Origin: Methylovulum miyakonense HT12
Lineage (GTDB): Bacteria > Pseudomonadota > Gammaproteobacteria > Methylococcales > Methylomonadaceae
Reading direction: 5' to 3'
Assembly: GCF_000384075.1 (NCBI RefSeq)
Contig: NZ_KB913025.1
Span: 934,119-998,118 of the forward strand
Length of the DNA: 64,000 bases
Part shown: positions 1-64,000 of the stretch, piece by piece
How the letters are laid out: every line of letters begins with the position of its first letter
Numbering within the stretch: the stretch's first letter is position 1
Program-made: the position numbers and the translations under genes
Notes under the pieces: generated by a model
Seen by the model: the letters and a program-made list of their open reading frames with translations, nothing else
What the model was told of the DNA's origin: nothing
Databases searched by the model: none

Positions 1-1610
1 TGCATCGGTTCAGTTTTGTCAAACGCCTCGCTGAGGGATGTCAACACTTCCGAAGAGGTCTTAAGGTCTGCTGACGTGGTTGACGCCAATTTCGAGACCG
101 TAGAAAGGATGCTGGGCAGGTTATTGATCTGAATACCCGCTTGTGCCAACACTTGTGCCGCCTGGGCAATCTCGGACGTAGAGAATTGGCTGGCCTCGGA
201 TACGCCTTTAATCGCCTCTTCGACTATAGCCATCTCGTTCTTGCTGGCTTGCGAGATGGCCTGGATGGCGTGCAGGGCTTTATCTAATCCGGTGGTGTCT
301 GAAAACAAGGATCCAACGCCGGACAATAGTTTATATCCCGCCCCATAGAGGACAGCATAACGTAGGAATTGCTGTGTGGCGATGGCTGCCTGATGGGTGA
401 ACCCGGCAAGCCCACGCATCTCACTATTAACAAATTTCAAGCCTTGCTGAAGCTCTGGTAGCCTGCCGCCAAGTTTTTTGTATTCGTCATTGAGCAGCTT
501 GAAATCAGCGGAGGCGGGGTTTTTGCCTGCCATCTCTTGCAGCAAATCCTTACGGGCTGCTTTAATATTCTTAATCTGTGCGGTCAGGCTATCAGAAACA
601 GCCGCTTGTTCATGTGGTTGCAGGGATAGTAGTTGGGAAGGTGAAAACCCACCTACCCGATGTACGGCTTGGTCGGATATACTACCTAAAAGGGCGGTTG
701 CGGCCACCTCCCGCTGTTTCTGTTCATCCTTACGCTGTTCGGCGGCCATCCGCTTCCGGGCGGCATAGTTCAGCTGGCGAAGCCGGTCCGCTTCCTTTTC
801 TGCAGCCGTCGATACTTTAGCCTCGTCGGCGGCCATCCGCTTCCGGGCGGCATAGTTCAGCTGGCGAAGCCGGTCCGCTTCTTTCTCGGAATCAATAGCA
901 GATTTTTGAGTGGATGCTTTCTCCCGCTTATCAATCTCAGATGGCTGCATGGCTTTAGTAGCTGCTGCCATTTGATTACTGAGTATTTGGGATACGCTAC
1001 CAAACCCCGGTAGGGATAGCTTTTCAGGTTTGATGATCTGAAAAGTCCCGCCAGCACCTGTGACGACTTTTACACCTTCCGAAGCCCTACGGTGTATATC
1101 TGAGATTTCTTTTTTATAATCATTGATATATTGAGTGTATGCCCTTAAGTTTTCCGCCCGCTTTGACCCATTGCGTTCTTTAAGGATTTTATCTATTTCA
1201 AAAGGATCGGACAAAACCCTCTGCATATCCTGCTTGGTTTTTGGCGTAACTTTTATTGTCGGTATCTTCTCCAAGGCATCATTGAAATCTTCAAACAGAG
1301 ACTTCACAGCGGCTTGCCGTTTACGTAACGATTTGCTGGTTTGGTCTGATTTGCCAATATTATCGGCAAGTTGTTCGTCGATTTTCGCAATCTCAGACGT
1401 CAGCCGTTTCTTCAGTTTGTTGATGTCGGTCTTGTTGAGTTTTATATCCTTCAGTTCAACTGGCAAATCAAAGGCAGCGGTTGGCGCGTCCATTTTGTGA
1501 ATCAAGGCACTGATGACTTGGTTCATAGATTTATGGAAGTCGGCCTCATTTTCGACTTTGCCGGCCTTCAAGACATAATCGACAATTGTTTCTAGTTTGA
1601 TGTCTGCCAC
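1..1610 (-). CDS. Tail tape measure protein (C-terminus beyond window)
   Basis: At least 536 codons, open to the left edge. The start is a GTG at 1610 preceded by GGAG; no better ATG lies in frame. The N-terminal 250 residues are charged and helix-forming. The later part (EASQFSTSEIAQAAQVLAQA and following) matches the core of TP901-type tape measure proteins, which set tail length and span the tail tube lumen. An 18-residue block (EADRLRQLNYAARKRMAA) occurs twice, encoded by a 56-bp direct repeat. It follows the tail tube and the putative assembly chaperone, the usual order for long-tailed phages. The family call is confident; full length is unknown. Confidence 0.88.
   Translation of the reverse strand, partial: MADIKLETIVDYVLKAGKVENEADFHKSMNQVISALIHKMDAPTAAFDLPVELKDIKLNKTDINKLKKRLTSEIAKIDEQLADNIGKSDQTSKSLRKRQAAVKSLFEDFNDALEKIPTIKVTPKTKQDMQRVLSDPFEIDKILKERNGSKRAENLRAYTQYINDYKKEISDIHRRASEGVKVVTGAGGTFQIIKPEKLSLPGFGSVSQILSNQMAAATKAMQPSEIDKREKASTQKSAIDSEKEADRLRQLNYAARKRMAADEAKVSTAAEKEADRLRQLNYAARKRMAAEQRKDEQKQREVAATALLGSISDQAVHRVGGFSPSQLLSLQPHEQAAVSDSLTAQIKNIKAARKDLLQEMAGKNPASADFKLLNDEYKKLGGRLPELQQGLKFVNSEMRGLAGFTHQAAIATQQFLRYAVLYGAGYKLLSGVGSLFSDTTGLDKALHAIQAISQASKNEMAIVEEAIKGVSEASQFSTSEIAQAAQVLAQAGIQINNLPSILSTVSKLASTTSADLKTSSEVLTSLSEAFDKTEPM
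739..881. repeat. 56-bp direct repeat inside the tape measure gene
   Basis: Positions 739-794 and 826-881 are identical and 87 bp apart. 87 bp is 29 codons, so the duplication keeps frame and repeats a charged helical segment. Tape measure proteins tolerate such in-frame length changes. Confidence 0.9.
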
Positions 1611-1622
1611 GGTAAACTCCTT

Positions 1623-2153
1623 TTACCTAAATAACGCACTAATATCAGCCGCCGAGGCTCCGGTAAGGTCTAAATCTTCTGATCCGCCTTCATCCCCGTC
1701 ATATTTGCCTCCAAAACCATACAACACCGCTTCATACAGAAAAGTATTTGACTCTTGCTGTAGCGATAAATAATCTTCAATAACCTGCACCGCTATAGAC
1801 GCATCGACAGTGGAATAAAGGTGGTCCGCTTTGGCTATATCCCACCCACATGCCATCACCAGCACCCGGTCGGCTGGAAGTTTAGAAAGGAATTTGTTAA
1901 AGGAGGTACCTAACGACTTACCTTGGGGGTTTTTGTTGGTGGACTTTTCCTTGGGCTTATCCAACTCCTTAACCCGCTCCAAAAAGTAATCCATATCCTC
2001 TTCGGTCGGCGGTTTACGGTCGCAACAATGTATCAGCGTGGCAACGATGGCCTCAGGTAGGGGCACTGCTTTGCTTAAGGTTTCGAGGTGTTCTAGTGCC
2101 AATAAAGGCACCGGAAACCTATGGGTGAAGTGTATCTGGTGGAAAATAGACAT
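1623..2153 (-). CDS. Putative tail assembly chaperone-like protein
   Basis: 176 residues. The start is placed at the ATG at 2153 because AGGA lies 8 nt upstream; a longer reading from 2192 has no ribosome site. I do not recognise the sequence. It has a Lys/Glu-rich middle (ELDKPKEKSTNKN) and an acidic C-terminus. It sits between tail tube and tape measure, exactly where tail assembly chaperones (the G/GT position of lambda) lie. The role is inferred from position only. No slippery-site extension into the tape measure was recognised. Confidence 0.5.
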   Translation of the reverse strand: MSIFHQIHFTHRFPVPLLALEHLETLSKAVPLPEAIVATLIHCCDRKPPTEEDMDYFLERVKELDKPKEKSTNKNPQGKSLGTSFNKFLSKLPADRVLVMACGWDIAKADHLYSTVDASIAVQVIEDYLSLQQESNTFLYEAVLYGFGGKYDGDEGGSEDLDLTGASAADISALFR

Positions 2154-2200
2154 GCCGTGTCCTAGTGAATATCCTTTGTGTAAGTATATCACCAGACAAT

Positions 2201-2226
2201 AAAAAAGGCCTCCGAAGAGGCCTTTT
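2201..2226 (-). terminator. Rho-independent terminator after tail tube gene
   Basis: Read leftward: stem AGGCCTC, loop TTCG, stem GAGGCCT, then six T. The UUCG tetraloop and U-run make a strong terminator. It lies just downstream of the tail tube stop, so it should reduce transcription into the chaperone and tape measure genes. Confidence 0.9.
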
Positions 2227-2245
2227 CTTATGTGGGTGGGTGGGG

Positions 2246-3133
2246 TTATACGGATACGGCGTCAGGGATGTCCAACACTTCGAAGATTGGCCGCGAGGCG
2301 ATACGGTCACGAACGTGATACAACGCGCTGGCTGCGTCAGTATAATCCAAATCATACGGACGCAAAGATTTAACCTGCATATCAAACTTGGACCAGTCAC
2401 TAGCGCCCAAAGTAAGTGACAGAGAAGGCACAATGAAGTTTTTCCAGAAATTGAACACCACTGGACGGCCTGTGGGGCGGTTAAGTTGGATCAACTGCAT
2501 GGAGTAGTAAGAGGGCACATAGACATCATGGCCGCCGGAAGTGACTTTCGCCTTGTACCATTTTACGGTGGAACCAGCCGCGAAGGCGACACTGCCGCTG
2601 GCCGGGCCGACGAACGGGGTGTCTGCAGAGACATCAATCACAGCATACACAGCAGGTGACACCGGCGCGGTGAATGTGTCAACTGAGCAGATACACATGC
2701 GGCTAGGGTCGTCCACTTGGTACATGACAATCATATCCCCGGCAGCCAAAGTGAAACCGGAAGGGCCGACGAGGTGGAGGCCTGTGTTATCCCCAATAGT
2801 TAGGGAAGTGTTGGCCACTGTGCCACCCACATCCGTGGATAGGGCGTCATAATCGGCGACGCCGTTTGACATCAATAAATTTAAGTTGCGGCGGCTGGAC
2901 TCTTGAAGGGTCCCGGTAAAGCCGGTGACGGTGCTGGTTACGGCGGAGTCGAATAGGACAGGGGCGAAACCCGCCTTAAGGTCGGCAGTGTCTGATTGGA
3001 TATCCAATTTGACGTTATCGACATAGCCGACTGAGTGGTCTGAAGTTAAGAGACCGGCCTGCGCCAAGGTACCAACCCTGACTTCACAAGTGCCGATGAA
3101 CGCTTTCGCGGTTTTAGGTGAGCCTATGGCCAT
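2246..3133 (-). CDS. Major tail tube protein
   Basis: 295 residues from the ATG at 3133, chosen because GGAGGGG lies 3-9 nt upstream; an ATG four codons earlier overlaps that ribosome site and is less likely. The sequence starts MAIGSPKTAKAFIGTCEVRV and is rich in Ser, Thr, Val and Gly with short beta-strand-like stretches, as in phage tail tube proteins. It is followed by a strong terminator, fitting a highly expressed structural gene, and precedes the chaperone and tape measure. The class is inferred from order and composition; no single diagnostic motif is visible. Confidence 0.65.
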   Translation of the reverse strand: MAIGSPKTAKAFIGTCEVRVGTLAQAGLLTSDHSVGYVDNVKLDIQSDTADLKAGFAPVLFDSAVTSTVTGFTGTLQESSRRNLNLLMSNGVADYDALSTDVGGTVANTSLTIGDNTGLHLVGPSGFTLAAGDMIVMYQVDDPSRMCICSVDTFTAPVSPAVYAVIDVSADTPFVGPASGSVAFAAGSTVKWYKAKVTSGGHDVYVPSYYSMQLIQLNRPTGRPVVFNFWKNFIVPSLSLTLGASDWSKFDMQVKSLRPYDLDYTDAASALYHVRDRIASRPIFEVLDIPDAVSV

Positions 3134-3193
3134 ATTCCCCTCCATGGGTATTGGTTGTTAATAAATCCTTTTAACATTGATAGCTTAAGGCTA

Positions 3194-4027
3194 TTAGTCT
3201 AGCTTTTCAAGTGCTCTTTTAAATTGCCGACCCACTTCCACCGCATACGGGCGGACTAACGGGCGGAAATGTTCGGCGTAAACGATGCCATTGGCGCCAG
3301 TGTTGTCCGGCCTTCCGTTTGGGAAGGTTGATGTACGCTTCAGACCATGTAAAAACGCCACCCGGATGAAGTCAAATTGCCCTAGTGACGGGTAGTTTAT
3401 CGTAAAGGTGGTGACCAGGTCATACCCGTCATGTTTCCAGGTCATCTTGCCTTTTTGGTAGGATGCTGTGGACCTCAGACGGCGTTGCCAGGAAGCAGCC
3501 ACGGAATTAAAGGCAAGACGGGCAGATTTGTTTTCGGTACGCTTTTTAAAAAATCTTGCTGACCTAGGTAACCTCATAAAATAACGCTTTGTCAGCTTTT
3601 TCCATGTCACCGGAAAACTAATCAATACGTTGCTGGAGCCTTTAGTCGATTTACTTAAAACGGATATCTTATGCACCACGGAAACTGAGACTGTGCCCCT
3701 GTTATAAGCCCCCCGTGCTTGGACTTTATGTTTCCTGGCAAACGCCTTACGGCCAGGTACCAAAGGGGGTTCTTGGTATTGGGCTGGAACCGTACTGTTA
3801 TTCACCAATTCCACTGCGCCATTGACAGCTGCCGAAAAGAAACCTATCGCCGTATTCACCACCTCGGTTCGCTTCTCTTTGGCTAGTTTATCCAACCTAG
3901 ATTCATCAATGCCATACGCTTTAATAGACTGCTTTACCTTTTGCGACAGGGATTGTTTAGCACTAGCAGATAGCAGGTTGTTCTGTTGGAACTGGCGCCG
4001 GCCTTGTGTGAACGTGACCTTTGCCAT
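3194..4027 (-). CDS. Putative neck/head-tail joining protein
   Basis: 277 residues starting MAKVTFTQGRRQFQQ. The ATG at 4027 follows AGAGG and lies within 2 nt of the upstream stop; a reading from 4090 would overlap the preceding gene more deeply. The protein is very basic (KAFARKHKVQARGAYN; RFFKKRTENKSAR), unusual for a virion joining protein. Its place between a tail-completion-like gene and the tail tube suggests a neck or minor tail component. I do not recognise the family. Confidence 0.5.
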   Translation of the reverse strand: MAKVTFTQGRRQFQQNNLLSASAKQSLSQKVKQSIKAYGIDESRLDKLAKEKRTEVVNTAIGFFSAAVNGAVELVNNSTVPAQYQEPPLVPGRKAFARKHKVQARGAYNRGTVSVSVVHKISVLSKSTKGSSNVLISFPVTWKKLTKRYFMRLPRSARFFKKRTENKSARLAFNSVAASWQRRLRSTASYQKGKMTWKHDGYDLVTTFTINYPSLGQFDFIRVAFLHGLKRTSTFPNGRPDNTGANGIVYAEHFRPLVRPYAVEVGRQFKRALEKLD

Positions 4028-4028
4028 A

Positions 4029-4478
4029 TCAGACAAACCTCTGGCACAAGGCCACCAGCTGATACATGTTGAGGCCAGATATTTGGTCAAAACGGGACGG
4101 AGTGGGAATACGGGAAATTGGAATCAACTCCCCTAATTTTACATCCCCAGCCACGGCGCCGCTGTAATCATAAACGGGAATCCCTTTATGGATGTCCAAC
4201 ACTTCTGAAATTGTGCCTAGAATAGTTTTAGCAATATACTGGGCAGGGTCATCGGACGTACGGGCACCCGCCTCAAACACCACAGCGTAATAAGGATCCC
4301 GTGGGTTTGGGGTTATCCCTGGGAAACTGACCACAATGGCCGGGGCTTTGGATTCCCCAATATCGGGGGTCAGGTATGCCCCGTCGAGGTCAAAGAATAT
4401 CCAACCGCTGGCCATTGCCAAATCTGATAGCACCTTGTCAATCGTCGATTTAACCGCGACATCGAATGTAGTTGTCAT
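4029..4478 (-). CDS. Putative tail terminator/completion protein
   Basis: 149 residues. The ATG overlaps the stop of the upstream gene (ATGA), indicating translational coupling. It begins MTTTFDVAVKSTIDKVLSDL, followed by a strand-rich middle with an IVVSFPGITPNPRDPYY segment. Size and position, two genes before the tail tube, fit a tail terminator or neck protein. This is inference from gene order. Confidence 0.45.
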   Translation of the reverse strand: MTTTFDVAVKSTIDKVLSDLAMASGWIFFDLDGAYLTPDIGESKAPAIVVSFPGITPNPRDPYYAVVFEAGARTSDDPAQYIAKTILGTISEVLDIHKGIPVYDYSGAVAGDVKLGELIPISRIPTPSRFDQISGLNMYQLVALCQRFV

Positions 4479-5200
4479 AGTGGGTTTATCGCTGTCCGTC
4501 TACAAATACCCCGGCAATAGGTCATACCGAAATATTGCCAGACTTCTTGAATGTCATAAATCAAATCACTGGTGTTATCTTGGATATGCAACTCATAGGA
4601 TGTGTCGATAGACACGCCTTTGGGCATGATAATGATTTCATCTACGAACTCGGTAGCCGGGACTTCTCCTGAACTATCCACGGCGGCAGGCTCTTTATCA
4701 CAATAGGTGGTGGCTTTCACTTCGCGGGTGGGGTTTATTTTCACCCCGGAAGCAGCGAACCCAAAAGACAAGCCAATAATGGAGCAAGTGAAGTATGCCC
4801 GGCGAACCAGTGTCGATATGCTGTAAGGATTTTCGGAGCGGTCTGTATTTGAAGATCCGACCAGATATATGTCATCATCGAATTTGATCACAGATACGGA
4901 GTCAGGGATTGGTTTGGCTGGGTCAGTCAATAGTGTGCGTAATTTCCCAGACACATCGGAACCGGAGAGGGTGCGGTCATTGGCAAGCAGTGCACCTTTG
5001 GTTATTTCTACCCAGCTGGTGCCAGTTATTGAACTTTCCCCAGATACGTGTCCAAATAGATCACTGGAACTGGTGAGGTCACCTACAACGGTGCTGTCAC
5101 CAAGCATATCTCCCGCCGTTAGGTTAGAAACAAGTAAGCTACTGGCCAATGCGTTGACTGGAGTCCTCAGGAAACGGTTGGCGGCGTGTTTGATACCCAT
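4475..5200 (-). CDS. Structural protein of unknown role in connector cluster
   Basis: 241 residues; the ATG follows GGGTAAT and lies directly after the previous stop. The N-terminal third is Ser/Thr/Gly/Asp-rich (TAGDMLGDSTVVGDLTSSSD), and the rest looks strand-rich with several Cys. It is co-directional with the connector genes, with 1-4 nt spacing, so it is probably a virion component. No family is recognised. Confidence 0.5.
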   Translation of the reverse strand: MGIKHAANRFLRTPVNALASSLLVSNLTAGDMLGDSTVVGDLTSSSDLFGHVSGESSITGTSWVEITKGALLANDRTLSGSDVSGKLRTLLTDPAKPIPDSVSVIKFDDDIYLVGSSNTDRSENPYSISTLVRRAYFTCSIIGLSFGFAASGVKINPTREVKATTYCDKEPAAVDSSGEVPATEFVDEIIIMPKGVSIDTSYELHIQDNTSDLIYDIQEVWQYFGMTYCRGICRRTAINPL

Positions 5201-5201
5201 A

Positions 5202-5663
5202 TTACCCGGTCACCGGGTCGTATGAAGGCGCAACAGCAGACAATACCGCCATCGGGGTGGGAGCCGATTCTGTATCCAAAGCCGTCAACAACGCCTGCCG
5301 GTATACTCCGGCCTGTTTACGTGCGGCGTCCGCCAATTTCATCAGGTCCGTGGAGCTAAAACGCTCGAAAGCATTTTTACCGTCCGTCTCTCTGGATTTT
5401 ACGATCAGGGCGGCATCCAGCACCCTAGCTGCCCCGTAATAACTACACCACAGCACCAAGCAATCAGAATTGTTACGAAGTTGGGCGGTTGTCGATTCTG
5501 TATCCTGCAGATAAATGTCTGCGTGGTTGGGTAACCATGTAAACAGTTCGACGGACAACACCCGGTTCAATTCAAGGTCGGCCAAGAAAGTATCGGAGAC
5601 GTCTTCCGATGACAGACCTGCCACCCCTAGAATACGGGCTGCTGTGGTGTAAATGATATCCAT
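5202..5663 (-). CDS. Putative head-tail connector protein
   Basis: 153 residues. Predicted mostly helical, with a TAARILGVAGLSSEDVSDTF start and a conserved-looking YYGAARVLDAALIVKSRETD segment. This is the size and helical pattern expected of gp6/gp15-like connector subunits that sit below the portal. It lies between capsid and tail genes. No clear ribosome site is visible, so translation may be coupled to the upstream gene, whose stop is adjacent. Confidence 0.5.
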   Translation of the reverse strand: MDIIYTTAARILGVAGLSSEDVSDTFLADLELNRVLSVELFTWLPNHADIYLQDTESTTAQLRNNSDCLVLWCSYYGAARVLDAALIVKSRETDGKNAFERFSSTDLMKLADAARKQAGVYRQALLTALDTESAPTPMAVLSAVAPSYDPVTG

Positions 5664-5664
5664 G

Positions 5665-6201
5665 TTATTGAAGATGCACTGTCAGGGCATTGATGGCAAA
5701 CACAGGGGCGGAGTCCCCGGAGTTTATTGTCTTATTTGCCGTCAAGGCAGCAAAGGCAAGGACATTACCAGCACCTACCGTACATGAATCCAGAATGGCG
5801 AAGCTGGTGACTGTAGTGGGGCCGGAACTGGGGGCGGAGCCTATTGTAATGGCCACGTTGTTTTTCACGGTGCCTGTGGTTCCCGTACTTGCACCGGAGG
5901 TTTCACCACCAGTACCTGACCAGTTACTGGCTGACGGGTTTAGCTGCCCTCGTGCGTATCCGGTATAAGACGCTTCGGAAATGGTTGCCCCAGTGCTTGC
6001 GGCGGTTGGGGTGGATGTGGTGAGTGCCACACATGCGACCGTAGGGGCTGTGAAGGTCTGCCCTCGGTATACATAATCCAACACCTTATTGTTAAAGTAA
6101 TTGGACAAGCCAGCTGCCGGCGAGCTAATGGGGATGACAGCACAGGCAAGTAAGGCAACCGAGAATAATACTCGGCAGATGAGTTTGATTTGAGTTTTCA
6201 T
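5665..6201 (-). CDS. Virion/tail-fibre-like protein with an N-terminal signal-like segment
   Basis: 178 residues after AAGGA. From about residue 30 the protein looks like a known phage structural type (LSNYFNNKVLDYVYRGQ, then APTVACVALTTSTPT and a Gly/Ser/Thr-rich body ending in NALTVHLQ). In front of this is KLICRVLFSVALLACAVIPI, a basic then hydrophobic stretch ending SSPAAG that looks like a signal peptide. A secreted or membrane-anchored version of a virion protein is unexpected in this operon. The signal could be real or only a hydrophobic arm. Confidence 0.6.
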   Translation of the reverse strand: MKTQIKLICRVLFSVALLACAVIPISSPAAGLSNYFNNKVLDYVYRGQTFTAPTVACVALTTSTPTAASTGATISEASYTGYARGQLNPSASNWSGTGGETSGASTGTTGTVKNNVAITIGSAPSSGPTTVTSFAILDSCTVGAGNVLAFAALTANKTINSGDSAPVFAINALTVHLQ

Positions 6202-6214
6202 AACTATCCTTGTT

Positions 6215-6487
6215 TTAAGGTTCTAGGTGGGTTATCACACCTGCGTCGATATTGCATTGGATCCATTCAGTGATCTCCGACACTTCGGTGATTTGGCCGG
6301 GGTTAAAGCGTTGCCCTGTACGTGGCTCAGACAGCGCATACGGGCCGTCCACACGGATGAATGTGGAACTCTTCAAGGCTTTTGGAGGTAAGTCAACCTG
6401 ATCTTGGAGTGAGGGATCCAGGATATCTACAGATTGTTGTGTGTCTGTAGTGGGTGGCGCATCCGTATCTCTCTTCGCTAATGCCAT
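6215..6487 (-). CDS. Small conserved-position virion protein
   Basis: 90 residues with a GAGGA ribosome site. It ends VSEITEWIQCNIDAGVITHLEP and has a short FIRVDGPYALSEPRTGQRFN segment resembling a small beta domain. It lies between capsid and the fibre-like gene, separated from capsid by a terminator. Function unknown; probably structural. Confidence 0.55.
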   Translation of the reverse strand: MALAKRDTDAPPTTDTQQSVDILDPSLQDQVDLPPKALKSSTFIRVDGPYALSEPRTGQRFNPGQITEVSEITEWIQCNIDAGVITHLEP

Positions 6488-6504
6488 AATAATGTCCTCA
6501 ATCT

Positions 6505-6530
6505 AAAAAGAGGTGCCAATTAAGGCACCT
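6505..6530 (-). terminator. Rho-independent terminator after capsid gene
   Basis: Read leftward: AGGTGCC, loop TTAATT, GGCACCT, then C and five T. It lies 28 nt beyond the capsid stop and should boost capsid message relative to downstream genes by stopping a share of transcripts. Confidence 0.88.
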
Positions 6531-6558
6531 TAAAGTGGATTCTTCCAGGAGATGGTTA

Positions 6559-7752
6559 CTAGGAAGTGGTTAAAGTCAGTTTTTTCCAGCCGTCGTCGTT
6601 TTGCATCAGGCGGGTGGACATTTCGGCAAAGTCGAAACGCATCGCCGTAGTACGGCGCATGACATATTGCTCGACCGCCGAATAGGCTCCACCGACATAG
6701 ATCATCTTGTGGATGGCCTTACGGCTGTCGATACCAATCAAGGTGTTGGCCCCGACCAACGCCGTGTCAACGATGAAGAAGTTGACGGCATTAGGGATAC
6801 CAGGGTTAGCAGCTGTTGGGATTGAGGTCAAACGGATGTCATTGCCTGCGTCGCCGACAATCACCGGACGGCCAGTGCGGTTTTCGATGGCCAGATAGGT
6901 ATCAATGTCGCAAATGACCCAGTCAATGGTCAGTTTTGTCCAATCTTTACGGAGCCACTTGACCCAGGCTTTATTGGTCATAGTGCCTGCGGCAGCAATC
7001 GAGCTGTCATAAACAGTCACGGCCTCCCCAGTCAACGTGCCAATACCCATGTCGGTGTCGCCATTGATCATAGCGGACAGGTATTGGTTAATCAGGCCTA
7101 TACGTTGGCCAATGATTTGTTGTTGCAAAGTCATTCCCACCATATCAATGGTGGTGACTTTGGACGCTTCATCACTGATCTCGAAACCAATAGATTTCGT
7201 AGGGATACGGTATGACTTGTCGGAGATGGAGATGGACACCATCGCCGTGGGTGGTGCACCTTGGGCAATAGGTTGTGCCAAGGAATCACGGGGCGCAGTC
7301 AAGTTGATGATCGGCTGATCTACACGCGGGCTGTCCGCAGATGAGGTCAATGCAACCATACGGTTGTAGACCCCTTCGTAGGTTGCCCAATCTGACATCA
7401 GTTCGGACTCGATCCACTGCAGGATGACGGCAGGGAACAACAGGCGTCCTGCCACAGTCAGAGCCTGGCTGCCGTCAGGACGGACGATGCCCATCATAGG
7501 GGCGCCTTCCAATACATCCACCATACGTGAGGCAGGCAAACCACGGGCATCGTCACGGTGTAGTGCCAGGCCGGCAGAGGTCATGACTTGTTGGAAGGCT
7601 TGGCCGTATTTCTCGGCATCGGTGTCATATTGTTGGTTGATAAATTGCGGAAGGGTAAGGCCTTTATCAAAAGCTTCCTTGTACATTTCCACACTCAGGG
7701 TGACGTCATGGGCTTGCCCGTTTCTGTCCCTAACAAATACTTTTTGTGTCAT
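6559..7752 (-). CDS. Major capsid protein
   Basis: 397 residues with AAGGA upstream. Position (protease-scaffold, decoration, then this gene), size and sequence character (KSYRIPTKSIGFEISDEAS; INQYLSAMINGDTDMGIG; DWVICDIDTYLAIENRTGRP) fit a HK97-fold-type capsid protein of the kind paired with S49 proteases. A terminator follows directly. The stop is a tandem TAG-TAA, the only such double stop noticed in the structural operon. Identification is by order and overall pattern; high confidence for the role. Confidence 0.82.
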   Translation of the reverse strand: MTQKVFVRDRNGQAHDVTLSVEMYKEAFDKGLTLPQFINQQYDTDAEKYGQAFQQVMTSAGLALHRDDARGLPASRMVDVLEGAPMMGIVRPDGSQALTVAGRLLFPAVILQWIESELMSDWATYEGVYNRMVALTSSADSPRVDQPIINLTAPRDSLAQPIAQGAPPTAMVSISISDKSYRIPTKSIGFEISDEASKVTTIDMVGMTLQQQIIGQRIGLINQYLSAMINGDTDMGIGTLTGEAVTVYDSSIAAAGTMTNKAWVKWLRKDWTKLTIDWVICDIDTYLAIENRTGRPVIVGDAGNDIRLTSIPTAANPGIPNAVNFFIVDTALVGANTLIGIDSRKAIHKMIYVGGAYSAVEQYVMRRTTAMRFDFAEMSTRLMQNDDGWKKLTLTTS

Positions 7753-7782
7753 GGTTCGATTTCCTTATCGAGAGTGTTTAAA

Positions 7783-8280
7783 TTAGTCGCGTTCCAAGAT
7801 GACTAAACTGCCTGCGGCACCTGTGCCGCTAATGATGGCAATACACCGCCAAAACTTTTTGGCCGGGCTGCCAGTCTTCACCTGGGCATTTGGCCCGGTG
7901 GGGTTGGACGGGGCGGTTCCGGGAGGGCTTGCCCATTGCTGTGCGCTGCTGGCCGTGCCAAGCGCCAACTGGGTATCGGCGACGACATAATCACCGACAG
8001 CCATAGCTGTGGCCCCTTGGTTGGCGCCGACAAGGGCCTCCACGCGGCCTTCCGTGAGGATTCCTCCAAAGGCGTAGCCATTGTTTACGGTGTATGGTTC
8101 AATTGAATTAACAAACCCGTCAATATCGGCACCGGCAGTCGCCAATACATGTGATGCGGCACCCAATTTCACGGCTTTGCCGACATCCTTCGCTGACAAC
8201 CAAGTATCCGAACCGGAACCTAGTGCATCGGAGATAATGTTGGGATTGGGTACGGTGACCTTTCGTGTGAAAGCTGTCAT
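7783..8280 (-). CDS. Putative head decoration protein
   Basis: 165 residues after a strong GGAGGT. Rich in Ala, Gly, Ser, Thr with the phrase GDYVVADTQLALGTASSAQQ, similar in character to head decoration or stabilisation proteins. It sits between the protease-scaffold gene and the capsid gene, where lambda D-type proteins are found. No fold-specific motif is clear. Confidence 0.6.
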   Translation of the reverse strand: MTAFTRKVTVPNPNIISDALGSGSDTWLSAKDVGKAVKLGAASHVLATAGADIDGFVNSIEPYTVNNGYAFGGILTEGRVEALVGANQGATAMAVGDYVVADTQLALGTASSAQQWASPPGTAPSNPTGPNAQVKTGSPAKKFWRCIAIISGTGAAGSLVILERD

Positions 8281-8312
8281 GTTAAGACCTCCATGTCTTA
8301 TGTTGTTTGTGT

Positions 8313-8879
8313 TTAGTTACGTCGTTTATTGAAGCTGTTTTGTTGCAGACGGGCTTGGTCGAGAACTGGGGGGCCAGACGATTCGTCAGTTTCCTCGGAC
8401 TCTACCGCCGCCACTCCGCCCACTTTGAATTTGCTCATAAAAGTGGTGGTAGTTTTAGCGTGTTGGGCTAACAGGGTTTCGGCGGGCAGTTCGGACATGT
8501 CGATAGGTGTGCCGCCCATTGCGACTTGCATTTTTTGTAAGCTGAGGTGGATTATGTCTTTCATCGGCTGGTGGGTCGCCTCAAATTTGGCGACGGCATT
8601 AGAGGCTTCAGCCAGCTGCGAAGTCAGTTCCAGAATCTTGCTGTCTTTAGCGGCCAATTCAGCTTTTAAGAAGGTGACGACCTCTGATTCCCCAATAGTG
8701 CCGACAACCAAGGCAGACTCCGTATTTTCTGTTTGGGAGTCTTCCAGAGAAGATTCGGCGGCGGTTTCGGCAGCCAATGCGGCTGCCGCTTCAGTGCCTA
8801 GGACAACAGCAGGGTCCGCCCCTGCCAAAAGGGCGGCTTGCTGTTGTTCCGTCATAGCGGGTCTGGGTATTTTGCTCAT
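8313..8879 (-). CDS. Nested scaffold protein (internal start)
   Basis: The ATG at 8879 is codon 281 of the protease gene and begins MSKIPRPAMTEQQQAALL. AAGGA lies about 10 nt upstream, and the ATG falls just at the boundary between protease and coiled-coil region. This would yield a 188-residue scaffold in the same frame, as known for lambda Nu3. Seen: motif and position. Inferred: actual use of the start. Confidence 0.5.
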   Translation of the reverse strand: MSKIPRPAMTEQQQAALLAGADPAVVLGTEAAAALAAETAAESSLEDSQTENTESALVVGTIGESEVVTFLKAELAAKDSKILELTSQLAEASNAVAKFEATHQPMKDIIHLSLQKMQVAMGGTPIDMSELPAETLLAQHAKTTTTFMSKFKVGGVAAVESEETDESSGPPVLDQARLQQNSFNKRRN

Positions 8880-9719
8880 ATATGTGGTTTCCTTACCATT
8901 TGATTTTTTGTCTAATTGTGATTGCAGCGTAGCGATCAACCCATCCAGGGTTGTCACGTCGTCCACCAACCCAGCGTCCTTAGCTTGTTGCCCTACCCAC
9001 GTTTGCCCGTTAGCCCAATTTGTCCAGACAAAATCTGAAGATATACCGCGATACTGGGCAACCCGGTCTGAGAACACCCGGTGCAGCACATCAGAGTGCT
9101 CTTGGATTTGCGCCTTGGCTTCGTCGCTAAGCTTCTCATAAGGGGTTCCTAGGGCTTTCTTATCCCCTGAACGGATAACCGTTGGTTTGACGCCATTTTG
9201 GCGGAGGTTTTCCGAGTAGTCTTTGTGTATCGTAATGACGCCGATGCTTCCGACAGTGGCCACTTCCCCTGCATATAAGTTACGGCAGGAAGACATGGCC
9301 CAATAGCCTGCGGACGTGGCGTGGCCTCCGGTGTACCCATCAATAGGGAATCCCATTGAAGTCAGTTGCCGGATAAGGTTGCCAAGGTCGGAGAGGCCGT
9401 TAGGCGTGCCGCCTCCTGTGTCAAAGTTTATGACACAGGAGGCGGCATCAGTGTGGGCATACGCTTCGAAAAGTGCGCGGCGGATTTGATTATACGACGT
9501 GTCGCCAAAATACCAAGTGCGCCAGGAGTCATCATTGGTCAATACACCAGTGACGTCGATGACGGCAACATTGCCGAACAAGGTGAAATACTCAGGGGGG
9601 TCGGAGGAGAGGCTATCTGACGTGATGCTGCCTGACAATAAGGCGGCATTTAAGCCCTCTTGCCTGGCGACGTAGTCGTTGTACTGCTGTAGGCTTCCTA
9701 GCCAGTGCGTAGCTTCCAT
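8313..9719 (-). CDS. S49/SppA-type capsid maturation protease with C-terminal scaffold
   Basis: 468 residues. Residues 50-265 are an S49 (SppA-like) serine protease: INFDTGGGTPNGL near 98-109, a nucleophile Ser136 in HATSAGYW, and the general-base region SGDKKALG near 184-191, so the Ser/Lys dyad seems intact. Residues 281-468 are Ala/Glu/Gln-rich and coiled-coil-like, ending in a basic KRRN tail, typical of a scaffold. As in lambda C/Nu3, the scaffold may also be made separately from an internal start. It would process the capsid and scaffold during head assembly. Confidence 0.85.
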   Translation of the reverse strand: MEATHWLGSLQQYNDYVARQEGLNAALLSGSITSDSLSSDPPEYFTLFGNVAVIDVTGVLTNDDSWRTWYFGDTSYNQIRRALFEAYAHTDAASCVINFDTGGGTPNGLSDLGNLIRQLTSMGFPIDGYTGGHATSAGYWAMSSCRNLYAGEVATVGSIGVITIHKDYSENLRQNGVKPTVIRSGDKKALGTPYEKLSDEAKAQIQEHSDVLHRVFSDRVAQYRGISSDFVWTNWANGQTWVGQQAKDAGLVDDVTTLDGLIATLQSQLDKKSNGKETTYMSKIPRPAMTEQQQAALLAGADPAVVLGTEAAAALAAETAAESSLEDSQTENTESALVVGTIGESEVVTFLKAELAAKDSKILELTSQLAEASNAVAKFEATHQPMKDIIHLSLQKMQVAMGGTPIDMSELPAETLLAQHAKTTTTFMSKFKVGGVAAVESEETDESSGPPVLDQARLQQNSFNKRRN

Positions 9720-9785
9720 GTTTTTCTCTTCGGCATCCTGCCAATAAGGTTAATTAATTATAACCATCTGCGGTGACAATACAAA

Positions 9786-10055
9786 TTATTTTGGTAGTTT
9801 GTCTATCAGCAGGTTAAACAGGCCGTCTAACCTTTGTCCTACGTGGGAAAAGCCATTATCTATTTTTGTGTAGATTTCGGAGATGTCGCGGTTATGTTGT
9901 TCCTTATGTACCGTATCCCGCTCTAACACGGCAATACGGGTGTCATGGGATTCAAGCTTATTTAGTGCCATCTTAATTCCCGCCAGCACAATAGTCCCCA
10001 GCACTACCAACACGGTTCCCGCCCACCCCCATAGCGTATCGTCGTCCAATGTCAT
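9786..10055 (-). CDS. Small membrane protein with coiled coil (lysis accessory candidate)
   Basis: 89 residues from the ATG at 10055, chosen because a perfect GGAGGT lies 6 nt upstream; an ATG eight codons earlier spans that site and is rejected. One membrane segment (WAGTVLVVLGTIVLAGIKMAL) near residues 10-30 is followed by a heptad-like helix (ESHDTRIAVLERDTVHKEQ). This layout resembles XhlA/phage-holin-associated proteins. It overlaps in spacing with the transglycosylase gene just upstream, supporting a lysis role, but this is inference. Confidence 0.55.
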   Translation of the reverse strand: MTLDDDTLWGWAGTVLVVLGTIVLAGIKMALNKLESHDTRIAVLERDTVHKEQHNRDISEIYTKIDNGFSHVGQRLDGLFNLLIDKLPK

Positions 10056-10059
10056 AGGG

Positions 10060-10689
10060 TTACCTCCGTGAGTTTTCATAGTCCGCCGCGTATTTTTTTA
10101 CATTGGCAACATAGTGTTCGTTGGCGTCGGTAGGGGTGCCGGCATTGTAGGCAGATATAACCCCGTCAATGCCGTGCGAAGCAGAAAATTGCCTATGGAG
10201 GTTAACAAAATGCCTAACACCATAGATGATTCCAGGAACCCCACATAAATCTTGGAATTCTCCCCGAAAACCATATTCGCGGGCAACCGCTCCCATAACC
10301 TGCATAGGTCCCCAGGAAGTCTTCTGTCCTTCAAACTCCTCCGAATCTGTTGTAACTCCTGGAACTCCAGTAAAACCCCTCGGCAATTTAGCGGTTACAG
10401 GTTCCAGTGCCTCCTCAAACTCCGCAGAAGGTGGTATGTGTTCCAGGGGTTCGAAAGATTCTGCCATGGCAACTGCCGTGGTTTTCTTGGTTTTGGTTGG
10501 CTTAGGCTCGGCCTCTTTGAAAGGTTGGTTTTTAGCCACATCCCATAACCACTGGTAATCCTTTTCAAACCGGGTGGCATCCATTCTGCCTGAACTTTCC
10601 TGCATAGCGATGCCAACCAGGTACCTGGTCCTAAACCCGGCCAACCTGGCCTGGTTTATAATGGCCGTCTCAATATTTTTTGCGATCAT
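10060..10689 (-). CDS. Lytic transglycosylase (endolysin or virion muralytic enzyme)
   Basis: 209 residues. An SLT/lysozyme-like fold is indicated by a helix with the catalytic Glu31 in GIAMQESSG, a SWGPMQVMGAVAREYGF middle and a C-terminal ISAYNAG motif. Between Glu31 and SWGPMQ lies a linker of about 85 residues rich in Pro, Lys and Glu, longer than usual. No signal peptide is seen, so export would need a holin or incorporation in the particle. Likely cleaves peptidoglycan during lysis. Confidence 0.82.
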   Translation of the reverse strand: MIAKNIETAIINQARLAGFRTRYLVGIAMQESSGRMDATRFEKDYQWLWDVAKNQPFKEAEPKPTKTKKTTAVAMAESFEPLEHIPPSAEFEEALEPVTAKLPRGFTGVPGVTTDSEEFEGQKTSWGPMQVMGAVAREYGFRGEFQDLCGVPGIIYGVRHFVNLHRQFSASHGIDGVISAYNAGTPTDANEHYVANVKKYAADYENSRR

Positions 10690-10715
10690 AAGTCACTCCA
10701 TTGACTTGGTGGGTG

Positions 10716-12233
10716 TTATTGCGAAGCCCCGCCGGATTTTTGGGGGGCGTCTCCGGTTAGTGCGCGTCTGGTGGGGTCGCCGCCATTGGCGACCGCTTTT
10801 GGATCCATAGCCTGTTTTCCCTTTTCATAGAACATGGTGCCAGACAAAGGCGGGGCACCAGGGGCACGAAGGCCTGTGTTTAGGTCTTGGGCCGCTTCCT
10901 GATCGGTCTTAAACCCTAACGACAACAGTTCAAGGATCCGTGCTTGTTTCATCTGTTTGAAAGCTTCCAGCTCATCCTCAGGACGTAGGTTGACCGGATC
11001 GTATTTCGCCTCTACATATCCTTCGAACCCATATAACCTCAAAGCCAGTGTCAATGCCCTAGCCCATACGGCCTCAACAGGTTTGCGTATCCCTTCCACA
11101 TGTTTCAAGAACAGTAGCGACTCGGAACTGGAGATGCTTTGTGATCCGCCGGTAGTGCGCTTTCCTAGGATAGATAATGGGGTATGTAAGGCTGTGGAAG
11201 ATTGGCCATCCACTATGTCCATCAAGGGGCCGTAATCTCCAGACGCACCTATCTGCGAATTTAGGTAGTCCACTTCTGCCGTGTCCCAGAGCACCAAACC
11301 AGATTCAGGGTTAAGCCCTGCTATCTGGGTTTCCAAGGCACTACGCACAGAGTCCATCCACTCCTTCTGCTTATTGAAATCCCCCCGCGCCTCCGTCGGC
11401 ATGGCCTTCATCACCATTTCGGTGTTAAGGGTCACCACCAGGCGGCTATGCCCGGAGCGGCGCACCGCCCGGCGGATGTCCTCAAGCACTTCGGCGTTAA
11501 AAACTGCCGCATTCAGGGCGGATTCCAGTGGGGGTTTAGGATATGTGACCGTGACGTCGTGGTCAAGACGAGCAGAGAAGAATGTGGGGATGTCCAGTAT
11601 CACCGTGGCGCCTTGCAGTTGCTGCCACGGGATGATTTTGTGGTTGGTGCCGTTGCCGGTATCAACCGGGCTAATCCGCCAGCGCAATTTGGACGGGGAC
11701 ACAGGCTGCAGACGGAAAGGCAGCCGCACTTTATCCAATACCAATTCCATCGCACACGCCCCGGTCAGCAGGATCTCATTCAGCATGGTCTCAGAGACAC
11801 TGGATAACGGCTGCCGGTCGTCATAGCCGTAGCTGTAGTCGTTTAGATGGGTAAGGTTGGTGAGGATGCTAAGCAGGAGTTTTGACCCGTCGTCCGAGAG
11901 CTGCTGCCCCATATCGAACACTTTGAACCGCAGTTCCGTATTGGCCAGCCGGACGTAGGACACGACAGCCATGGATACATCAGGGGAAATTTTGACCAGG
12001 GCGCGTATGGCCTCATACGCGTTGGCCGACGCACGGATGGATTGGATGCTGGTGTTGAAGTAGAACGGGGCGGCGTCCGGCAACGGGATATCCACACCCC
12101 TGTTGGTGGACAAATCCACTGTCTGGATACCGGCAACCAACTTCCGGGGCAACACAAGCGGCGCCGTGGCTGGGGATGCCTGGGCAGACCCTTGGGGTTT
12201 AGTTTTGGGACTTCTCTTGTTGTTGGCAGCCAT
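10716..12233 (-). CDS. Portal protein
   Basis: 505 residues. The order terminase, small proteins, portal, protease, capsid and the sequence pattern (KISPDVSMAVVSYVRLANTE near the N-terminus; QPVSPSKLRWRI; a long C-terminal helical stretch with LRPEDELEAFKQMKQARILE) match phage portal proteins that form the dodecameric DNA channel. Length is normal for the family. The N- and C-termini are Pro/Gly/Ala-rich tails. The ribosome site is weak (GGATGTCAA). Confidence 0.85.
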   Translation of the reverse strand: MAANNKRSPKTKPQGSAQASPATAPLVLPRKLVAGIQTVDLSTNRGVDIPLPDAAPFYFNTSIQSIRASANAYEAIRALVKISPDVSMAVVSYVRLANTELRFKVFDMGQQLSDDGSKLLLSILTNLTHLNDYSYGYDDRQPLSSVSETMLNEILLTGACAMELVLDKVRLPFRLQPVSPSKLRWRISPVDTGNGTNHKIIPWQQLQGATVILDIPTFFSARLDHDVTVTYPKPPLESALNAAVFNAEVLEDIRRAVRRSGHSRLVVTLNTEMVMKAMPTEARGDFNKQKEWMDSVRSALETQIAGLNPESGLVLWDTAEVDYLNSQIGASGDYGPLMDIVDGQSSTALHTPLSILGKRTTGGSQSISSSESLLFLKHVEGIRKPVEAVWARALTLALRLYGFEGYVEAKYDPVNLRPEDELEAFKQMKQARILELLSLGFKTDQEAAQDLNTGLRAPGAPPLSGTMFYEKGKQAMDPKAVANGGDPTRRALTGDAPQKSGGASQ

Positions 12234-12296
12234 TTGACATCCGTGTCATAGGGTTTGGTGAGTTGATTATATCAACATTTTCCTGGCGTTAAAGCC

Positions 12297-12509
12297 TTAT
12301 ATGTAACTCAAGGCCGACTTGCCCTTAACGATCACCTTCGCCGTCCGCTTGTCGCCGTGGGAAAGGTTCCATGATTCCAACTCCTCGACTGTGGCTTTCA
12401 ACGTTTTCCGGTAGAGGTTCAGCATCGCCACAACCTCCTCAACCGCCATCGGCTCCCCGTTGTTCAGGATAACCGCCCCGTCCTCCATCACCCCTTCTGT
12501 AAATTTCAT
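12297..12509 (-). CDS. Small protein between terminase and portal
   Basis: 70 residues, Glu/Lys/Val-rich, starting MKFTEGVMEDGAVILNNG. The ATG overlaps the stop of the preceding gene. Its place between large terminase and portal is that of lambda gpW-like head completion proteins, but the sequence is not recognisable as one. Function unknown. Confidence 0.5.
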   Translation of the reverse strand: MKFTEGVMEDGAVILNNGEPMAVEEVVAMLNLYRKTLKATVEELESWNLSHGDKRTAKVIVKGKSALSYI

Positions 12510-12736
12510 AGCTTACCGGAAGTCTTTTCCGGCTCCCCGATTAAAACCTTGCCTCCAATTAGCACACTGGTGGTGATACCTGTCCCCGGTATCTGGGACA
12601 AACCTAACATGACCAGAATCCAAACCAAAAGCGCGTTAGCCAACACATTGAACAAAGCAAGCACGGCACCCGCCAAAACCTTAAACACCTTGCCAGCCCC
12701 CACATATTCCACCACTGTTTCAGTTGTTGCCGGCAT
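12506..12736 (-). CDS. Small membrane protein, holin candidate
   Basis: 76 residues with a GAGG site 8-9 nt upstream. A long hydrophobic run (VLAGAVLALFNVLANALLV and on to VMLGL) can form one or two membrane helices, followed by a Gly-rich loop, a second weak hydrophobic segment and a charged end. Size and hydrophobicity fit a holin, but the gene lies two genes away from the muralytic enzyme, separated by portal. Candidate only. Confidence 0.45.
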   Translation of the reverse strand: MPATTETVVEYVGAGKVFKVLAGAVLALFNVLANALLVWILVMLGLSQIPGTGITTSVLIGGKVLIGEPEKTSGKL

Positions 12737-12748
12737 TTTAATTGCCTC

Positions 12749-14494
12749 TTATTGAGAAACTGTGCCGACCCGTATCTGATGTATCGTCGGCACCGGCACC
12801 CATCCGACATACTCCTCCCCTAAAATATCATCCGCCATCGACAGGTAATTACCTGCGTGGAAATAATGGTCTTCCCCTGATTTTACCCAATTGGATTCTT
12901 CCTCTTTCTTACTACCCACTTCCAATAACCTATCAATCCGTTTCATCCCTTGGAAATGCTTCCTGACCGCCTCCATCTCGTCCATCGCCGGCCACTGTAT
13001 GTCCCCATGGTTCACCTTTTTGGCAAACAGGTTAAGGGTTTTGGTGCGGTTCGATTTAACCACCCACTCCTTCTCGTCCACGATATAAAGAGGCAGCCTG
13101 TTATCGGTCAGCGTATAGAAATTGGGCAGCACCCAACCTTCCGGCCTGGCGCTTTGTATCGCCATGATGGAGGGGGTGTAAGGCATCCCGTCCGACACCA
13201 GCTTGATCACCCCATATTGGCGCAGGCGTAAAGTGACCTTCACTTTCAGGTCATCGTCCTCGTTCCCTTCCAACCGTATCTGTTCAGCCCACAACACGTC
13301 CAGCTTACCGGTGCTGTAGTTCCGTTTGCCGATCAGCAGCCAGCTAACCTTGCCCACGTCCAACCCCGCCACGCAGCCGGTAATTCCTAAAGCCTGGGCC
13401 AAGTCCGGCGGCACCGGCCTTACCGAAATGTTTTCCTTAACTTTCTCGTCAAGGATGGAGTTAGACGAGTCGGAATGCGCCAGCCCCAGCACAAAGTTTT
13501 TGAAGTGGTTAAGGTTGTTTTTGTAGGAGATCAGCTTATGGATGATACTCAGCGGCGTGTGGTACTCAGGGAAATCCAACGGGCTTAAGTGGAACCCTTC
13601 CTGCATGGTGACGGAAGGGAACTCCGCCACCCATTCCCGGTAGTCGGGGCCGAGGTTTTCTTTTGTGATCGGTTTGTAACAATATTCACACAGCAACTGC
13701 GCCCCTGCCAAAAGCCCTTTTGACTCCAGCAACGTCGCATCCAGATATGACATCTCATCCATCGGCCTGTCCCATCCGGGCACGACAACGTGTTTGTAGA
13801 ACTGCGGCCAAAAATGGGACGCGCAGTGTTTGCACTTCACCAGGCGCTTGAACTGGTTAGATTGGGAATACAGGTAATCTACCCCAATACCCACCGCCGT
13901 CGGCGTGCTCAGTTTCCGTTTGATCCCCCGTGTCCCGGTCTCTTCATCGACAAACCGGCTATGGGTCAGCCGCGACTCCGCCGTCGCCACGTTTTCGCTG
14001 TTACAAAAATCCAGTTCGTCTATGACCAGCAAGTCAGTCGGGACCGAGATGATAGCCCTGCCGTGCGTGCCTCCGGTGACCAGCTGGGAACTGCCAATCT
14101 GCTTGAACGAAGACGAATCCGACCCCGCCACCAGAATGGATTTCAGGTAGGGGGACGTTCGGATGACCGGGTCAACACGGGATTTGGTGAAACGTTGCGA
14201 CTCCCCGACCGTAGGCAGAAGGTACATGGCCACCACGTCCTGCTCCACTGACAGAAACCCTAGCACCAGCCTCGCCGTCAGCTCGGTCAGGCCGATCTGT
14301 GACGGCTTGATCGTGACCGAATTGTTGTGCCTGCTGTCCAGGATGGCCCGGTGCGCCTCGTGGCCTTTAAGGGAGTATGGGCGGCCTGATAGCCTGGTGT
14401 TCTTCTCCAGCCAAAAAGACAAACGCCCAAGGGAAGACTGGCGGTCTAGCGCGTCCTCCACTTGGGCGATAAATTCCTCATATAACTGGTGCAT
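12749..14494 (-). CDS. Terminase large subunit (GpA family)
   Basis: 581 residues. The ATPase domain shows a GpA-type P-loop (TIKPSQIGLTE, residues 61-71) and Walker B (DLLVIDELDFC, 154-164). A pair of Cys-x2-Cys motifs (CKHC and CEYC) between ATPase and nuclease domains is typical of the family. The C-terminal half (GLDVGKVSWLLIGKRNYSTG) carries the RNase H-like nuclease start. It packages DNA into proheads through the portal. The start ATG overlaps the small subunit stop (TAATG). GpA-type enzymes usually belong to cos-packaging phages. Confidence 0.93.
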   Translation of the reverse strand: MHQLYEEFIAQVEDALDRQSSLGRLSFWLEKNTRLSGRPYSLKGHEAHRAILDSRHNNSVTIKPSQIGLTELTARLVLGFLSVEQDVVAMYLLPTVGESQRFTKSRVDPVIRTSPYLKSILVAGSDSSSFKQIGSSQLVTGGTHGRAIISVPTDLLVIDELDFCNSENVATAESRLTHSRFVDEETGTRGIKRKLSTPTAVGIGVDYLYSQSNQFKRLVKCKHCASHFWPQFYKHVVVPGWDRPMDEMSYLDATLLESKGLLAGAQLLCEYCYKPITKENLGPDYREWVAEFPSVTMQEGFHLSPLDFPEYHTPLSIIHKLISYKNNLNHFKNFVLGLAHSDSSNSILDEKVKENISVRPVPPDLAQALGITGCVAGLDVGKVSWLLIGKRNYSTGKLDVLWAEQIRLEGNEDDDLKVKVTLRLRQYGVIKLVSDGMPYTPSIMAIQSARPEGWVLPNFYTLTDNRLPLYIVDEKEWVVKSNRTKTLNLFAKKVNHGDIQWPAMDEMEAVRKHFQGMKRIDRLLEVGSKKEEESNWVKSGEDHYFHAGNYLSMADDILGEEYVGWVPVPTIHQIRVGTVSQ

Positions 14495-14928
14495 TATTTG
14501 AACCGCTCCTTCAGGAGCGACAGAAACCGGGCTTGTATTGCCGGGTCAACCTCTTTGAGGGTCTCGACCAGGACTTGTTGGAGGGTTCTTACCCTGTCCT
14601 GGTTGTAAATTTTCTCAAGGGTCGTCTGGAGGGTCTTGATCAGAGACGTAGAGGCCGTCAAGGCTTCTTTCGCCTCGCGGATGTCGGGTATTTGGGCGCC
14701 GTTGTCAGGTATGGCCTGGCTTCTCAAAGCTTTGGCGGCCTTGATCTGGCTCATGATCTCCTCGTGGAGGTCAAAATCGGAGCCGTTGCCTATTTGGCTG
14801 TCGCTTGGTGCTGAGAAATTGTCCTGCAGGTATTGCCTGACTTCTTTTGGCAGGTAAGAGCGGCGTTTTATCAGAAATTCCGCCAATTCCATTGGCGGGA
14901 CCCCTACCGCGGTGTCTTCGAAGGCCAT
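14494..14928 (-). CDS. Putative terminase small subunit
   Basis: 144 residues, mostly helical, with a coiled-coil-like second half (LIKTLQTTLEKIYNQDRVRT). It overlaps the large terminase gene by the TAATG junction, the standard place for the DNA-recognition subunit. No helix-turn-helix is obvious. Role inferred from position. Confidence 0.6.
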   Translation of the reverse strand: MAFEDTAVGVPPMELAEFLIKRRSYLPKEVRQYLQDNFSAPSDSQIGNGSDFDLHEEIMSQIKAAKALRSQAIPDNGAQIPDIREAKEALTASTSLIKTLQTTLEKIYNQDRVRTLQQVLVETLKEVDPAIQARFLSLLKERFK

Positions 14929-15074
14929 ATCCGTGCCTATTGGGTGATTGTTACGTCCATGTGCCCCGCGATCCGTGCAGGTTGTTGGCCATCTGGGCCG
15001 GTCCGTTAGCGGCTAATGTAGCGGGAGAAGGGGTGTGGGGATAGGTGTTAGGCGGGTAAACGACAAAATGTCAG

Positions 15075-15785
15075 TTATTTGCGGGAAATGGCTTGCCTGA
15101 TGTCTTCCACGGCCTCGTTCATAATGTCCTGCATAAGGTATGTGTATCCACGGGCGTCATAACCGTCTTTGTAATAAAGTCCTTGCGTGATGTCGGTGTC
15201 CTTTTTGTATTCCTTATGCCAGACAACGGCGTTAGTGTGCAGGTTTGTGAGTTTCAAACCAATATCCAATACGTTTTTCGACGTGCCTACTGGCAGCCCC
15301 ACCAACCATAACAGCGGCCCTTGCACGGACAGTCCATAAGTCCATAGCTTTCCCTCGTAGTCGGTGGATAAAACCTCACCTTCCAGCAGATAGTCCGCCT
15401 TGTCCTTATCGCCTCCGAACGTGAAGAACACATCCTGGAACACGCCGGCCTCTTTCAGGCTGTAAACGGAGGCCTTGGCGAGGTCTTCGCTGACATTGAA
15501 CTCGAATTCGGAGATGGTGTTGAACATCCTGGCGGCCTCAGGGCGCTGGTATGTGCCATAGCCATAAGGCATCAACGGTATCAGATAAAGCCAATATGTG
15601 CCGGATTGGTTCTCATCCCCGCGTTTCTCTTTGAAGGGGGTCACCGCCACCTTGCTTTGCGGGAGGAACGTGTCGCCGATATGCCTTACGTCCTTAACGT
15701 CTGCGGGGTAGACAAATTTTGCCGTGGTTCCGCAGCCTTGTAGGGCAACCAGGAGGGTTATGGCAAGCAGTGGTTTTATTAGCAT
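15075..15785 (-). CDS. Phage-encoded lipoprotein
   Basis: 236 residues with a lipoprotein signal: MLIKPLLAITLLVALQGC, lipobox LQGC with Cys18. The mature part contains strand-rich segments and a YLIPLMPYGYGTYQRPE loop. It resembles outer-membrane lipoproteins of unknown function that bear a conserved domain with NVSEDLAKASVYSLKEAGVF. Being next to the regulator and terminase genes, it may be a lysogenic conversion gene such as a superinfection-exclusion factor; that role is inference. Confidence 0.6.
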   Translation of the reverse strand: MLIKPLLAITLLVALQGCGTTAKFVYPADVKDVRHIGDTFLPQSKVAVTPFKEKRGDENQSGTYWLYLIPLMPYGYGTYQRPEAARMFNTISEFEFNVSEDLAKASVYSLKEAGVFQDVFFTFGGDKDKADYLLEGEVLSTDYEGKLWTYGLSVQGPLLWLVGLPVGTSKNVLDIGLKLTNLHTNAVVWHKEYKKDTDITQGLYYKDGYDARGYTYLMQDIMNEAVEDIRQAISRK

Positions 15786-15810
15786 GTGGTGGTTCCTCTA
15801 TGGTGTGTGT

Positions 15811-16224
15811 TTAATCATCCATGCGCCAGTCCGGCGTAGATATGTGATCTTCCCAATGTCCAGGCTCTAAATCGTCCCGCTCCCATTGGTAATCCCGTCC
15901 CCTCTGGTAATACCCAACATTGGCGACATTCCGTCTAACGTCAAATTCTTCATCTTCCATCTGTAAACTTGCCATATGGCTTTTGGTTGGGTTTGCTTCT
16001 TCTTCAATCCGGGTGGTCAGATAATCCAAAACCTCAACTACGTGACCATCTGTAAATTTGGTATTTGGAGCCACTACAGCAAACCAAGAATACACAACTT
16101 CCTGTACACATGGGTGAGGTATGCCGTCAGCTGTTGTGAGTCCACGAAGATTGTTAGCCTTAACTACTTTGTATAGGGTCTATGCTAACGCTTTAAGCTC
16201 CTTGCGTATCTTACTGAAACTCAT
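15811..16224 (-). pseudogene. Small gene interrupted by an in-frame amber codon
   Basis: The ATG at 16224 has a good AGAGG site 6 nt upstream and begins MSFSKIRKELKALA. Codon 15 is TAG (16182-16180). The same frame then continues without a stop for 122 codons as TLYKVVKANNLRGLTTADG and so on to an acidic tail ending 15811. The reading before and after the TAG looks equally protein-like, so the frame was recently intact (one C-to-T change from CAG would do it). A GTG at 16095 could start a shorter 94-residue form. Either a nonsense mutant or a readthrough gene. Family not recognised. Confidence 0.6.
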
Positions 16225-16237
16225 AGTAGCCTCTGGG

Positions 16238-16567
16238 TTATTTGGCTTTTACTTCAGAATAGCGAAGATGTTTAGGGTTGAGCAGATGAGAAGGGAACAG
16301 TTGTGGTTGTTCTTTGAACCGGCGTTGGAGTTCCTGGAGCGAGGTCAGGTTACGTTTACGGGCTGTTTTGTATATGGCTTGGTGTGATACACCTAAATAA
16401 TGGCACCACTCGTCCAAGGTAAGGTCAATGCCGTTTATTGGGAAGTTTAATGTCAATTTAGGGGAAAACGCCAATGCCGACTCCACCGACCCGGTGCGCT
16501 GCACTCTCGTCCTAAACGTGGATGGGTTAACCCCGGTGGCTATTGCCAAAGATTTTTGCGTTTCCAT
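16238..16567 (-). CDS. DNA-binding transcriptional regulator (HTH)
   Basis: 109 residues starting METQKSLAIATGVNPSTFRT; this ATG fits the promoter at 16601-16629 better than an upstream TTG at 16600. Two helix-turn-helix-like segments are visible: residues 5-25 (SLAIATGVNPSTFRTRVQRT) and near 60-85 (TLDEWCHYLGVSHQAIYKTA). It lies beside two palindromic operators and a divergent rightward promoter, the layout of a lysis-lysogeny or early-late switch. It is the obvious candidate to bind those operators. Not a recognisable CI or Cro homologue. Confidence 0.65.
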   Translation of the reverse strand: METQKSLAIATGVNPSTFRTRVQRTGSVESALAFSPKLTLNFPINGIDLTLDEWCHYLGVSHQAIYKTARKRNLTSLQELQRRFKEQPQLFPSHLLNPKHLRYSEVKAK

Positions 16568-16600
16568 TTCGGTTCCGAACCAGTTATTGAAGTTTCTCAA

Positions 16601-16629
16601 ATACTGTCAAAATTTGTCTCAGATGTCAA
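16601..16629 (-). promoter_or_regulatory. Leftward promoter for the regulator and late operon
   Basis: Read leftward: TTGACA, 17 nt, CAGTAT. A perfect -35 and a 4/6 -10 at ideal spacing. Transcription would begin about 25 nt before the ATG at 16567. Confidence 0.65.
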
Positions 16630-16743
16630 CCCCTGGCTGGAAAATCGTAAAAAATTGTCCGAGGGACCTACTGCACCTCCCCAAACCCCCGGTGTAATCG
16701 GGATGGCCGGGGTTGGCGGCATGGCAACCCTCCTCACACCCCA

Positions 16744-16762
16744 TGTGACAATTTTTGTCACA
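16744..16762. promoter_or_regulatory. Palindromic operator 1
   Basis: TGTGACAATTTTTGTCACA: 8-bp arms TGTGACAA/TTGTCACA around TTT. It overlaps the -35 of the rightward promoter. Confidence 0.7.
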
Positions 16763-16782
16763 ATGTGACAATTTTGTATAAC
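16755..16782 (+). promoter_or_regulatory. Rightward promoter embedded in operators
   Basis: TTGTCA, 16 nt, TATAAC. The -35 is the right arm of operator 1 and the -10 lies between the arms of operator 2, so a dimer bound at either would block RNA polymerase. Confidence 0.55.
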
Positions 16783-16794
16783 ACTTTTGTCACA
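16764..16794. promoter_or_regulatory. Operator 2 with wider spacing
   Basis: Arms TGTGACAA (16764-16771) and TTGTCACA (16787-16794), the same half-sites as operator 1 but separated by 15 nt that contain the TATAAC -10. Confidence 0.6.
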
Positions 16795-17210
16795 TCAGGG
16801 TAAGCCGCTGAGGGTGGCGTTAGAGCTAAGTCATTGATTTATAAGGTAAATCACAATGTGGCACGGCATGTGCTTTATTATTTGCCGTAAGGGTTGCATG
16901 TTGCGACACATCGCCCTACCCGCTCTTATCAGATAGGCTTAGGCACTGTGACCTAAGCAGGTGATTGCCTCATTATAGTACCGCCATAAGTTACGGTTTA
17001 ACCGTGCCTATGCCATGCCATAACGAAGTAAATCAGCTACACACTAGCAAAGTGTAGCCATACCAGCAATGTAGGACACTTGCCCATAGAGTCTTATAAA
17101 CCGTTGCGTGATTATCTTACACAATAGGGTAATGACGCAACAGGTACAAAACCCAAAACAGGCAAATATTTGCCTTAACCATACCGCCCACAATGGGCAA
17201 AGGTGCAACC
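16795..17210 (+). other. Structured leader without a recognisable gene
   Basis: About 415 bp between the rightward promoter and the first rightward gene. It holds several perfect hairpins: GCTTAGG/CCTAAGC at 16928-16950, GCTACAC/GTGTAGC at 17035-17057, the palindromes ACGGTTTAACCGT and GGCAAATATTTGCC, and GTTGCGT/ACGCAAC around 17103-17142. No open frame of note is seen. It could be a long structured 5' untranslated region or hold a small RNA. Confidence 0.5.
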
Positions 17211-18035
17211 ATGAAAACTACTGACATACAAAACACTGCTAAAGCCGTTGATACTAGAATCAAAGGATACCGTACCCAACTAGGTACAATCACAAAAAAG
17301 AAAGCCGCTATTATTGCCGAAATGCCCGCATTGTTGGCCGACATTATTGCACTGGCAAACAGCAACGATGAAAAGTATCAAGGAAAATTTGACCGTGCCG
17401 CTGCTATGGCCGACGCGTTAAAATCTGAAAAAGGCCTTTTAAAAGAATGGGTGTCTGTTTGTGAGGGTAGAATTCCCCATAAGTTTACATCAAATAAACT
17501 AGGACAGATTGTCCTAGGCAAGCGTGACGCGGCACTACTATTAACAGCTCAGGAACTTAAGGCGCGTGATAGCAAAAAAGAACAGGACAAGGCAAGCAAT
17601 GCGGCTTCCAGCGAGAAAAAACGCGAAACCTTGCAAGATAAGGCAAACCAAGCCGACCAATACAAGGCACTGGCGGAAACAGAACGCCAAAACAAAGAAA
17701 AGGCGTTAAAAGATAAACGCCTTGCTGAAAGCAAGCTTGCCAAAGCTGGTGACACCTTAGCCAAAGCTGAACAATTGGAAGCTGAATTGAAACAGCTTGA
17801 CACCTTGAAGGTGCAAGCCGATAAACAATCATTCAAGATTGAAGAGCAAGAAAAGGAGCTTGCACGCCTGCACGCTATGGAAGCTGAGTTTATAGCCACC
17901 AAGCAAGAAAACGCCACACTGACCACTAAAAACCGTGAATTATTAGGTTTGGTAACAGAGCTGCAAAACGAGAATGCAGAACTAAAAACCTTGCTGGCAT
18001 TAGAAAGCGACATAAAAAGAGCGGCAAACAGCTAA
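17211..18035 (+). CDS. Long coiled-coil protein
   Basis: 274 residues from the ATG at 17211, chosen for AAAGGTG just upstream; an ATG six codons earlier lacks a site. Residues 1-110 are helical and globular; residues 115-270 form an almost unbroken heptad-rich Ala/Lys/Glu/Gln coiled coil (KDKRLAESKLAKAGDTLAKA). It is the first gene of the rightward transcript. No family is recognised; such proteins often organise DNA or membranes. A strong terminator follows. Confidence 0.6.
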   Translation: MKTTDIQNTAKAVDTRIKGYRTQLGTITKKKAAIIAEMPALLADIIALANSNDEKYQGKFDRAAAMADALKSEKGLLKEWVSVCEGRIPHKFTSNKLGQIVLGKRDAALLLTAQELKARDSKKEQDKASNAASSEKKRETLQDKANQADQYKALAETERQNKEKALKDKRLAESKLAKAGDTLAKAEQLEAELKQLDTLKVQADKQSFKIEEQEKELARLHAMEAEFIATKQENATLTTKNRELLGLVTELQNENAELKTLLALESDIKRAANS

Positions 18036-18089
18036 ACCGCCACATAACATGCCGCGCCATTGGATATGGCGCGGGCAACCTCAGCCCAC

Positions 18090-18120
18090 CCCGTGCCATC
18101 TTCGGATAGCACGGGTTTTT
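18090..18120 (+). terminator. Rho-independent terminator
   Basis: CCCGTGC, an inner ATC-TTCG-GAT hairpin, GCACGGG, then five T. Ends the coiled-coil gene transcript. Confidence 0.9.
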
Positions 18121-18130
18121 GTGCTTCCCT

Positions 18131-18170
18131 AAAAGCCGCCGTGCGCACACCCTGCCTAGGCGGCTTTTTT
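18131..18170. terminator. Second terminator, possibly bidirectional
   Basis: AAAAGCCGCC and GGCGGCTTTTTT arms around an 18-nt loop. The A-run on the left and T-run on the right allow function in both directions. Confidence 0.8.
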
Positions 18171-18255
18171 GTGCCCGCACATAACGCCAACGCCAACGCC
18201 CTCCCGTGCTGCGGCTGGCGTTTGTATGGCCTGCCGCACAGACAAAACAGATCCC

Positions 18256-18287
18256 CTCACGTTAGCGCGTGAGGAAATTTTCCAACC
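18256..18287 (+). promoter_or_regulatory. Leader element copy 1 before micro-gene
   Basis: Hairpin CTCACG-TTAGCG-CGTGAG then GAAATTTTCCAACC. A near copy (GTTAG, GCGCGTGA, TTCCAACC) is found at 18406-18432 before the next micro-gene. Confidence 0.45.
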
Positions 18288-18299
18288 AAGGAATTATTT

Positions 18300-18410
18300 A
18301 TGTCAGAAGCGATTATTGAATATCTGGAAACACTGGCCGATGAAATGCCTGACCCGGCCTTGTCCGACGTGCCCGCCATGCAGGATTTGCTGGAAGAGCT
18401 TTACGGTTAG
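18300..18410 (+). CDS. Acidic micro-protein, 36 residues
   Basis: MSEAIIEYLETLADEMPDP and on to LLEELYG, strongly acidic and helical. AAGGAATTATTT places a good ribosome site before the ATG. It is preceded by a small hairpin leader. Small acidic proteins of this sort are often anti-repressors, DNA mimics or inhibitors of host enzymes, but nothing here specifies which. Confidence 0.5.
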   Translation: MSEAIIEYLETLADEMPDPALSDVPAMQDLLEELYG

Positions 18411-18469
18411 GCGCGTGAAAGAATCTTCCAACCTGGCGTTTTTACGCCCGAAATTTAGCAGGTGATTTT

Positions 18470-18553
18470 ATGGAACTGTATGAAATTGTCCACCTTGCGG
18501 TGGCGGTGCTGTTTTGGCTGGCGTTTTTGACGGTCAGGGGGTGGGGAAAATAA
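18470..18553 (+). CDS. Single-pass membrane micro-protein, 27 residues
   Basis: MELYEIVHLAVAVLFWLAFL followed by TVRGWGK: one membrane helix with a positive C-terminus. AGGTGATTTT precedes the ATG. The 60-nt leader repeats the element before the previous micro-gene, suggesting co-regulation. Function unknown. Confidence 0.45.
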   Translation: MELYEIVHLAVAVLFWLAFLTVRGWGK

Positions 18554-18595
18554 CTGGAAAGAACCCCGCCTTCCCTTACGTCATAGGTAGCAACA

Positions 18596-18658
18596 TGTCC
18601 CAGCACGGGCAGAGGTCGCGTCCGTAAGGGCGGAGGCCCTGCACTTTCAACCGGAGAC
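18596..18658 (+). promoter_or_regulatory. Partial CAGCAC hairpin and ACCGGAGAC leader
   Basis: TGTCC-CAGCAC-GGGCA gives only a 5-bp stem, and the ACCGGAGAC motif follows 39 nt later at 18650-18658. A weak or ancestral version of the right-arm punctuation element, followed by a 21-codon frame at 18671. Confidence 0.5.
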
Positions 18659-18670
18659 ACCGATTTTTAG

Positions 18671-18736
18671 ATGCGGGCAAATAGTAACGGAGGTTTTTAT
18701 GTAAGTCAACAAAATGTTGTAAACGACCAAATGTAA
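18671..18736 (+). CDS. Possible 21-residue peptide
   Basis: ATG at 18671 (MRANSNGGFYVSQQ and on) lies 12 nt after an ACCGGAGAC leader. Embedded in it, in another frame, is GGAGG-TTTTT-ATG-TAA. Either the peptide or the start-stop could be the functional unit. Low confidence. Confidence 0.25.
   Translation: MRANSNGGFYVSQQNVVNDQM
18690..18704 (+). other. Shine-Dalgarno followed by ATG-TAA (start-stop)
   Basis: GGAGG, five T, then ATG immediately followed by TAA (18699-18704). A one-codon reading frame with an excellent ribosome site. A second case occurs at 24851. Confidence 0.4.
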
Positions 18737-18868
18737 CATTCAAAAACCCCGCCATGTATGGCGGGGGCGCCGTGTCAATACCGCAAGGAAGGTGTTTCAA
18801 AAGCACCTGCCAGCACGCCGCCTGCCTCAGTGGGGGTTTGCGGGAATAGATTGGGGACGGCATACCCT

Positions 18869-18890
18869 GGGCGCACCTGCGCCCTTTTTT
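18869..18890 (+). terminator. Rho-independent terminator before KilA-N gene
   Basis: GGGCGC-ACCT-GCGCCC followed by six T. Confidence 0.9.
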
Positions 18891-18910
18891 ATGAGACAAA
18901 GGAAAAAACT

Positions 18911-19495
18911 ATGTTAACTATCAGAAATGTAGGCATCACGGAGGCGGACGGCCTTTATTGCCTGAACGATTTGCACAAGGCCGGCGGGGGCGAGGAACGC
19001 CACAAACCTGCCAACTGGCTGCGCACCCAACAGGCCATCGAACTGGTGGCCGTTTTGGAGGCGGAGGCCGGAAACGCTAAGTCATTGATTTCAGCCGTTT
19101 CTCATATTCGAGCAACGGAACAAAATCAAATACTTACAGTTATTCAAGGTGGGGTCAGTTCCCAACAAGGCACCTTCGTCTGCAGGGAGCTGGTCTATGC
19201 TTACGCGACGTGGGTGTCGCCGGTGTTTTTCCTCCACGTATTAAGGGCTTACGACGCTTTGATACAGGCGGGGACGGTAGTCCCTGATGAATGTGGCGAT
19301 AACGTGGCCGCGCTGCAGCGGGCGCTGGTGTCAATGACGGAGCGGACCGACAGGCATGATATGGAATACCGGCGGATATTGGCGCTGTCACAGGGAAATT
19401 ATAACTTTGCCCACAGCAAACTCATTGTCGTCGAAGAATTACGCAAACAAATCAACCTGTTGCATGAAACCATACGGCAGATGGGCAGAAAGTAG
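18911..19495 (+). CDS. KilA-N domain protein
   Basis: 194 residues starting MLTIRNVGITEADGLYCLND; this ATG has AAGGA upstream and lies after a terminator, so the longer frame is rejected. The KilA-N fold is recognised from YCLNDLHKAGG, KPANWLRTQQ, the GTFVCRELVYAYATWVSP block and FLHVLRAYDAL. These phage DNA-binding proteins act as anti-repressors or early regulators. A C-terminal helix (residues 140-190) may mediate oligomerisation. A terminator follows, so it seems to be its own transcription unit. Confidence 0.88.
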   Translation: MLTIRNVGITEADGLYCLNDLHKAGGGEERHKPANWLRTQQAIELVAVLEAEAGNAKSLISAVSHIRATEQNQILTVIQGGVSSQQGTFVCRELVYAYATWVSPVFFLHVLRAYDALIQAGTVVPDECGDNVAALQRALVSMTERTDRHDMEYRRILALSQGNYNFAHSKLIVVEELRKQINLLHETIRQMGRK

Positions 19496-19511
19496 CCTGT
19501 CACTGTGCCTT

Positions 19512-19543
19512 AGCCCCGGCGCCAATAGGCCACGGGGCTTTTT
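19512..19543 (+). terminator. Rho-independent terminator after KilA-N gene
   Basis: AGCCCCG, 14-nt loop, CGGGGCT and a T-run. Confidence 0.88.
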
Positions 19544-19578
19544 ATGCCTGCCATATAGGCAGTAGCGGAGGTAACCTT

Positions 19579-19710
19579 ATGAAAAGAATGGCGATCCCTA
19601 ACGATGAGCTGAAAGTGCTGAGGGCTGAAAACCGCCTGAAGGCAGCCCTGTATTTCTTCAGCATCGTTTTCATCGCGTCGGTGATGGCGCTGGCGTTTGT
19701 CGGGGGCTGA
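19579..19710 (+). CDS. Small membrane protein, 43 residues
   Basis: Starts MKRMAIPNDELKVLRAENRL and ends in a hydrophobic helix (YFFSIVFIASVMALAFVGG). A perfect GGAGGT site precedes the ATG. The next gene begins 1 nt after its stop. Likely a tail-anchored inner-membrane protein of unknown role. Confidence 0.6.
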   Translation: MKRMAIPNDELKVLRAENRLKAALYFFSIVFIASVMALAFVGG

Positions 19711-19711
19711 C

Positions 19712-19969
19712 ATGGGGGCTTATGAAGAGATAGAGGCGCTGGTGGAGGCGTGCGACGACGTGGCCGCAGGGCAGGCGGGGCCAAGGGCGCTGGGGTTCCA
19801 GTACGGGTGGCTTAGGGGTGAGTTCAAGCACGTCCTGCGTGACCTGGGGCTGACAGAAGGGCAAGTGGCTAAAGTGGCTGAAATGGCCGAAAAACGGCGT
19901 TTAAAGGCGGTTATGCTGGCGACTGGTGAGGAGCGGGCGTTCGGGTGGGACAACAGGGCCAAGCGGTAG
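19712..19969 (+). CDS. Small helical protein, 85 residues
   Basis: ATG at 19712 after GGGGG; begins MGAYEEIEALVEACDDVAAG. The second half (LRDLGLTEGQVAKVAEMAEK) looks like a helix-turn-helix-like region. Coupled to the upstream membrane micro-protein. No family recognised. Confidence 0.55.
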   Translation: MGAYEEIEALVEACDDVAAGQAGPRALGFQYGWLRGEFKHVLRDLGLTEGQVAKVAEMAEKRRLKAVMLATGEERAFGWDNRAKR

Positions 19970-20497
19970 TGTTTGTTTCCGCAGGTTGGTAGCAGCGTAC
20001 ACCCAGCACGGGTAGGGGCTGCCTCTGCGGAAACTCCCAGCTTTGCAGTGTTCGGGCACCAGAGACGGGACCCCGACACTGTTGTCAAGCAGTGAAAAGT
20101 ATAAACTACTTTCTGTAGAAATCAACAAAATGTAACTTACAGAAGATAAAGATCAACTATAAATACTAATATAACTATTATTTAGTATATTTTTATTGTT
20201 TATTAGTGTTTTTTGTCATTTTGCTTTGTTAGTGGCCCTATGTATTTTTTTCATAGGGGTCGGGGTTGCGATTTTGTTGTTACCTCAACTATATAACCCT
20301 CACCCTGAAAAACTGAGATATAGGGACTCTAACAAAGGAAATCGACAAAAACACTAATAATGCCAGCGGATTATCAACCGACAGCGCCATAAAAAACCAA
20401 AACCCACCCAAAACCCCACCTTTAACATTTATTGTAAACCAAACAAACAACAATAAATCTGCCAAAAACGCCCACGAAAACACCACCCGCAAGGCAT

Positions 20498-20529
20498 AAA
20501 AAAGCCCCGTAAAGTACCCTTTCCGAGGC
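20498..20529 (-). terminator. Leftward rho-independent terminator
   Basis: Read leftward: GCCTCG, inner AAAG-GGTA-CTTT, CGGGGC, then six T. On the leftward RNA the stem closes with a single G-U pair; on the rightward strand it has a C-A mismatch and no T-run, so it serves a leftward transcript from the palindrome region. Confidence 0.75.
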
Positions 20530-20651
20530 CAAATTCAGTAAACTGCATGCGCAGTTTACCAATTTTTGGGTATTATGTCAAGAAAAAGATGCAATTTTAC
20601 ACCTTGAAAAACACACTTTTTCTGCTTATTATTAGTGTTAAAATAGTAAAA

Positions 20652-20690
20652 CACTAATGAAAACCCCAAAAAACAGGTGTTTCATTAGTG
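20652..20690. repeat. Inverted repeat CACTAATGAAA/TTTCATTAGTG
   Basis: 11-bp perfect arms (20652-20662, 20680-20690) separated by 17 nt. The right arm is shared with the larger palindrome, so alternative folds compete. Confidence 0.85.
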
Positions 20691-20840
20691 CTAAAGTAGT
20701 AGTCACTATTATGAAAACCCCGGAAAGCGACATCTCTTCGTTTTATACACTTGCAAAACGCAAGCTACAAAATGTCAAAAACGAAGAGATGTAGCTTTCT
20801 GTATAGGTTTCTAGTAGTGACCACTATTTTAGCACTAATG
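20683..20840. repeat. Giant nested palindrome
   Basis: Outer arms 20683-20708 and 20815-20840 match over 26 bp with two mismatches. Inner arms 20723-20744 and 20778-20799 match over 22 bp with one mismatch. An innermost CTTGC-AAAAC-GCAAG hairpin lies at 20750-20764. The whole 158 bp can fold into one long hairpin or cruciform. Outer arms carry the ATTAGTGC motif. Confidence 0.92.
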
Positions 20841-20884
20841 ACGGACATATTATTAGTGCTATATTATTGTTCATTTATAAGTGT

Positions 20885-20914
20885 TTCACTGTTATAGCTC
20901 TAATAATGTATAAT
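20885..20914 (+). promoter_or_regulatory. Candidate promoter for the replication arm
   Basis: Perfect -10 TATAAT at 20909-20914 with a weak -35 (TTCACT) 18 nt upstream, 36 nt before the first gene of the right arm. ATTAGTG-type repeats lie immediately upstream. Confidence 0.5.
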
Positions 20915-20949
20915 CACAGTTTTATAGAGTCTTAAAAAGGTATTGAAAT

Positions 20950-22551
20950 ATGTCAAAAACTTTTAAAGGAAGAGCACCTTCCATCCTGCTGACGGCAAAC
21001 GGACATACCCGTAACATTATGGAGTGGGCCGCCATTGTCTCCCCGGAAGACCCCCAACGGGCTGAATTTGTGATCCGTGACCGGTACCAAAAAAGACGAC
21101 GCCGGAACAGCCCGGTCACGGATGCCCAGGTCATTTATGGCCTGAGCTACCAAAGCACGGAAGAGATGCCGATGGAGATGGGTCTGCCGCGCTTGTGCAG
21201 GATGTGGGTGCTGGAGGCGATGGACTTGGTGATGCCGCAGGTCGAGGAACACCTGTCCATGCGGATGGCGGCATACCTGTCACAAAAGCACGGGACCCCG
21301 CCGCCTGGGGAATTCATCACGACCGATAAGTCTCTGCCTGCCAAGCGCCCAAAACCCAAACTAAACCCAGTCCCAGGCGTAAACCCGTCCACGCCCGCCC
21401 TGAAGGTTGTCATGGATTGGCTAAAGGCGAACAACCTCGACGACCCTTTAATCGGGGACAACTACCGGTCCGCCCAGCTGCTGATGATGTGCCAGGCCGA
21501 CGAGCCGACGCCGGAGCTGTTGGCGTGGCATTTCGCCCTGCTGGATGAGACAGGCCTGTCCGCCCCCGTACCGGAAATCAAAAAGGAATTGCCTTACAAA
21601 ACTGCAACCAAACACCAGGAGGAGTGGTGGGAACCTTACATCAAAACCCGCTACATCATTGACGCGTTCAAGGACGGCAGGGAGCCAGACCCGTTCACGC
21701 CAACGGACAACGCCGACACCCTCACCGAAGAGGAGGAAATGGAACTTGAAGCCCCTGCCTACACCCAAGAGTTCTGCCGGTCGTCGAAGGCACATGTCAA
21801 TGAGGTGGTAGACCGCCGCTTCCTGAAGTCCCAGAACGAATACCTGTGCCTGATGCATAACAAACAGGCCATAGACCGTCTTGACGGGCCGTCAGGCACC
21901 CAGGACGGGTTTGTCAAGTTCCTGAACTTTGCGTTTTTCGACATAGGGTTCCGGTGCGTGTTGCAGATCAGCGATTTCAGGACGTTGAACCGGGCGCAGC
22001 ACGTCTATTTTCTGTCCGCCCTGTGCCGTAAGTTCAAGGCGTCGTTTGTGGGCAGGAACACCGACCTCTGCGACAGCCTGTTGGAAAAGCTGTCCGAGTG
22101 GGGGCTTAACCCCCTGCCGCTGTCGCAGCTGCATAGGCACCCGTTGCTGTGCCACTTGCATTCACGGGGCAACGAACAAGTGGCCGCTTCGCTTAAGCCA
22201 TTGCTGGATTATGCGGACAGGCAGGGGCTGGATTACAACACCTACCAATATTGGGCGACTTTGGATCACTACGAACACGAAACCCTGATCGACTTGGACC
22301 CTCTGTTCATCCCTGCAGAAATCAGGGAATCCGACAAGTACCAGGGGATATTGGACTCCTTGGTTGCCGCCACGAACTATGGCCGGAACATGGCCATGTG
22401 GCCGGAAGGGGTGGTGGCACCGAGGCCGGACATGGTGCCGTGCGACCTGTACGACGACCCCATAAAAGGCTACGATTACACCGTTTTCGACGGGGCGCCG
22501 TTGCTGGTTGACGGGTCCCATACGTTTGTTGTCTTGGAGGGGGTGGGGTGA
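20950..22551 (+). CDS. Large unknown protein at the head of the right arm
   Basis: 533 residues, AAAAGG upstream. Begins MSKTFKGRAPSILLTANGHT; a basic patch (RYQKRRRRNSPVTDAQ) lies near residue 45, a Pro/Lys-rich linker near 130-150, an acidic run (TLTEEEEMELEAP) near 255, and an aromatic-rich C-terminal third. I do not recognise any domain. Being first after the palindromic region and full length with good codon structure, it could be an origin-binding or initiator protein, but that is only a positional guess. Confidence 0.55.
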   Translation: MSKTFKGRAPSILLTANGHTRNIMEWAAIVSPEDPQRAEFVIRDRYQKRRRRNSPVTDAQVIYGLSYQSTEEMPMEMGLPRLCRMWVLEAMDLVMPQVEEHLSMRMAAYLSQKHGTPPPGEFITTDKSLPAKRPKPKLNPVPGVNPSTPALKVVMDWLKANNLDDPLIGDNYRSAQLLMMCQADEPTPELLAWHFALLDETGLSAPVPEIKKELPYKTATKHQEEWWEPYIKTRYIIDAFKDGREPDPFTPTDNADTLTEEEEMELEAPAYTQEFCRSSKAHVNEVVDRRFLKSQNEYLCLMHNKQAIDRLDGPSGTQDGFVKFLNFAFFDIGFRCVLQISDFRTLNRAQHVYFLSALCRKFKASFVGRNTDLCDSLLEKLSEWGLNPLPLSQLHRHPLLCHLHSRGNEQVAASLKPLLDYADRQGLDYNTYQYWATLDHYEHETLIDLDPLFIPAEIRESDKYQGILDSLVAATNYGRNMAMWPEGVVAPRPDMVPCDLYDDPIKGYDYTVFDGAPLLVDGSHTFVVLEGVG

Positions 22552-22569
22552 AGCGCTATATTTAGAAAT

Positions 22570-22691
22570 GGCCGCGTCGTCTAGTGGTTAGGGCATGGGT
22601 ACTTGGAAACGTCGGTTCGAATCCGACTTAATCGTCTAGCGGCCTAGGACACCAGACCGCCGAAACGCAGGTTCGAACCCTGTCGCGGCCA
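22570..22691 (+). tRNA. Tandem tRNA-like element (two fused, defective cloverleaves)
   Basis: One acceptor-like stem, GGCCGCG (22570-22576) with CGCGGCC (22684-22690), encloses two D-arm-like and two T-arm-like units (TTCGAAT with GTCGG/CCGAC; TTCGAAC with GCAGG/CCTGT). In each unit the span between D and T arms is 16 nt, where a tRNA needs 22-23: the 5' anticodon stem and 7-nt loop are present but the 3' stem strand is missing. Loops would read TTG (Gln) and GCC (Gly). Not a functional standard tRNA as read; a degenerate pair or a tRNA mimic. Confidence 0.45.
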
Positions 22692-22768
22692 TTTTTAAAT
22701 ATAACCGGAGATGTAGGCCTGTTGCGGATGGATTCTGGGTGCATTCGATTTTTTACCAAGATCCAACC

Positions 22769-22960
22769 TCAATGCCTTTTAAGCAGGCCCTTGCCCCCCT
22801 CCAACACCACCAGCAAATTTCTCCTCCCTTCTGCAATTTCCGAGGATTTATCCAAATCCTCGAAATATTTTTTATCCCCGGACACCCACGCCTCCACCGC
22901 TTTCGCTAGCGCGGCCTCCACGTTAGTGGGCACAACAGTTGGTTTTTTGATGTGTACCAT
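22769..22960 (-). CDS. Small leftward protein, 63 residues
   Basis: Starts MVHIKKPTVVPTNVEAALAK and ends LLVVLEGGKGLLKRH, a soluble helical protein. It is the only apparently real leftward gene in the right arm. No good ribosome site is seen before the ATG. A longer leftward frame from 23593 is mainly the shadow of the next gene and is rejected. Confidence 0.45.
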   Translation of the reverse strand: MVHIKKPTVVPTNVEAALAKAVEAWVSGDKKYFEDLDKSSEIAEGRRNLLVVLEGGKGLLKRH

Positions 22961-23194
22961 AATAAATACTACATTTTGTAATAAATAACAAAAAGTATAT
23001 AACGACGATGGTGTATTTTCAATATAAGTCAAATGGGTAATATTTACCCCGCCACGGTTTTCGTAGTTGTTGCGTGGTGGTTCACATATTTTGGTTTGGG
23101 CTTGTGGTTGTTGGGTTCCAATTGCCGCAGGCCCGAACAAACCCAGAACCTTCCCGTTGCGAGAGGTTTCTGGCTTTGTTCCCAGCAAAGCAGG

Positions 23195-23212
23195 CCAAGG
23201 CAGCACACTTGG
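23195..23212 (+). promoter_or_regulatory. CAGCAC-loop hairpin without the leader motif
   Basis: CCAAG-GCAGCACA-CTTGG, 26 nt before the next ATG. The hairpin is kept but ACCGGAGAC is replaced by an unrelated leader. Confidence 0.5.
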
Positions 23213-23237
23213 AAATTTTAAAATAAGGATAGTGGCC

Positions 23238-23531
23238 ATGGATAGGATCAGTGCGGCGGCAGAATTGGTGCGTAAGATCACCGAAGCGCAGCAGGCGGAG
23301 AAACAGCTTGAGGACCCGAACATCTGGGCGGACCGGGCAAGCCTTACCTGTGCATTGGTGGTCATCCTCAACCTGTTCGTCCTGGCCGCCAAACTAATCT
23401 GCTCATGGTTCGATATCCAGCTGGACGTGCCGCCCGACTTGGTAAGCAACACCACCGAAATCGTCACCTTTTTCGGTGTCCTCGTCGGCAACCGCATCCA
23501 CATCGCTTCAAACAGGGACGCAGGCAAGTAG
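23238..23531 (+). CDS. Small membrane protein, holin-like
   Basis: 97 residues starting MDRISAAAELVRKITEAQQA. An amphipathic N-terminal helix is followed by one clear membrane segment (ASLTCALVVILNLFVLAAKL) and a second weaker one (EIVTFFGVLVGNRIHIA). Shape and size suit a holin or membrane anchor. It is not near the lytic enzyme, so the lysis role is uncertain. Confidence 0.5.
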   Translation: MDRISAAAELVRKITEAQQAEKQLEDPNIWADRASLTCALVVILNLFVLAAKLICSWFDIQLDVPPDLVSNTTEIVTFFGVLVGNRIHIASNRDAGK

Positions 23532-23571
23532 TCCCTTATTCCCCGCCACGGATGGCTCCCTTTGTTTAAAG

Positions 23572-23580
23572 ACCGGAGAC
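23572..23580 (+). promoter_or_regulatory. ACCGGAGAC leader without CAGCAC hairpin
   Basis: Ends 4 nt before the ATG at 23585. No CAGCAC hairpin precedes it. Confidence 0.7.
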
Positions 23581-23584
23581 ACCC

Positions 23585-24244
23585 ATGCGACAAATCCCCA
23601 TCAACGAGGGAAACCTCGTCAAGACAATCATCTGCGCTTGCGTACAGATGTTGGACTTTGGCCCGATAACGACAGACCGTAAAGACCTTGAAGCGGCCTT
23701 ATATTCCTGCGAGGAACTGAAGGCGTTCACGGAACCGTTTATCCGAAAAAACCTGGACCAGGCTATTGGGATCAATCGCCAGCAACCTTCCGCACTTATA
23801 AACCGCTCCCTGCTGTTGGCCGCCACGGTCTCAAGGTCCCTTTATGCCGAAGTCGCATATAAGGTCCTGGTCGGCATATTGGCCAAGTTGGGGGTGGATT
23901 TTGACAAGCATGGCAGTTTTATCCGGGAAGTGGGAAAGGCGTTGGGCGGGTGGGATTCGGCGGTGGCGGCGATTATCGCAATAGCCGTCTTAGATGTTGC
24001 TGTAACAAAGGACTGGGACCGGCGGAAAGTCAAGGTGCTAACTGAAGAAGCAGAAACCCAATATCTGAAATTCAATAAAAACGGACGCGGATGCAGCTGC
24101 CACTTGAACCCACCCTGTTCGTCCTGCACCCATGTAGGTAATCCCACCAATCTCTTAGAAACCGAAAAAGATTGGGAGCTAGTGACGGTTGACGAAGCGG
24201 ATGGCCGCACGACTTACGCCGAGTTGGAGGCAGCCGCCAGCTAA
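23585..24244 (+). CDS. Unknown protein with Cys cluster
   Basis: 219 residues. The N-terminal 130 residues are helical with a hydrophobic stretch (DSAVAAIIAIAVLDVAV, 125-141). A CSCHLNPPCSSC cluster with a further His near residue 165-180 may bind zinc. The C-terminus is acidic. It starts with an ACCGGAGAC leader. No family recognised. Confidence 0.5.
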   Translation: MRQIPINEGNLVKTIICACVQMLDFGPITTDRKDLEAALYSCEELKAFTEPFIRKNLDQAIGINRQQPSALINRSLLLAATVSRSLYAEVAYKVLVGILAKLGVDFDKHGSFIREVGKALGGWDSAVAAIIAIAVLDVAVTKDWDRRKVKVLTEEAETQYLKFNKNGRGCSCHLNPPCSSCTHVGNPTNLLETEKDWELVTVDEADGRTTYAELEAAAS

Positions 24245-24252
24245 TCAGCCTA

Positions 24253-24320
24253 CAAACCCTTCCGGCACGAGGGGTTTGTGGGGTGGATTAGCCACCATTT
24301 CAATTTAACAAACCGGAGAC
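24253..24320 (+). promoter_or_regulatory. Punctuation element, variant loop
   Basis: Stem CAAACCC/GGGTTTG around a loop containing CGGCACGAGG rather than CAGCAC, then ACCGGAGAC at 24312-24320, 6 nt before the ATG at 24327. Confidence 0.65.
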
Positions 24321-24326
24321 AAACTT

Positions 24327-24755
24327 ATGAAACGAACCCACAACATCCTCTGTATTTTAATCACCGCCGTAACCCTGTTTCTCGCGGCCTGCGGCAACCC
24401 CAGCCCCAGCGTCGATTTCGCCACGCTTGAGTCCGCCCGTATGCAGGCCAACGACAACTCCACCTACAATGCCGCCTCTTTCCGCGCCACGCATCCCGAA
24501 TACGCCGAATACTCGGTTTCCGCCCGTGGTGATTCCGCGCAGAAAGACAACTGCCCGCAAGGTGACGGCTGGGCCAGTATTGACCTGACATTGGTTGCAG
24601 GGAATACAAAATCGGTGACAGCCTTGAAATGCTCCACTGTTTCGGAAGCCATCGGTTGCATGGCGGACGTGGACTTCAAGCAGCGAAGCTATGCGTCCCA
24701 GGATGGGAAGTGCGACACATCACTGCCGTTCCCGTTGCCAAAAATCAAAAAGTAA
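24327..24755 (+). CDS. Small lipoprotein
   Basis: 142 residues with a lipoprotein signal (LITAVTLFLAAC, lipobox LAAC). The mature part has four Cys that could form disulphides, a SASRATHPEYAEY-like acidic-aromatic region and a lysine tail. It begins after an ACCGGAGAC leader. Possibly a cell-surface change gene expressed from the phage; role unknown. Confidence 0.6.
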   Translation: MKRTHNILCILITAVTLFLAACGNPSPSVDFATLESARMQANDNSTYNAASFRATHPEYAEYSVSARGDSAQKDNCPQGDGWASIDLTLVAGNTKSVTALKCSTVSEAIGCMADVDFKQRSYASQDGKCDTSLPFPLPKIKK

Positions 24756-24781
24756 GGCCTTGCCGGTCTCCTGACCAGCCT

Positions 24782-24812
24782 ATAACCCATTCATTTGTTC
24801 GAGTGGGTTATG
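24782..24812 (+). promoter_or_regulatory. Intergenic hairpin ATAACCCA/TGGGTTAT
   Basis: A stem of about eight base pairs around TTCATTTGTTCGAG. It occupies the usual punctuation position but lacks the CAGCAC loop; the following leader is ATAGGAGATATTT. Confidence 0.5.
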
Positions 24813-24850
24813 GGGTGGGAAACACCGATAACTTAACATAGGAGATATTT

Positions 24851-24991
24851 ATGTAATTAACCGAATCAGAACAACAAGCCATCAACTCTTTTCTAGGGGG
24901 AAACTGGGCAGATTTTAAAAGATGTGCTGCCGCGTTCCTAGACGAGGACGAGATTGAAGAACTGGGACAAAAACTGGCTGATGGCCTGTAG
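24851..24991 (+). pseudogene. 47-codon frame with TAA as second codon
   Basis: A good AGGAG site precedes ATG, but the next codon is TAA. The same frame then reads LTESEQQAINSFLGGNWADF and on to LADGL with a normal stop, an obviously protein-like acidic sequence. Either the gene was killed by a CAA-to-TAA change, or ATG-TAA is a start-stop element. No alternative in-frame start is seen. Confidence 0.5.
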
Positions 24992-25009
24992 CGTTACTTT
25001 TAATCGCTA

Positions 25010-25018
25010 ACCGGAGAC
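25010..25018 (+). promoter_or_regulatory. ACCGGAGAC leader without hairpin
   Basis: Ends 9 nt before the TerB-like ATG at 25028. Confidence 0.7.
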
Positions 25019-25027
25019 AGAAAACTA

Positions 25028-25444
25028 ATGTTCAAAAACTTACTCAAAAATGGCAAGAAATTACAAAACCGACAGCTCTTTGAGGCCGTCGTTGCAGGGG
25101 TGTTGCTGGTTGCCGCCGCAGGCGGTGACATCGGCAAGGCCGAGCGCGAAAAGATCGGCAAATTGTTGAAAAACAACCCGTCCCTCGACGTGTTCAAAAG
25201 CGAAATCACATCGGTGCAGACTGCTTATGAAAAGCAGTTGGATGCAGACTTTGACTTAGGTAAGTCCCGTTTGGTCAAAGAAATCCGCCAGGTTTCCGAT
25301 ACTCCAGACCACTGCACTGAAGTGTTCCTGAATGTGTTGTCCGTAGCAAAGGCCGATGGCGAGGTTGATGCCAAAGAGCTGGCCGTGATCAAAGAACTGG
25401 CCGACATCCTTGGCCAATCCTTAGAAGAATACGGTTTGGCCTGA
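25028..25444 (+). CDS. TerB-family protein
   Basis: 138 residues. The helical TerB fold is suggested by LFEAVVAGVLLVAAAGGDIG, the paired acidic loops (GDIGKAEREKI; ADGEVDAKELAVI) and the C-terminal LADILGQSLEEYGL. TerB proteins occur with tellurite/stress and phage-defence loci and bind metals at these acidic loops. Here it stands alone, without TerC or TerD. Coupled to a small membrane protein that starts 1 nt after its stop, hinting at a membrane-associated pair. Confidence 0.8.
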   Translation: MFKNLLKNGKKLQNRQLFEAVVAGVLLVAAAGGDIGKAEREKIGKLLKNNPSLDVFKSEITSVQTAYEKQLDADFDLGKSRLVKEIRQVSDTPDHCTEVFLNVLSVAKADGEVDAKELAVIKELADILGQSLEEYGLA

Positions 25445-25445
25445 T

Positions 25446-25553
25446 ATGTGGGTCATTGCATCGGCTGAGTTCCTGCTGGCGTGTGTAGGGATTTATTTCA
25501 TCGCGACACGCCTTAACCGGATACGGGACTTTATTGCCTTGAAATTCAAATGA
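25446..25553 (+). CDS. Membrane micro-protein next to TerB, 35 residues
   Basis: MWVIASAEFLLACVGIYFIA then TRLNRIRDFIALKFK: one membrane helix with a basic tail. Starts 1 nt after the TerB-like gene, so it is likely co-translated. May anchor or partner the TerB-like protein. Confidence 0.5.
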   Translation: MWVIASAEFLLACVGIYFIATRLNRIRDFIALKFK

Positions 25554-25592
25554 CTTTAACGTCCAGGGATGGACACAACCTAGGGGATAAGT

Positions 25593-25790
25593 ATGACCAT
25601 CGTTAAAATCGCCTTACTGGCTGTGGCCGTCTATGTGACATGGCTAGCAGCCACGCACGGCTACCCAGCTTCTGGGAATATCAAAACCACCCAAGAGACT
25701 TGCCAAGGGGGTGTCACCTATTTGGAAACACGACGGGGCGGCATCACTGCCGCCTATAACACAGACGGCAGCATAAGAACCTGCCAATAA
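25593..25790 (+). CDS. Small secreted or membrane protein, 65 residues
   Basis: An N-terminal hydrophobic helix (IVKIALLAVAVYVTWLAA) and a short polar domain with two Cys, ending GSIRTCQ. AGGGGATAAGT precedes the ATG. Function unknown. Confidence 0.5.
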   Translation: MTIVKIALLAVAVYVTWLAATHGYPASGNIKTTQETCQGGVTYLETRRGGITAAYNTDGSIRTCQ

Positions 25791-25798
25791 CCAGACAG

Positions 25799-25838
25799 CC
25801 ATCGCAGCAGCACCTGCTTTGGACTGTTAACCGGAGAC
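25799..25838 (+). promoter_or_regulatory. Punctuation element (imperfect stem)
   Basis: CCATCGCAG-CAGCAC-CTGCTTTGG: seven pairs with two mismatches, loop exactly CAGCAC; ACCGGAGAC at 25830-25838, 4 nt before the ATG. Confidence 0.65.
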
Positions 25839-25842
25839 AGTT

Positions 25843-26163
25843 ATGGGGAAATTATCGGAACTCGTAAAGCTGTACAGTTCTTGGAAGGCCACCGGCTCTA
25901 CCGATTCCAAGAAGCAAATAATAGAGCTGTTGCTCCCAGCGACGACAGGCACGGATTTAAAAAATATCCGCCTTCTGTCTGCCAACCAGCTGCATGTGGT
26001 GTTGTCAGTCCAGTACCACAACCGTAACTGGCCAGTTAAACTCCGCGCCACGTTTCACGGCGTGGAAGTTTTGGTGGCCGGTCAAGACCACAAAGGGGCG
26101 AAGAAGTACATCGCCGAAACATTCGCACGACAGTATATTGGTGGTAGCCATGCAGGAATTTGA
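25843..26163 (+). CDS. Unknown protein, 106 residues
   Basis: Begins MGKLSELVKLYSSWKATGST; a helical start then alternating strands (NQLHVVLSVQYHNRNWPVKL). It overlaps the next gene by 14 nt. No family recognised; starts with an ACCGGAGAC leader. Confidence 0.5.
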   Translation: MGKLSELVKLYSSWKATGSTDSKKQIIELLLPATTGTDLKNIRLLSANQLHVVLSVQYHNRNWPVKLRATFHGVEVLVAGQDHKGAKKYIAETFARQYIGGSHAGI

Positions 26164-26506
26164 TGAAGATAGACGGGCACCTAATCCAACTTTTGGTATG
26201 AGCGGAGTGGTGGAACAGGATTATAAGAACCCTATGCAGATTCGTCTGTCTTTAAAAGACCTGGCAGAGATAAGTGTAATTAACGCAGAGATGTTGCAAC
26301 TGCGACGGTGCTTGGAAGAAGTTTCAAGTCCTGGTGTTAAAAAGGCCACCATATCATTAATTGTTTACTACGAAAACTCACCATCCAGTAAAGCGTTAGG
26401 GGTCCCTGTTTCTGGACACAACATTGTTGCGCTCTTGCACCAACAAATTAACATCCGCAAAGCTGCGCTGGCCAAGTACGGTATAGATGTGGGAGACCTA
26501 ACATGA
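26150..26506 (+). CDS. Unknown protein, 118 residues
   Basis: ATG at 26150 inside the end of the previous gene, with GGTGG upstream. Begins MQEFDEDRRAPNPTFGMSGV. Contains a helical region (ISVINAEMLQLRRCLEEVSS) and a C-terminal helix. Its stop overlaps the next start (ATGA). Part of a tight four-gene block. Confidence 0.5.
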   Translation: MQEFDEDRRAPNPTFGMSGVVEQDYKNPMQIRLSLKDLAEISVINAEMLQLRRCLEEVSSPGVKKATISLIVYYENSPSSKALGVPVSGHNIVALLHQQINIRKAALAKYGIDVGDLT

Positions 26507-26734
26507 CAAAAATTGTAGTAGTTGTGGAAGGGGGTGTAGTCCAGGGGGGTGTTGTCAGATAGCGACAACGTCACCGTATTTGTACAGGACTATGACACCG
26601 AAGATTGTAATGACAGGGATGGGTTTCTTATAGACCACCCTGGCGGCAGTTTCATATTCGGAACTCGAAAAGTAGAGGTAAACCCTGACCGAGTGAATTA
26701 TCTTCACCACGCTTTATTAAGCGAATTAATGTAA
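26503..26734 (+). pseudogene. Small gene with a +1 frameshift in a G6 run
   Basis: ATG overlaps the upstream stop and reads MTKIVVVVEGGVVQG, then a run of six G (26544-26549) shifts the frame to an early stop. Removing one G restores a 76-residue protein continuing VLSDSDNVTVFVQDYDTED and ending HHALLSELM. The downstream part clearly codes. Either a sequence error, a real mutation or slippage. Family not recognised. Confidence 0.6.
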
Positions 26735-26739
26735 TCAAA

Positions 26740-26780
26740 ACCCCTCAGCACAGGGGTAGCACACAACCAAAACCGGAGAC
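26740..26780 (+). promoter_or_regulatory. Punctuation element
   Basis: ACCCCT-CAGCAC-AGGGGT (26740-26757), then ACCGGAGAC at 26772-26780, 6 nt before ATG 26787. Confidence 0.85.
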
Positions 26781-26786
26781 AAAACC

Positions 26787-27626
26787 ATGAAAAGATACGC
26801 ACGCTCAATGAAGGTGACCAGCTCACTCCAATCAATACACCCCATCACCGACGACCCGATCATGAAATACGCCCCCAGTATCTTGGCGGCTGATAAGCAT
26901 GAGTCCCGTTCTAAGGGGTACACCTATGTGCCTACCATCCAGGTCATAGACAGGTTACGTAAAGAAGGCTTCCAGCCGTTCTATGTGGCGCAGTCCGGGA
27001 CACGGGATGAAACCCGTACCGATTTTACCCGCCACATCGTCCGCTTACGCCATGCCGACCATATCGGCAAGACAGACGTCAATGAGGTTGTCCTCTTAAA
27101 CTCCCATGACGGTACAAGCTCCTACCAAATGATGGCCGGCGTCCTGAATTTCGTCTGCGCCAACGGCCTGTTTATCGGGGATCTTGTGTCCAATATCCGG
27201 GTGCCACACCGTGGCAATATTGTGGAAGGCGTCATTGAAGGTTCCTACACCATTTTGCAGGAGTTCGAGAAGGTTGACCAAAGCAAGGATGAGATGAAGT
27301 CAATAACCTTGTCGGATTACGAGCGCCGGGCATTTGCCAACAGCGCCATGGCCCTCCGCTATGACCAAGGGGACGAACCGTTCGAACCCAGTCTCCTGCT
27401 ATCAACCCGCCGGATGGCGCAACGCGAACCATCCCTGTGGAACACCTTTAACGTGGTGCAGGAAAGCCTGATCCGTGGCGGGGTGCCAGCCAAAACCAAG
27501 GCCGGTAAGCGCACGACCACCCGTGCCATGAACAACATCCCGGAAGCCACAAAGCTGAACCAGGCCTTGTGGATGTTGGCGGAAAGCATGACTGGCCTGA
27601 AACACAAGCAACTGGAGGCGGCATGA
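26787..27626 (+). CDS. DUF932 phage/plasmid-like protein
   Basis: 279 residues of the DUF932 (formerly DUF945) type common in phages and plasmids. Typical features: HESRSKGYTYVPTIQVIDRL, FQPFYVAQSGTRDE, the MMAGVLNFVCANGLFIGD block, and a C-terminal NQALWMLAESMTGLKHKQ helix. The biochemical role of the family is not established; many lie next to recombination genes. It starts a block of overlapping small genes. Confidence 0.85.
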   Translation: MKRYARSMKVTSSLQSIHPITDDPIMKYAPSILAADKHESRSKGYTYVPTIQVIDRLRKEGFQPFYVAQSGTRDETRTDFTRHIVRLRHADHIGKTDVNEVVLLNSHDGTSSYQMMAGVLNFVCANGLFIGDLVSNIRVPHRGNIVEGVIEGSYTILQEFEKVDQSKDEMKSITLSDYERRAFANSAMALRYDQGDEPFEPSLLLSTRRMAQREPSLWNTFNVVQESLIRGGVPAKTKAGKRTTTRAMNNIPEATKLNQALWMLAESMTGLKHKQLEAA

Positions 27627-27817
27627 CCGTGGAAGTCCTCTACTACCCTTGCATAGAAGATAGGGTAACAGGCAGGATCATCAAGAAAGTTTCCAGTCGT
27701 CCTATGACAAAGGACGAGGCCGAAAACATCTTGAAGACCCAACATTGGGACAAGTGGGTGCGGTGTGAGGCCATACCGCAGCCGGTGACTATGATCGACA
27801 AGATTAGGAGCATGTGA
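27623..27817 (+). CDS. Small unknown protein, 64 residues
   Basis: ATG overlaps the DUF932 stop (GCATGA). Begins MTVEVLYYPCIEDRVTGRII. Likely translationally coupled to it. Its stop in turn overlaps the next start. Confidence 0.5.
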   Translation: MTVEVLYYPCIEDRVTGRIIKKVSSRPMTKDEAENILKTQHWDKWVRCEAIPQPVTMIDKIRSM

Positions 27818-27933
27818 TGGATATTTTACTGTTTTTGATGGGCGTGACCGCCACCGTGTTTACCGCCGCCAAAGTGGGTTTCATTGGCTGGGCTTGTTAC
27901 AAATTTTTTACTAAAGGGGGCAGCAATGGCTGA
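27817..27933 (+). CDS. Membrane micro-protein, 38 residues
   Basis: MDILLFLMGVTATVFTAAKV then GFIGWACYKFFTKGG: one long membrane helix. Its ATG shares bases with the upstream stop (TGATG) and its end overlaps the next gene. Confidence 0.5.
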   Translation: MDILLFLMGVTATVFTAAKVGFIGWACYKFFTKGGSNG

Positions 27934-28265
27934 TGAGATCCATGCATTAAAAGAATTATTAGGAGACATACATCCCGGAGAGTGGGAAGTTCGATCAGGC
28001 CGCCAAAGTGGGGAGCCGATAATCTGCGTTGTTTCGTCAGGGGTTGTAGTAGTGCCATCTACTGTTGCAAGAAAATTACGATGACGAATACATAGCCGAA
28101 GCCCAGGGCATCATCAACAAGCTACGGGATGTGGAATCGCAATTTGAATTCACGGTGACGATTTCAGGTACCGGTACCACACCTGAGGAAGCGTATTTGG
28201 CGGCTGTGGAGGCATTATCGGAAGACCCCGGAGAGCCGCAACTGGCTGTGGCCATCTGGGATTAA
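27926..28265 (+). pseudogene. Phage protein with a +1 frameshift in an A4 run
   Basis: ATG at 27926 after GGGGGCAGCA reads MADEIHALKELLGDIHPGEW, the usual opening of many small phage proteins. At an A4 run (28072-28075) the frame stops within three codons. Deleting one A joins it to a frame reading NYDDEYIAEAQGIINKLRDV and on to LAVAIWD, for 112 residues. The pattern AEYIAEA after the shift is what such phage proteins show, so the two parts were one gene. Confidence 0.6.
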
Positions 28266-28323
28266 TAAACAGCAGAACGACTTTTACATGTTGTTCACAC
28301 ATATATATAAGGTGGAGGTAAAA

Positions 28324-29305
28324 ATGCCAAAAATTGAAAAGCTAACCCCCAGAACAAATGGAGGCCATGCCTAAATGGGCTGACAAATGGGTACAAATCG
28401 GACTTTCAACAGAAAAATCAGACCTAGACGAAGCTATTTTATACGCCCATAAGGCATATGAGTTGGCAGGGCAACCAAAACCAAAATTATCAATAAAAGT
28501 CGATAGCCCTTTGGCTGCACACTACGCGGGGGTTATTGGATATTTAATTATAAGTAACTTCCCTGACTCTGTCCAGGACTCTGTCCTGGACTCTGTCCGG
28601 GCCTCTGTCCGGGCCTCTGTCCTGGACTCTGTCCCGGCCTCTGTCGGGAGTGATAGCTTACAAAAGTTATTACAGGACAGTTTTAATAATTACTACCTGT
28701 CTAATATCTATTCAGGATTTCCGGCGTTTGCAACGTTTTTCAGGGATATTTGCGGGATTGAGATAGACAGATTGGATATCCTGGAAAAACTTAGCACTAT
28801 TCCAGGGTGGACATGGTGGCATTCGGATGTATTCGTTGTGTCACAAAAACCATGCTTATTAAAACTTGATAATGAAGGAAGATTGCACTCAGAAAACACT
28901 CCAGCGATACAATACCGTGACGGATGGTCATTGTATTATTGGCATGGAGTGACCGTTCCTGAAAATTGGATTATGGACAAAGGGAGTATTGATCCAGTGA
29001 CTGCCTTGACATGGGAGAATGTGGAACAACGCCGGTGCGCCGCTGAAATAATAGGTTGGGATAAAGTGTTATCACAATTGAACCCAACAGTTATTGATAC
29101 GGATAGTGATCCCATGATTGGGCAATTGTTGGAGGTGGATTTGCCTGACTCAGGGGCCGAAAAATTCTTGAAGGTGCTTTGCGGCACAGGGAGACATTTT
29201 TGTTTACCTGTTCCGCCAGAGATGAAAACCGCCATGCAAGCGTCCGCCTGGACATACGGTCTGGATGACCAAATCAACAACTATATAGTAGAGGTTAGAA
29301 CATGA
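28324..29305 (+). pseudogene. DUF6745-like repeat protein with a +1 frameshift in a C5 run
   Basis: ATG at 28324 with GGTGGAGG upstream reads MPKIEKLTP; a C5 run (28346-28350) shifts frame. Dropping one C restores MPKIEKLTPEQMEAMPKWAD and a 326-residue protein. The remainder is intact and reads as a DUF6745-type protein: WADKWVQIGLSTEKSD, a run of DSV/ASV repeats, then GRLHSENTPAIQYRDGWSLY and YYWHGVTVPENWI. An internal ATG at 28358 could still give a 315-residue product, so it may be functional. Function of the family is unknown. Confidence 0.7.
28565..28648 (+). repeat. Seven tandem 12-bp units
   Basis: Units of the type GACTCTGTCCNG/GCCTCTGTCCGG encode DSVQ/DSVL/DSVR/ASVR-type tetrapeptides, a beta-solenoid-like repeat. 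The near-identical units invite copy number change. Confidence 0.9.
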
Positions 29306-29633
29306 AAACATTTACACAAATGGCAGCCCAAGGCGATTTATTAATTCGTCGAATTTAAAAATTACCGGAAGGTTTAACGAAAATTGAACCAAAAGATGGG
29401 AAACTGGCCACAATCATGTTATTGCAGATAATCCAAACGTCACCTTATTCACCACAGGCGACCTAATGATTAGTTACTTAAAAGTGGTTGAATCGTGCGA
29501 TTAAGTTGAAACCATACTCGAACACCTACGGACATTTGACACCCACGAAGCCATCCAGATCCCTGCTGGAGTCTACGAGATCCGCCGCCAACGCGAATAC
29601 ACGCCACAAGGTTGGCGGCGCGTCGAAGATTAA
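29302..29633 (+). pseudogene. Decayed partner of the DUF6745 gene
   Basis: Starts MKTFTQMAAQGDLLIRRI, then TAA; the frame continues KLPEGLTKIEPKDG, shifts at 29400 where a short segment seems deleted, continues GHNHVIADNPNVTLFTTGDL, hits another TAA after ESCD, and ends VETILEHLRTFDTHEAIQIP through REYTPQGWRRVED. This series matches the small protein commonly encoded after DUF6745 genes (motifs QGDLLI, GHxH, REYTP). At least three lesions make it a real pseudogene rather than a single error. Confidence 0.75.
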
Positions 29634-29646
29634 TACCTCTTAACAA

Positions 29647-29690
29647 CCCCAACTTCAACAGCACTTGAGGTTGGGGCACTCACCGGAGAC
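29647..29690 (+). promoter_or_regulatory. Punctuation element, 12-bp stem
   Basis: CCCCAACTTCAA-CAGCAC-TTGAGGTTGGGG with one G-U pair, then ACCGGAGAC at 29682-29690, 5 nt before ATG 29696. Confidence 0.9.
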
Positions 29691-29695
29691 CTACA

Positions 29696-29982
29696 ATGAT
29701 TACCATAGATGAAACCTGTGCACGCCGCCGGGCGTGGCACGCCGCCGCTAGTATCCCTGTCATTGATATGAGTCCACTACACTCGGAAGAGCTGAAGGAC
29801 TGTTTCATTAACGACATCTGCAACTGTGTCGAAACCGACACCTTTTTTTCCGATTGGTTAGAAGAGAACTACCCGGACATCGAGTCATTTAACGGTTTCG
29901 ATGACCTGACAGTTTTACAGGTGTCTGAACTGGTTAGAAGTTCAGCGGAAGAAATCATAACCACAGTGTTGGAGCTTCCATT

Positions 29983-29986
<4 letters not shown>
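29696..29986 (+). CDS. Acidic unknown protein, 96 residues
   Basis: Begins MITIDETCARRRAWHAAASI. The second half is strongly acidic (SDWLEENYPDIESFNGFDDL). Follows a complete punctuation element; its stop overlaps the next start (ATGA). No family recognised. Confidence 0.5.
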
Positions 29987-32165
<2,179 letters not shown>

Positions 32166-32187
32166 TATAGAAATAATTTAACCAACA

Positions 32188-32233
32188 GCAACCACCTTTC
32201 AGCACAAAAGGTGGTTGCCAACATACCGGAGAC
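32188..32233 (+). promoter_or_regulatory. Punctuation element, 12-bp stem
   Basis: GCAACCACCTTT-CAGCACA-AAAGGTGGTTGC, then ACCGGAGAC at 32225-32233, 5 nt before ATG 32239. Confidence 0.9.
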
Positions 32234-32238
32234 AACCA

Positions 32239-32907
32239 ATGACCGACGTACAAAGAAACAGCTATGGAAGTATTCTTAACCCCCCTCAATTTGTCCAGAC
32301 TTTGTTAATGGACGCTGAGAGAAAGGGCTGCTGGGAGACAGGTATAGCAGCAGACAAAAAGAATCGCGGATCCTCTATTAACATAGCAGTGTATGGGTTC
32401 AACGAACTTGAACAACTAGCTGTTGTACAGGTCCGAGAATGTCAGTTCCACCCTCGGCGGTTTAATAGAGTACGGAAAGATTATTACCTTTTGGGTAGGA
32501 TAGAAAGTGGGGAGGTGTTTGCACACGCTGTAGATAGCCCATGCCGTTCAAAATTAGCTATGTCCAACCCACAATACTGTGTCGATTATGTACTATCAAA
32601 AATATGGCAGTGTCATATCGACGACATCAAAGACATTATCCGACAAGGAGATGTTGCACTAATCCCTATCATCAGCATACCCGCCACGGCAACACCTGTA
32701 GAAGATGCAGTGGTGATACGAGAAACGCACAAAGTTACAGGGGATGTTTTTAAAGACACTTCTGGTGTGTTGTATTGTAGACGCGGAGCTAAGATAACAC
32801 ATACCAAAGGAGAACATGCTACGATAAAGGCACGGTCTGGATTTTATCGCATACAACCAGGATACCGAGCTAGTGTTTGGGGTTTCTCTACACCTACCCC
32901 AGATTGA
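32239..32907 (+). CDS. Unknown protein, 222 residues
   Basis: Begins MTDVQRNSYGSILNPPQFVQ, placed by the ACCGGAGAC leader rather than an earlier ATG at 32215 that lies in the hairpin. Has a KDYYLLGRIESGEVFAHAVD segment and a C-terminal YCRRGAKITHTKGEHATIKA region. Lies just before another phage protein of the replication arm. Not recognised. Confidence 0.5.
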   Translation: MTDVQRNSYGSILNPPQFVQTLLMDAERKGCWETGIAADKKNRGSSINIAVYGFNELEQLAVVQVRECQFHPRRFNRVRKDYYLLGRIESGEVFAHAVDSPCRSKLAMSNPQYCVDYVLSKIWQCHIDDIKDIIRQGDVALIPIISIPATATPVEDAVVIRETHKVTGDVFKDTSGVLYCRRGAKITHTKGEHATIKARSGFYRIQPGYRASVWGFSTPTPD

Positions 32908-32920
32908 TAGAGGTATGGCC

Positions 32921-33295
32921 ATGTTTACCACATTAACCACAAACAAAGTGTTTGTGTATTGGAACTTACACAAACAGCTCTGGTCCGTCCGTGACCAGAC
33001 TACCCGCAAAGTCACCGCCCACTTGACCTTTTTCTGTTTAGCCAACTGCCAGTTCGTCGTCAACGAAAAAGGCCGCCAGCGCGTCATACGTACCGGACAT
33101 AAGAATGTCCATGCCGGTGTTACTGGGTATTTTGTAGACTGCACCCCTGTAACAAACCGCCCCTGGGGGTGTGACCGTGTCACTTACAACCCACAAACCC
33201 ACACTTCCTTTAAACGAGGAGGGGTGCCAATCCAAGAATCCAACTACACCCTATTCCTGCCTAACAAGCAGGTATTGGCTGTTGACTGCCTTTAG
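32921..33295 (+). CDS. Conserved phage protein, 124 residues
   Basis: Start chosen at ATG 32921 with GAGG 8 nt upstream (an ATG at 32915 is too close to it). MFTTLTTNKVFVYWNLHKQL, then a VVNEKGRQRVIRTGHKNVHA segment that looks like a common small phage protein of unknown function. The frame stays open for 45 codons after its TAG stop, but this is better explained by the next damaged gene. Confidence 0.6.
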   Translation: MFTTLTTNKVFVYWNLHKQLWSVRDQTTRKVTAHLTFFCLANCQFVVNEKGRQRVIRTGHKNVHAGVTGYFVDCTPVTNRPWGCDRVTYNPQTHTSFKRGGVPIQESNYTLFLPNKQVLAVDCL

Positions 33296-33306
33296 AAGGA
33301 GATTTT

Positions 33307-33433
33307 ATGGGCGCACCACACCCTCAATGCCTTTGACGTGTACCCAAACCTGAACCATCCCAATCGGCACAAGTATGCGCAAGAACCTGTCACTTTACCG
33401 TCTAAGTCCGAAGTTTTAATCGAAGAACAGTAA
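33307..33433 (+). pseudogene. Micro-gene with a +1 base in a G3 run
   Basis: AAGGAG-ATTTT-ATG is an ideal start, but the frame ends after nine codons. Removing one G of GGG (33309-33311) yields MAHHTLNAFDVYPNLNHPNR and on to VLIEEQ, 41 residues. Thus the intact gene would start with the ideal site. Fourth +1 homopolymer lesion in this arm. Confidence 0.5.
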
Positions 33434-33440
33434 CCCCATG

Positions 33441-33486
33441 GTCACCATTTTTCAGCACAAAAATGGTGGCCAATCTAACCGGAGAC
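33441..33486 (+). promoter_or_regulatory. Punctuation element
   Basis: CACCATTTTT-CAGCAC-AAAAATGGTG (stem extendable by a G-U and a G-C pair), then ACCGGAGAC at 33478-33486, 6 nt before ATG 33493. Confidence 0.9.
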
Positions 33487-33492
33487 ATACCT

Positions 33493-35121
33493 ATGACAAT
33501 ATCCCAACTGATTACCGACGAAGTCGAGCAATTTTTCGCCCCTGTATCAACTGACGCAATCAATGCGCTAATTAGCAAGTACCAACGAGACCGAGTTCAA
33601 CTTGAATCGGTTTCTAATATAGTTCTGGATGGTCTCAGCTCAGTATTCCACTACTTCACGAGTGGCAACCTCAAAGGAGAACGATATATCAGCGTAGCTC
33701 CATCCACATTGTTTAATCCTGTTGGCGCAGTGGCATCCCTTAATTCGGCTTATTGGTCACAAGCATTAGCTTTGACTGATGTGTTGGATTTCATGCCACA
33801 AAAACGTAGGGAGGAGTGGAATACACAAATCCACGAAATGACCACGCCGGATTTTGTTGAAGATACGGTGCGTGCCACCCTCATGGATTTAATTTTAATG
33901 CGGTCCCAGTTCTTTTCCGAGCGGGTTGACGGGGTGTTCCGGGCATTGTCGAAAAGTCACGTAACCAACACCCCGGAAGGGTTCAACAAACGGATGATTA
34001 TTGAAAACGTCATCAGCTCTTACGGCACGGTCGAGTATAACAAAGCCGGATACATTCACGATCTCCGTTGTATTGTGGCGAAGTTTATGGGTCTGGAAGA
34101 CCCGTCCGGCCATATCACCGGTAGGCTGATTGACCGGATAAAGAACACCCCTGGCGAATGGGTAGAGCTTGATGGAGGTGCTTTGAGAATCAAAGTATTC
34201 AAGAAAGGCACAGCACATTTGGAAGTCCACCCTGACATGGCGTGGCGATTGAATGCGGTTCTGGCCAGCCTCTACCCCGCTGCTATCCCATCTAAATTCC
34301 GCACCAAGCCGGAATCCAGACCTAAAGAGTATCGCCTTATCCAGCAGCCAATATCGACTGACGTACGGGAGATGTTATATGAAGGGACTTATTTCGATGA
34401 ATCCAACTACCAACGTGTCGGCTCGGATCATCAGAAATACCTTAAAAGAATTCACTCATTTTGTTTTAAATACACATCCAAAGAACACCCAACCACACTG
34501 TCTGCAGCAAAAGCTGCTTTAGAAGCTATTGGTGGTGTTGTGCAAAGCAACGGCGAAATTTGGTTCGACTACAACGCCAGAGACATTATCCAAGAAATTA
34601 TCATCCGTGGTTGTTTACCGGACGACAAGTCACATCAATTCTACCCTACCCCTAAGTGGTTGGCAGAACGTTTGGTGGATATGGCGGAGCTGGAACCGGA
34701 TATGAAGTGTCTGGAGCCTGAAGCTGGCCTGGGGGCGATTGCTGACGTGATCGCCGAGCGTATCCCCAACGACAAAGTAGACTGTGTGGAAATATCGGAG
34801 CTGCGTTGCGAAGTGCTGAAGGCCAAAGGGTATATGACGTTGTGCAAAGACTTTTTGACCATGAAATATGACCATAGATTGTTTAAACCTTGGCCGCGAA
34901 TCATCATGAACCCTCCGTTCAGTGAAGGACGTGCTTTAGCACATGTTAAGCACGCCTCGACTTGGCTGACTGAGGATGGCATCCTGGTTGCCATTATGCC
35001 TGCAAGTTACATTGGCAAAGATATTCTGCCGGGATTCCATATCACATGGTCTGAACGCATCGACAACGCCTTTGACGGAGCTGGCGTGTCAGTAGCCTTA
35101 ATGAAAGCAGTAAAGAAGTAA
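33493..35121 (+). CDS. DUF4942 / N6-adenine DNA methyltransferase
   Basis: 542 residues. The N-terminal 380 residues match the DUF4942 type of phage and mobile-element methyltransferases; the C-terminal part is a Rossmann methyltransferase with an SAM-binding region (CLEPEAGLGAIADVIAERIP) and the catalytic IMNPPFSEG motif (NPPF, as in N6-adenine enzymes). Probably methylates adenine in DNA to evade host restriction or mark phage DNA; no partner nuclease is encoded nearby. Starts at a complete punctuation element. Confidence 0.88.
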   Translation: MTISQLITDEVEQFFAPVSTDAINALISKYQRDRVQLESVSNIVLDGLSSVFHYFTSGNLKGERYISVAPSTLFNPVGAVASLNSAYWSQALALTDVLDFMPQKRREEWNTQIHEMTTPDFVEDTVRATLMDLILMRSQFFSERVDGVFRALSKSHVTNTPEGFNKRMIIENVISSYGTVEYNKAGYIHDLRCIVAKFMGLEDPSGHITGRLIDRIKNTPGEWVELDGGALRIKVFKKGTAHLEVHPDMAWRLNAVLASLYPAAIPSKFRTKPESRPKEYRLIQQPISTDVREMLYEGTYFDESNYQRVGSDHQKYLKRIHSFCFKYTSKEHPTTLSAAKAALEAIGGVVQSNGEIWFDYNARDIIQEIIIRGCLPDDKSHQFYPTPKWLAERLVDMAELEPDMKCLEPEAGLGAIADVIAERIPNDKVDCVEISELRCEVLKAKGYMTLCKDFLTMKYDHRLFKPWPRIIMNPPFSEGRALAHVKHASTWLTEDGILVAIMPASYIGKDILPGFHITWSERIDNAFDGAGVSVALMKAVKK

Positions 35122-35127
35122 ACCCAC

Positions 35128-35169
35128 ACCAACCCTCAGCACAGGGTTGGTAACCACCCCACCGGAGAC
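35128..35169 (+). promoter_or_regulatory. Punctuation element
   Basis: ACCAACCCT-CAGCAC-AGGGTTGGT, then ACCGGAGAC at 35161-35169, 8 nt before ATG 35178. Confidence 0.9.
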
Positions 35170-35177
35170 CCACAACA

Positions 35178-35873
35178 ATGTCGTATCTATTGTACGAAGG
35201 CCCATCCATGCTTGATGGAAAGCCCATCTTCATGGTTCTCACCGGGACGGAGCAACCGTCCCGCAACTCCAAAACTGGCCCCATGTTACAGACGTGGATA
35301 TTGAGGTCAGATGTTAACCCTTTAGATGCAATGCGCTTCAACGAAGACGTTTCTATCTGTGGCAATTGCCCGTTACGAGGGAGTGAAGGCAAAGGGCGGT
35401 CATGTTACGTCACCGTCGCCCGCGCACCGTATCAAATATACAAATCCAAACCCAACCTGAAGAAAATCAAAAAGCACATATTCAAAAACCGGGCGGTTCG
35501 CCTTGGAGCGTATGGTGACCCGGCGGCGATTCCTACTGAGGTGATTGCCGATATTCGCAAACGCGCCATCATGACCACTGGCTACACTCACCAGTGGCGG
35601 ACTTGTGACCAAGACCTTAAGCAGTTTATGATGGCCTCCTGTGACAGTGAGCAGGATCGGGAAGAAGCTAAGGCTTTAGGGTGGGCGACTTTACGTGTTA
35701 AAAAAGCTGACGACTCAAAACTGCCCGGAGAAGTTACCTGCCCGGCTTCTGAGGAAGCCGGTAAGAAAATGACCTGCTATAACTGTGGCCTGTGCCGTGG
35801 CGGCGATACTTCGGATGTCGTTATCAATGTGCATGGGGTGGGATTTAGAAATTTCGGGAGGGTGTATGGGTGA
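35178..35873 (+). CDS. Cys-rich conserved phage protein
   Basis: 231 residues. Opens MSYLLYEGPSMLDGKPIFMV, with NPLDAMRFNEDVSICGNCPL and two Cys clusters: CGNC with a following Cys near 55-70, and a second MTCYNCGLC near 205-212. This layout suggests a bound zinc or iron-sulphur cluster. Similar proteins occur widely in phages near replication genes, without assigned function as far as I know. Confidence 0.6.
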   Translation: MSYLLYEGPSMLDGKPIFMVLTGTEQPSRNSKTGPMLQTWILRSDVNPLDAMRFNEDVSICGNCPLRGSEGKGRSCYVTVARAPYQIYKSKPNLKKIKKHIFKNRAVRLGAYGDPAAIPTEVIADIRKRAIMTTGYTHQWRTCDQDLKQFMMASCDSEQDREEAKALGWATLRVKKADDSKLPGEVTCPASEEAGKKMTCYNCGLCRGGDTSDVVINVHGVGFRNFGRVYG

Positions 35874-36273
35874 AGATTCTGGAGAACAAGATGTGTTACT
35901 TTTGTTAACACAAACGTATGACCAAGAACGTATACGTGACTTGAACATATTGCCTAAACTTATGCCGGGCTTGGTGAGAGCTTCGGCAATTATAGGGGAA
36001 CTACCGATAGGGTACATCCGCCGATACTTGAAGCTAATCGATGCACCTGTCGGTAACAAAAAAGTGATTATGGTAGAAGCCTGGGGCTGGTTATACAACA
36101 ACCAGCACGAGTTGCCTTATACGGTGGCTCCAGTGGATATGGGTTTGGTTGCGGAATGGTTTCCACAAACGTCCTTTGCAACGTGTAATGAATTATCTAA
36201 ACTTGATGTGTCACAAGTGTTATTAAAACCTAGACCCACCAAACCTTGGTGGCGTAGAAACCAAAGGTGGTAA
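35866..36273 (+). CDS. Unknown protein, 135 residues
   Basis: ATG at 35866 after GGGAGG, overlapping the previous gene by 8 nt. Begins MGEDSGEQDVLLLLTQTYDQ; basic Trp/Arg tail (KPWWRRNQRW). No family recognised. Confidence 0.5.
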   Translation: MGEDSGEQDVLLLLTQTYDQERIRDLNILPKLMPGLVRASAIIGELPIGYIRRYLKLIDAPVGNKKVIMVEAWGWLYNNQHELPYTVAPVDMGLVAEWFPQTSFATCNELSKLDVSQVLLKPRPTKPWWRRNQRW

Positions 36274-36277
36274 ATAT

Positions 36278-36583
36278 ATGAAAGCAACCTTAACCGTCAT
36301 CACAACAACAATGATAGAAGTAACCGTTGACGACAACATCTTTACTCCGGCAGAGTTGAATGAGTTTGAGCAGAATATGTTTGCCTTAGATTCCCACGCC
36401 ACCCGCGAACATAGCCTACTGTCTTACATAGGAATTCAAATAGCTATTTCTGAAGGTACTATAGAAGATATTGAATGTGTGGGAAAAGCTACCCGTAAAG
36501 CTTTGGTGCGGGAATTTAACCCGGTAGTCCGTTTTGACATAATAGACACCGATCATGAAGTTGAAATTAGCGAGGAGACTTGA
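36278..36583 (+). CDS. Unknown protein, 101 residues
   Basis: Begins MKATLTVITTTMIEVTVDDN; mixed strand/helix, acidic end. Its stop overlaps the next ATG (TGATG), so the pair is coupled. Confidence 0.5.
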   Translation: MKATLTVITTTMIEVTVDDNIFTPAELNEFEQNMFALDSHATREHSLLSYIGIQIAISEGTIEDIECVGKATRKALVREFNPVVRFDIIDTDHEVEISEET

Positions 36584-36894
36584 TGGCCAAAATCATACCC
36601 CTTTTTCCAAACCGACCGCCTGACGATAAAACCCAGCCGTCAGGGAATCCCAGAACCTACACCCTGGAGCAACTTTCAAAAGGCATCGGCATCGCGCTCC
36701 TGGTCACCAAAGACACCCTGGCCGCCCGGTTTTTGTTGGGTAAATTCAACCATGCTGTAAACTCCAGCCATTATGACATTGAGTTTACATATCAGGAGGT
36801 TATACAGTACGCGGATTATCTGGACCCGGACAAGTCTCGACGGTACAACGAGTTGGCCATACAATTACTTCATGCGTACTATTCCACTCCCTGA
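36583..36894 (+). CDS. Unknown protein, 103 residues
   Basis: Begins MAKIIPLFPNRPPDDKTQPS with a Pro-rich start, then a helical domain ending AIQLLHAYYSTP. Last gene before the primase block. Confidence 0.5.
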   Translation: MAKIIPLFPNRPPDDKTQPSGNPRTYTLEQLSKGIGIALLVTKDTLAARFLLGKFNHAVNSSHYDIEFTYQEVIQYADYLDPDKSRRYNELAIQLLHAYYSTP

Positions 36895-36913
36895 GTTTTT
36901 AAAGTAATCTATT

Positions 36914-36955
36914 GATCCCCGGTGCAGCACACACTGGGGATCACATACCGGAGAC
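36914..36955 (+). promoter_or_regulatory. Punctuation element, 11-bp stem
   Basis: GATCCCCGGTG-CAGCACA-CACTGGGGATC, then ACCGGAGAC at 36947-36955, 4 nt before ATG 36960. Confidence 0.9.
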
Positions 36956-36959
36956 GAAC

Positions 36960-37049
36960 ATGACACACCCATCAGCCCAGCTATGGGCAATAAGTCCTTA
37001 TTGCCTTTCAAATCTCCAAACATGGACACCTAGAATTTTTAAGGGGTAG
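36960..37049 (+). other. 29-codon N-terminal frame ending in amber, in frame with primase
   Basis: ATG 36960 directly after the ACCGGAGAC leader reads MTHPSAQLWAISPYCLSNLQ through RIFKG, then TAG, then AVAAYRYYRTV in the same frame. The leader position shows that this ATG is the ancestral start of the primase. Either a nonsense mutation bypassed by a GTG start at 37053, a short leader peptide, or readthrough. Confidence 0.6.
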
Positions 37050-37052
37050 GCT

Positions 37053-39914
37053 GTGGCTGCCTACCGATATTATCGAACCGTCGCCGAAGGGCCGGCGAAA
37101 TGGCACGTTTGCCTGGAATCCGAAGCAGAAGAAATCGCCAGGACATCCGCCATGCACATGGTGCCGTGGTGTGTGGACTCCCCCATTGAAGATGGTGTCA
37201 CCGAAATCTCCAAGCTCCGCTACTTCGGGGATCTGGTCATTGATATTGACCATGGAAAATCGTCAGACACGGAAGCAGAATTGGTGCCGGCCATTGAAGC
37301 CTCCATAAAATCAGCTAATCAAATTATCGAGTGGTTTGCCGAACGCTGTGATCCGGCCCAGTTGACTATCTGGGCATCAGGGAAAAAAGGATTCCATATC
37401 GTCATCCCGGCCAAGCTAATCCACTCCGGCAAGGCTATGATCCGTGGCCTGCCTTTAATTTATAAGGAAATGGTCAACCGGATCGAGATCGACACCGGGG
37501 CGACCGGCATAGACAAAAGCCTTTATGCCCAAGGCCGTGGACACACGGTCAGGATTCCCAATAAGAGGCGTCCTGAGGGCACCTACAAAGTCGAGGTGTC
37601 AGTCAGGGACATGGCATTGATGACCTATGACAGATACCAGCAGCTTGTTGCTGCCCCTCGACCTCTGCTGAAACACCCTGCCCTGGCAACTTCCATACCT
37701 TTGATGTCGATGTTCAACTTGGCAAAAGCCCAGGTTGAAAACTATAAAGAAGACACGACCGTCACCGGATTAGCGGATGAAGACCTTGCTGAGTTCGGTA
37801 CCGACCAACACCCTGAATGTATATCCCGCCTTGTCAACTGGGAAAAGGTCAATCCAGAGGTTAACTACAACCGACTGGCCATGCAACTGGCCATCTATCT
37901 ACGGGCTGCTTCCGTACCTGCGGATACACAGGGCCTAATGGTGAAAGACTTTGCCAGAAACGGGCATTCTTCCTCTTATGACACCCCGGAAAAGAGGGAG
38001 CGTCACTTAACGATCCAAGTAGCCCCATCGACAAAGAACACGCCGTTTTCTTGCGGCGCCATGCGCTCCTCCGTGGATATGAAGGGTGCTTGCGGATCCT
38101 GCCCTATTTATCAGAAACGAGAAGCCGACTCGGCGACCTTGTCCAGGGTATTGGCTACGGATGCTGGCTACAGCATCACAAACCGGGACGGGGAACCCCG
38201 AAAACTGACCAACTTCATTCTGGATATCCAAAACTTCAATGTCCCGAAAGGGTTGCGGGGGCGTAGTTCAGAAGCTTGGACAAGTGGCGTCGCCTCCATC
38301 CACATGAACGGCAGGTGGAGCCAGGACGTGGAGTTTAGGCGTGACGCTTTCGAGAGCGCGAAGGAGTTTAAGTCCACATTCGGGGTTTTAAAACCGATGT
38401 GGATGGTGGTTAACGACAACGATGTGATGCAGATAAAAACTTACATCTGCAACTTGACTGAAGGTATGAACGGTATGAAACCAACAAATTCGGTCGGCTT
38501 GCGCCGACATTCTTTTATCCCTGATGGTTCGGACACCCCTGAAACAGAGACAGTCTGGGTAGAGCCGGGCTGGTCAATATCTTCCTCAGGGCTTACTAGC
38601 ACTCTCCGCCTAATCGGGGATGTGGAATGGATGGCAAAACATGAGCACCGGCAAAGCCCTCGCCGGTTCACCCCTGAGTATAATAAAACCATGCTGCACT
38701 TGTTAGGGTGCTCCGAACCGAAAGTAGTGGGGATGTTGTTGGGGTGGGTCATAGCCGCCCAAGTGCGTGAGTATATTTTTCAGAATGTAAAAGAGTTCCC
38801 GCTCCTCAACGTAGAAGGGGTGTCAGGGGCTGGTAAGACCAAAACCGTAGCATTGTTTGCTGCCCTCAGTTCAGCGGATTACCTCACCAACACCCCTCCG
38901 GTAGTTTCAGGGATGACGCCTGTACCAATGCGGATGGCAGGGACCAGTTCGACATCCGTAGTTAGGGTGTTAGATGAATGCACTAAACCTAAGTTACCTT
39001 TCCAGAAATGGATAGCAATCCGGGAGATCCTCAAAGCCAGCTCCCAACAGTCCACTGTCCAGACTGGTACGATCAAAGGTAAAACAGTGGCCGGGGAACA
39101 TGGCGCCGGCATAATTCACGAAAAGGTCACGTCGCCAATGGCGTTCTTGTCCACTTGTGAAGTGGACGAGCCGGAAATTTGGAACCGGTCAATCATCGTC
39201 AAACTGAACAAGAATCTACACCGCGTACGCGAATATGGCCGTAATTTCACCGCGTTGAACAACAACCCCAACGAATGGCAAAACTTGTTTGCCATCGCCC
39301 GCATCATTATGCTGGATGCCCTCTATCTGGCTGAAGAACCCGTGATGGGGATGTTCACTGATGTACATGAAAAAATGTCGGACATGCTTGATAGCCGTAT
39401 CCGCAATATGTATACCTGGGTTTTTACAGGCTTGACGTATATGTCCGAGGTGGTGGACAGGTGTGGCGGCTCAGAAGAAGTGGCTAAGAAACTTGACTCA
39501 ATCCATACGGAGACATGGGGTTGGTTCACCTCCAATATGGAAGGTATCCATACCCAGAAGAACCGCAATGAAATCGACATATTTTTCGAACGCCTGGGCC
39601 AGGCGGCGGCGAAATTGGATAGCCAAGATAGGCCATGCCTACGTAAAGGTCTCCACTATATACGCGACCAGGACGTTTTATACCTACAGATGGGCGCGTG
39701 TTTCACGGTGTATTTAGTCACATGCCGATGGCTTGGCCAGAACCCTGAATTCAACTCCGCTGAGGCGTTGGAGCAAGCCATGCAGCACGAGGAATATTTC
39801 CTTGGGAAGGAGCGGCGCGGGTCAGTGATGGGAGGACCTGTGCTGTCGTGGGTGAAGGTCAATGTGCCGAAGCTGGAAGGCCGGGACCATGATTGTGGGA
39901 GGTTTGAGGAATGA
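37053..39914 (+). CDS. Primase-helicase (archaeo-eukaryotic primase domain plus P-loop helicase)
   Basis: 953 residues from GTG 37053. Primase part: the metal-binding Asp pair in LVIDIDHG (64-66) and a nucleotide-binding SGKKGFHIVIP (109-119), the pattern of archaeo-eukaryotic primases; then a Cys-rich segment (CGAMRSSVDMKGACGSCPI) that may bind zinc. C-terminal helicase part: P-loop VEGVSGAGKTKT near residue 590. It would unwind the fork and prime lagging strand synthesis. The frame is also open upstream back to 36960 apart from one amber codon. Confidence 0.85.
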   Translation: MAAYRYYRTVAEGPAKWHVCLESEAEEIARTSAMHMVPWCVDSPIEDGVTEISKLRYFGDLVIDIDHGKSSDTEAELVPAIEASIKSANQIIEWFAERCDPAQLTIWASGKKGFHIVIPAKLIHSGKAMIRGLPLIYKEMVNRIEIDTGATGIDKSLYAQGRGHTVRIPNKRRPEGTYKVEVSVRDMALMTYDRYQQLVAAPRPLLKHPALATSIPLMSMFNLAKAQVENYKEDTTVTGLADEDLAEFGTDQHPECISRLVNWEKVNPEVNYNRLAMQLAIYLRAASVPADTQGLMVKDFARNGHSSSYDTPEKRERHLTIQVAPSTKNTPFSCGAMRSSVDMKGACGSCPIYQKREADSATLSRVLATDAGYSITNRDGEPRKLTNFILDIQNFNVPKGLRGRSSEAWTSGVASIHMNGRWSQDVEFRRDAFESAKEFKSTFGVLKPMWMVVNDNDVMQIKTYICNLTEGMNGMKPTNSVGLRRHSFIPDGSDTPETETVWVEPGWSISSSGLTSTLRLIGDVEWMAKHEHRQSPRRFTPEYNKTMLHLLGCSEPKVVGMLLGWVIAAQVREYIFQNVKEFPLLNVEGVSGAGKTKTVALFAALSSADYLTNTPPVVSGMTPVPMRMAGTSSTSVVRVLDECTKPKLPFQKWIAIREILKASSQQSTVQTGTIKGKTVAGEHGAGIIHEKVTSPMAFLSTCEVDEPEIWNRSIIVKLNKNLHRVREYGRNFTALNNNPNEWQNLFAIARIIMLDALYLAEEPVMGMFTDVHEKMSDMLDSRIRNMYTWVFTGLTYMSEVVDRCGGSEEVAKKLDSIHTETWGWFTSNMEGIHTQKNRNEIDIFFERLGQAAAKLDSQDRPCLRKGLHYIRDQDVLYLQMGACFTVYLVTCRWLGQNPEFNSAEALEQAMQHEEYFLGKERRGSVMGGPVLSWVKVNVPKLEGRDHDCGRFEE

Positions 39915-41593
39915 TCCAACACTCCTTGGCCGCTTTCTTCGAAGCCGCTTTGATCACGGACTACCCTGACTGGGCACACGCAGTTGCGGTGGCACCGTCC
40001 GGCAACCCCAACTACGCCCCACGCCGATACCAAGTCACAGGCTTAAACCACCTGGCCACCAATCTGCCAAGGGCGGCGAACTATGACGACTGCGGGACCG
40101 GTAAGACCTTACAGCTGCAGGCGTATATGCTGTGGCTGGTGGGTGCCGGTAACAAAGGCGTTGCCATTATGCCACCTGCTTTGGTCGTGCAGTTTTTTAA
40201 CTCGTTTGCCAGGGATTTTCCAGGGGTGCAGGACTTCGTCCGTTTCGGGATGGTAAATGGGGAGCGGCATACACGCCAGAAACAGATCTCTGCGTTCAAC
40301 GCCGCAGGTTGGCCGGACGTTGTGGTCATGTCGTACGAGACCTTCTTAGGAAACGAATATGACCGGCAGGATGTGAGCCGCTTTAAAAAAGCGTACAAAG
40401 ATGCGGGTTTGAAAATAAAACCTTCGGACTGGCGGCGATTCCAACAAGACCAAGCCGTAGCGGGAAACCCTTACCAATATTTTCAAGGGGGGGAAGTCAC
40501 CGCGCTCAATTTAAAAGGCGCCGCACTAAAAGGCTTAGGCTATAGCTTCCTAGTATGTGATGAGGCTCATAAACTCAAGAACCCTGCTTCTAAGATCCAC
40601 CAAGCGGTGTGTGACTATGTCCAACCGGACCTGGGGGACGGCAGTAACGGCCTTACCTTAGCCACTGGCAGCCCCATCGAAACCAACGTCGAGGACGCAT
40701 ACGGGCTGATTAAGCTGATAGACCCTACCCGGTACGGCAGTGTCAGGGCATTTGAGTCTATGCACTGCGTGTTGCTGCCAAACACCCAGTTTAGAAAAGT
40801 TATCGGATACCAAAACCTGGATCACTTATACCGGGTACTGTATTCGAAAGGACGGCGTGTCACTAAGCAGCAAGCGTTCCCCGATATGCCGACGCGGCTG
40901 GTAACCGAGGTGGCGGTGACATTAAGCCCACCCCACCGTGCCTTGTACAAGAAATTGGTAAGCGAAAGGGTGTTGGAGTTAGGGGACGGCTTGATAGACG
41001 CCACTCAACAACAAAGCCTATATAACTTTTCTCAGCGTATCTTGATCTGCCCAAACCAATTTACAGATAAACCAATCAAAGACAACACCATGTTGACAGC
41101 CATCGACGACTTATTAGATTCAATAGGGGAGCAGAAAATCATCGTGTTCGCCTGGTATCAGGAGTCCGTGGCGGCAATAGCCGGACACCTCAAACACCGT
41201 AACCCCGTCATTATCAACGGCACAGTGACCAACAACCAACGGGAGGCGGCCAAAATTGCGTTCATTAAGGATCCAAAATGTAAGGCGCTAGTCGCCAACC
41301 CCAAAAGTGGAGGTGTTGGGTTGGACGGGTTCCAGCACGTCTGTTCCTACGCAATTTTTGCCGATATATGTCCGCATCCAGGGGCTTTTGACCAAGCAGT
41401 CTCCCGTCTCGACCGATCTGGGCAAACCGAAACCACTAACATTTATTTGCTAGTTCCGACAGGCACAGTGGCAGTTAAGCTGCGCAATGATTTATGCCGT
41501 AAAGAAAGCAATGCCAACGAAGTTGTGCAAGACAAAAAAGCCTTGATCTCCGAGCTGTTGGGGGAACAAGGGCTACAGGGTTCACTAGCGTAG
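39911..41593 (+). CDS. SNF2/DEAD-type helicase
   Basis: 560 residues; ATG overlaps the primase stop (ATGA). Motif I DDCGTGKT (59-66), motif II CDEAHKLKN (about 215), motif III TGSPIETN, motif V/VI (SGGVGLDGFQ; QAVSRLDRSGQ). These identify an SNF2-like superfamily 2 ATPase, common in phage replication clusters and acting in fork remodelling or recombination. Full length for a phage enzyme. Confidence 0.92.
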   Translation: MIQHSLAAFFEAALITDYPDWAHAVAVAPSGNPNYAPRRYQVTGLNHLATNLPRAANYDDCGTGKTLQLQAYMLWLVGAGNKGVAIMPPALVVQFFNSFARDFPGVQDFVRFGMVNGERHTRQKQISAFNAAGWPDVVVMSYETFLGNEYDRQDVSRFKKAYKDAGLKIKPSDWRRFQQDQAVAGNPYQYFQGGEVTALNLKGAALKGLGYSFLVCDEAHKLKNPASKIHQAVCDYVQPDLGDGSNGLTLATGSPIETNVEDAYGLIKLIDPTRYGSVRAFESMHCVLLPNTQFRKVIGYQNLDHLYRVLYSKGRRVTKQQAFPDMPTRLVTEVAVTLSPPHRALYKKLVSERVLELGDGLIDATQQQSLYNFSQRILICPNQFTDKPIKDNTMLTAIDDLLDSIGEQKIIVFAWYQESVAAIAGHLKHRNPVIINGTVTNNQREAAKIAFIKDPKCKALVANPKSGGVGLDGFQHVCSYAIFADICPHPGAFDQAVSRLDRSGQTETTNIYLLVPTGTVAVKLRNDLCRKESNANEVVQDKKALISELLGEQGLQGSLA

Positions 41594-41601
41594 GAGTTAA
41601 T

Positions 41602-41751
41602 ATGGGGATCATAACAGTTGCGAGAGTCAGAGGGGTTGTCCGTCAAACACTACCTGACGGCACAACGTGCGAAATTGAAGACAAAACCGATTGGGCTAGG
41701 TTAGAAGCCATGACCGATGAAGAAATTGAAGCTGTAGTTTTTGATGAATAA
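41602..41751 (+). CDS. Small acidic protein, 49 residues
   Basis: ATG 41602 after TAGGAG reads MGIITVARVRGVVRQTLPDG and ends EIEAVVFDE. It overlaps the next gene by 8 nt. Unrecognised; fits the operon spacing. Confidence 0.5.
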   Translation: MGIITVARVRGVVRQTLPDGTTCEIEDKTDWARLEAMTDEEIEAVVFDE

Positions 41752-42100
41752 CATTTCTGAAAAAGACAACCCTCTAGGTATTGAAGTTGGAGATATTGTT
41801 AAGTGCTTTGAGCATTTAAAAACAGGTGTTCGGTATTCAGATGGGGTATGTAAAGCAGCCACTGCCCGATTGACAATTGGCAGAGTGGAGAAAGGCAGAG
41901 TTTACTGTGTAGATCATGTCAACGGCCCAACGTTGGTGATCTATGTGAGTATCTTGTCCGGGTATTTATTCGAACACCCTTACTACCTTACATATAAACA
42001 TTTCTGGCACATAGTGTCTCTGCGTGACCAATACACCACGGAGATATTTTATAAGCACAACGATCCACTGATAAAGGAGTTATATGGAACAGATAGGTAA
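41744..42100 (+). CDS. Unknown protein, 118 residues
   Basis: Begins MNNISEKDNPLGIEVGDIVK; looks like a small beta domain (SH3-like) with Tyr-rich end. Overlaps both neighbours. No family assigned. Confidence 0.45.
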   Translation: MNNISEKDNPLGIEVGDIVKCFEHLKTGVRYSDGVCKAATARLTIGRVEKGRVYCVDHVNGPTLVIYVSILSGYLFEHPYYLTYKHFWHIVSLRDQYTTEIFYKHNDPLIKELYGTDR

Positions 42101-42707
42101 AAAGATTACCGGCTACCAAGTAAAAACCACAGCAGCTGAACCTCTGCCAACTGTGCAGCAGATGCACGAGGATCTGAAACGGCCTGATGTGTTGCTGGGC
42201 AGCACCTACAAAGTGAAAACGCCGCAATCGGATCATGCGTTGTACATCACCATCAACGACATGGTTTTGAACCAAGGCACCGCCCAAGAGGAGCTCCACC
42301 CTTACGAGATATTCCTGAACTCTAAGAATATGGAAAATTTTCAATGGGTTTTGGCCTTGACGCGGGGTATTTCGGCGGTGTTTCGTAAAGGAGGTGATGT
42401 GTGCTTCCTTGTGGAGGAGTTGCGTGCCATCTTTGACCCAAAAGGAGGGTACTTTAAAAAAGGCGGGGTATTTATGCCGTCACTGGTGGCGGAGATTGGG
42501 TTAGTGATTGAAACCCACTTAAAGTCTATTGGCAGACTTAAGCCGGAGCCAATGGATACGGCACGGATGCAGTTTATTGGGACGAAATTAAATCAAACTG
42601 GGTTTCTACCGGCGGCGATACTGTGTAACAAATGTATGGCGAAAGCTGTAACAGTCATGGACGGGTGCCAAACCTGCTTAAATTGCGGGGATAGCAAGTG
42701 TGGGTAG
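42084..42707 (+). CDS. NrdJb-like / TSCPD-domain protein (class II ribonucleotide reductase C-terminal part)
   Basis: 207 residues with AAAGGAG upstream. EIFLNSKNMENFQWVLALTR, ISAVFRKGGDVCFLVEELRA and FDPKGGYFKKGG match TSCPD proteins such as NrdJb, the small half of split B12-dependent ribonucleotide reductase. The C-terminal CNKCMAKAVTVMDGCQTCLN followed by CGDSKCG is the zinc and redox Cys tail used to re-reduce the active site. No catalytic NrdJa-like subunit is in the window, so it may work with the host enzyme. Confidence 0.8.
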   Translation: MEQIGKKITGYQVKTTAAEPLPTVQQMHEDLKRPDVLLGSTYKVKTPQSDHALYITINDMVLNQGTAQEELHPYEIFLNSKNMENFQWVLALTRGISAVFRKGGDVCFLVEELRAIFDPKGGYFKKGGVFMPSLVAEIGLVIETHLKSIGRLKPEPMDTARMQFIGTKLNQTGFLPAAILCNKCMAKAVTVMDGCQTCLNCGDSKCG

Positions 42708-42719
42708 ATTCCCAAAACA

Positions 42720-42728
42720 ATAACCGGA
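42720..42728 (+). promoter_or_regulatory. Orphan ACCGGAGAC leader (approximate position)
   Basis: ATAACCGGAGACAAC at about 42718-42732 is followed by AAATC instead of ATG and no gene; seems a decayed start. Confidence 0.5.
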
Positions 42729-42766
42729 GACAACAAATCCAGGCTAGTAACAATTGAACCCAGCAC

Positions 42767-42827
42767 ACCACACCCGCAAAGGACGGGTTATTTAATCCTT
42801 TACCGTAATTTTTTAACAACTGGAGAC
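42767..42827 (+). promoter_or_regulatory. Degenerate punctuation element
   Basis: ACCCG-CAAAGGA-CGGGT replaces the CAGCAC loop, though CCAGCAC occurs just upstream; leader is ACTGGAGAC (42819-42827), 5 nt before ATG 42833. Confidence 0.55.
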
Positions 42828-42832
42828 ACAAA

Positions 42833-43657
42833 ATGGCTTTATTAAAACCTGTAGTACCTGTTACAACCTTACCTGAAACTGAAACCGTGCCTGTCGCATC
42901 AGTTCAGGAAACTACAACACACACCCCTACCGTGGACCCTGTGGTGCTCGAAACATTTGCGCCGTTGGAATCATCAGCCCCAGCCCAACAGTTGGCCGAA
43001 GTCCCTGCAACTAACACAGCCGTGGCCACAACTTCCCCACCGGCAGAACCTGTGTCGGGAGGGCATCTTACGATGAGGGATTTCTCTGAGGCCGGTTTCA
43101 ACGGCCTTATCGTTGACTCCCGTACATTTCCGATCATCAACCTGAAGAATGACGGCCACTTCAAGGACATGGATGATTTTGATTATGGTACGGAAATGCG
43201 CGGGCGGCTTCTCTCCTCCGCAGAGAAGATCGTGATGACTGCGAAATACCCAGACCCGTATAAACCAGGAACAAACCTGGAAGACGTGGTGTTTTGCATT
43301 GACGAAACTCGCCTTGCGTCTGGCCGGCTGGTTTCCGATTGGAAAGAAGAAATGGTTAAACGCGGTGGTTCTTCCCAATTTGGAACAACGTTCGAAGAGC
43401 GCCGTTACACAGACGTGTTAGTGGTGGTTGACCAGCCGGGAGTCGAGTACGACGGTGAAATGCGTATCTGGTCTATTGCGCCGACATCCCGTGGCCGCCT
43501 GACAGGGGTTCTAAACATCATGGCAGCAAAAGCCGGATGGAAAACAGCCCAGGAACTGAAGGAACATATGTCGGAAAAAGTGGTGGTGGCAAGCGTTGGG
43601 GCAGCGGTGCCACATGATAAAGGGTCGTTCTATCCTTGGAACTTCAAGGCGCTATAA
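42833..43657 (+). CDS. Unknown replication-cluster protein (possible ssDNA-binding candidate)
   Basis: 274 residues. Residues 1-75 are a disordered Thr/Val/Pro/Ala-rich region; 80-270 form an ordered domain (NGLIVDSRTFPIINLKNDGH; MRGRLLSSAEKIVMTAKYPD; YTDVLVVVDQPGVEYDG). It lies between NrdJb-like and DNA polymerase genes, typical of single-stranded DNA-binding proteins in other phages. I cannot identify the fold; the role is inference. Confidence 0.5.
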   Translation: MALLKPVVPVTTLPETETVPVASVQETTTHTPTVDPVVLETFAPLESSAPAQQLAEVPATNTAVATTSPPAEPVSGGHLTMRDFSEAGFNGLIVDSRTFPIINLKNDGHFKDMDDFDYGTEMRGRLLSSAEKIVMTAKYPDPYKPGTNLEDVVFCIDETRLASGRLVSDWKEEMVKRGGSSQFGTTFEERRYTDVLVVVDQPGVEYDGEMRIWSIAPTSRGRLTGVLNIMAAKAGWKTAQELKEHMSEKVVVASVGAAVPHDKGSFYPWNFKAL

Positions 43658-43674
43658 CCCACTGATACCCCTAC

Positions 43675-43721
43675 CCCCTACACCCAGCACGGTGTAGGGG
43701 AGTTTTACATTAACCGGAGAT
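43675..43721 (+). promoter_or_regulatory. Punctuation element
   Basis: CCCCTACACC-CAGCAC-GGTGTAGGGG, then ACCGGAGAT at 43713-43721, 5 nt before ATG 43727. Confidence 0.92.
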
Positions 43722-43726
43722 AATTA

Positions 43727-46700
43727 ATGAACATCAAGACCCTGTTCGATTTACGGGGTATGGTTATCCATGCCTTAAATGCCAGCACCGACCGTGAACC
43801 CATCACACTCCCCAGCGGTGAAAAGGCCAACAGCGTTGGCCACTGCCTCAATAATTTTATTGAGATGTACCTGCTGCCAACCATACAAGAAACCCGCCTG
43901 AACGATATTATTGCTGTCAGAGACGGCGGCAATGAATACCGTAAAGCACTGTATCCTGAATACAAAGCCAACCGGGCAGGTAAAGACCCGGAGCTGTCAA
44001 TCCACCATAGCAATTGCGTCAATGCCGTTATTGACCTTTTAAAAGGCCTGGGCATACCGGTTGCCGAAATCCCTGGAGTTGAGGCGGATGACATCCTGGC
44101 CTATCTGGTAGAGAAATTACCAGGTCCTAAGATGATTTACACAGTAGACCAGGACCTACTGCAACTGTCCTCCCCCGACTGCCTGGTTTTTTTGAAAACC
44201 CAAATCAACACCGACGGGTACGCCCTTTATAACTGCAGCGGATCCAGCAAGCAACTGTTGATGACGGTTCATCCACGGCATGTGGCCTTGCTGAAATCCA
44301 TTGTTGGGGATTCGTCGGATAATTATGGCGGCGTAAAAGGCGTGGGGCCTGTGGCCTTTGCCAAACTAGCAGAAGTCTACGGATTGGATGGGTTAGATGA
44401 ATTGTGTTCAATTATTAGTAAGGATGGTTATGCCACCTTACAAGAAGTCATCAACCAAACAGGGGACAAAACCTTGGTGGCCTTGTTTGAGCGCCGTGAC
44501 GAGTGGAAACTAGGCTGGAATCTGGCCAACCTGGCCCCGCAGCTGGTCGGCGAGCGTAAAACCACCAAGTTCAATAACATCATTTGGACGAAGCGCCTGC
44601 CCAGTCCAGAGCGTGTCAACCGCATCTTGGCTGAACATGGTTGCGGGTATCTCTACCCAAAACTAAAACCGGTACTCCCAACGAAAACACTGATTACAGC
44701 GGACAACATGCCGCCATTGTCTCGTTTTGAAAGTGCGTTCAAACAATCCGAAGTCATCGCCGTTGACTGGGAGACCACGGATTACCTACAGCACCAACCT
44801 TTTCGTGATGCAACCAAAGGCCGTGAATTTGTTGACATGCTATCTGCCAAATTGACAGGGTCGGGTTTTACCTTCGGGCGAAATTACGAACACACAATAT
44901 ATGTGTCGTATGACCATGCAGACACTAATAATTTGCCACGGGAAACGCTGCTGGATTTACTGGGGGTGATACCGGACGAATCAGTTATAGCTATTCAAAA
45001 CTGCCTACCTGGGGATGTGGAGGTTCTAACTAGAGATGGTTGGGCGTGTATAAAGGACACGAATTGCAGCCAAGAAATTATGCAATGGGATAGTACAACA
45101 GGAGAGTTGTCTTTTGCCCATCCGACACAGAAAGTAGAGGCGGACGCTGACACTCTTTTGAAGTGGGACACGTTGTACCACTCTTGTACCTACACACCAG
45201 AGCATCGAATGTACTTCCAATCAAATCACTGCTTCCCTAAGTGGAAGGCGGAACCTTGTAAGCAAGTATCTGAGTATCATCCGAATACTGTATACATCCC
45301 TCTAGCAGGCATATACAACCACCCTTCTGTTCAATTGACGGAGGCCGAGGCTCGGCTATTGGAAGCGATACGGGCCGATGGGCATTTCCCTGTGAACAGA
45401 TCTAAGCAGATTAAGTTTCACTTCATAAAACAACGAAAGATAGACCGGCTCCTAGAATTGTGTAGGGAGGCAGGGATCGAGACTGTTGTAGTTAAAGAAA
45501 CAGATGGGTCGGTGCGTGTAACACTACAATCAAGCTCTTTGGTAGGTAAGTTTAGAAGCTTACTGGGGGTAGAACGACGTTACACAAAAACTCTGGTACT
45601 GTCTTTGGATATAAAGGCCAGAGAATATATCCTTGATGAGGTTAAGTTTTGGGACGGAGGCTCTGTATATAAGAAAGGTGCTCACTTTTATTCAATAGAT
45701 GTGGAGACTGTGGACGCGATCCAATTAATGGCTCATATATCTGGGTGGCGGTGTTCTGGTTCATGGGGGGGGAATAAAAAGGGGTATGGGCTACTAAACG
45801 GTAAAAACATCTTTAGAGGGACACTGTACCCAAGATCACGAGCCAAATTAATGCAGACCCCTGTTGAGGTGCCACATAACGGAAAAGTATTTTGTTTTTC
45901 TGTACCTTCTGGGGCGTTTATGGTGCGTTCGAAAGGCAAGATACATATTACCGGAAACTGTATGTTCGAAAATACAGTGCTCCGCTGCAATTTTAATGGT
46001 GCCTTTCTGACGAATTGCCACGACACCAAGGTGATGGCTAGCTACGTCGATGAAAACCAACCGGCAGGCTTAAAAGACCGGGCATTACTACACCTCAACT
46101 ACAGACAAACCCATTACGGTGATGTGATCGCCAAAGGCAAAACGATGTCCGACTACTCCGCCGAGCATGTGTTCCAATACGGCGCAGACGACCCGCTAGT
46201 CACTGCCCACTTATATGATTTCTACAAAATGATCATGCAGATCGAAGGCACGTTTGACTTCTGTGTGGCCAATGAAATGGAACCTATTGAGATGATCTCG
46301 GAAGGGTTCATCGCCGGGGTGTCGGTGGATTGGGATGAATTGGAACGGCAAGGCATTGAAGACCGCAAAACTTTGGATGAGTCCATCGTTAAGATCAGGG
46401 AGCTGATCGTAGCAAACCAAACTGAAGAGACCATCGAATCCGGTGTTGACCGTATCTACTCGGAAGATGTTGAAGAAGTGGTGGCGCGGGTCAATACCGA
46501 CTTCAAGGCGGGCAAATTTAACGGCCTGGCCGACCCGGCAGAGCTGGTTCGTGACCGTGAGATTTCCGCCAAATCTATTGCCCTGCGGAAGAAGTTGGAA
46601 GGGTTGGTAACCTATCAGCCGTATGTCGAAACGTCCGTTGATGCCGCCATTGATATGACCCCGTCCGACATCAACCCCCTGCTGGAAGGTCTGGGAATAC

Positions 46701-48457
46701 CAAAACTGGAAGCTGGGACCGACGCGTTGCAAGGTTATAAGCTAGCCGATTTTTTGAAAAAACAGCAACTGGTTTCTGACTGGGCAAAGCCTTACATGTC
46801 CAACTCTCCCGAAGCGGCCACATTCTTACGGTTGTTGGTGCCTGCTGTAGCTTACAACGACACCGCCAAAACCAAACTCGCTAAAGGTGAAGGGCGTGCC
46901 CACCAGGTCTATAAAGAATGGCAGGAATATGCAAAAACCTTGAGGGGAGAGAAGGTGAAAGTGTCCTCAACCGGGTTCGAAATGAACCTTAACTCCCCCC
47001 TGCAAATGAAAGCGCTGCTGTACGGCATGTTTGACTTGCCTGCCCGTTTACGTGGTTTCGAAATCAGCGACACCCGCAAGGCGTTGGGTCTGGTAACCCC
47101 CACCATCCAAGCCAATGAAGATGCCATAGTCACGGCATTGGCGGAAGACTGTGCAGACCATTCCTGGAAAAAAGAAGCCTTGGAAGCGTTAATGGCGGCG
47201 AAAAAATGCCAAACCCGTATCAGCATGTTTTACGACGTTTATCCAAAATGGCAACATCCCGTTGACGGGCTAATCCACCCTCAGGTTAACAGTTGTGGGA
47301 CAGAAACCAGACGCCCTACGGGTTCGTCCCCCAACCCACTACAATGGCCTAAGCGAGGGGACGGGGTTAAGTTTCGTAACTGCATCCTACCTAACGAAAA
47401 GTTGGGTCACGACCTGATTGTGTCAATAGACTGGAGCCAGCAGGAGCTTCGTATTGCGGCGGCCTTGTCGATGGATGAAGCCATGCTGGATTGTTATATT
47501 GGGAAGGATGTCGAACATGTAATATCTGGCGACGTGGAGGCGTTGCTGGGCGAAGCCCTATTGTCTAGGTTCCTTAAAACAAGCACGAAAGACATCCACA
47601 CCCAAACCGCATCAGGTCTGTTGAAGTGGGCATACGATGATGTGGTGGCCGCGTTATCTGGAGATGATAAAACCCTAGCTAAGACTGCTAAGGATGCGCG
47701 TGTTACGTCGAAACCCATCAATTTCGGGGGCACCTATGGTATTGGTAGCGGCAAGCTTGCCAGGCAGTTAATTTGCCCTATCACAGAGGCCAAACAATAT
47801 TTGGCAGATAAAAAAGCGCTGTATCATGGGTTTGAGCGTTGGCGTGAAAACGTCATCAACCTCGTCTGCCAGCAAGGGTTTGTCACCACTGCCTTCGGCA
47901 ACCGCCGCCATGTGTTCGACCAGATTACCACCCAAGACGAAGGGCTATGGGCATCTGTCTGCCGCCAAGTGGTGAACTACCTTATCCAAGGAGTTTGTGC
48001 CGATAACTTGAAGCGCACGATGACCGCTATCCGGCAGCAAGGCATAACACAACGCACTGGTGCGGTGCTTATAGCTCCGATCTACGATGAGTTGGTGTTC
48101 TCAGTACACAGCAGCAATGCGGTTGACTTAATCATGAATGTCCACAGCATCATGACCAGGGATATACCAGGAATGGCGGTGCCGATGTTGGCTGAGCCTT
48201 CCTTGGGGATCAACTTTGGGGTGCAGGTAGAAATCGGGGCGTTCCCGACACCTGAAAAAATCGAATCGGCAATGTCTAAGGCTTTTGCTGTGCCACGGCA
48301 GTTGTGGGTTCATTATGGGTCGGATTCCTATATCGAAACCCATGACTTACGGGATCTCAAACACTTAGCGGAAGTGCCTGAAGACTTGTATGACGTGACG
48401 GATATACCGGAGCATGAAGAACGGTTTAAACAGCAAATATTACAAGTAGCCGCTTAA
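43727..48457 (+). CDS. polA: FEN-exonuclease-DNA polymerase A fusion with intein
   Basis: 1576 residues; about 1257 after splicing. Residues 1-300: 5' flap nuclease (EADDILAYL near 118, GDSSDNYGG near 194). About 340-840: DEDDy 3'-5' exonuclease (AVDWETTDY; YGADD). From about 1000: family A polymerase with motif A IDWSQQELR (near 1233), motif B TSKPINFGGTYG (near 1326) and motif C IYDELVF (near 1451; the usual His is Tyr). An intein of 319 residues (426-744) splits exonuclease motif II. It is the replicative polymerase of the phage and begins with a complete punctuation element. Confidence 0.93.
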   Translation: MNIKTLFDLRGMVIHALNASTDREPITLPSGEKANSVGHCLNNFIEMYLLPTIQETRLNDIIAVRDGGNEYRKALYPEYKANRAGKDPELSIHHSNCVNAVIDLLKGLGIPVAEIPGVEADDILAYLVEKLPGPKMIYTVDQDLLQLSSPDCLVFLKTQINTDGYALYNCSGSSKQLLMTVHPRHVALLKSIVGDSSDNYGGVKGVGPVAFAKLAEVYGLDGLDELCSIISKDGYATLQEVINQTGDKTLVALFERRDEWKLGWNLANLAPQLVGERKTTKFNNIIWTKRLPSPERVNRILAEHGCGYLYPKLKPVLPTKTLITADNMPPLSRFESAFKQSEVIAVDWETTDYLQHQPFRDATKGREFVDMLSAKLTGSGFTFGRNYEHTIYVSYDHADTNNLPRETLLDLLGVIPDESVIAIQNCLPGDVEVLTRDGWACIKDTNCSQEIMQWDSTTGELSFAHPTQKVEADADTLLKWDTLYHSCTYTPEHRMYFQSNHCFPKWKAEPCKQVSEYHPNTVYIPLAGIYNHPSVQLTEAEARLLEAIRADGHFPVNRSKQIKFHFIKQRKIDRLLELCREAGIETVVVKETDGSVRVTLQSSSLVGKFRSLLGVERRYTKTLVLSLDIKAREYILDEVKFWDGGSVYKKGAHFYSIDVETVDAIQLMAHISGWRCSGSWGGNKKGYGLLNGKNIFRGTLYPRSRAKLMQTPVEVPHNGKVFCFSVPSGAFMVRSKGKIHITGNCMFENTVLRCNFNGAFLTNCHDTKVMASYVDENQPAGLKDRALLHLNYRQTHYGDVIAKGKTMSDYSAEHVFQYGADDPLVTAHLYDFYKMIMQIEGTFDFCVANEMEPIEMISEGFIAGVSVDWDELERQGIEDRKTLDESIVKIRELIVANQTEETIESGVDRIYSEDVEEVVARVNTDFKAGKFNGLADPAELVRDREISAKSIALRKKLEGLVTYQPYVETSVDAAIDMTPSDINPLLEGLGIPKLEAGTDALQGYKLADFLKKQQLVSDWAKPYMSNSPEAATFLRLLVPAVAYNDTAKTKLAKGEGRAHQVYKEWQEYAKTLRGEKVKVSSTGFEMNLNSPLQMKALLYGMFDLPARLRGFEISDTRKALGLVTPTIQANEDAIVTALAEDCADHSWKKEALEALMAAKKCQTRISMFYDVYPKWQHPVDGLIHPQVNSCGTETRRPTGSSPNPLQWPKRGDGVKFRNCILPNEKLGHDLIVSIDWSQQELRIAAALSMDEAMLDCYIGKDVEHVISGDVEALLGEALLSRFLKTSTKDIHTQTASGLLKWAYDDVVAALSGDDKTLAKTAKDARVTSKPINFGGTYGIGSGKLARQLICPITEAKQYLADKKALYHGFERWRENVINLVCQQGFVTTAFGNRRHVFDQITTQDEGLWASVCRQVVNYLIQGVCADNLKRTMTAIRQQGITQRTGAVLIAPIYDELVFSVHSSNAVDLIMNVHSIMTRDIPGMAVPMLAEPSLGINFGVQVEIGAFPTPEKIESAMSKAFAVPRQLWVHYGSDSYIETHDLRDLKHLAEVPEDLYDVTDIPEHEERFKQQILQVAA
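45002..45958 (+). mobile_element. Intein with LAGLIDADG-type endonuclease in polymerase exonuclease motif
   Basis: Starts with Cys (residue 426) in IQN|CLPGDVEVLTRDGW, has a block B TPEH motif (YTPEHRMYF), and ends FMVRSKGKIHITGN|C, where the +1 residue is Cys. The penultimate residue is Gly rather than the usual His, as in some active phage inteins. A middle domain with LLEAIRADGHF resembles LAGLIDADG motif 1; the second motif is weak (AIQLMAHISGW). Insertion lies at the conserved exonuclease II motif (AIQN/CMFENTVL). Confidence 0.92.
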
Positions 48458-48488
48458 GGGGGTATTTATATCAGCACAACGTAAACCA

Positions 48489-48713
48489 TTGGACACATCC
48501 AAAAAGGACCGGCGTACCGAAGCAAAAGCCCTTAACACCCAAATCCTGGTGTCGCGGGGCGTTACGTTCGAATCCCTTAAAGACGGGTATCATTTAATTA
48601 TCCGTATGGGCAGTAGGCGCATCCATTACTGGCCGTCAACCGATAAATGGATGGAAAACCGCAAGCCCGTGAGGTATGGGATAAAATCGTTGTTGTCGTG
48701 CCTAAACGCATAA
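48489..48713 (+). CDS. Small basic phage protein, 74 residues
   Basis: The frame reads STKKDRRTEAKALNTQ-like basic sequence then LKDGYHLIIRMGSRRIHYWP, which resembles small phage DNA-associated proteins. No ATG is available: TTG 48489 is possible, but AAGGGGG-TATTTAT-ATA (48468) sits at ideal spacing, as if an ATG had become ATA (SAQRKPLDTSKKDRR). Start uncertain; protein likely real. Confidence 0.5.
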   Translation: MDTSKKDRRTEAKALNTQILVSRGVTFESLKDGYHLIIRMGSRRIHYWPSTDKWMENRKPVRYGIKSLLSCLNA

Positions 48714-48772
48714 ATGACATAAATTCCTTATCGACAATCCGCGCAACTTACCTTATATTGTAGCCTCACTTA

Positions 48773-48820
48773 TCCGGCATGGTTGACAGCACCTTCCATG
48801 CCGGACACCAAACCGGAGAC
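48773..48820 (+). promoter_or_regulatory. Punctuation element, larger loop
   Basis: TCCGGCATGG/CCATGCCGGA arms around TTGACAGCACCTT, then ACCGGAGAC at 48812-48820, 3 nt before ATG 48824. Confidence 0.85.
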
Positions 48821-48823
48821 ATT

Positions 48824-49588
48824 ATGGATACCTCGATCCCCTACACTCTAGTAGTGTTTGATACGGAGACGACTGGCGTTGACCCAACGGTTGACGAAGT
48901 TTGCCAGTTCGCCTGTATCGCCATCAAAAGCACCCACCCCGAAAATATCGTCGAATTTGAAAGCCTTTGCGACCCTGGCCGGCACATCCCTGAGGAGGCC
49001 ATAGCGAAGCATGGCATACCTAACGAAGCCGTAGTTGGAAAGCCTAAAACCCGAAATCTATTAAATGAAGTTATGGCGGAACTTTTCGAGTTTGCTGCCG
49101 GAACCCAGCTGATCCTTGGCGGCCATAATACAAAATTCGACTGGAATTTCTTGCAGAAGCATGTGTTCATCCCTGATGACACGCTATCTCTTTGCACACT
49201 CCGTATGGCTAGGGTGTTGGCACCTAATTCCGATAACCACCAACTCGAACACCTCTACAGAAACCACTACTCCCTGCAATCCCCACGAACAAAAACCGCG
49301 CACGATGCGCTATGTGACGTGTGGATGAGTTATGAGCTGCTGAATCACTGGCTGTCCCAGCGCCCTGACCTGTCAATACTTGAAATCGCTGACGAACTCA
49401 AGCTCCCTATGAAGCTTGAGACGATGCCGTTCGGCAAAAATAAAGGCCGCCCGTTCTCTGAGATCCCGTATAAAGCCCTGCGTTGGTATGTGGATCAAGG
49501 CAGTGCTATGGATCAGGATGTTAGATTTACGGCAGGAGTTTGGTGTAAGCTATGGGAAACCCCAGCAGAAATGATGGCAAGAGGTTAG
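48824..49588 (+). CDS. DnaQ-like 3'-5' exonuclease
   Basis: 254 residues. DEDDh motifs: VVFDTETTGVD (ExoI), GGHNTKFDWNFL (ExoII), and KTAHDALCDVW (ExoIII, His-x4-Asp). The C-terminal 60 residues include MPFGKNKGRPFSEIPYKALR, a DUF3820-like tail commonly fused to such exonucleases. Start set at 48824 by the leader. It may proofread or trim ends alongside the polymerase. Overlaps the next gene. Confidence 0.9.
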   Translation: MDTSIPYTLVVFDTETTGVDPTVDEVCQFACIAIKSTHPENIVEFESLCDPGRHIPEEAIAKHGIPNEAVVGKPKTRNLLNEVMAELFEFAAGTQLILGGHNTKFDWNFLQKHVFIPDDTLSLCTLRMARVLAPNSDNHQLEHLYRNHYSLQSPRTKTAHDALCDVWMSYELLNHWLSQRPDLSILEIADELKLPMKLETMPFGKNKGRPFSEIPYKALRWYVDQGSAMDQDVRFTAGVWCKLWETPAEMMARG

Positions 49589-50025
49589 AGCAAACCATAC
49601 AGGCAGCCCTACAGCAACACCACCTGCATAATAGGTCTAATTTCGTCCGCCTATATGACCAGACATCGACAGGAGGTAGAGGGTTCGCGTTGCCTGGGGA
49701 CTTCTATTGGTTTGTGCCTGGTAATGCAATTTTGATTGAATGCAAATCAACTGCAATCTGTAAGCCGCTACTATCGCTGGTACGGTCGTCTAAACACAGT
49801 AAAGACCAGATACCACGGCACAGATTGCACCATTTGTCAGGACATCCCAGCGTCTATCTTTATGGGGACTTACTAAACGATGAAATAACCGCATACGACG
49901 GGGAGTCCGTGGTGGCTGCGGTTAATGAAAAGAAAAAGGACTTGGTAATAATTTCAAAAGCAGATATGTCGTCTACAGGTGGGCTGTTAGACAACATTAT
50001 CCAACATATCAGGAGCTGTAAATGA
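49552..50025 (+). CDS. PD-(D/E)XK nuclease, resolvase-like
   Basis: 157 residues. The core motif is visible: PGDFYWFVPGNAILIECKST, i.e. Asp then Glu-x-Lys, typical of PD-(D/E)XK nucleases. Size and N-terminal MGNPSRNDGKRLEQTIQ helix suit a Holliday junction resolvase-like or VRR-type enzyme acting on branched DNA. Starts inside the exonuclease gene (37-nt overlap) and overlaps the next gene by 4 nt. Confidence 0.8.
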   Translation: MGNPSRNDGKRLEQTIQAALQQHHLHNRSNFVRLYDQTSTGGRGFALPGDFYWFVPGNAILIECKSTAICKPLLSLVRSSKHSKDQIPRHRLHHLSGHPSVYLYGDLLNDEITAYDGESVVAAVNEKKKDLVIISKADMSSTGGLLDNIIQHIRSCK

Positions 50026-50669
50026 GTGATTTAACTAAGAAGCTTAGCCAATACATGAAACCGGGGACTTACAAAAAAGGGGAAAACATAACCATAAACC
50101 TGGCCCAATTCGACGGGCTAATTATTGTCGATAAAGGCATCTGCCTTGTGGAGACTAGCCGGGAATCTGCAAAGGCACGCGGCAAATATGACGTGTCCGT
50201 AGGGGTGTTGAAACCAGAAGGGTCGATGATCGGACTGGAATTCTTCTTTGTTCCGCAGACCCTAAGATATCCCGCCTCAGTGAGGTCTGTCACCGATTCC
50301 GACGTACGGACAATGACCAGGAAAAAATTCGCCAGCCTGCTGGATACAGAACTTGCAAGTATCAAGACTTTCATCTTCGAGGAGATTGCCAGGCAACTGG
50401 CGGATTATTTTAACTCCCTGCAATTGCAGTTGGAGCGGCAGGCCAAGGCGGCGCCAGAGGATAGGGTATTGGATGTGTTTGAGCACGTCAGGCCTATCGT
50501 AGGAACCCCCCACCCAGCAGGTACCGAAATAAAGATACCAACGTATGTCCTGCAGCGGCTGGCGGGGGATTCCCCCCGGTCGTTTCAGGAAGGGGCCAAA
50601 CGCCTCATGCAGGAAGGGAAGTTGTTAAAGTCAGGGAGGGCTTCATGGGTGTTACCAACCCATAACTAA
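50022..50669 (+). CDS. Crp/Fnr-type regulator
   Basis: 215 residues; ATG overlaps the previous stop. An N-terminal cyclic-nucleotide-binding-like beta roll (TYKKGENITINLAQFDGLII; GVLKPEGSMIGLEFF), a long dimer helix, and a C-terminal winged helix (EIKIPTYVLQRLAGDSPRSF). The Arg/Ser signature for cAMP binding is not obvious, so the ligand is unknown. Embedded in the recombination block, it could bind phage operators. Confidence 0.7.
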   Translation: MSDLTKKLSQYMKPGTYKKGENITINLAQFDGLIIVDKGICLVETSRESAKARGKYDVSVGVLKPEGSMIGLEFFFVPQTLRYPASVRSVTDSDVRTMTRKKFASLLDTELASIKTFIFEEIARQLADYFNSLQLQLERQAKAAPEDRVLDVFEHVRPIVGTPHPAGTEIKIPTYVLQRLAGDSPRSFQEGAKRLMQEGKLLKSGRASWVLPTHN

Positions 50670-50673
50670 CCAC

Positions 50674-50716
50674 AGGCTGCCGCAGCACCGGCAGCCTTTT
50701 AACAAAAACCGGAGAC
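50674..50716 (+). promoter_or_regulatory. Punctuation element with T-run
   Basis: AGGCTGCCG-CAGCAC-CGGCAGCCT followed by TTT (could also terminate), then ACCGGAGAC at 50708-50716, 4 nt before ATG 50721. Confidence 0.92.
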
Positions 50717-50720
50717 AACC

Positions 50721-51812
50721 ATGTCCTTATTATTTTGGACAGACCCGCACTTGGGTCTGAACCGCACTTCCCACACCACCCCTGTCTCCCGTGTAAAATT
50801 ACGGGACGCTTTATATACCCAAGCAAATAATATCCTGAACCGATCCCATATAGAGGGCCACTCGGCTATCTGCTTGGGAGACCTGTTTGACACCACCGAC
50901 AATGAAGAAGCCGTCATCGCCCAAGGGGCTTCGATAGCTGGCCGCTGTGCTTTGGTTTTATCAGGCAATCATGATCTCGCTAACCGCGACGGCAAAATGT
51001 CCTCGCTGGAATTGATAGGGCATTTGTCGCCGGATAGCTCGGTTGCATTGGCGGACAGCACATCTGACTATTTTGTTGTTGAATTTCCTGAGGCGAATGT
51101 CATTGTCGTGCCACATAAACGCACCCAAACCTTGTTTGACTTGACTTTGCAAGAAATAGGCCTGCACGTACGCCGGATACCAACTAAGGTTAACATTCTA
51201 GTGTTGCACTGCAACTACGAATCCCCTTTCGCCACTGACGACTCATCTCTGAATTTGACGCGGGATATAGCAGGGCTGTTGCTAGGGGATGACCATGACA
51301 CCAAACAAACCGTAGATTACATCTTGATTGGCCATGAACACATCCCTAGGGCTGATTTCGGCGGCAAGTTGCAGATTCTAGGAAATACCCATCCGACATC
51401 CTTTTCGGATATTTCCGATAAATTTATATGGGAATTCGATGGCACAAAGCTATCACCTGTAAAGATTTGGAGCAAAGACTCTCACTTGGTTAAAGATTGG
51501 GAATGGTTGTTAAACGAAACTTCAACCGCCCCTACTACCCTAGACATGGAGTTGGTTTTTGCAGGTATGCAATTCATCGAGATCAACGGCACCGCCCCCG
51601 CCCGCAAACTGCCAGAGATAGCCAAAGCCGTGCAGAAATTGTGGAGCCAAGCTCCTGATGCCTTGATGATCCGCAACAACGTCAAGTCCGAAGCCGTGCA
51701 AGTCGAAGCCAAAGAAATGAACCGGGCATTGGATATCCCCTCCCGTATTACTGAGGAATTACAAGGATCTCCTTTCGCCAACACCTGGGCCAACTACCTA
51801 AGCCGTATTTAA
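50721..51812 (+). CDS. SbcD/Mre11-like nuclease (T4 gp47 type)
   Basis: 363 residues. Calcineurin-like phosphoesterase motifs in order: TDPHLG (7-12), GDLFD (53-57), GNHD (82-85), HCNY, GHEH. Such subunits form a complex with Rad50/SbcC ATPases and process DNA ends and hairpins. The partner gene follows after 13 nt. Hairpin-opening nuclease activity is noteworthy given the giant palindrome in this genome. Confidence 0.92.
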   Translation: MSLLFWTDPHLGLNRTSHTTPVSRVKLRDALYTQANNILNRSHIEGHSAICLGDLFDTTDNEEAVIAQGASIAGRCALVLSGNHDLANRDGKMSSLELIGHLSPDSSVALADSTSDYFVVEFPEANVIVVPHKRTQTLFDLTLQEIGLHVRRIPTKVNILVLHCNYESPFATDDSSLNLTRDIAGLLLGDDHDTKQTVDYILIGHEHIPRADFGGKLQILGNTHPTSFSDISDKFIWEFDGTKLSPVKIWSKDSHLVKDWEWLLNETSTAPTTLDMELVFAGMQFIEINGTAPARKLPEIAKAVQKLWSQAPDALMIRNNVKSEAVQVEAKEMNRALDIPSRITEELQGSPFANTWANYLSRI

Positions 51813-51825
51813 GGACACTACCATT

Positions 51826-53988
51826 ATGTTAAAACAACTCACATTAAACAACTTCAAAAAACATAAAGCACTGGCCTTATCGTTCCCCGGTGGTCTAACC
51901 TCTATCACTGGCAACAATGCGGCAGGCAAGTCCACAGTTTTAAAAGGCATTTTATTCGCCTTATTCGGATCTGCTGCCATCGGGGCAAAGGATCACATTT
52001 GGTCTTGGGGTTCCAAGGACAAGCGCAGCGTAGCGCTTCAAATGACCCTGCCTGTTTACGGCGACGTGATTATCAGCCGCACCCCTTCAGGGGCCACTGT
52101 CACTGCCGTTGACGATGGCCGTAACCTGGCCAGCGGCAACGCTGCCGGAACCCAGTTTATTGAGGCGTCTTTGGGGATGTTGGCGAAAGATTTGAAAACT
52201 ATTACATATTCTCCCCAAGGAGAAACACAAAATATCCTGACGATGGGGCCAACAGCATTACAGCAGAAAGTGGAAGGTTTGAGCCGTGTCGATATATTGG
52301 ACAGGGTGTTAAGCCACCTCAGTACGGATCTGACGAAAATTGAAGGCCGGTTGGAAGGTATTCCAGCTGATTTTGACATTACCGGGTTGGAGACGCGACT
52401 CCAGATATTGTCTGATAAAAAAAGAAAAACTGAACAGGACATCGCGGTTTCTGTAGGCATTAAAGACAACCTTACCGACCAGCGAACCCTTGTCGAGAGA
52501 GATACTAAAACCTTACAAGAGCACCAGCACCAGCACCAGCTGCTAAGCGCCGAACTTTTTCGTGAAGAACAAAACGTGGCTAATCTATGGCAACAGGTGA
52601 CCGTAGCTATGGGTAACCTTAACTCACTCGAAGGTGCAGGCAACCCGGTGGATATCGAAGAGCTGAAGTTTGAATATTCAGCCAGTAAAGCCTCGTATGA
52701 CGAGGCGGCCCGATATATGCATAAGCTAAATGCGGAGGCGTCCGAGCGGCAACAATGCCGTAATGACATTGAGAGGTATACCAAACTTCTTGAAGAACAC
52801 ACAGCGGCTGAGGAGGAATTGAATACACTACAACCAGTAATTGCGGAAAAAGGCTCAAAACATGCCACATTAGCCAGTGAAAAATCCACAGTGGAATCGG
52901 ATTTACGTCGCGTCGAGGAGATGCTGCATAACGCCAAATGCCCGGTCTGTAAGAGAAACTTTGACGGGGTTAATTTTGACGAAATATCTCTGGAAGCCCA
53001 AAAGTTGTCCGTAAGGTGGCAAACCCTAAATACAGAAGCATCTGCCCTATGGGTGGAGTATACGGCGTTGGGCAACCAGGAAAAAAACTTAAAAAAGAGC
53101 CTCAACCCCGGCGCCGCCGCTTACCTTGATGCCCGCCGCACCCGGCTTGCTGAGATACCGGAAGTTTCGGAATCAGCAATGGCTGAGGCTTTGACCCACG
53201 TTGAAAAATTGGCAATGGCTACTAACGCCTTAGTAGCCGACATAAACTCAACCACGGCCACCCTTGCCAGAATCTCAGAAATTGAAAAGCAGGTGAAGGG
53301 GCTGGAAGCCCAGCTACACGCAGCCACCTTGAAAGTGGCCACGGTGTCGGATAAGTTAAATGCCGTCCCAGACACGTCAGCCATCCCCTCATTACAAGAG
53401 TACATCACAGAGCTGGATATGAGGCTGTCCAAATGTGAACAGCAAATCCAGGACTACCGTTTGGAAATCTCCCGCTGTGATTCAGAAATCGGACATACGA
53501 AGACCGAACTGTTCAAGCTGAAACAATTGGAAGCCGAAAGACAAGAACTGGACAAAGAGCAGTCCCATCTGCAGTCTTTCCAAAAATACCTAAAAGGCAA
53601 CCGCAGCAAGTGGGCAGGGGATATCTGGGAGGGGTTGCTGCAATATGCGTCAGCCCTAGTATCCAACACGACTAGCGGCGAGCTGGGCAACCTGGCCCGG
53701 TCTTCTAAAGGCGAATTCACGGTTGAGGAGTTGGGCAGGGTTGTGCCGGTGGAGGAGTCGTCAGGGTTTCAGAAATCGCTGATCGGTACCGCCCTTCGAG
53801 TGGCCTTGTCGAAAGTGTTTTACGGAGACAACTTATTTTTGCTGTTAGATGAAGCGACGGCAGATGCCAACGACGAGAACGCCGCCGCCGTGGCAGGTAT
53901 GTTGGCTTCCTTGAATATGCAAGTCGTAATGGTCAGCCACCGCAGTGGGGATTCTGTGAATGCTGGGAACTTGGTGGAGTTGAAATAA
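51826..53988 (+). CDS. SbcC/Rad50-like ATPase (T4 gp46 type)
   Basis: 720 residues. Walker A ITGNNAAGKST (27-37), long coiled coils on both sides of a zinc-hook CPVC (about residue 371), signature region, then Walker B LLLDEATADAN and a D-loop/His switch VVMVSHR near the end. Dimerises through the hook and powers the Mre11-like nuclease. Its stop overlaps the DnaJ start. Confidence 0.93.
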   Translation: MLKQLTLNNFKKHKALALSFPGGLTSITGNNAAGKSTVLKGILFALFGSAAIGAKDHIWSWGSKDKRSVALQMTLPVYGDVIISRTPSGATVTAVDDGRNLASGNAAGTQFIEASLGMLAKDLKTITYSPQGETQNILTMGPTALQQKVEGLSRVDILDRVLSHLSTDLTKIEGRLEGIPADFDITGLETRLQILSDKKRKTEQDIAVSVGIKDNLTDQRTLVERDTKTLQEHQHQHQLLSAELFREEQNVANLWQQVTVAMGNLNSLEGAGNPVDIEELKFEYSASKASYDEAARYMHKLNAEASERQQCRNDIERYTKLLEEHTAAEEELNTLQPVIAEKGSKHATLASEKSTVESDLRRVEEMLHNAKCPVCKRNFDGVNFDEISLEAQKLSVRWQTLNTEASALWVEYTALGNQEKNLKKSLNPGAAAYLDARRTRLAEIPEVSESAMAEALTHVEKLAMATNALVADINSTTATLARISEIEKQVKGLEAQLHAATLKVATVSDKLNAVPDTSAIPSLQEYITELDMRLSKCEQQIQDYRLEISRCDSEIGHTKTELFKLKQLEAERQELDKEQSHLQSFQKYLKGNRSKWAGDIWEGLLQYASALVSNTTSGELGNLARSSKGEFTVEELGRVVPVEESSGFQKSLIGTALRVALSKVFYGDNLFLLLDEATADANDENAAAVAGMLASLNMQVVMVSHRSGDSVNAGNLVELK

Positions 53989-54593
53989 TGGCAACACTTT
54001 ATGAAACATTAGGCGTTAATAAAGATGCCACCCCTGTCCAAATCAAAGCAGCTTACCGCAGCAAAGCCAAACAACACCACCCAGACAAAGGCGGTGATGA
54101 AGCCCTATTCAAACAAGTCAAAGCCGCTTACGAAGTGCTGAGTAACCAAGCCCGCCGCAAGCAGTATGACGAAACCGGGCAAGTCGATGACACGGAACTT
54201 CAAGATGAAGCCCGCCTCAGGCAAGAGCTGATCCAACTTATCCTGGGAATCCTTGACCAAGTGCTTGATGTTGACGGTACCGATGTCGTTAAGATGGCGA
54301 GACGAGATCTTAACACGGTTATCCGGCGTAACCGAGAAGCAATACGGACCGCGAACAATAAGGTAAGCAAGTATCAGCGGGCATTGTGCCGGATGCGTTG
54401 CGACTCCGGCGAAAACCTTCTGGCTATTGGAATACAAAACCATATTGATATCGGGTTGGTGTATATCAAAGGTATTGAAAAAACCATCGAAGGTATAGAA
54501 AAACAACTCATGATGCTGGATTCATATATATATGACACGGAATCACATGGGTATGGGCATTATGTAACACTAACTCTGACACTGGGGGTATAA
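53988..54593 (+). CDS. DnaJ-domain protein
   Basis: 201 residues. J domain at residues 3-65 with the HPD motif (31-33) needed to stimulate DnaK. The remainder is helical, unrelated to the Gly/Phe and zinc parts of DnaJ. Overlaps the Rad50-like stop (TAATG). May recruit host DnaK to replication complexes, as lambda does through host DnaJ. Confidence 0.88.
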   Translation: MATLYETLGVNKDATPVQIKAAYRSKAKQHHPDKGGDEALFKQVKAAYEVLSNQARRKQYDETGQVDDTELQDEARLRQELIQLILGILDQVLDVDGTDVVKMARRDLNTVIRRNREAIRTANNKVSKYQRALCRMRCDSGENLLAIGIQNHIDIGLVYIKGIEKTIEGIEKQLMMLDSYIYDTESHGYGHYVTLTLTLGV

Positions 54594-54596
54594 GCG

Positions 54597-54779
54597 ATGG
54601 CTTCTGCAGAAGATAAGAAACTGGAAGAGTTGTTGGATGACGCCGAAAGGCAAGCATCCAGCAATTGGGAAATGGAGTTCGTGGCGGGGATTAAAGTCCG
54701 CTACAAGCAGTACGGTGACAGGACGGTCCTGTCGGAAAAGCAATTGAGTCGCCTGCGCAGCATCGCTGGTGATGATTGA
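54597..54779 (+). CDS. Small acidic protein, 60 residues
   Basis: MASAEDKKLEELLDDAERQA, followed by a KVRYKQYGDRTVLSEKQLSR segment. GGGGG upstream, 3 nt after the DnaJ-like gene. Unrecognised. Confidence 0.5.
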   Translation: MASAEDKKLEELLDDAERQASSNWEMEFVAGIKVRYKQYGDRTVLSEKQLSRLRSIAGDD

Positions 54780-54788
54780 AATAAATTA

Positions 54789-54797
54789 ACCGGAGAC
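54789..54797 (+). promoter_or_regulatory. ACCGGAGAC leader without hairpin
   Basis: 5 nt before ATG 54803. No hairpin separates it from the previous gene, 10 nt upstream. Confidence 0.75.
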
Positions 54798-54802
54798 AAA
54801 AT

Positions 54803-55645
54803 ATGGATTTAACTACATTAACCACTTGCGACCAGCCTGTGGAGTTACGCGAAATACCAAACTCAGACCTATCCTACATGTTGGAACGCTGGGCAGTTGA
54901 GCATCACGACGTTCGGCTTGTTCAGGTTCCTATTGTCAGTGAGGCTATTAACCGTCTTCGCCAGTCGGCTGGCATGTCCAATGCCGACTACCTCACCCTG
55001 GCCGCCGTCACCGCCAAACCAACCCCTGACGGCATCCGTATCCCGCACAACCTGGTCAACAAGATTGAAAACTTGCTGATGGACTTCCGGGACACGGCTC
55101 TGCAACTGGAAGCATTGAAGAAAACCATTTTCTATGGTGATGAGCCAGCCGACAGCGCGATGTGCAGACACCTGTCCGACGAGCAAGCCCAAACCTTGCA
55201 CGCTGTTTTAGGTATGGTCGGAGAAACCGCCGAAATGGTGGACTGCTTTAGTAACAACATGGACGGCGCGAACCGCGAATCCCTTGTGAAAGAATTAGGC
55301 GACCACCGCTGGTACGAGGCCATCCTGTTACGGCTGGTCGGCATTACCCAGGAAGAAATCCACGAAAAGAACATCGCCAAGCTGAAGGCGCGGTACGGGG
55401 ATAAGTTCAATGCGGTGGCGGCCCTGGCCCGTGTGGATGTCAACCCTCACATTGGGTCTGACTTCGACACCATGTCGGCTGAGGATGACATCCTTGGAGA
55501 AGTGACGGAAGGTGCGTTGGCGAAGGTGGCTGGACACTGCACCAAGGAAGGTTGCTTTGTCCATGATGGCGAATCTTGTGCGGATGGGGAGATGCAGCCG
55601 GAAGATTGTGCGAACTTTGTCACCGAAGACCCGTTAGGGAGATGA
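54803..55645 (+). CDS. MazG-like NTP pyrophosphohydrolase
   Basis: 280 residues. Residues 125-195 carry the all-alpha MazG pattern: VLGMVGETAEMVDCF then LVKELGDHRWYEAILLRLVG (Glu/Asp metal ligands) and EEIHEKNIAKLKARYGDKF. The N-terminal 120 residues are an extra helical domain, and the last 60 hold four Cys and are acidic. Members hydrolyse dNTPs or alarmones, shaping the pool for phage DNA synthesis. Confidence 0.82.
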   Translation: MDLTTLTTCDQPVELREIPNSDLSYMLERWAVEHHDVRLVQVPIVSEAINRLRQSAGMSNADYLTLAAVTAKPTPDGIRIPHNLVNKIENLLMDFRDTALQLEALKKTIFYGDEPADSAMCRHLSDEQAQTLHAVLGMVGETAEMVDCFSNNMDGANRESLVKELGDHRWYEAILLRLVGITQEEIHEKNIAKLKARYGDKFNAVAALARVDVNPHIGSDFDTMSAEDDILGEVTEGALAKVAGHCTKEGCFVHDGESCADGEMQPEDCANFVTEDPLGR

Positions 55646-55647
55646 AC

Positions 55648-55959
55648 ATGGAAATTGAAAATATTTTGTTCCTGATCTTATTTTCGGGAGTCGCCTTTGC
55701 TGCCGCCATTATCGCGTTCGTGGTGATTCGGGACCGGAAGACTGAGAAGGTATATGAAGAAGTGCGGGCTAAACGGATGCGGGAGTACGGACTGCGGTCG
55801 CTACAAAGTAGCTCCCCCAACCAACACAACAGCGTCACCACGTCTGCCCCATCGTGGGTGGGCTCCTCCGACAGCTCCTACACTTCTGACTACTCTAGCT
55901 GCGACTCAAGTTCCAGTTCAAGCAGCTGTGATTCGAGCCCCTCCTGCTCATGTGATTAA
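55648..55959 (+). CDS. Membrane protein with Ser/Cys-rich tail
   Basis: 103 residues from ATG 55648 (AGGGAG 6 nt upstream; ATG 55642 overlaps it). One membrane helix (ILFLILFSGVAFAAAIIAFV) then a charged linker and a tail made mostly of Ser, Asp and Cys (SSCDSSSSSSSCDSS). Low-complexity tails like this are common on phage-encoded membrane proteins; function unknown. Confidence 0.6.
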   Translation: MEIENILFLILFSGVAFAAAIIAFVVIRDRKTEKVYEEVRAKRMREYGLRSLQSSSPNQHNSVTTSAPSWVGSSDSSYTSDYSSCDSSSSSSSCDSSPSCSCD

Positions 55960-55969
55960 CTAACCTAAA

Positions 55970-56010
55970 CCGGAAGCCCAGCACGGCTTCCGGCCTTTAT
56001 TACCGGAGAC
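55970..56010 (+). promoter_or_regulatory. Punctuation element
   Basis: CCGGAAGCC-CAGCAC-GGCTTCCGG, then ACCGGAGAC at 56002-56010, 3 nt before ATG 56014. Confidence 0.92.
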
Positions 56011-56013
56011 AAT

Positions 56014-57321
56014 ATGAAAACTGAATTTAAGCTCCCAGCTGATAACCGTATTACTGTAACCATTGAAAGGACAGATAAGGATTTGGTAGGTAAATTTGTC
56101 CGATTCGAACATGCAGGCTTTTGCCGGGTTTGTGGATCCCACGAAAATCCCCACGCCGTTGTCAGGGAAATTATCCCAGACCGCAGCGACTCTATCGAAG
56201 CGGCCAGTGGGCACAGCAAAGCTATTGTTAGCTGGTTATCTGCTGAGCCATATCCTTCAGTTATGGAAGCACTCCACCAATCTGTGATGCTTGGGACAGC
56301 TGAAGCCATGAGAGCTGCCAATAACCACACCCTGCCATCATATGAAGAAGGTATAGCGGCTAGTGTATATTCCCCAAAATTTACGGGAAAATCCCTACCG
56401 AAAGCGAAAGGTTCGGTGATTGATGCGGTATTGATATCTATAGCAGCACTCCCGAAAAATCTCAATGGCCGAATGGTGTCTAAGACAAAGTCGAAAGGCT
56501 TATTTATTAATGGCCTTGATGAGTACAGCCTCTGTTCCAACCCAAACTTGGCGGACGCGTATATAGTCGGAACTCATGCAAGTAAGGTCAGCCGTGCCGG
56601 AGTACATGGGCGGAGAGTGACGCTGAGGTTGGTTAAAGGCTCAACAACCGCCGAATTTACGGGGCCGGTTGTTTACGGGAACCTAACCTCAGAACCTCCT
56701 AACACAGATGAGTTGTTGGGGCAGTATGTAGAAGCTTGTTCAGATAGGGGTTTGTTTTCTCTAACTCTTAATGAAAACATTGCAGTGGGGAGAGTTGTAA
56801 AAGTAGTACCAAGTCCTCAGCCTTCTAACACCATTGTGGGAGTGGTGTTCAGAGATCAGGGAACTTACGAACATATCACCAGCTGTTGGGCTAAGTGGAG
56901 TGAACTAAACCAGATCATTCAAGAAACAGAAACAGAAACACCTACCCAAGCTCTGCGCCACAACGCAGGGAAAGCCCCTCTCAGCTTTATATTCTCTGCA
57001 CCTCACGCCCTGGAAGGGGTATCCCGTGTCCTGGAGTTCGGCGCCAACAAATATGCGCGTGACAACTGGAAAAAAGGGTTCCCTTACACGGAATTGGTGG
57101 ACAGCTTGTGCCGCCACTTGAAGGACTTCATGAATGGCGATGACAACGACGCGGACAGCGGTCTGCCCCACGTGGACCACATCCTTTGTAATGCGCTGTT
57201 CCTGTCCGAACTGACTCGGACACGGTCTGAATTCGACGACCGTGGCATCCCTAAACCCACACTACCGGAAATAGATTTACGGGATAACGTCCTTAACTAT
57301 GGTAAAGGAGGCGCAGAATGA
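56014..57321 (+). CDS. Two-domain protein with C-terminal dATP/dGTP diphosphohydrolase-like (DUF5664) domain
   Basis: 435 residues. The N-terminal 300 residues are unrecognised, with a possible Cys pair (FCRVCGSH). Residues 312-410 carry the DUF5664 pattern: LRHNAGKAPLSF, FGANKYARDNWKKGFPYTEL, SLCRHLKDFMNGDDNDADSG and LPHVDHILCNALFL. This His/Asp-rich family includes phage dATP/dGTP diphosphohydrolases, known from phages that replace adenine by 2-aminoadenine. No PurZ is visible here, so the role may be ordinary pool control. Confidence 0.8.
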   Translation: MKTEFKLPADNRITVTIERTDKDLVGKFVRFEHAGFCRVCGSHENPHAVVREIIPDRSDSIEAASGHSKAIVSWLSAEPYPSVMEALHQSVMLGTAEAMRAANNHTLPSYEEGIAASVYSPKFTGKSLPKAKGSVIDAVLISIAALPKNLNGRMVSKTKSKGLFINGLDEYSLCSNPNLADAYIVGTHASKVSRAGVHGRRVTLRLVKGSTTAEFTGPVVYGNLTSEPPNTDELLGQYVEACSDRGLFSLTLNENIAVGRVVKVVPSPQPSNTIVGVVFRDQGTYEHITSCWAKWSELNQIIQETETETPTQALRHNAGKAPLSFIFSAPHALEGVSRVLEFGANKYARDNWKKGFPYTELVDSLCRHLKDFMNGDDNDADSGLPHVDHILCNALFLSELTRTRSEFDDRGIPKPTLPEIDLRDNVLNYGKGGAE

Positions 57322-57827
57322 AGCAACTAACTGGTGTAAGGTTAGCGGAATTCGTAAGCAAATTTGTCAGTGATCCGCTCACTCCTGGATACTCAGAGTT
57401 GGATATCCGAGTCGGCCTGACAATATATATATATAGGGAGCAGGAGCCCCACCGTACCCAGCGCATACACCGCTTAGGGGAAGAACCGTGGGAAAACCTA
57501 TACGATAAAGCTACCATTGGCCCACAAGGATTCTTTCTTAAAGCCGGAGAGTTTATAGTAGTAAATTCTCTTGAAGATTTCTGCATCCCTCAAAACATCA
57601 AAGGTGTCCTTAACTTGCGGTCATTCGCCGCAAAATCGGGCTTAGGGCAGACCGCTTCCTTAATTATGAAGCCGGGGTGGAATTACGGTACTGATAATGA
57701 TGTGCAACCATTCCGTCTGGAAATCAACAACTCGCTCTCCCACCACGACCTCCATATCTGTACAGGAGATGTGATCGGGCAAGTGGAGTTTTACGACATT
57801 TCGGAGGTGTGTGATGACGGAAAATAA
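57318..57827 (+). CDS. dCTP deaminase / dUTPase superfamily protein
   Basis: 169 residues; ATG overlaps the previous stop. The superfamily core LRSFAAKSGLGQTASLIMKP followed by GW and LEINNSLSHHDLHICTGDVI then GQVEF is plain. dCTP deaminases supply dUTP for thymidylate synthesis, which would feed the thymidylate synthase encoded downstream. Discrimination between deaminase and dUTPase is uncertain. Confidence 0.82.
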   Translation: MKQLTGVRLAEFVSKFVSDPLTPGYSELDIRVGLTIYIYREQEPHRTQRIHRLGEEPWENLYDKATIGPQGFFLKAGEFIVVNSLEDFCIPQNIKGVLNLRSFAAKSGLGQTASLIMKPGWNYGTDNDVQPFRLEINNSLSHHDLHICTGDVIGQVEFYDISEVCDDGK

Positions 57828-58449
57828 AGGAAGCTACTGGAACTGCCGGGTTATTGAACACAAAGGGGAGTATCCTTGGTTTGGTATCCATGAAGTTTAC
57901 TACGATGCTGGTGGGGGTGTTACCGGAATTACTGAAAATCCCGTACAGCTAGTACAGGGTTCGGTGGACGACCTACAAGATGAGATACATAAACTTAAAA
58001 TGGCGTTTGAAAAGCCAGTGTTGGATTATGCAGCTTGTGCAGATGTAAGTAAAACCTGTGACAACCTGTCCAGGGACGAACGGCAAAAAGTCGTACTGGG
58101 TTGGGCTATAGACACTTTTGGGGAATTAACGGCCACCTCTCTTACAGAGAGGGCAGCGAGGTTCACTGAAGAGGCGTTGGAGTTGGCGCAGGCAGTGGGG
58201 CTGAGCCAGAACCATGTGATAAACATCCTCAACTACGTTTATGGCCGGCCTATTGGCGACACCGCCCAAGAGATTGGCGGGGTGGCGGTGTCTTTAATGG
58301 CATTGGGGGAGCGGCTTCGTTTGTCGATAGATGAGTGTGAGCGTCATGAATTAAACCGTATCCTGGCAAAAGACCCTAAGTTTTTCCGGGAAAAACAAAA
58401 CTCGAAAGCAGGTGCCGGGGTGGCTTTGGAGGTGTCCAATGGCAAATAA
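57814..58449 (+). CDS. Second MazG-like protein
   Basis: 211 residues, overlapping the previous gene by 14 nt. The N-terminal 70 residues are a small unrecognised beta domain (WNCRVIEHKGEYPWFGIHEV). The C-terminal part has the MazG helical pattern: LTERAARFTEEALELAQAVG and DTAQEIGGVAVSLMALGERL. A distinct paralogue from the one at 54803. Confidence 0.75.
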   Translation: MTENKGSYWNCRVIEHKGEYPWFGIHEVYYDAGGGVTGITENPVQLVQGSVDDLQDEIHKLKMAFEKPVLDYAACADVSKTCDNLSRDERQKVVLGWAIDTFGELTATSLTERAARFTEEALELAQAVGLSQNHVINILNYVYGRPIGDTAQEIGGVAVSLMALGERLRLSIDECERHELNRILAKDPKFFREKQNSKAGAGVALEVSNGK

Positions 58450-58633
58450 ACGCGTCCTTTCCGAAAAAGCCGCCGCCAACCTGGAATACAGCAAAGACAA
58501 ACGCAAGCGCCGCCGCGAGCACCGGTGCCGGGCCAGGTCCATCCTGAGAGGTGAAGTTCCTTTCCGGTTGTGGGATGGCCAGACCCTGTACGACAAAGCC
58601 CGCTGGCATATGATGCAAGCCAAATACCTTTAA
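58439..58633 (+). CDS. Small basic protein, 64 residues
   Basis: MANKRVLSEKAAANLEYSKD then a KRKRRREHRCRARSILRGEV segment: very basic, likely nucleic-acid-binding. ATG overlaps the previous gene, with GGAGGTGTCC upstream. Confidence 0.55.
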   Translation: MANKRVLSEKAAANLEYSKDKRKRRREHRCRARSILRGEVPFRLWDGQTLYDKARWHMMQAKYL

Positions 58634-58646
58634 TTGGAGAATTGAG

Positions 58647-58835
58647 ATGGAAGAATTAAGACAAACAATCGAGATTAGCTTACTGCGACGTATCGAGCAG
58701 GCCACAACAGGGGCGGAGTGCGCCACAGCTGTGATGAATTACAAACACTTCAGAGAAGCTTTAGCGATAGTACCGACTCCGTCGGTGATACCTTCCATAT
58801 TTCAAAACACTTTAAACACCTTGCAAGACCCTTAA
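58647..58835 (+). CDS. Small helical protein, 62 residues
   Basis: MEELRQTIEISLLRRIEQAT; a single long helix then a short tail. TTGGAG upstream. Unrecognised. Confidence 0.45.
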   Translation: MEELRQTIEISLLRRIEQATTGAECATAVMNYKHFREALAIVPTPSVIPSIFQNTLNTLQDP

Positions 58836-58845
58836 GAGTGTAACC

Positions 58846-58896
58846 ACCCTCCAACCCAGCACGGTTGGAGGGTTTATTTTGATAAAGACCGGAGAC
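58846..58896 (+). promoter_or_regulatory. Punctuation element, 11-bp stem
   Basis: ACCCTCCAACC-CAGCAC-GGTTGGAGGGT, then ACCGGAGAC at 58888-58896, 4 nt before ATG 58901. Confidence 0.92.
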
Positions 58897-58900
58897 ATTA

Positions 58901-59161
58901 ATGAATGAACGTATAGAACTAAACGAAGAAGCTGTAACCACCATCACTGTAGCTTCCGCTATCTGCTCAGTAATCCTAGGTATAGCAGGAATGTTCTGCT
59001 ACAGCAGTGTAAATTCCACAAATGGCCAACAGGCTTTGATTGCTAAAGCCATCCAAGCCGGAAAATCTCCGCTGGAAGCCAAGTGCGCCTCGATGTCCTC
59101 ACCAGGGGAAGATAAAGCGTGCTTGCTGGTAGCAGCAGCTGGGGTAGGGGCACAGCAATGA
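58901..59161 (+). CDS. Small membrane protein, 86 residues
   Basis: A membrane helix near residues 12-35 (TTITVASAICSVILGIAGMF) then a small polar domain with two Cys. Its stop overlaps the next start (ATGA). Same unit as the secreted HNH-like gene and thymidylate synthase. Confidence 0.55.
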   Translation: MNERIELNEEAVTTITVASAICSVILGIAGMFCYSSVNSTNGQQALIAKAIQAGKSPLEAKCASMSSPGEDKACLLVAAAGVGAQQ

Positions 59162-59499
59162 AACGGATCATTATAACCACTTTGTTATTATTGCCTGTAG
59201 TATCTGACGCGAGTTGCCGCAGTGCCACGCAAAAGCACCACTTCGATGTCCAGCAAGGTTACCCCTATGGCCGCAAAGGCTACGTGGTTGACCATATCTG
59301 CCCTTTGGAGCAAGGCGGGGTCGATGCGCCAATCAACATGCAATACCAAACTATTGCCGAAGGGAAGGCGAAAGACCATGGTCGTGGGGCAGTTGGGGAG
59401 TTGACCCCTGAAGGCAGGAAACTGTACTGCAATGCCACGAACTCCACCCCAACCCGTCAGGTATTCAATTGTAAAGGCCACAACGGAGGCGACCAATGA
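59158..59499 (+). CDS. Secreted HNH-like nuclease
   Basis: 113 residues. A signal peptide ([17 protein letters not shown]) precedes an HNH-like core: [20 protein letters not shown] then MQYQT, with the His-x-n-Asn pattern, and four Cys that could form disulphides in the periplasm. Export of a nuclease suggests action on incoming DNA or on DNA in the periplasm. Lies between a membrane protein and thymidylate synthase with overlapping ends. No known immunity gene is recognised. Confidence 0.72.
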
Positions 59500-60275
59500 A
59501 ACAATATTTAGATCTATTGCAAGAGTTGCTAGATAGCGGCAACCAAAAAGGCGACCGTACTGGCACTGGAACGCTTTCTAAGTTCGGTCATCAGATGCGG
59601 TTTGATTTGTCGAAGGGTTTTCCCTTAGTGACGACGAAGCGGATCCACATGAAGTCGGTGATTCACGAGTTGCTGTGGTTCCTTAAAGGCGACACCAATA
59701 TCAAGTACTTGAATGACAACGGTGTCCGAATTTGGGATGAGTGGGCTGACGAAAATGGGGATTTGGGACCAATCTACAGTGAACAGTGGCGTAACTGGGA
59801 CGGATGTATTGACCAAATTGCCGACACGATTGCCGAAATCAAACGCAACAAAGACTCCCGTCGCCTTGTTGTCACTGCATGGAATCCATCGGATGCCCAT
59901 AAGGTAAAGCTACATTGGTGTCATTGCCTATTCCAATTTTACGTCCACAACGGCAAGTTATCCTGCCAACTCTACCAACGTTCGGCGGACACGTTTTTAG
60001 GGGTTCCGTTTAATATTGCCAGCTACGCTCTCCTTACCCACATGATTGCCCAACAATGTGACCTAGACGTTGGGGAGTTTATTTGGACTGGAGGAGATAC
60101 CCATCTGTATTTGAACCACATCGAACAGGCTAAACTGCAGCTAACCCGTGACCCTCAGCCATTACCAAAACTGGTCTTGAACAAGGCCGACTCAATAGAC
60201 GACTACAAGCCTGAGGACTTCGTCATTTCCGGGTACATCCCTTATGACGCCATTAAGGCGGAGGTGGCGGTATGA
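59496..60275 (+). CDS. thyA: Thymidylate synthase
   Basis: 259 residues, full length for ThyA. Signature [20 protein letters not shown], the YSEQWR motif (usual YGxQWR), catalytic Cys142 in [31 protein letters not shown] and [11 protein letters not shown]. Makes dTMP from dUMP and methylene-tetrahydrofolate, in series with the DHFR two genes downstream. Start overlaps the previous stop. Confidence 0.96.
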
Positions 60276-60724
60276 TGGTTTATCAAGGTGAAAATTCAAA
60301 GCACTGCGTGGCGGCGTGTATTGCCACAATCCTTTGCTGTACCCTTGAAGAAATATTATCCACAGCGGCAGGTTTGGGAATCAACCCGGATATAGGGATG
60401 TCAGGGGTGGATGAATTAAGGGTGTTGGCGCAGTTAGGTTGGGAAAATAATATCGTTCAGGTTTCCAGCCTTACCAACCAACTCATCCTTGGCCGAACAT
60501 ATCTGTTAACTGTGCCGTCTCTAAACACCAGAGGTGGCATACACCGTATCGTTGCCAAAGCCAAAGCGGATCAAACATTTGAAATACATGACCCGTGCCC
60601 ATCTGGATTACGGTATGGTATAGACCATCCCCTAACAGGCTGGACAGAGGTCACCGAATTTGTTGGGGCAAATGTGTGGCCTGATGAGGCAACTGATCAT
60701 AAGATGGGGGATGGTAATTTATGA
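60272..60724 (+). CDS. C39-like papain-fold protein
   Basis: 150 residues. The start [13 protein letters not shown] (Cys12 and Cys16), [10 protein letters not shown] (His near 93) and EIHDPCPSG (Asp near 111) fit the Cys-His-Asp order of C39-type peptidases. Short, without transporter domains. Similar small proteins occur between thymidylate synthase and DHFR genes in other phages. Activity is unproven. Confidence 0.65.
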
Positions 60725-61314
60725 GAGTGCCCATAAACCCAAACAAATTCGCCCGCATTGGTCAGGCACTGTGCCCACAGCTACCTATCCCCAAACCGGT
60801 AGCGGTGTCAATGATCGTGGCCATCGGCCAAAACCATGTCATCGGTGTAGACGGGAAACTGCCTTGGCACATCCCGGAAGACCTGAGACGATTCCGGTAT
60901 ATTACGGACGGGGCTGTCGTTGTGATGGGGAGAGCCACTTGGGAATCTCTCCCATCAAAGCCATTAAAAAATCGGCTAAACATTGTGCTGTCCAAAGAGT
61001 GTCTTGAACCGTTCACGGCAAAGATATTGCAGCCGTTGTCTATACAGTGTATGGACATTCATAGTGTGTTTATGTATGCCGAAACTTTCGCTCCAGGTAA
61101 AGAAATATTTATTATCGGGGGAGCACAAATATATGACGCTTGGTGGCCGTATGTGACCAAGGTGTACTTAACTGAAGTAAGTAAGGAGATACCTAGAGGG
61201 GGTGCCACTACAAAATACAGGATGCCTAGGGATTTCAAGACATGTTTTATGGTGGTAGCGCGGGACTGGTGGGGTGATTGCGCCTTTTCCGTTTGGGAAA
61301 GGGCTAACAGATAA
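60721..61314 (+). CDS. folA: Dihydrofolate reductase
   Basis: 197 residues; about 25 N-terminal residues precede the usual start. MIVAIGQNHVIGVDGKLPWH, the PEDLRRFRYIT stretch, VVMGRATWESLP, and the NADPH-binding IFIIGGAQIYDAWW are all present. Regenerates tetrahydrofolate used by the thymidylate synthase upstream. ATG overlaps the previous stop. Confidence 0.94.
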   Translation: MRVPINPNKFARIGQALCPQLPIPKPVAVSMIVAIGQNHVIGVDGKLPWHIPEDLRRFRYITDGAVVVMGRATWESLPSKPLKNRLNIVLSKECLEPFTAKILQPLSIQCMDIHSVFMYAETFAPGKEIFIIGGAQIYDAWWPYVTKVYLTEVSKEIPRGGATTKYRMPRDFKTCFMVVARDWWGDCAFSVWERANR

Positions 61315-61324
61315 TTCACATATC

Positions 61325-61360
61325 CCCGCCGGCAGCACCTGGCGGGTATTTACCGGAGAC
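61325..61360 (+). promoter_or_regulatory. Punctuation element
   Basis: CCCGCCGG-CAGCAC-CTGGCGGG with one G-U pair, then ACCGGAGAC at 61352-61360, 4 nt before ATG 61365. Last copy in the window. Confidence 0.9.
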
Positions 61361-61364
61361 AGAG

Positions 61365-61565
61365 ATGGACGATATTGAAGACGTAGCGGCGCAGTTCTTT
61401 GACCAGCCGCTGATTGACGAAGAAATTTGGTTGGGGATGTTCAACTCCGTATCCACACACCCTGGATGCCAGTGCGTAGGCGTGGCGACGGCGTGGGCGG
61501 ATCAAGGGTTGCTGGCGTTTAAGGACAGGTTCCGTAAGCCGTCAGATAACCTTGGCCTGCATTGA
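61365..61565 (+). CDS. Acidic unknown protein, 66 residues
   Basis: MDDIEDVAAQFFDQPLIDEE, then a Cys-containing ending. It follows the last punctuation element and lies 10 nt before the PrtN-like gene. Unrecognised. Confidence 0.55.
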   Translation: MDDIEDVAAQFFDQPLIDEEIWLGMFNSVSTHPGCQCVGVATAWADQGLLAFKDRFRKPSDNLGLH

Positions 61566-61575
61566 GGGGGCGACC

Positions 61576-61830
61576 GTGGCTAACACATTCTTCGCATTGA
61601 TGGCAGAGTATGAAACCGCCGTAGTGCCTGTAGCGGTGGTTGCAAAGAAATATTTCAACCATGACGAGAGGAAAGCCAAACAAGAGTGCCTGCGCCAGGG
61701 TTACCCTTTCCCGGTCTTCAGGTTGGGCAGCAATAAGTCGGAATGGATGGTTTCCATTACGGACCTAGCCCAATATATTGACCAGGCCAGGGACAAAGCA
61801 ACCAAGGAGTTTAAAGCCGTAACTTCATAA
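61576..61830 (+). CDS. PrtN-like (pyocin activator family) protein
   Basis: 84 residues from GTG 61576, chosen for GAGGGGG upstream. ANTFFALMAEYETAVVPVAV, VAKKYFNHDERKAKQECLRQ and VSITDLAQYIDQARDKA match the PrtN family of small DNA-binding activators. Several prophages carry such genes at their edges where they affect late gene or excision control. It is the last phage gene before the host segment. Confidence 0.75.
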   Translation: MANTFFALMAEYETAVVPVAVVAKKYFNHDERKAKQECLRQGYPFPVFRLGSNKSEWMVSITDLAQYIDQARDKATKEFKAVTS

Positions 61831-62609
61831 ATTGACACCCTCCGCACCGTATCTGCACCTTCCAAAACTCATCGGCATCTAATATATTGATTTGTTTGTA
61901 CATGTCCTTTTAGTCAGTCCAATCCAGCATTGGCGCAATGCAGAAGGTCCGGGGGGATTTTGTTTGGCTGGGCAGGGGATTTGTTGGGTCGTTTTGGGGC
62001 ATTGGGTTTTGTAGGCTTCAGTTCAATCAGCGCATATCCTAAGCTATCTAGGCTTTACTTGCACAACCGGCGAGTGAAATGTAGTGAACAAGAAAATTGC
62101 AGGATTATTTTATTGTCACTACATTAAGCCATGAATTGGCTGTGACCCAGCCAAAAACACAAAAACATCCAGAGGCTGCACTTCAATCCAGGCCCATGGT
62201 TAGTTAGGCAATGGTTTGCCGAAAGCCAGCATGGATTGCCGGAATCCAGCGGTACCGAATGACATGTTTTTACAACCCCGACACTCTCTTGATATAGAAT
62301 TTTTACAATGCCTTACAATATCCTCATCAGCACCAAAATAAACATTGCGGTCTCCCTTCCTATTAACGGCATACATGCACCAGCCGCCAATAAGGGCATT
62401 CGGTTGACCCGCATGCCGCATAAAACATCGGCATTGATGGCCGAAAATGACTTGATGCAAGCAGCCCGTGGGGGGCGGCGTGATAAATTTTTGGCGGGTT
62501 TGGATACCGCACCCGAGGCCGCCCCCATTGGAGAAGATACGTTAACTTAGCGTGTGCCTGCTATTGTTAGCCCACTTACCCTACCCTAAATCATGACAAA
62601 AATGACCCT
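61831..62609. other. Phage-host junction region without clear genes
   Basis: About 780 bp. Contains an 8-bp inverted repeat TGTAGTGA (62080-62087) and TCACTACA (62116-62123), and a GATTGCCGGAATCC stretch near 62233 that is almost palindromic, typical of short chromosomal REP-like repeats, so host DNA seems to begin before about 62.2 kb. A tRNA or core site to serve as attB was not found. Confidence 0.5.
62308..62550 (+). CDS. Possible small host protein, 80 residues (weak)
   Basis: MPYNILISTKINIAVSLPIN and on to IGEDTLT. No ribosome site; sequence is plausible but unrecognised. It precedes the two-component genes. Confidence 0.25.
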   Translation: MPYNILISTKINIAVSLPINGIHAPAANKGIRLTRMPHKTSALMAENDLMQAARGGRRDKFLAGLDTAPEAAPIGEDTLT

Positions 62610-63278
62610 ATGCGACTTTTGCTAGTAGAAGACGATGAAATCCTCGGTGACGGCCTGGTCGCCGGTTTGACAATGGAAGGCTATGCGGTGGATTGGCTGA
62701 CCAATGGCAAACTGGCTGATGAAGCCCTGAAGCTGAACAGTTATGAACTGATCGTGCTGGACTTGAATTTGCCGGACATGGACGGCTTAACCATTTTGCG
62801 CAATTTGCGTAGCCGTAAGGACGAAACCCCGGTGATGGTGCTGACCGCCAAGGACACCGTGCCTGACCGTGTGCTGGGGCTGGACAGCGGCGCGGATGAT
62901 TTTGTCATCAAGCCGTTTGATTTGGATGAGGTGTGTGCACGCCTTAGGGCTTTGGCCCGGCGCAATGAAGGGCGCAGTGTGCCGACGATTGAATATAAAG
63001 GTGTGGTGTTGGATCCGGCGGCACATCAGGTGACGTACAACGGCGAGAAAGTCGAGCTGTCGCAAAAGGAATTTGAAATCCTGAATTTTTTGATGGGCAA
63101 TATCGGCAAGGTGATTTCCCGCGCCCGCTTGGAGGAAAGCCTGTATTCCTGGAACTCCGACATCGAAAGCAATACGGTGGAGGTGCACATCCACCATTTG
63201 CGCAAAAAGCTGGATTCCGGTTTGATCCGCACGGTGCGCGGGGTGGGTTACATTATTGATAGCGACGACGGGCAATGA
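62610..63278 (+). CDS. OmpR/PhoB-type response regulator (QseB/PmrA-like)
   Basis: 222 residues. Receiver domain with acidic pair (VEDDE), phospho-acceptor Asp51 in VLDLNLPD, Thr in VLTAKD and Lys in VIKPFD; then a winged-helix domain (LSQKEFEILNFLMGN to RTVRGVGYII). Overlaps the sensor kinase by ATGA. Host chromosomal gene regulated by envelope or cation signals in relatives; the exact signal here is unknown. Confidence 0.93.
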   Translation: MRLLLVEDDEILGDGLVAGLTMEGYAVDWLTNGKLADEALKLNSYELIVLDLNLPDMDGLTILRNLRSRKDETPVMVLTAKDTVPDRVLGLDSGADDFVIKPFDLDEVCARLRALARRNEGRSVPTIEYKGVVLDPAAHQVTYNGEKVELSQKEFEILNFLMGNIGKVISRARLEESLYSWNSDIESNTVEVHIHHLRKKLDSGLIRTVRGVGYIIDSDDGQ

Positions 63279-64000
63279 ACTACTCCTTACGCCAATTGTT
63301 GCTGGTCAGTTTGCTGTCGGCGGCGATGCTGATTTGGGGCATTGCCGCTTACGTCAGTTACAAACAAACCCGCGATGAAGTCGCCAATTTGTTCGATGCG
63401 GAATTGTCGCAATCAGCCAAAGTCCTGCACGCGTTTGTCGAAAGTTTGCTGCGCGAAGGATCGTTATCGGCTTTTGGGAGCCAGGAGCATCTCGACAAAA
63501 ACCTGCATGATTATGCCTTGAAACATAAGTTCAAACGCAAGAACAGCTTCCAATTGTGGTCGGGCGACAATGATTTTTTCGCCAAACCTGACGACACACC
63601 GAATGTCGCCGTGCATGGTTTCGATAAAAACCATATCGACAGCCAGTTATGGTATGTCTTTGACGATGTGCTGCAAGCCAATGCCTTGGGGCGTGATTAC
63701 GAGCGGAAAATTGCCTTCCAGTTATGGTCGAAAAAAGATGGCTTGCTGTTGCGTTCAGAAAGCGCACCGAAATTTGTCTTTTCGAAAGCGGATGAAGGCT
63801 TCAGTAATGCCAATATTGACGGGCATTTGTGGCATGTGTTCAGCATTTCTGATTCGACAGGCCAGTACGTGGTGCATGTCGGGCAAAAAGAAGAGATACG
63901 CGCCGAACTGACCGATGAAATTTCATCCCATACCGCACTGCAATTGTTATTGGGCTTGCCGTTTTTGGGTTTGGTGATCTGGATTATTGTCGGGCATTGC
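63275..64000 (+). CDS. Sensor histidine kinase, QseC/PmrB type (C-terminus beyond window)
   Basis: 242 codons seen. Starts MNYSLRQLLLVSLLSAAMLI with a membrane helix, followed by a periplasmic sensor of about 190 residues and a second helix (LLLGLPFLGLVIWIIVG) at the right edge. The dimerisation and ATPase domains lie outside. Co-translated with the response regulator through the overlapping ATGA. Confidence 0.88.
   Translation, partial: MNYSLRQLLLVSLLSAAMLIWGIAAYVSYKQTRDEVANLFDAELSQSAKVLHAFVESLLREGSLSAFGSQEHLDKNLHDYALKHKFKRKNSFQLWSGDNDFFAKPDDTPNVAVHGFDKNHIDSQLWYVFDDVLQANALGRDYERKIAFQLWSKKDGLLLRSESAPKFVFSKADEGFSNANIDGHLWHVFSISDSTGQYVVHVGQKEEIRAELTDEISSHTALQLLLGLPFLGLVIWIIVGHC

Follow-up and report, generated by a model that had tools for sequence, protein, structure and literature searches.

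A prophage of about 76 kb, integrated in a Dus-family gene of Methylovulum miyakonense HT12, carries a repeated cassette in its replication arm: 14 gene starts are preceded by CAGCAC and then by ACCGGAGA, with 3-8 nt from this leader to the ATG at all 14 (Table 1). Twelve of these sites form a perfect hairpin of 6-14 bp with CAGCAC as its loop; one further hairpin is imperfect and one is weak. The arms of the hairpin are free; the leader is SAS-like, and the hairpin is not an ESAS. Our proposal, to which we give roughly an even chance, is that the sites work in cis as RNA start cassettes, a trans-acting factor reading their loop and thereby influencing translation or the processing of the mRNA.

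Table 1. Cassettes, the variant hairpin, and leaders lacking a CAGCAC hairpin (all on the + strand; a stem length alone denotes a cassette hairpin)
Positions	Hairpin	Leader	Start codon or gene
18650..18673	no CAGCAC hairpin of at least 6 bp	12 nt from ATG	
23572..23587	no CAGCAC hairpin	present	ATG 23585
24249..24282	variant, 14 bp, loop CGGCAC, then a second hairpin	24312-24320	ATG 24327
25010..25030	no CAGCAC hairpin	present	ATG 25028 (TerB-like gene)
25804..25845	weak cassette, CAGCAC, 4 closing pairs within a longer imperfect fold, 35.4 bits	25830-25838	ATG 25843
26740..26789	6 bp, loop CAGCAC	26772-26780	ATG of DUF932 protein gene
29647..29698	12 bp	29682-29690	ATG 29696
30073..30119	8 bp	ACCGGAGAA, 30104-30112	ATG of NAD-dependent DNA ligase
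32188..32241	12 bp, loop CAGCACA	32225-32233	ATG 32239
33439..33495	14 bp	33478-33486	ATG 33493 (DNA methyltransferase)
35128..35180	9 bp	35161-35169	ATG 35178
36913..36962	12 bp, loop CAGCACA	36947-36955	ATG 36960, opening a 29-codon ORF whose stop directly precedes the primase start (37053)
42723..42835	irregular, unpaired CAGCAC at 42761	exact leader at 42723 without ATG within 12 nt; ACTGGAGAC (one mismatch) at 42819	ATG 42833
43675..43729	10 bp	ACCGGAGAT, 43713-43721	ATG of family A DNA polymerase
48773..48826	imperfect cassette, 10-bp outer stem, CAGCAC in enlarged loop	48812-48820	ATG of DnaQ-type exonuclease
50674..50723	9 bp	50708-50716	ATG of SbcD-like nuclease
54789..54805	no CAGCAC hairpin	present	ATG 54803 (MazG-like gene)
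55970..56016	9 bp	56002-56010	ATG of dATP/dGTP pyrophosphohydrolase-type gene
58846..58903	11 bp	58888-58896	ATG 58901
61325..61367	8 bp	61352-61360	ATG 61365, with an overlapping excisionase-type gene downstream (61552-61830)

Within the window (the whole 64,000-nt stretch analysed), CAGCAC occurs 62 times on the two strands against 32 expected, 44 times on the + strand and 18 times on the - strand. Of the 44 + strand copies, 14 have a leader (ACCGGAGA or ACTGGAGA) no more than 55 nt away. Eleven are closed by a perfect stem of at least 8 pairs, and each of these has a leader; neither feature is seen at any of the 18 - strand copies. None of 200 dinucleotide shuffles of the 23-62 kb region produced a single CAGCAC stem of at least 8 bp, against the 11 observed. 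Among the 56 perfect + strand hairpins with a stem of at least 8 bp and a 6-nt loop, CAGCAC accounts for nine and every other loop is unique; the complement GTGCTG appears as a loop seven times on the - strand, where identical sites are read backwards. CAGCAC is also the only loop of at least 5 nt found three or more times on perfect stems, and none of seven comparison phage stretches has such a loop. A covariance model gave 14 matches of at least 31 bits, all on the + strand between 25.8 and 61.4 kb, 13 of them being the model's own training sites. Rfam searches yielded nothing but one tRNA elsewhere in the window at the gathering threshold, and no match at E<=1 in 29.6-37.0 kb. The preliminary description of an invariant loop on differing stems at about 14 right-arm starts is thus borne out, its four quoted example stems lying where it had placed them, with some corrections: the loop is the 7-nt CAGCACA at 32200 and 36925 and enlarged at 48787, the hairpin at 25808 is closed by 4 pairs only, the leftmost, at 24253, has the loop CGGCAC, and the nine-base leader has variants at 30104 and 43713.

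The stems appear to be kept for their pairing rather than for their sequence, as had been suggested. All nine aligned stem pairs have changed on both sides while the loop is constant, and the covariation score, computed between sites within one genome and not between homologous phages, is 0.946, whereas slid structures reach no more than 0.490; another covariation measure, the count of doubly changed pairs, is reached by 154 of 500 shuffles. The 12 perfect-hairpin sites have 12 different stems, no 5' arm 5-mer is common to more than three of them, and the alignment has no invariant column apart from the loop and the leader. In strand orientation, C-G pairs outnumber G-C pairs by 57 to 17 among 120 pairs, with four G-U pairs, too few for wobble to be proof of RNA. 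Since the stems at different sites are unrelated, the suggested mobile start cassette finds no support.

The leader is equally distinctive. Exact ACCGGAGAC occurs 17 times in the 23-62 kb region (mean 0.13 and maximum 2 in 200 dinucleotide shuffles), and of the 18 copies of the exact leader with an ATG in the genome (4.69 Mb), all but one lie in the prophage. Its conservation reaches beyond the Shine-Dalgarno core, in agreement with the earlier claim: ACCGGAGA is invariant at 13 of 13 aligned sites, including the bases outside GGAG, which we take to be the only part pairing with the anti-Shine-Dalgarno sequence. Restriction to the right arm also holds, CCGGAGA before an ATG being found 18 times on the + strand of 23-62 kb and never on its - strand or on either strand of 1-18 kb; the sole exact minus-strand leader, at 10749, has no CAGCAC in the preceding 75 nt. 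Hairpin and leader are separable modules, since six leaders (23572, 25010, 54789, 18650, 42819 and 42723) lack a CAGCAC hairpin. By our own gene calls and a 20-nt threshold of our choosing, 19 of the 24 starts that lie at least 20 nt from the preceding gene (first gene included) have a leader, and none of the 15 that lie closer or overlap does, so that leaders stand before uncoupled units, never before genes that overlap. The predicted effect of the hairpin on leader accessibility is slight (mean of the 14 sites 0.61, against 0.56 with the 5' arm shuffled) and is reversed at 30081 and 33453.

Action as RNA, binding of the loop by a factor and the direction of the effect are what we infer from these patterns. 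The cassettes would sit on the rightward transcript of the replication arm, each in the order hairpin, short spacer, extended ribosome-binding site and ATG, and would head gene units without translational coupling to the preceding gene. The six-base loop may be the recognition element, the stem needing only to pair, and a single trans-acting RNA-binding factor, from phage or host, could read it at all 14 places and jointly set the translation initiation, or the processing or stability, of the units. That the arm forms one RNA regulon of this kind, in which a dedicated putative factor reads the 14 loops and, together with the leader, times translation of the units, has in our estimate somewhat less than an even chance. 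Short RNA hairpins with a fixed loop and a tolerant stem, read by an RNA-binding protein, are familiar from lambda boxB and coat-protein operators, which occur in one or a few copies; the prophage element shares the conserved loop and tolerant stem but is present 14 times, always with a fixed leader and a start codon after it. Binding of the loop by a phage protein is plausible; in those right-arm proteins that were scanned against Pfam and PHROGs, many of them without any match, no RNA-binding domain was recognised, and for two candidate proteins, folded without an alignment, the models were poor (mean pLDDT 58 and 44). If correct, the proposal would give a double-stranded DNA phage an operator system that works post-transcriptionally across its genome and differs from SAS/ESAS, and the factor, if it exists, would form a new RNA-binding pair and offer a route to post-transcriptional timing of many genes in such phages. 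The twelve natural stem variants under one loop are a ready-made test set.

The alternative that survives best, at perhaps half the probability of our preferred reading, is that these are passive intercistronic hairpins, stabilising 3' ends or acting as a barrier to post-termination ribosomes, with the leader a strong ribosome-binding site, no dedicated factor, and the loop kept through common descent or a folding preference. Consistent with this, 11 of the 14 hairpins start 3-22 nt past the nearest upstream stop, by our own selection of upstream ORFs, some of them short and unsupported. Distant relatives are also rich in gap hairpins. The Vibrio phages SHOU24 and PS14A.1, with about 30% protein identity and a similar gene order (primase, SNF2-type helicase, polymerase, exonuclease and SbcC-type genes), have strong hairpins in 10 of 13 and 5 of 9 intergenic gaps of at least 30 nt, and Pseudomonas phage PMBT3 in 5 of 12, against mononucleotide-shuffle means of 2.33, 1.29 and 0.54, with coding sequences taken from part of each record. 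Several of the Vibrio and Pseudomonas hairpins have T-rich tails. No hairpin loop is repeated in the stretches of these three phages. Unlike the prophage, SHOU24 and PS14A.1 have no common loop and no repeated leader (a single ACCGGAGAT precedes an ATG in SHOU24, at L254:5365); they carry instead a GGTCTNAGACC palindrome with fixed arms, in 7 copies per 50-kb stretch. Passive hairpins leave unexplained an invariant 6-nt loop on unrelated stems and the leader bases outside GGAG, and common descent should have kept the stems as well. The cassette itself was found in no other phage or genome among the IMG/VR matches listed and the other scans, a comparison outside which the right arms of the nearest relatives lie.

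Less probable again is an element acting on transcription, either an intrinsic terminator or pause, or boxB/nut-like antitermination sites through which the arm is read stepwise. The fixed loop on a tolerant stem follows the logic of lambda boxB, and the tails of the relatives' hairpins fit as well. In the first half of the arm terminator-like sites number 35 (shuffle mean 22.3, sd 5.4), and in the second half 24 (mean 20.0, sd 3.9). Six of the 14 hairpins have four or more T among the 8 nt past the stem, but the other eight have 0-3, and the G+C-rich stem with a U tract that marks an intrinsic terminator is present on the + strand at only four (30073, 43675, 55970 and 58846). The scan is moreover non-specific, because three hairpins (26757, 30094 and 35145) are picked up on the minus strand, either additionally or exclusively. 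Fourteen copies are many for nut sites, an N-like protein was not found in the scans, and the strict association of leader and ATG is left unexplained.

The preliminary description had likened the system to SAS and ESAS, and the likeness holds for SAS, in leader and placement, but not for ESAS. In the excerpts cited, SAS is a motif of 13 bp that surrounds a ribosome-binding core and lies a few nucleotides before the start codon, with 11-19 copies in cluster K mycobacteriophages and ten in cluster EF Microbacterium phages, in one main orientation; in cluster K it is confined to the non-structural half, has no exact copies in M. smegmatis and is conserved beyond rRNA pairing (PMC3203893, PMC7302621). 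The prophage leader is likewise a short repeat a few nucleotides 5' of starts, in the non-structural arm and in a single orientation, but its sequence, ACCGGAGAC, is unrelated to the SAS consensus GGGATAGGAGCCC / GGGAAAGGACCCC, and phages and hosts are unrelated. ESAS, like the prophage hairpin, is a second element just 5' of some SAS sites, with inverted repeats in cluster K. The 17-bp arms there are conserved, however, and excerpts of the sources describe arms judged by the authors not to support RNA pairing (PMC3203893) and putative SigA promoters (PMC11373665), whereas the prophage hairpin has a conserved loop and free arms. In the prophage, the stems change in a compensatory way beneath a constant loop, a signature said to be missing from the ESAS of cluster K, and this would therefore point to RNA and a loop-reading factor. 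No loop of at least 5 nt recurs three times on perfect stems of at least 7 bp in the AnnaSerena, Quhwah, Hyperion and TM4 stretches scanned. A sequence-level DNA operator or promoter like cluster K ESAS would share the position 5' of start-associated leaders in the non-structural arm, but it is very improbable here, given stems without conserved sequence, an alignment without conserved -35/-10 elements, and promoter-like matches near shuffle level (26 against a mean of 22.1; 14 against 20.2). The roles of phage start-associated repeats are called unclear or ill-defined in the passages drawn on (PMC3203893, PMC11373665, PMC7302621).

Equally improbable are DNA hairpin promoters of the kind used by the virion RNA polymerase of phage N4, single-stranded DNA hairpins read by a phage RNA polymerase: these too tolerate free stem bases under a conserved loop if the hairpin is kept, along with some conserved stem bases, in the part of PMC4496689 consulted, but they are DNA elements with a 3-nt loop as against loops of 6-7 nt on stems of 6-14 bp here, a leader next to the ATG would be superfluous, and the scanned proteins lack an RNA polymerase domain, including a 1596-aa protein of the left flank that weakly matches tape measure proteins.

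The cassette, a hairpin with the loop CAGCAC followed by a nine-base leader and an ATG, heads gene units in the right arm of the prophage, and coupled genes follow without it. This conclusion comes from the placement of the leader, which precedes 19 of the 24 starts with at least 20 nt upstream (first gene included) versus none of the 15 whose gene overlaps or directly adjoins the preceding one (39 starts called; Fisher p = 8e-7; the gene calls were made in this analysis, the 20-nt threshold was set after the data had been seen, and a relaxed match with two mismatches was excluded). The primase cassette serves a 29-codon open reading frame in the same frame as primase, with its stop just before the primase gene. 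All of the cassettes lie inside an integrated prophage in the single 4.69-Mb contig of the genome, of which the window covers bases 934119-998118. Its ends are copies of an 18-bp direct repeat, and the pairing of the left copy, in a Dus-family gene, with the right one gives an element of about 76 kb, in which an integrase gene adjoins the left copy. The left part encodes terminase, portal, protease and capsid on the minus strand, and the right arm includes genes for ligase, methyltransferase, primase, SNF2 helicase, family A polymerase, DnaQ-type exonuclease, SbcD, SbcC, ThyA, DHFR and others.

Coordinates of the prophage ends, irregular or variant cassette features and neighboring sequences (window positions unless marked as genome)
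Feature	Position	Strand	Remark
Left prophage end	genome 919659		18-bp repeat
Right prophage end	61913-61930		18-bp repeat; genome 996048
PrtN/excisionase-type gene	61552-61830		adjoins right repeat copy
tRNA match	22570-22691	+	122 nt; RF00005, 36.5 bits; about 50 nt beyond the 71-position model
Two similar intergenic hairpins	24245-24300, 24775-24820		CAGCCTAYAAACCC-like 5' arm; GGGGTGG past 3' arm; loops differ
Variant hairpin	24250		folding z -3.9
Variant site	24263		loop CGGCAC of the variant hairpin at 24250
AGGAG with well-spaced ATG	24851-24856	+	stop codon immediately after; frame then open for 44 codons
Leader	25010		folding z -0.4, unremarkable
Weak site	25808		folding z -1.3, unremarkable
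Leaderless starts with room upstream	25593, 28358, 36278, 41741, 58647		relaxed leader match at 58647
Irregular site	42723-42835		leader without start codon, unpaired CAGCAC, second leader variant, then gene
Leader	42819		folding z +1.4, unremarkable
Family A DNA polymerase	43727-48457		1576 aa; N-terminal 5'-3' exonuclease domain
Imperfect hairpin	48787
Leader	54789		folding z -0.8, unremarkable
Covariance-model match outside prophage	genome 2656159		27.2 bits; no perfect stem by eye

Loop, stem and leader occur together on one strand. The plus strand has 44 copies of CAGCAC, of which 14 have a leader no more than 55 nt away and 11 sit on a perfect stem of at least 8 pairs, every one of these 11 with the leader; none of the 18 minus-strand copies has a leader or such a stem, and shuffled sequence gave no CAGCAC loops on perfect stems of this length. 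Among 56 perfect plus-strand hairpins with a 6-nt loop and a stem of at least 8 pairs, CAGCAC is the loop of nine and the sole loop occurring more than once. At 12 sites the stem is perfect, 6-14 bp long and different in sequence each time (with a 7-nt loop at two), and the leader follows the hairpin by 3-14 nt; at all 14 sites the leader stands 3-8 nt before the ATG. The 13 sites folded first have energy minima between -9.9 and -21.8 kcal/mol, with z-scores from -1.6 to -5.0. The irregular site is perhaps a decayed cassette copy.

The preliminary description proposed selection on RNA structure rather than on sequence, and the part of this proposal that concerns pairing is supported. In an alignment of 13 sites, 82.9% of cells pair and all nine pairs are changed on both sides; the covariation score, computed on sites of one genome aligned on their common loop rather than on homologous phages, is 0.946 versus 0.221 in shuffles (reached by none of 500), and arms slid against each other gave at most 0.490. 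The count of doubly changed pairs is by itself not special: 154 of 500 shuffles reach the observed value. The score shows that this type of site demands pairing in the stem. As to the molecule, the stems are oriented, 57 pairs having C in the 5' arm and G in the 3' arm and 17 the reverse (G-U in 4 of 120). This orientation, together with the strict strand bias, favors RNA rather than a DNA cruciform but falls short of proof.

A factor that reads the loop would select for an invariant loop on otherwise free stems, a logic similar to that of the lambda boxB hairpin. We give about even odds (0.5) to an RNA start cassette that a single trans-acting factor reads; that the sites amount to a genome-wide RNA operator system in the phage is a more tentative proposal. 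The main rival is that the hairpins are passive and merely accompany a strong leader. We consider this less probable, and it keeps the weight it has because the hairpins of distant relatives share no loop and the predicted accessibility of the leader is barely altered by the hairpin. Transcription-level roles are less likely still, with only four of the 14 hairpins terminator-like. Hairpin promoters in DNA of the N4 type are unlikely, since loop size and stem length do not fit and no recognizable RNA polymerase is among the proteins scanned. Pairing of the loop with downstream sequence was rejected (matches of 3-5 nt only), as were RNase III sites of the T7 type, for which the stems were judged too short, and the mobile start cassette of the preliminary description, the stems being unrelated between sites.

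The distant relatives are Vibrio phages of the PS14A.1/K478 group, about 30% identical in polymerase and terminase by tblastn, and SHOU24 and Pseudomonas PMBT3/Lana, about 30% identical in polymerase; replication-gene order is similar. Strong hairpins occupy 10 of 13 gaps of at least 30 nt in SHOU24, 5 of 9 in PS14A.1 and 5 of 12 in PMBT3 (mononucleotide-shuffle means 2.33, 1.29 and 0.54), and 12 of 22 in the window (shuffle mean 1.50). Several of the relatives' hairpins have T-rich tails, and no loop of at least 5 nt is repeated three times in these phages. Because relatives also have intergenic hairpins, a hairpin at the unit boundary seems to predate this prophage; the invariant loop and repeated leader are this prophage's own within what was searched. 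PS14A.1 and SHOU24 (loci L252 and L254) also repeat a GGTCTNAGACC palindrome; the palindrome TTGGTCTNAGACCAA has seven copies per 50-kb stretch in both, several shortly before a start codon.

The leader is not a general ribosome-binding site of the host, because all 17 exact forward copies followed by ATG lie in the prophage, with one reverse copy elsewhere. Each other genome among 237 of the family has at most eight such copies per strand, clustering being judged on the places listed, which do not include the seven forward copies of one genome (G316). The covariance-model search that the preliminary description called for, run with 13 sites, found no comparable set in these 237 genomes (10 others with one or two matches each, 20.9-23.4 bits) or in 369 class genomes, its own included, where at E ≤ 1e-5 one other genome had a single 30.2-bit site in a different register with no ATG within 20 nt. 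Neither 5 kb of the arm against plasmids nor 24.9 kb against a phage collection gave a nucleotide match.

Searches of viral contigs with the polymerase, SNF2 helicase, SbcC and primase returned only the prophage's own IMG/VR record, and the structures predicted for two proteins were of too low quality to serve as queries. The methyltransferase matches other phages at 40-49% identity (best 80 of 98), and the model found no comparable sites at 78 of 79 non-self loci (L146 left out; best 18.5 bits). The terminase matches three metagenomic fragments, IMGVR_UViG_3300032103_000126, 3300013232_000348 and 3300045995_001321, at 67-74% identity, with DNA about 64-73% alike in longer pieces, all across the structural part, and two remote ones; on these fragments, which hold structural genes only, the best model score was 11.1 bits. 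One of them (L262) has several copies of CCGGAGA, none of the five on the terminase-gene strand standing in leader position ahead of a start; one of them has an ATG 9 nt on (frame unchecked). Polymerase relatives in two MAG contigs lack such hairpins, and one of these genomes carries a single exact leader elsewhere. Across 19 records the best model score was 20.5 bits, with one match in PS14A.1 (19.6 bits). A loose pattern scan of viral contigs gave several sites only in the prophage's own record, among the matches listed; a stricter pattern, which only four or five of the prophage's own sites satisfy, gave 11 stretches, three in its own record and eight others with single matches and no closing stem by eye. 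The motif is named nowhere in the open-licence literature found.

The proposed likeness to the start-associated sequences of cluster K mycobacteriophages applies to the leader. The mycobacteriophage SAS is a short motif with one main orientation that is confined to the non-structural half, lies within a few bases of the start codon and is conserved further than rRNA pairing explains (PMC3203893), and Microbacterium phages of cluster EF possess an SAS of their own (PMC7302621); the prophage leader is of the same kind in each of these respects. The likeness does not extend to the hairpin, which is not an ESAS: the arms of cluster K ESAS are conserved, RNA pairing between them was judged unsupported, and they hold putative promoters (PMC3203893, PMC11373665). 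The stretches tested of AnnaSerena, Quhwah, Hyperion and TM4 have no repeated-loop hairpins, and the AnnaSerena GTAGAG element was rejected as a second conserved-loop hairpin. An unrelated contig (IMGVR_UViG_3300017788_000002) has three GCACCT(G/A)ACCCC...ACCGGAGAC leaders at 82, 592 and 1178, within 1.2 kb and each a few nucleotides before an ATG, an SAS-like repeat that shares the ACCGGAGAC core with the prophage leader.

Two other features of the window deserve mention. The polymerase much exceeds its MAG relatives (970 and 1021 aa), with long stretches separating the known domains. The tRNA match, at which ARAGORN reports no tRNA, looks like one tRNA-like sequence nested inside another.
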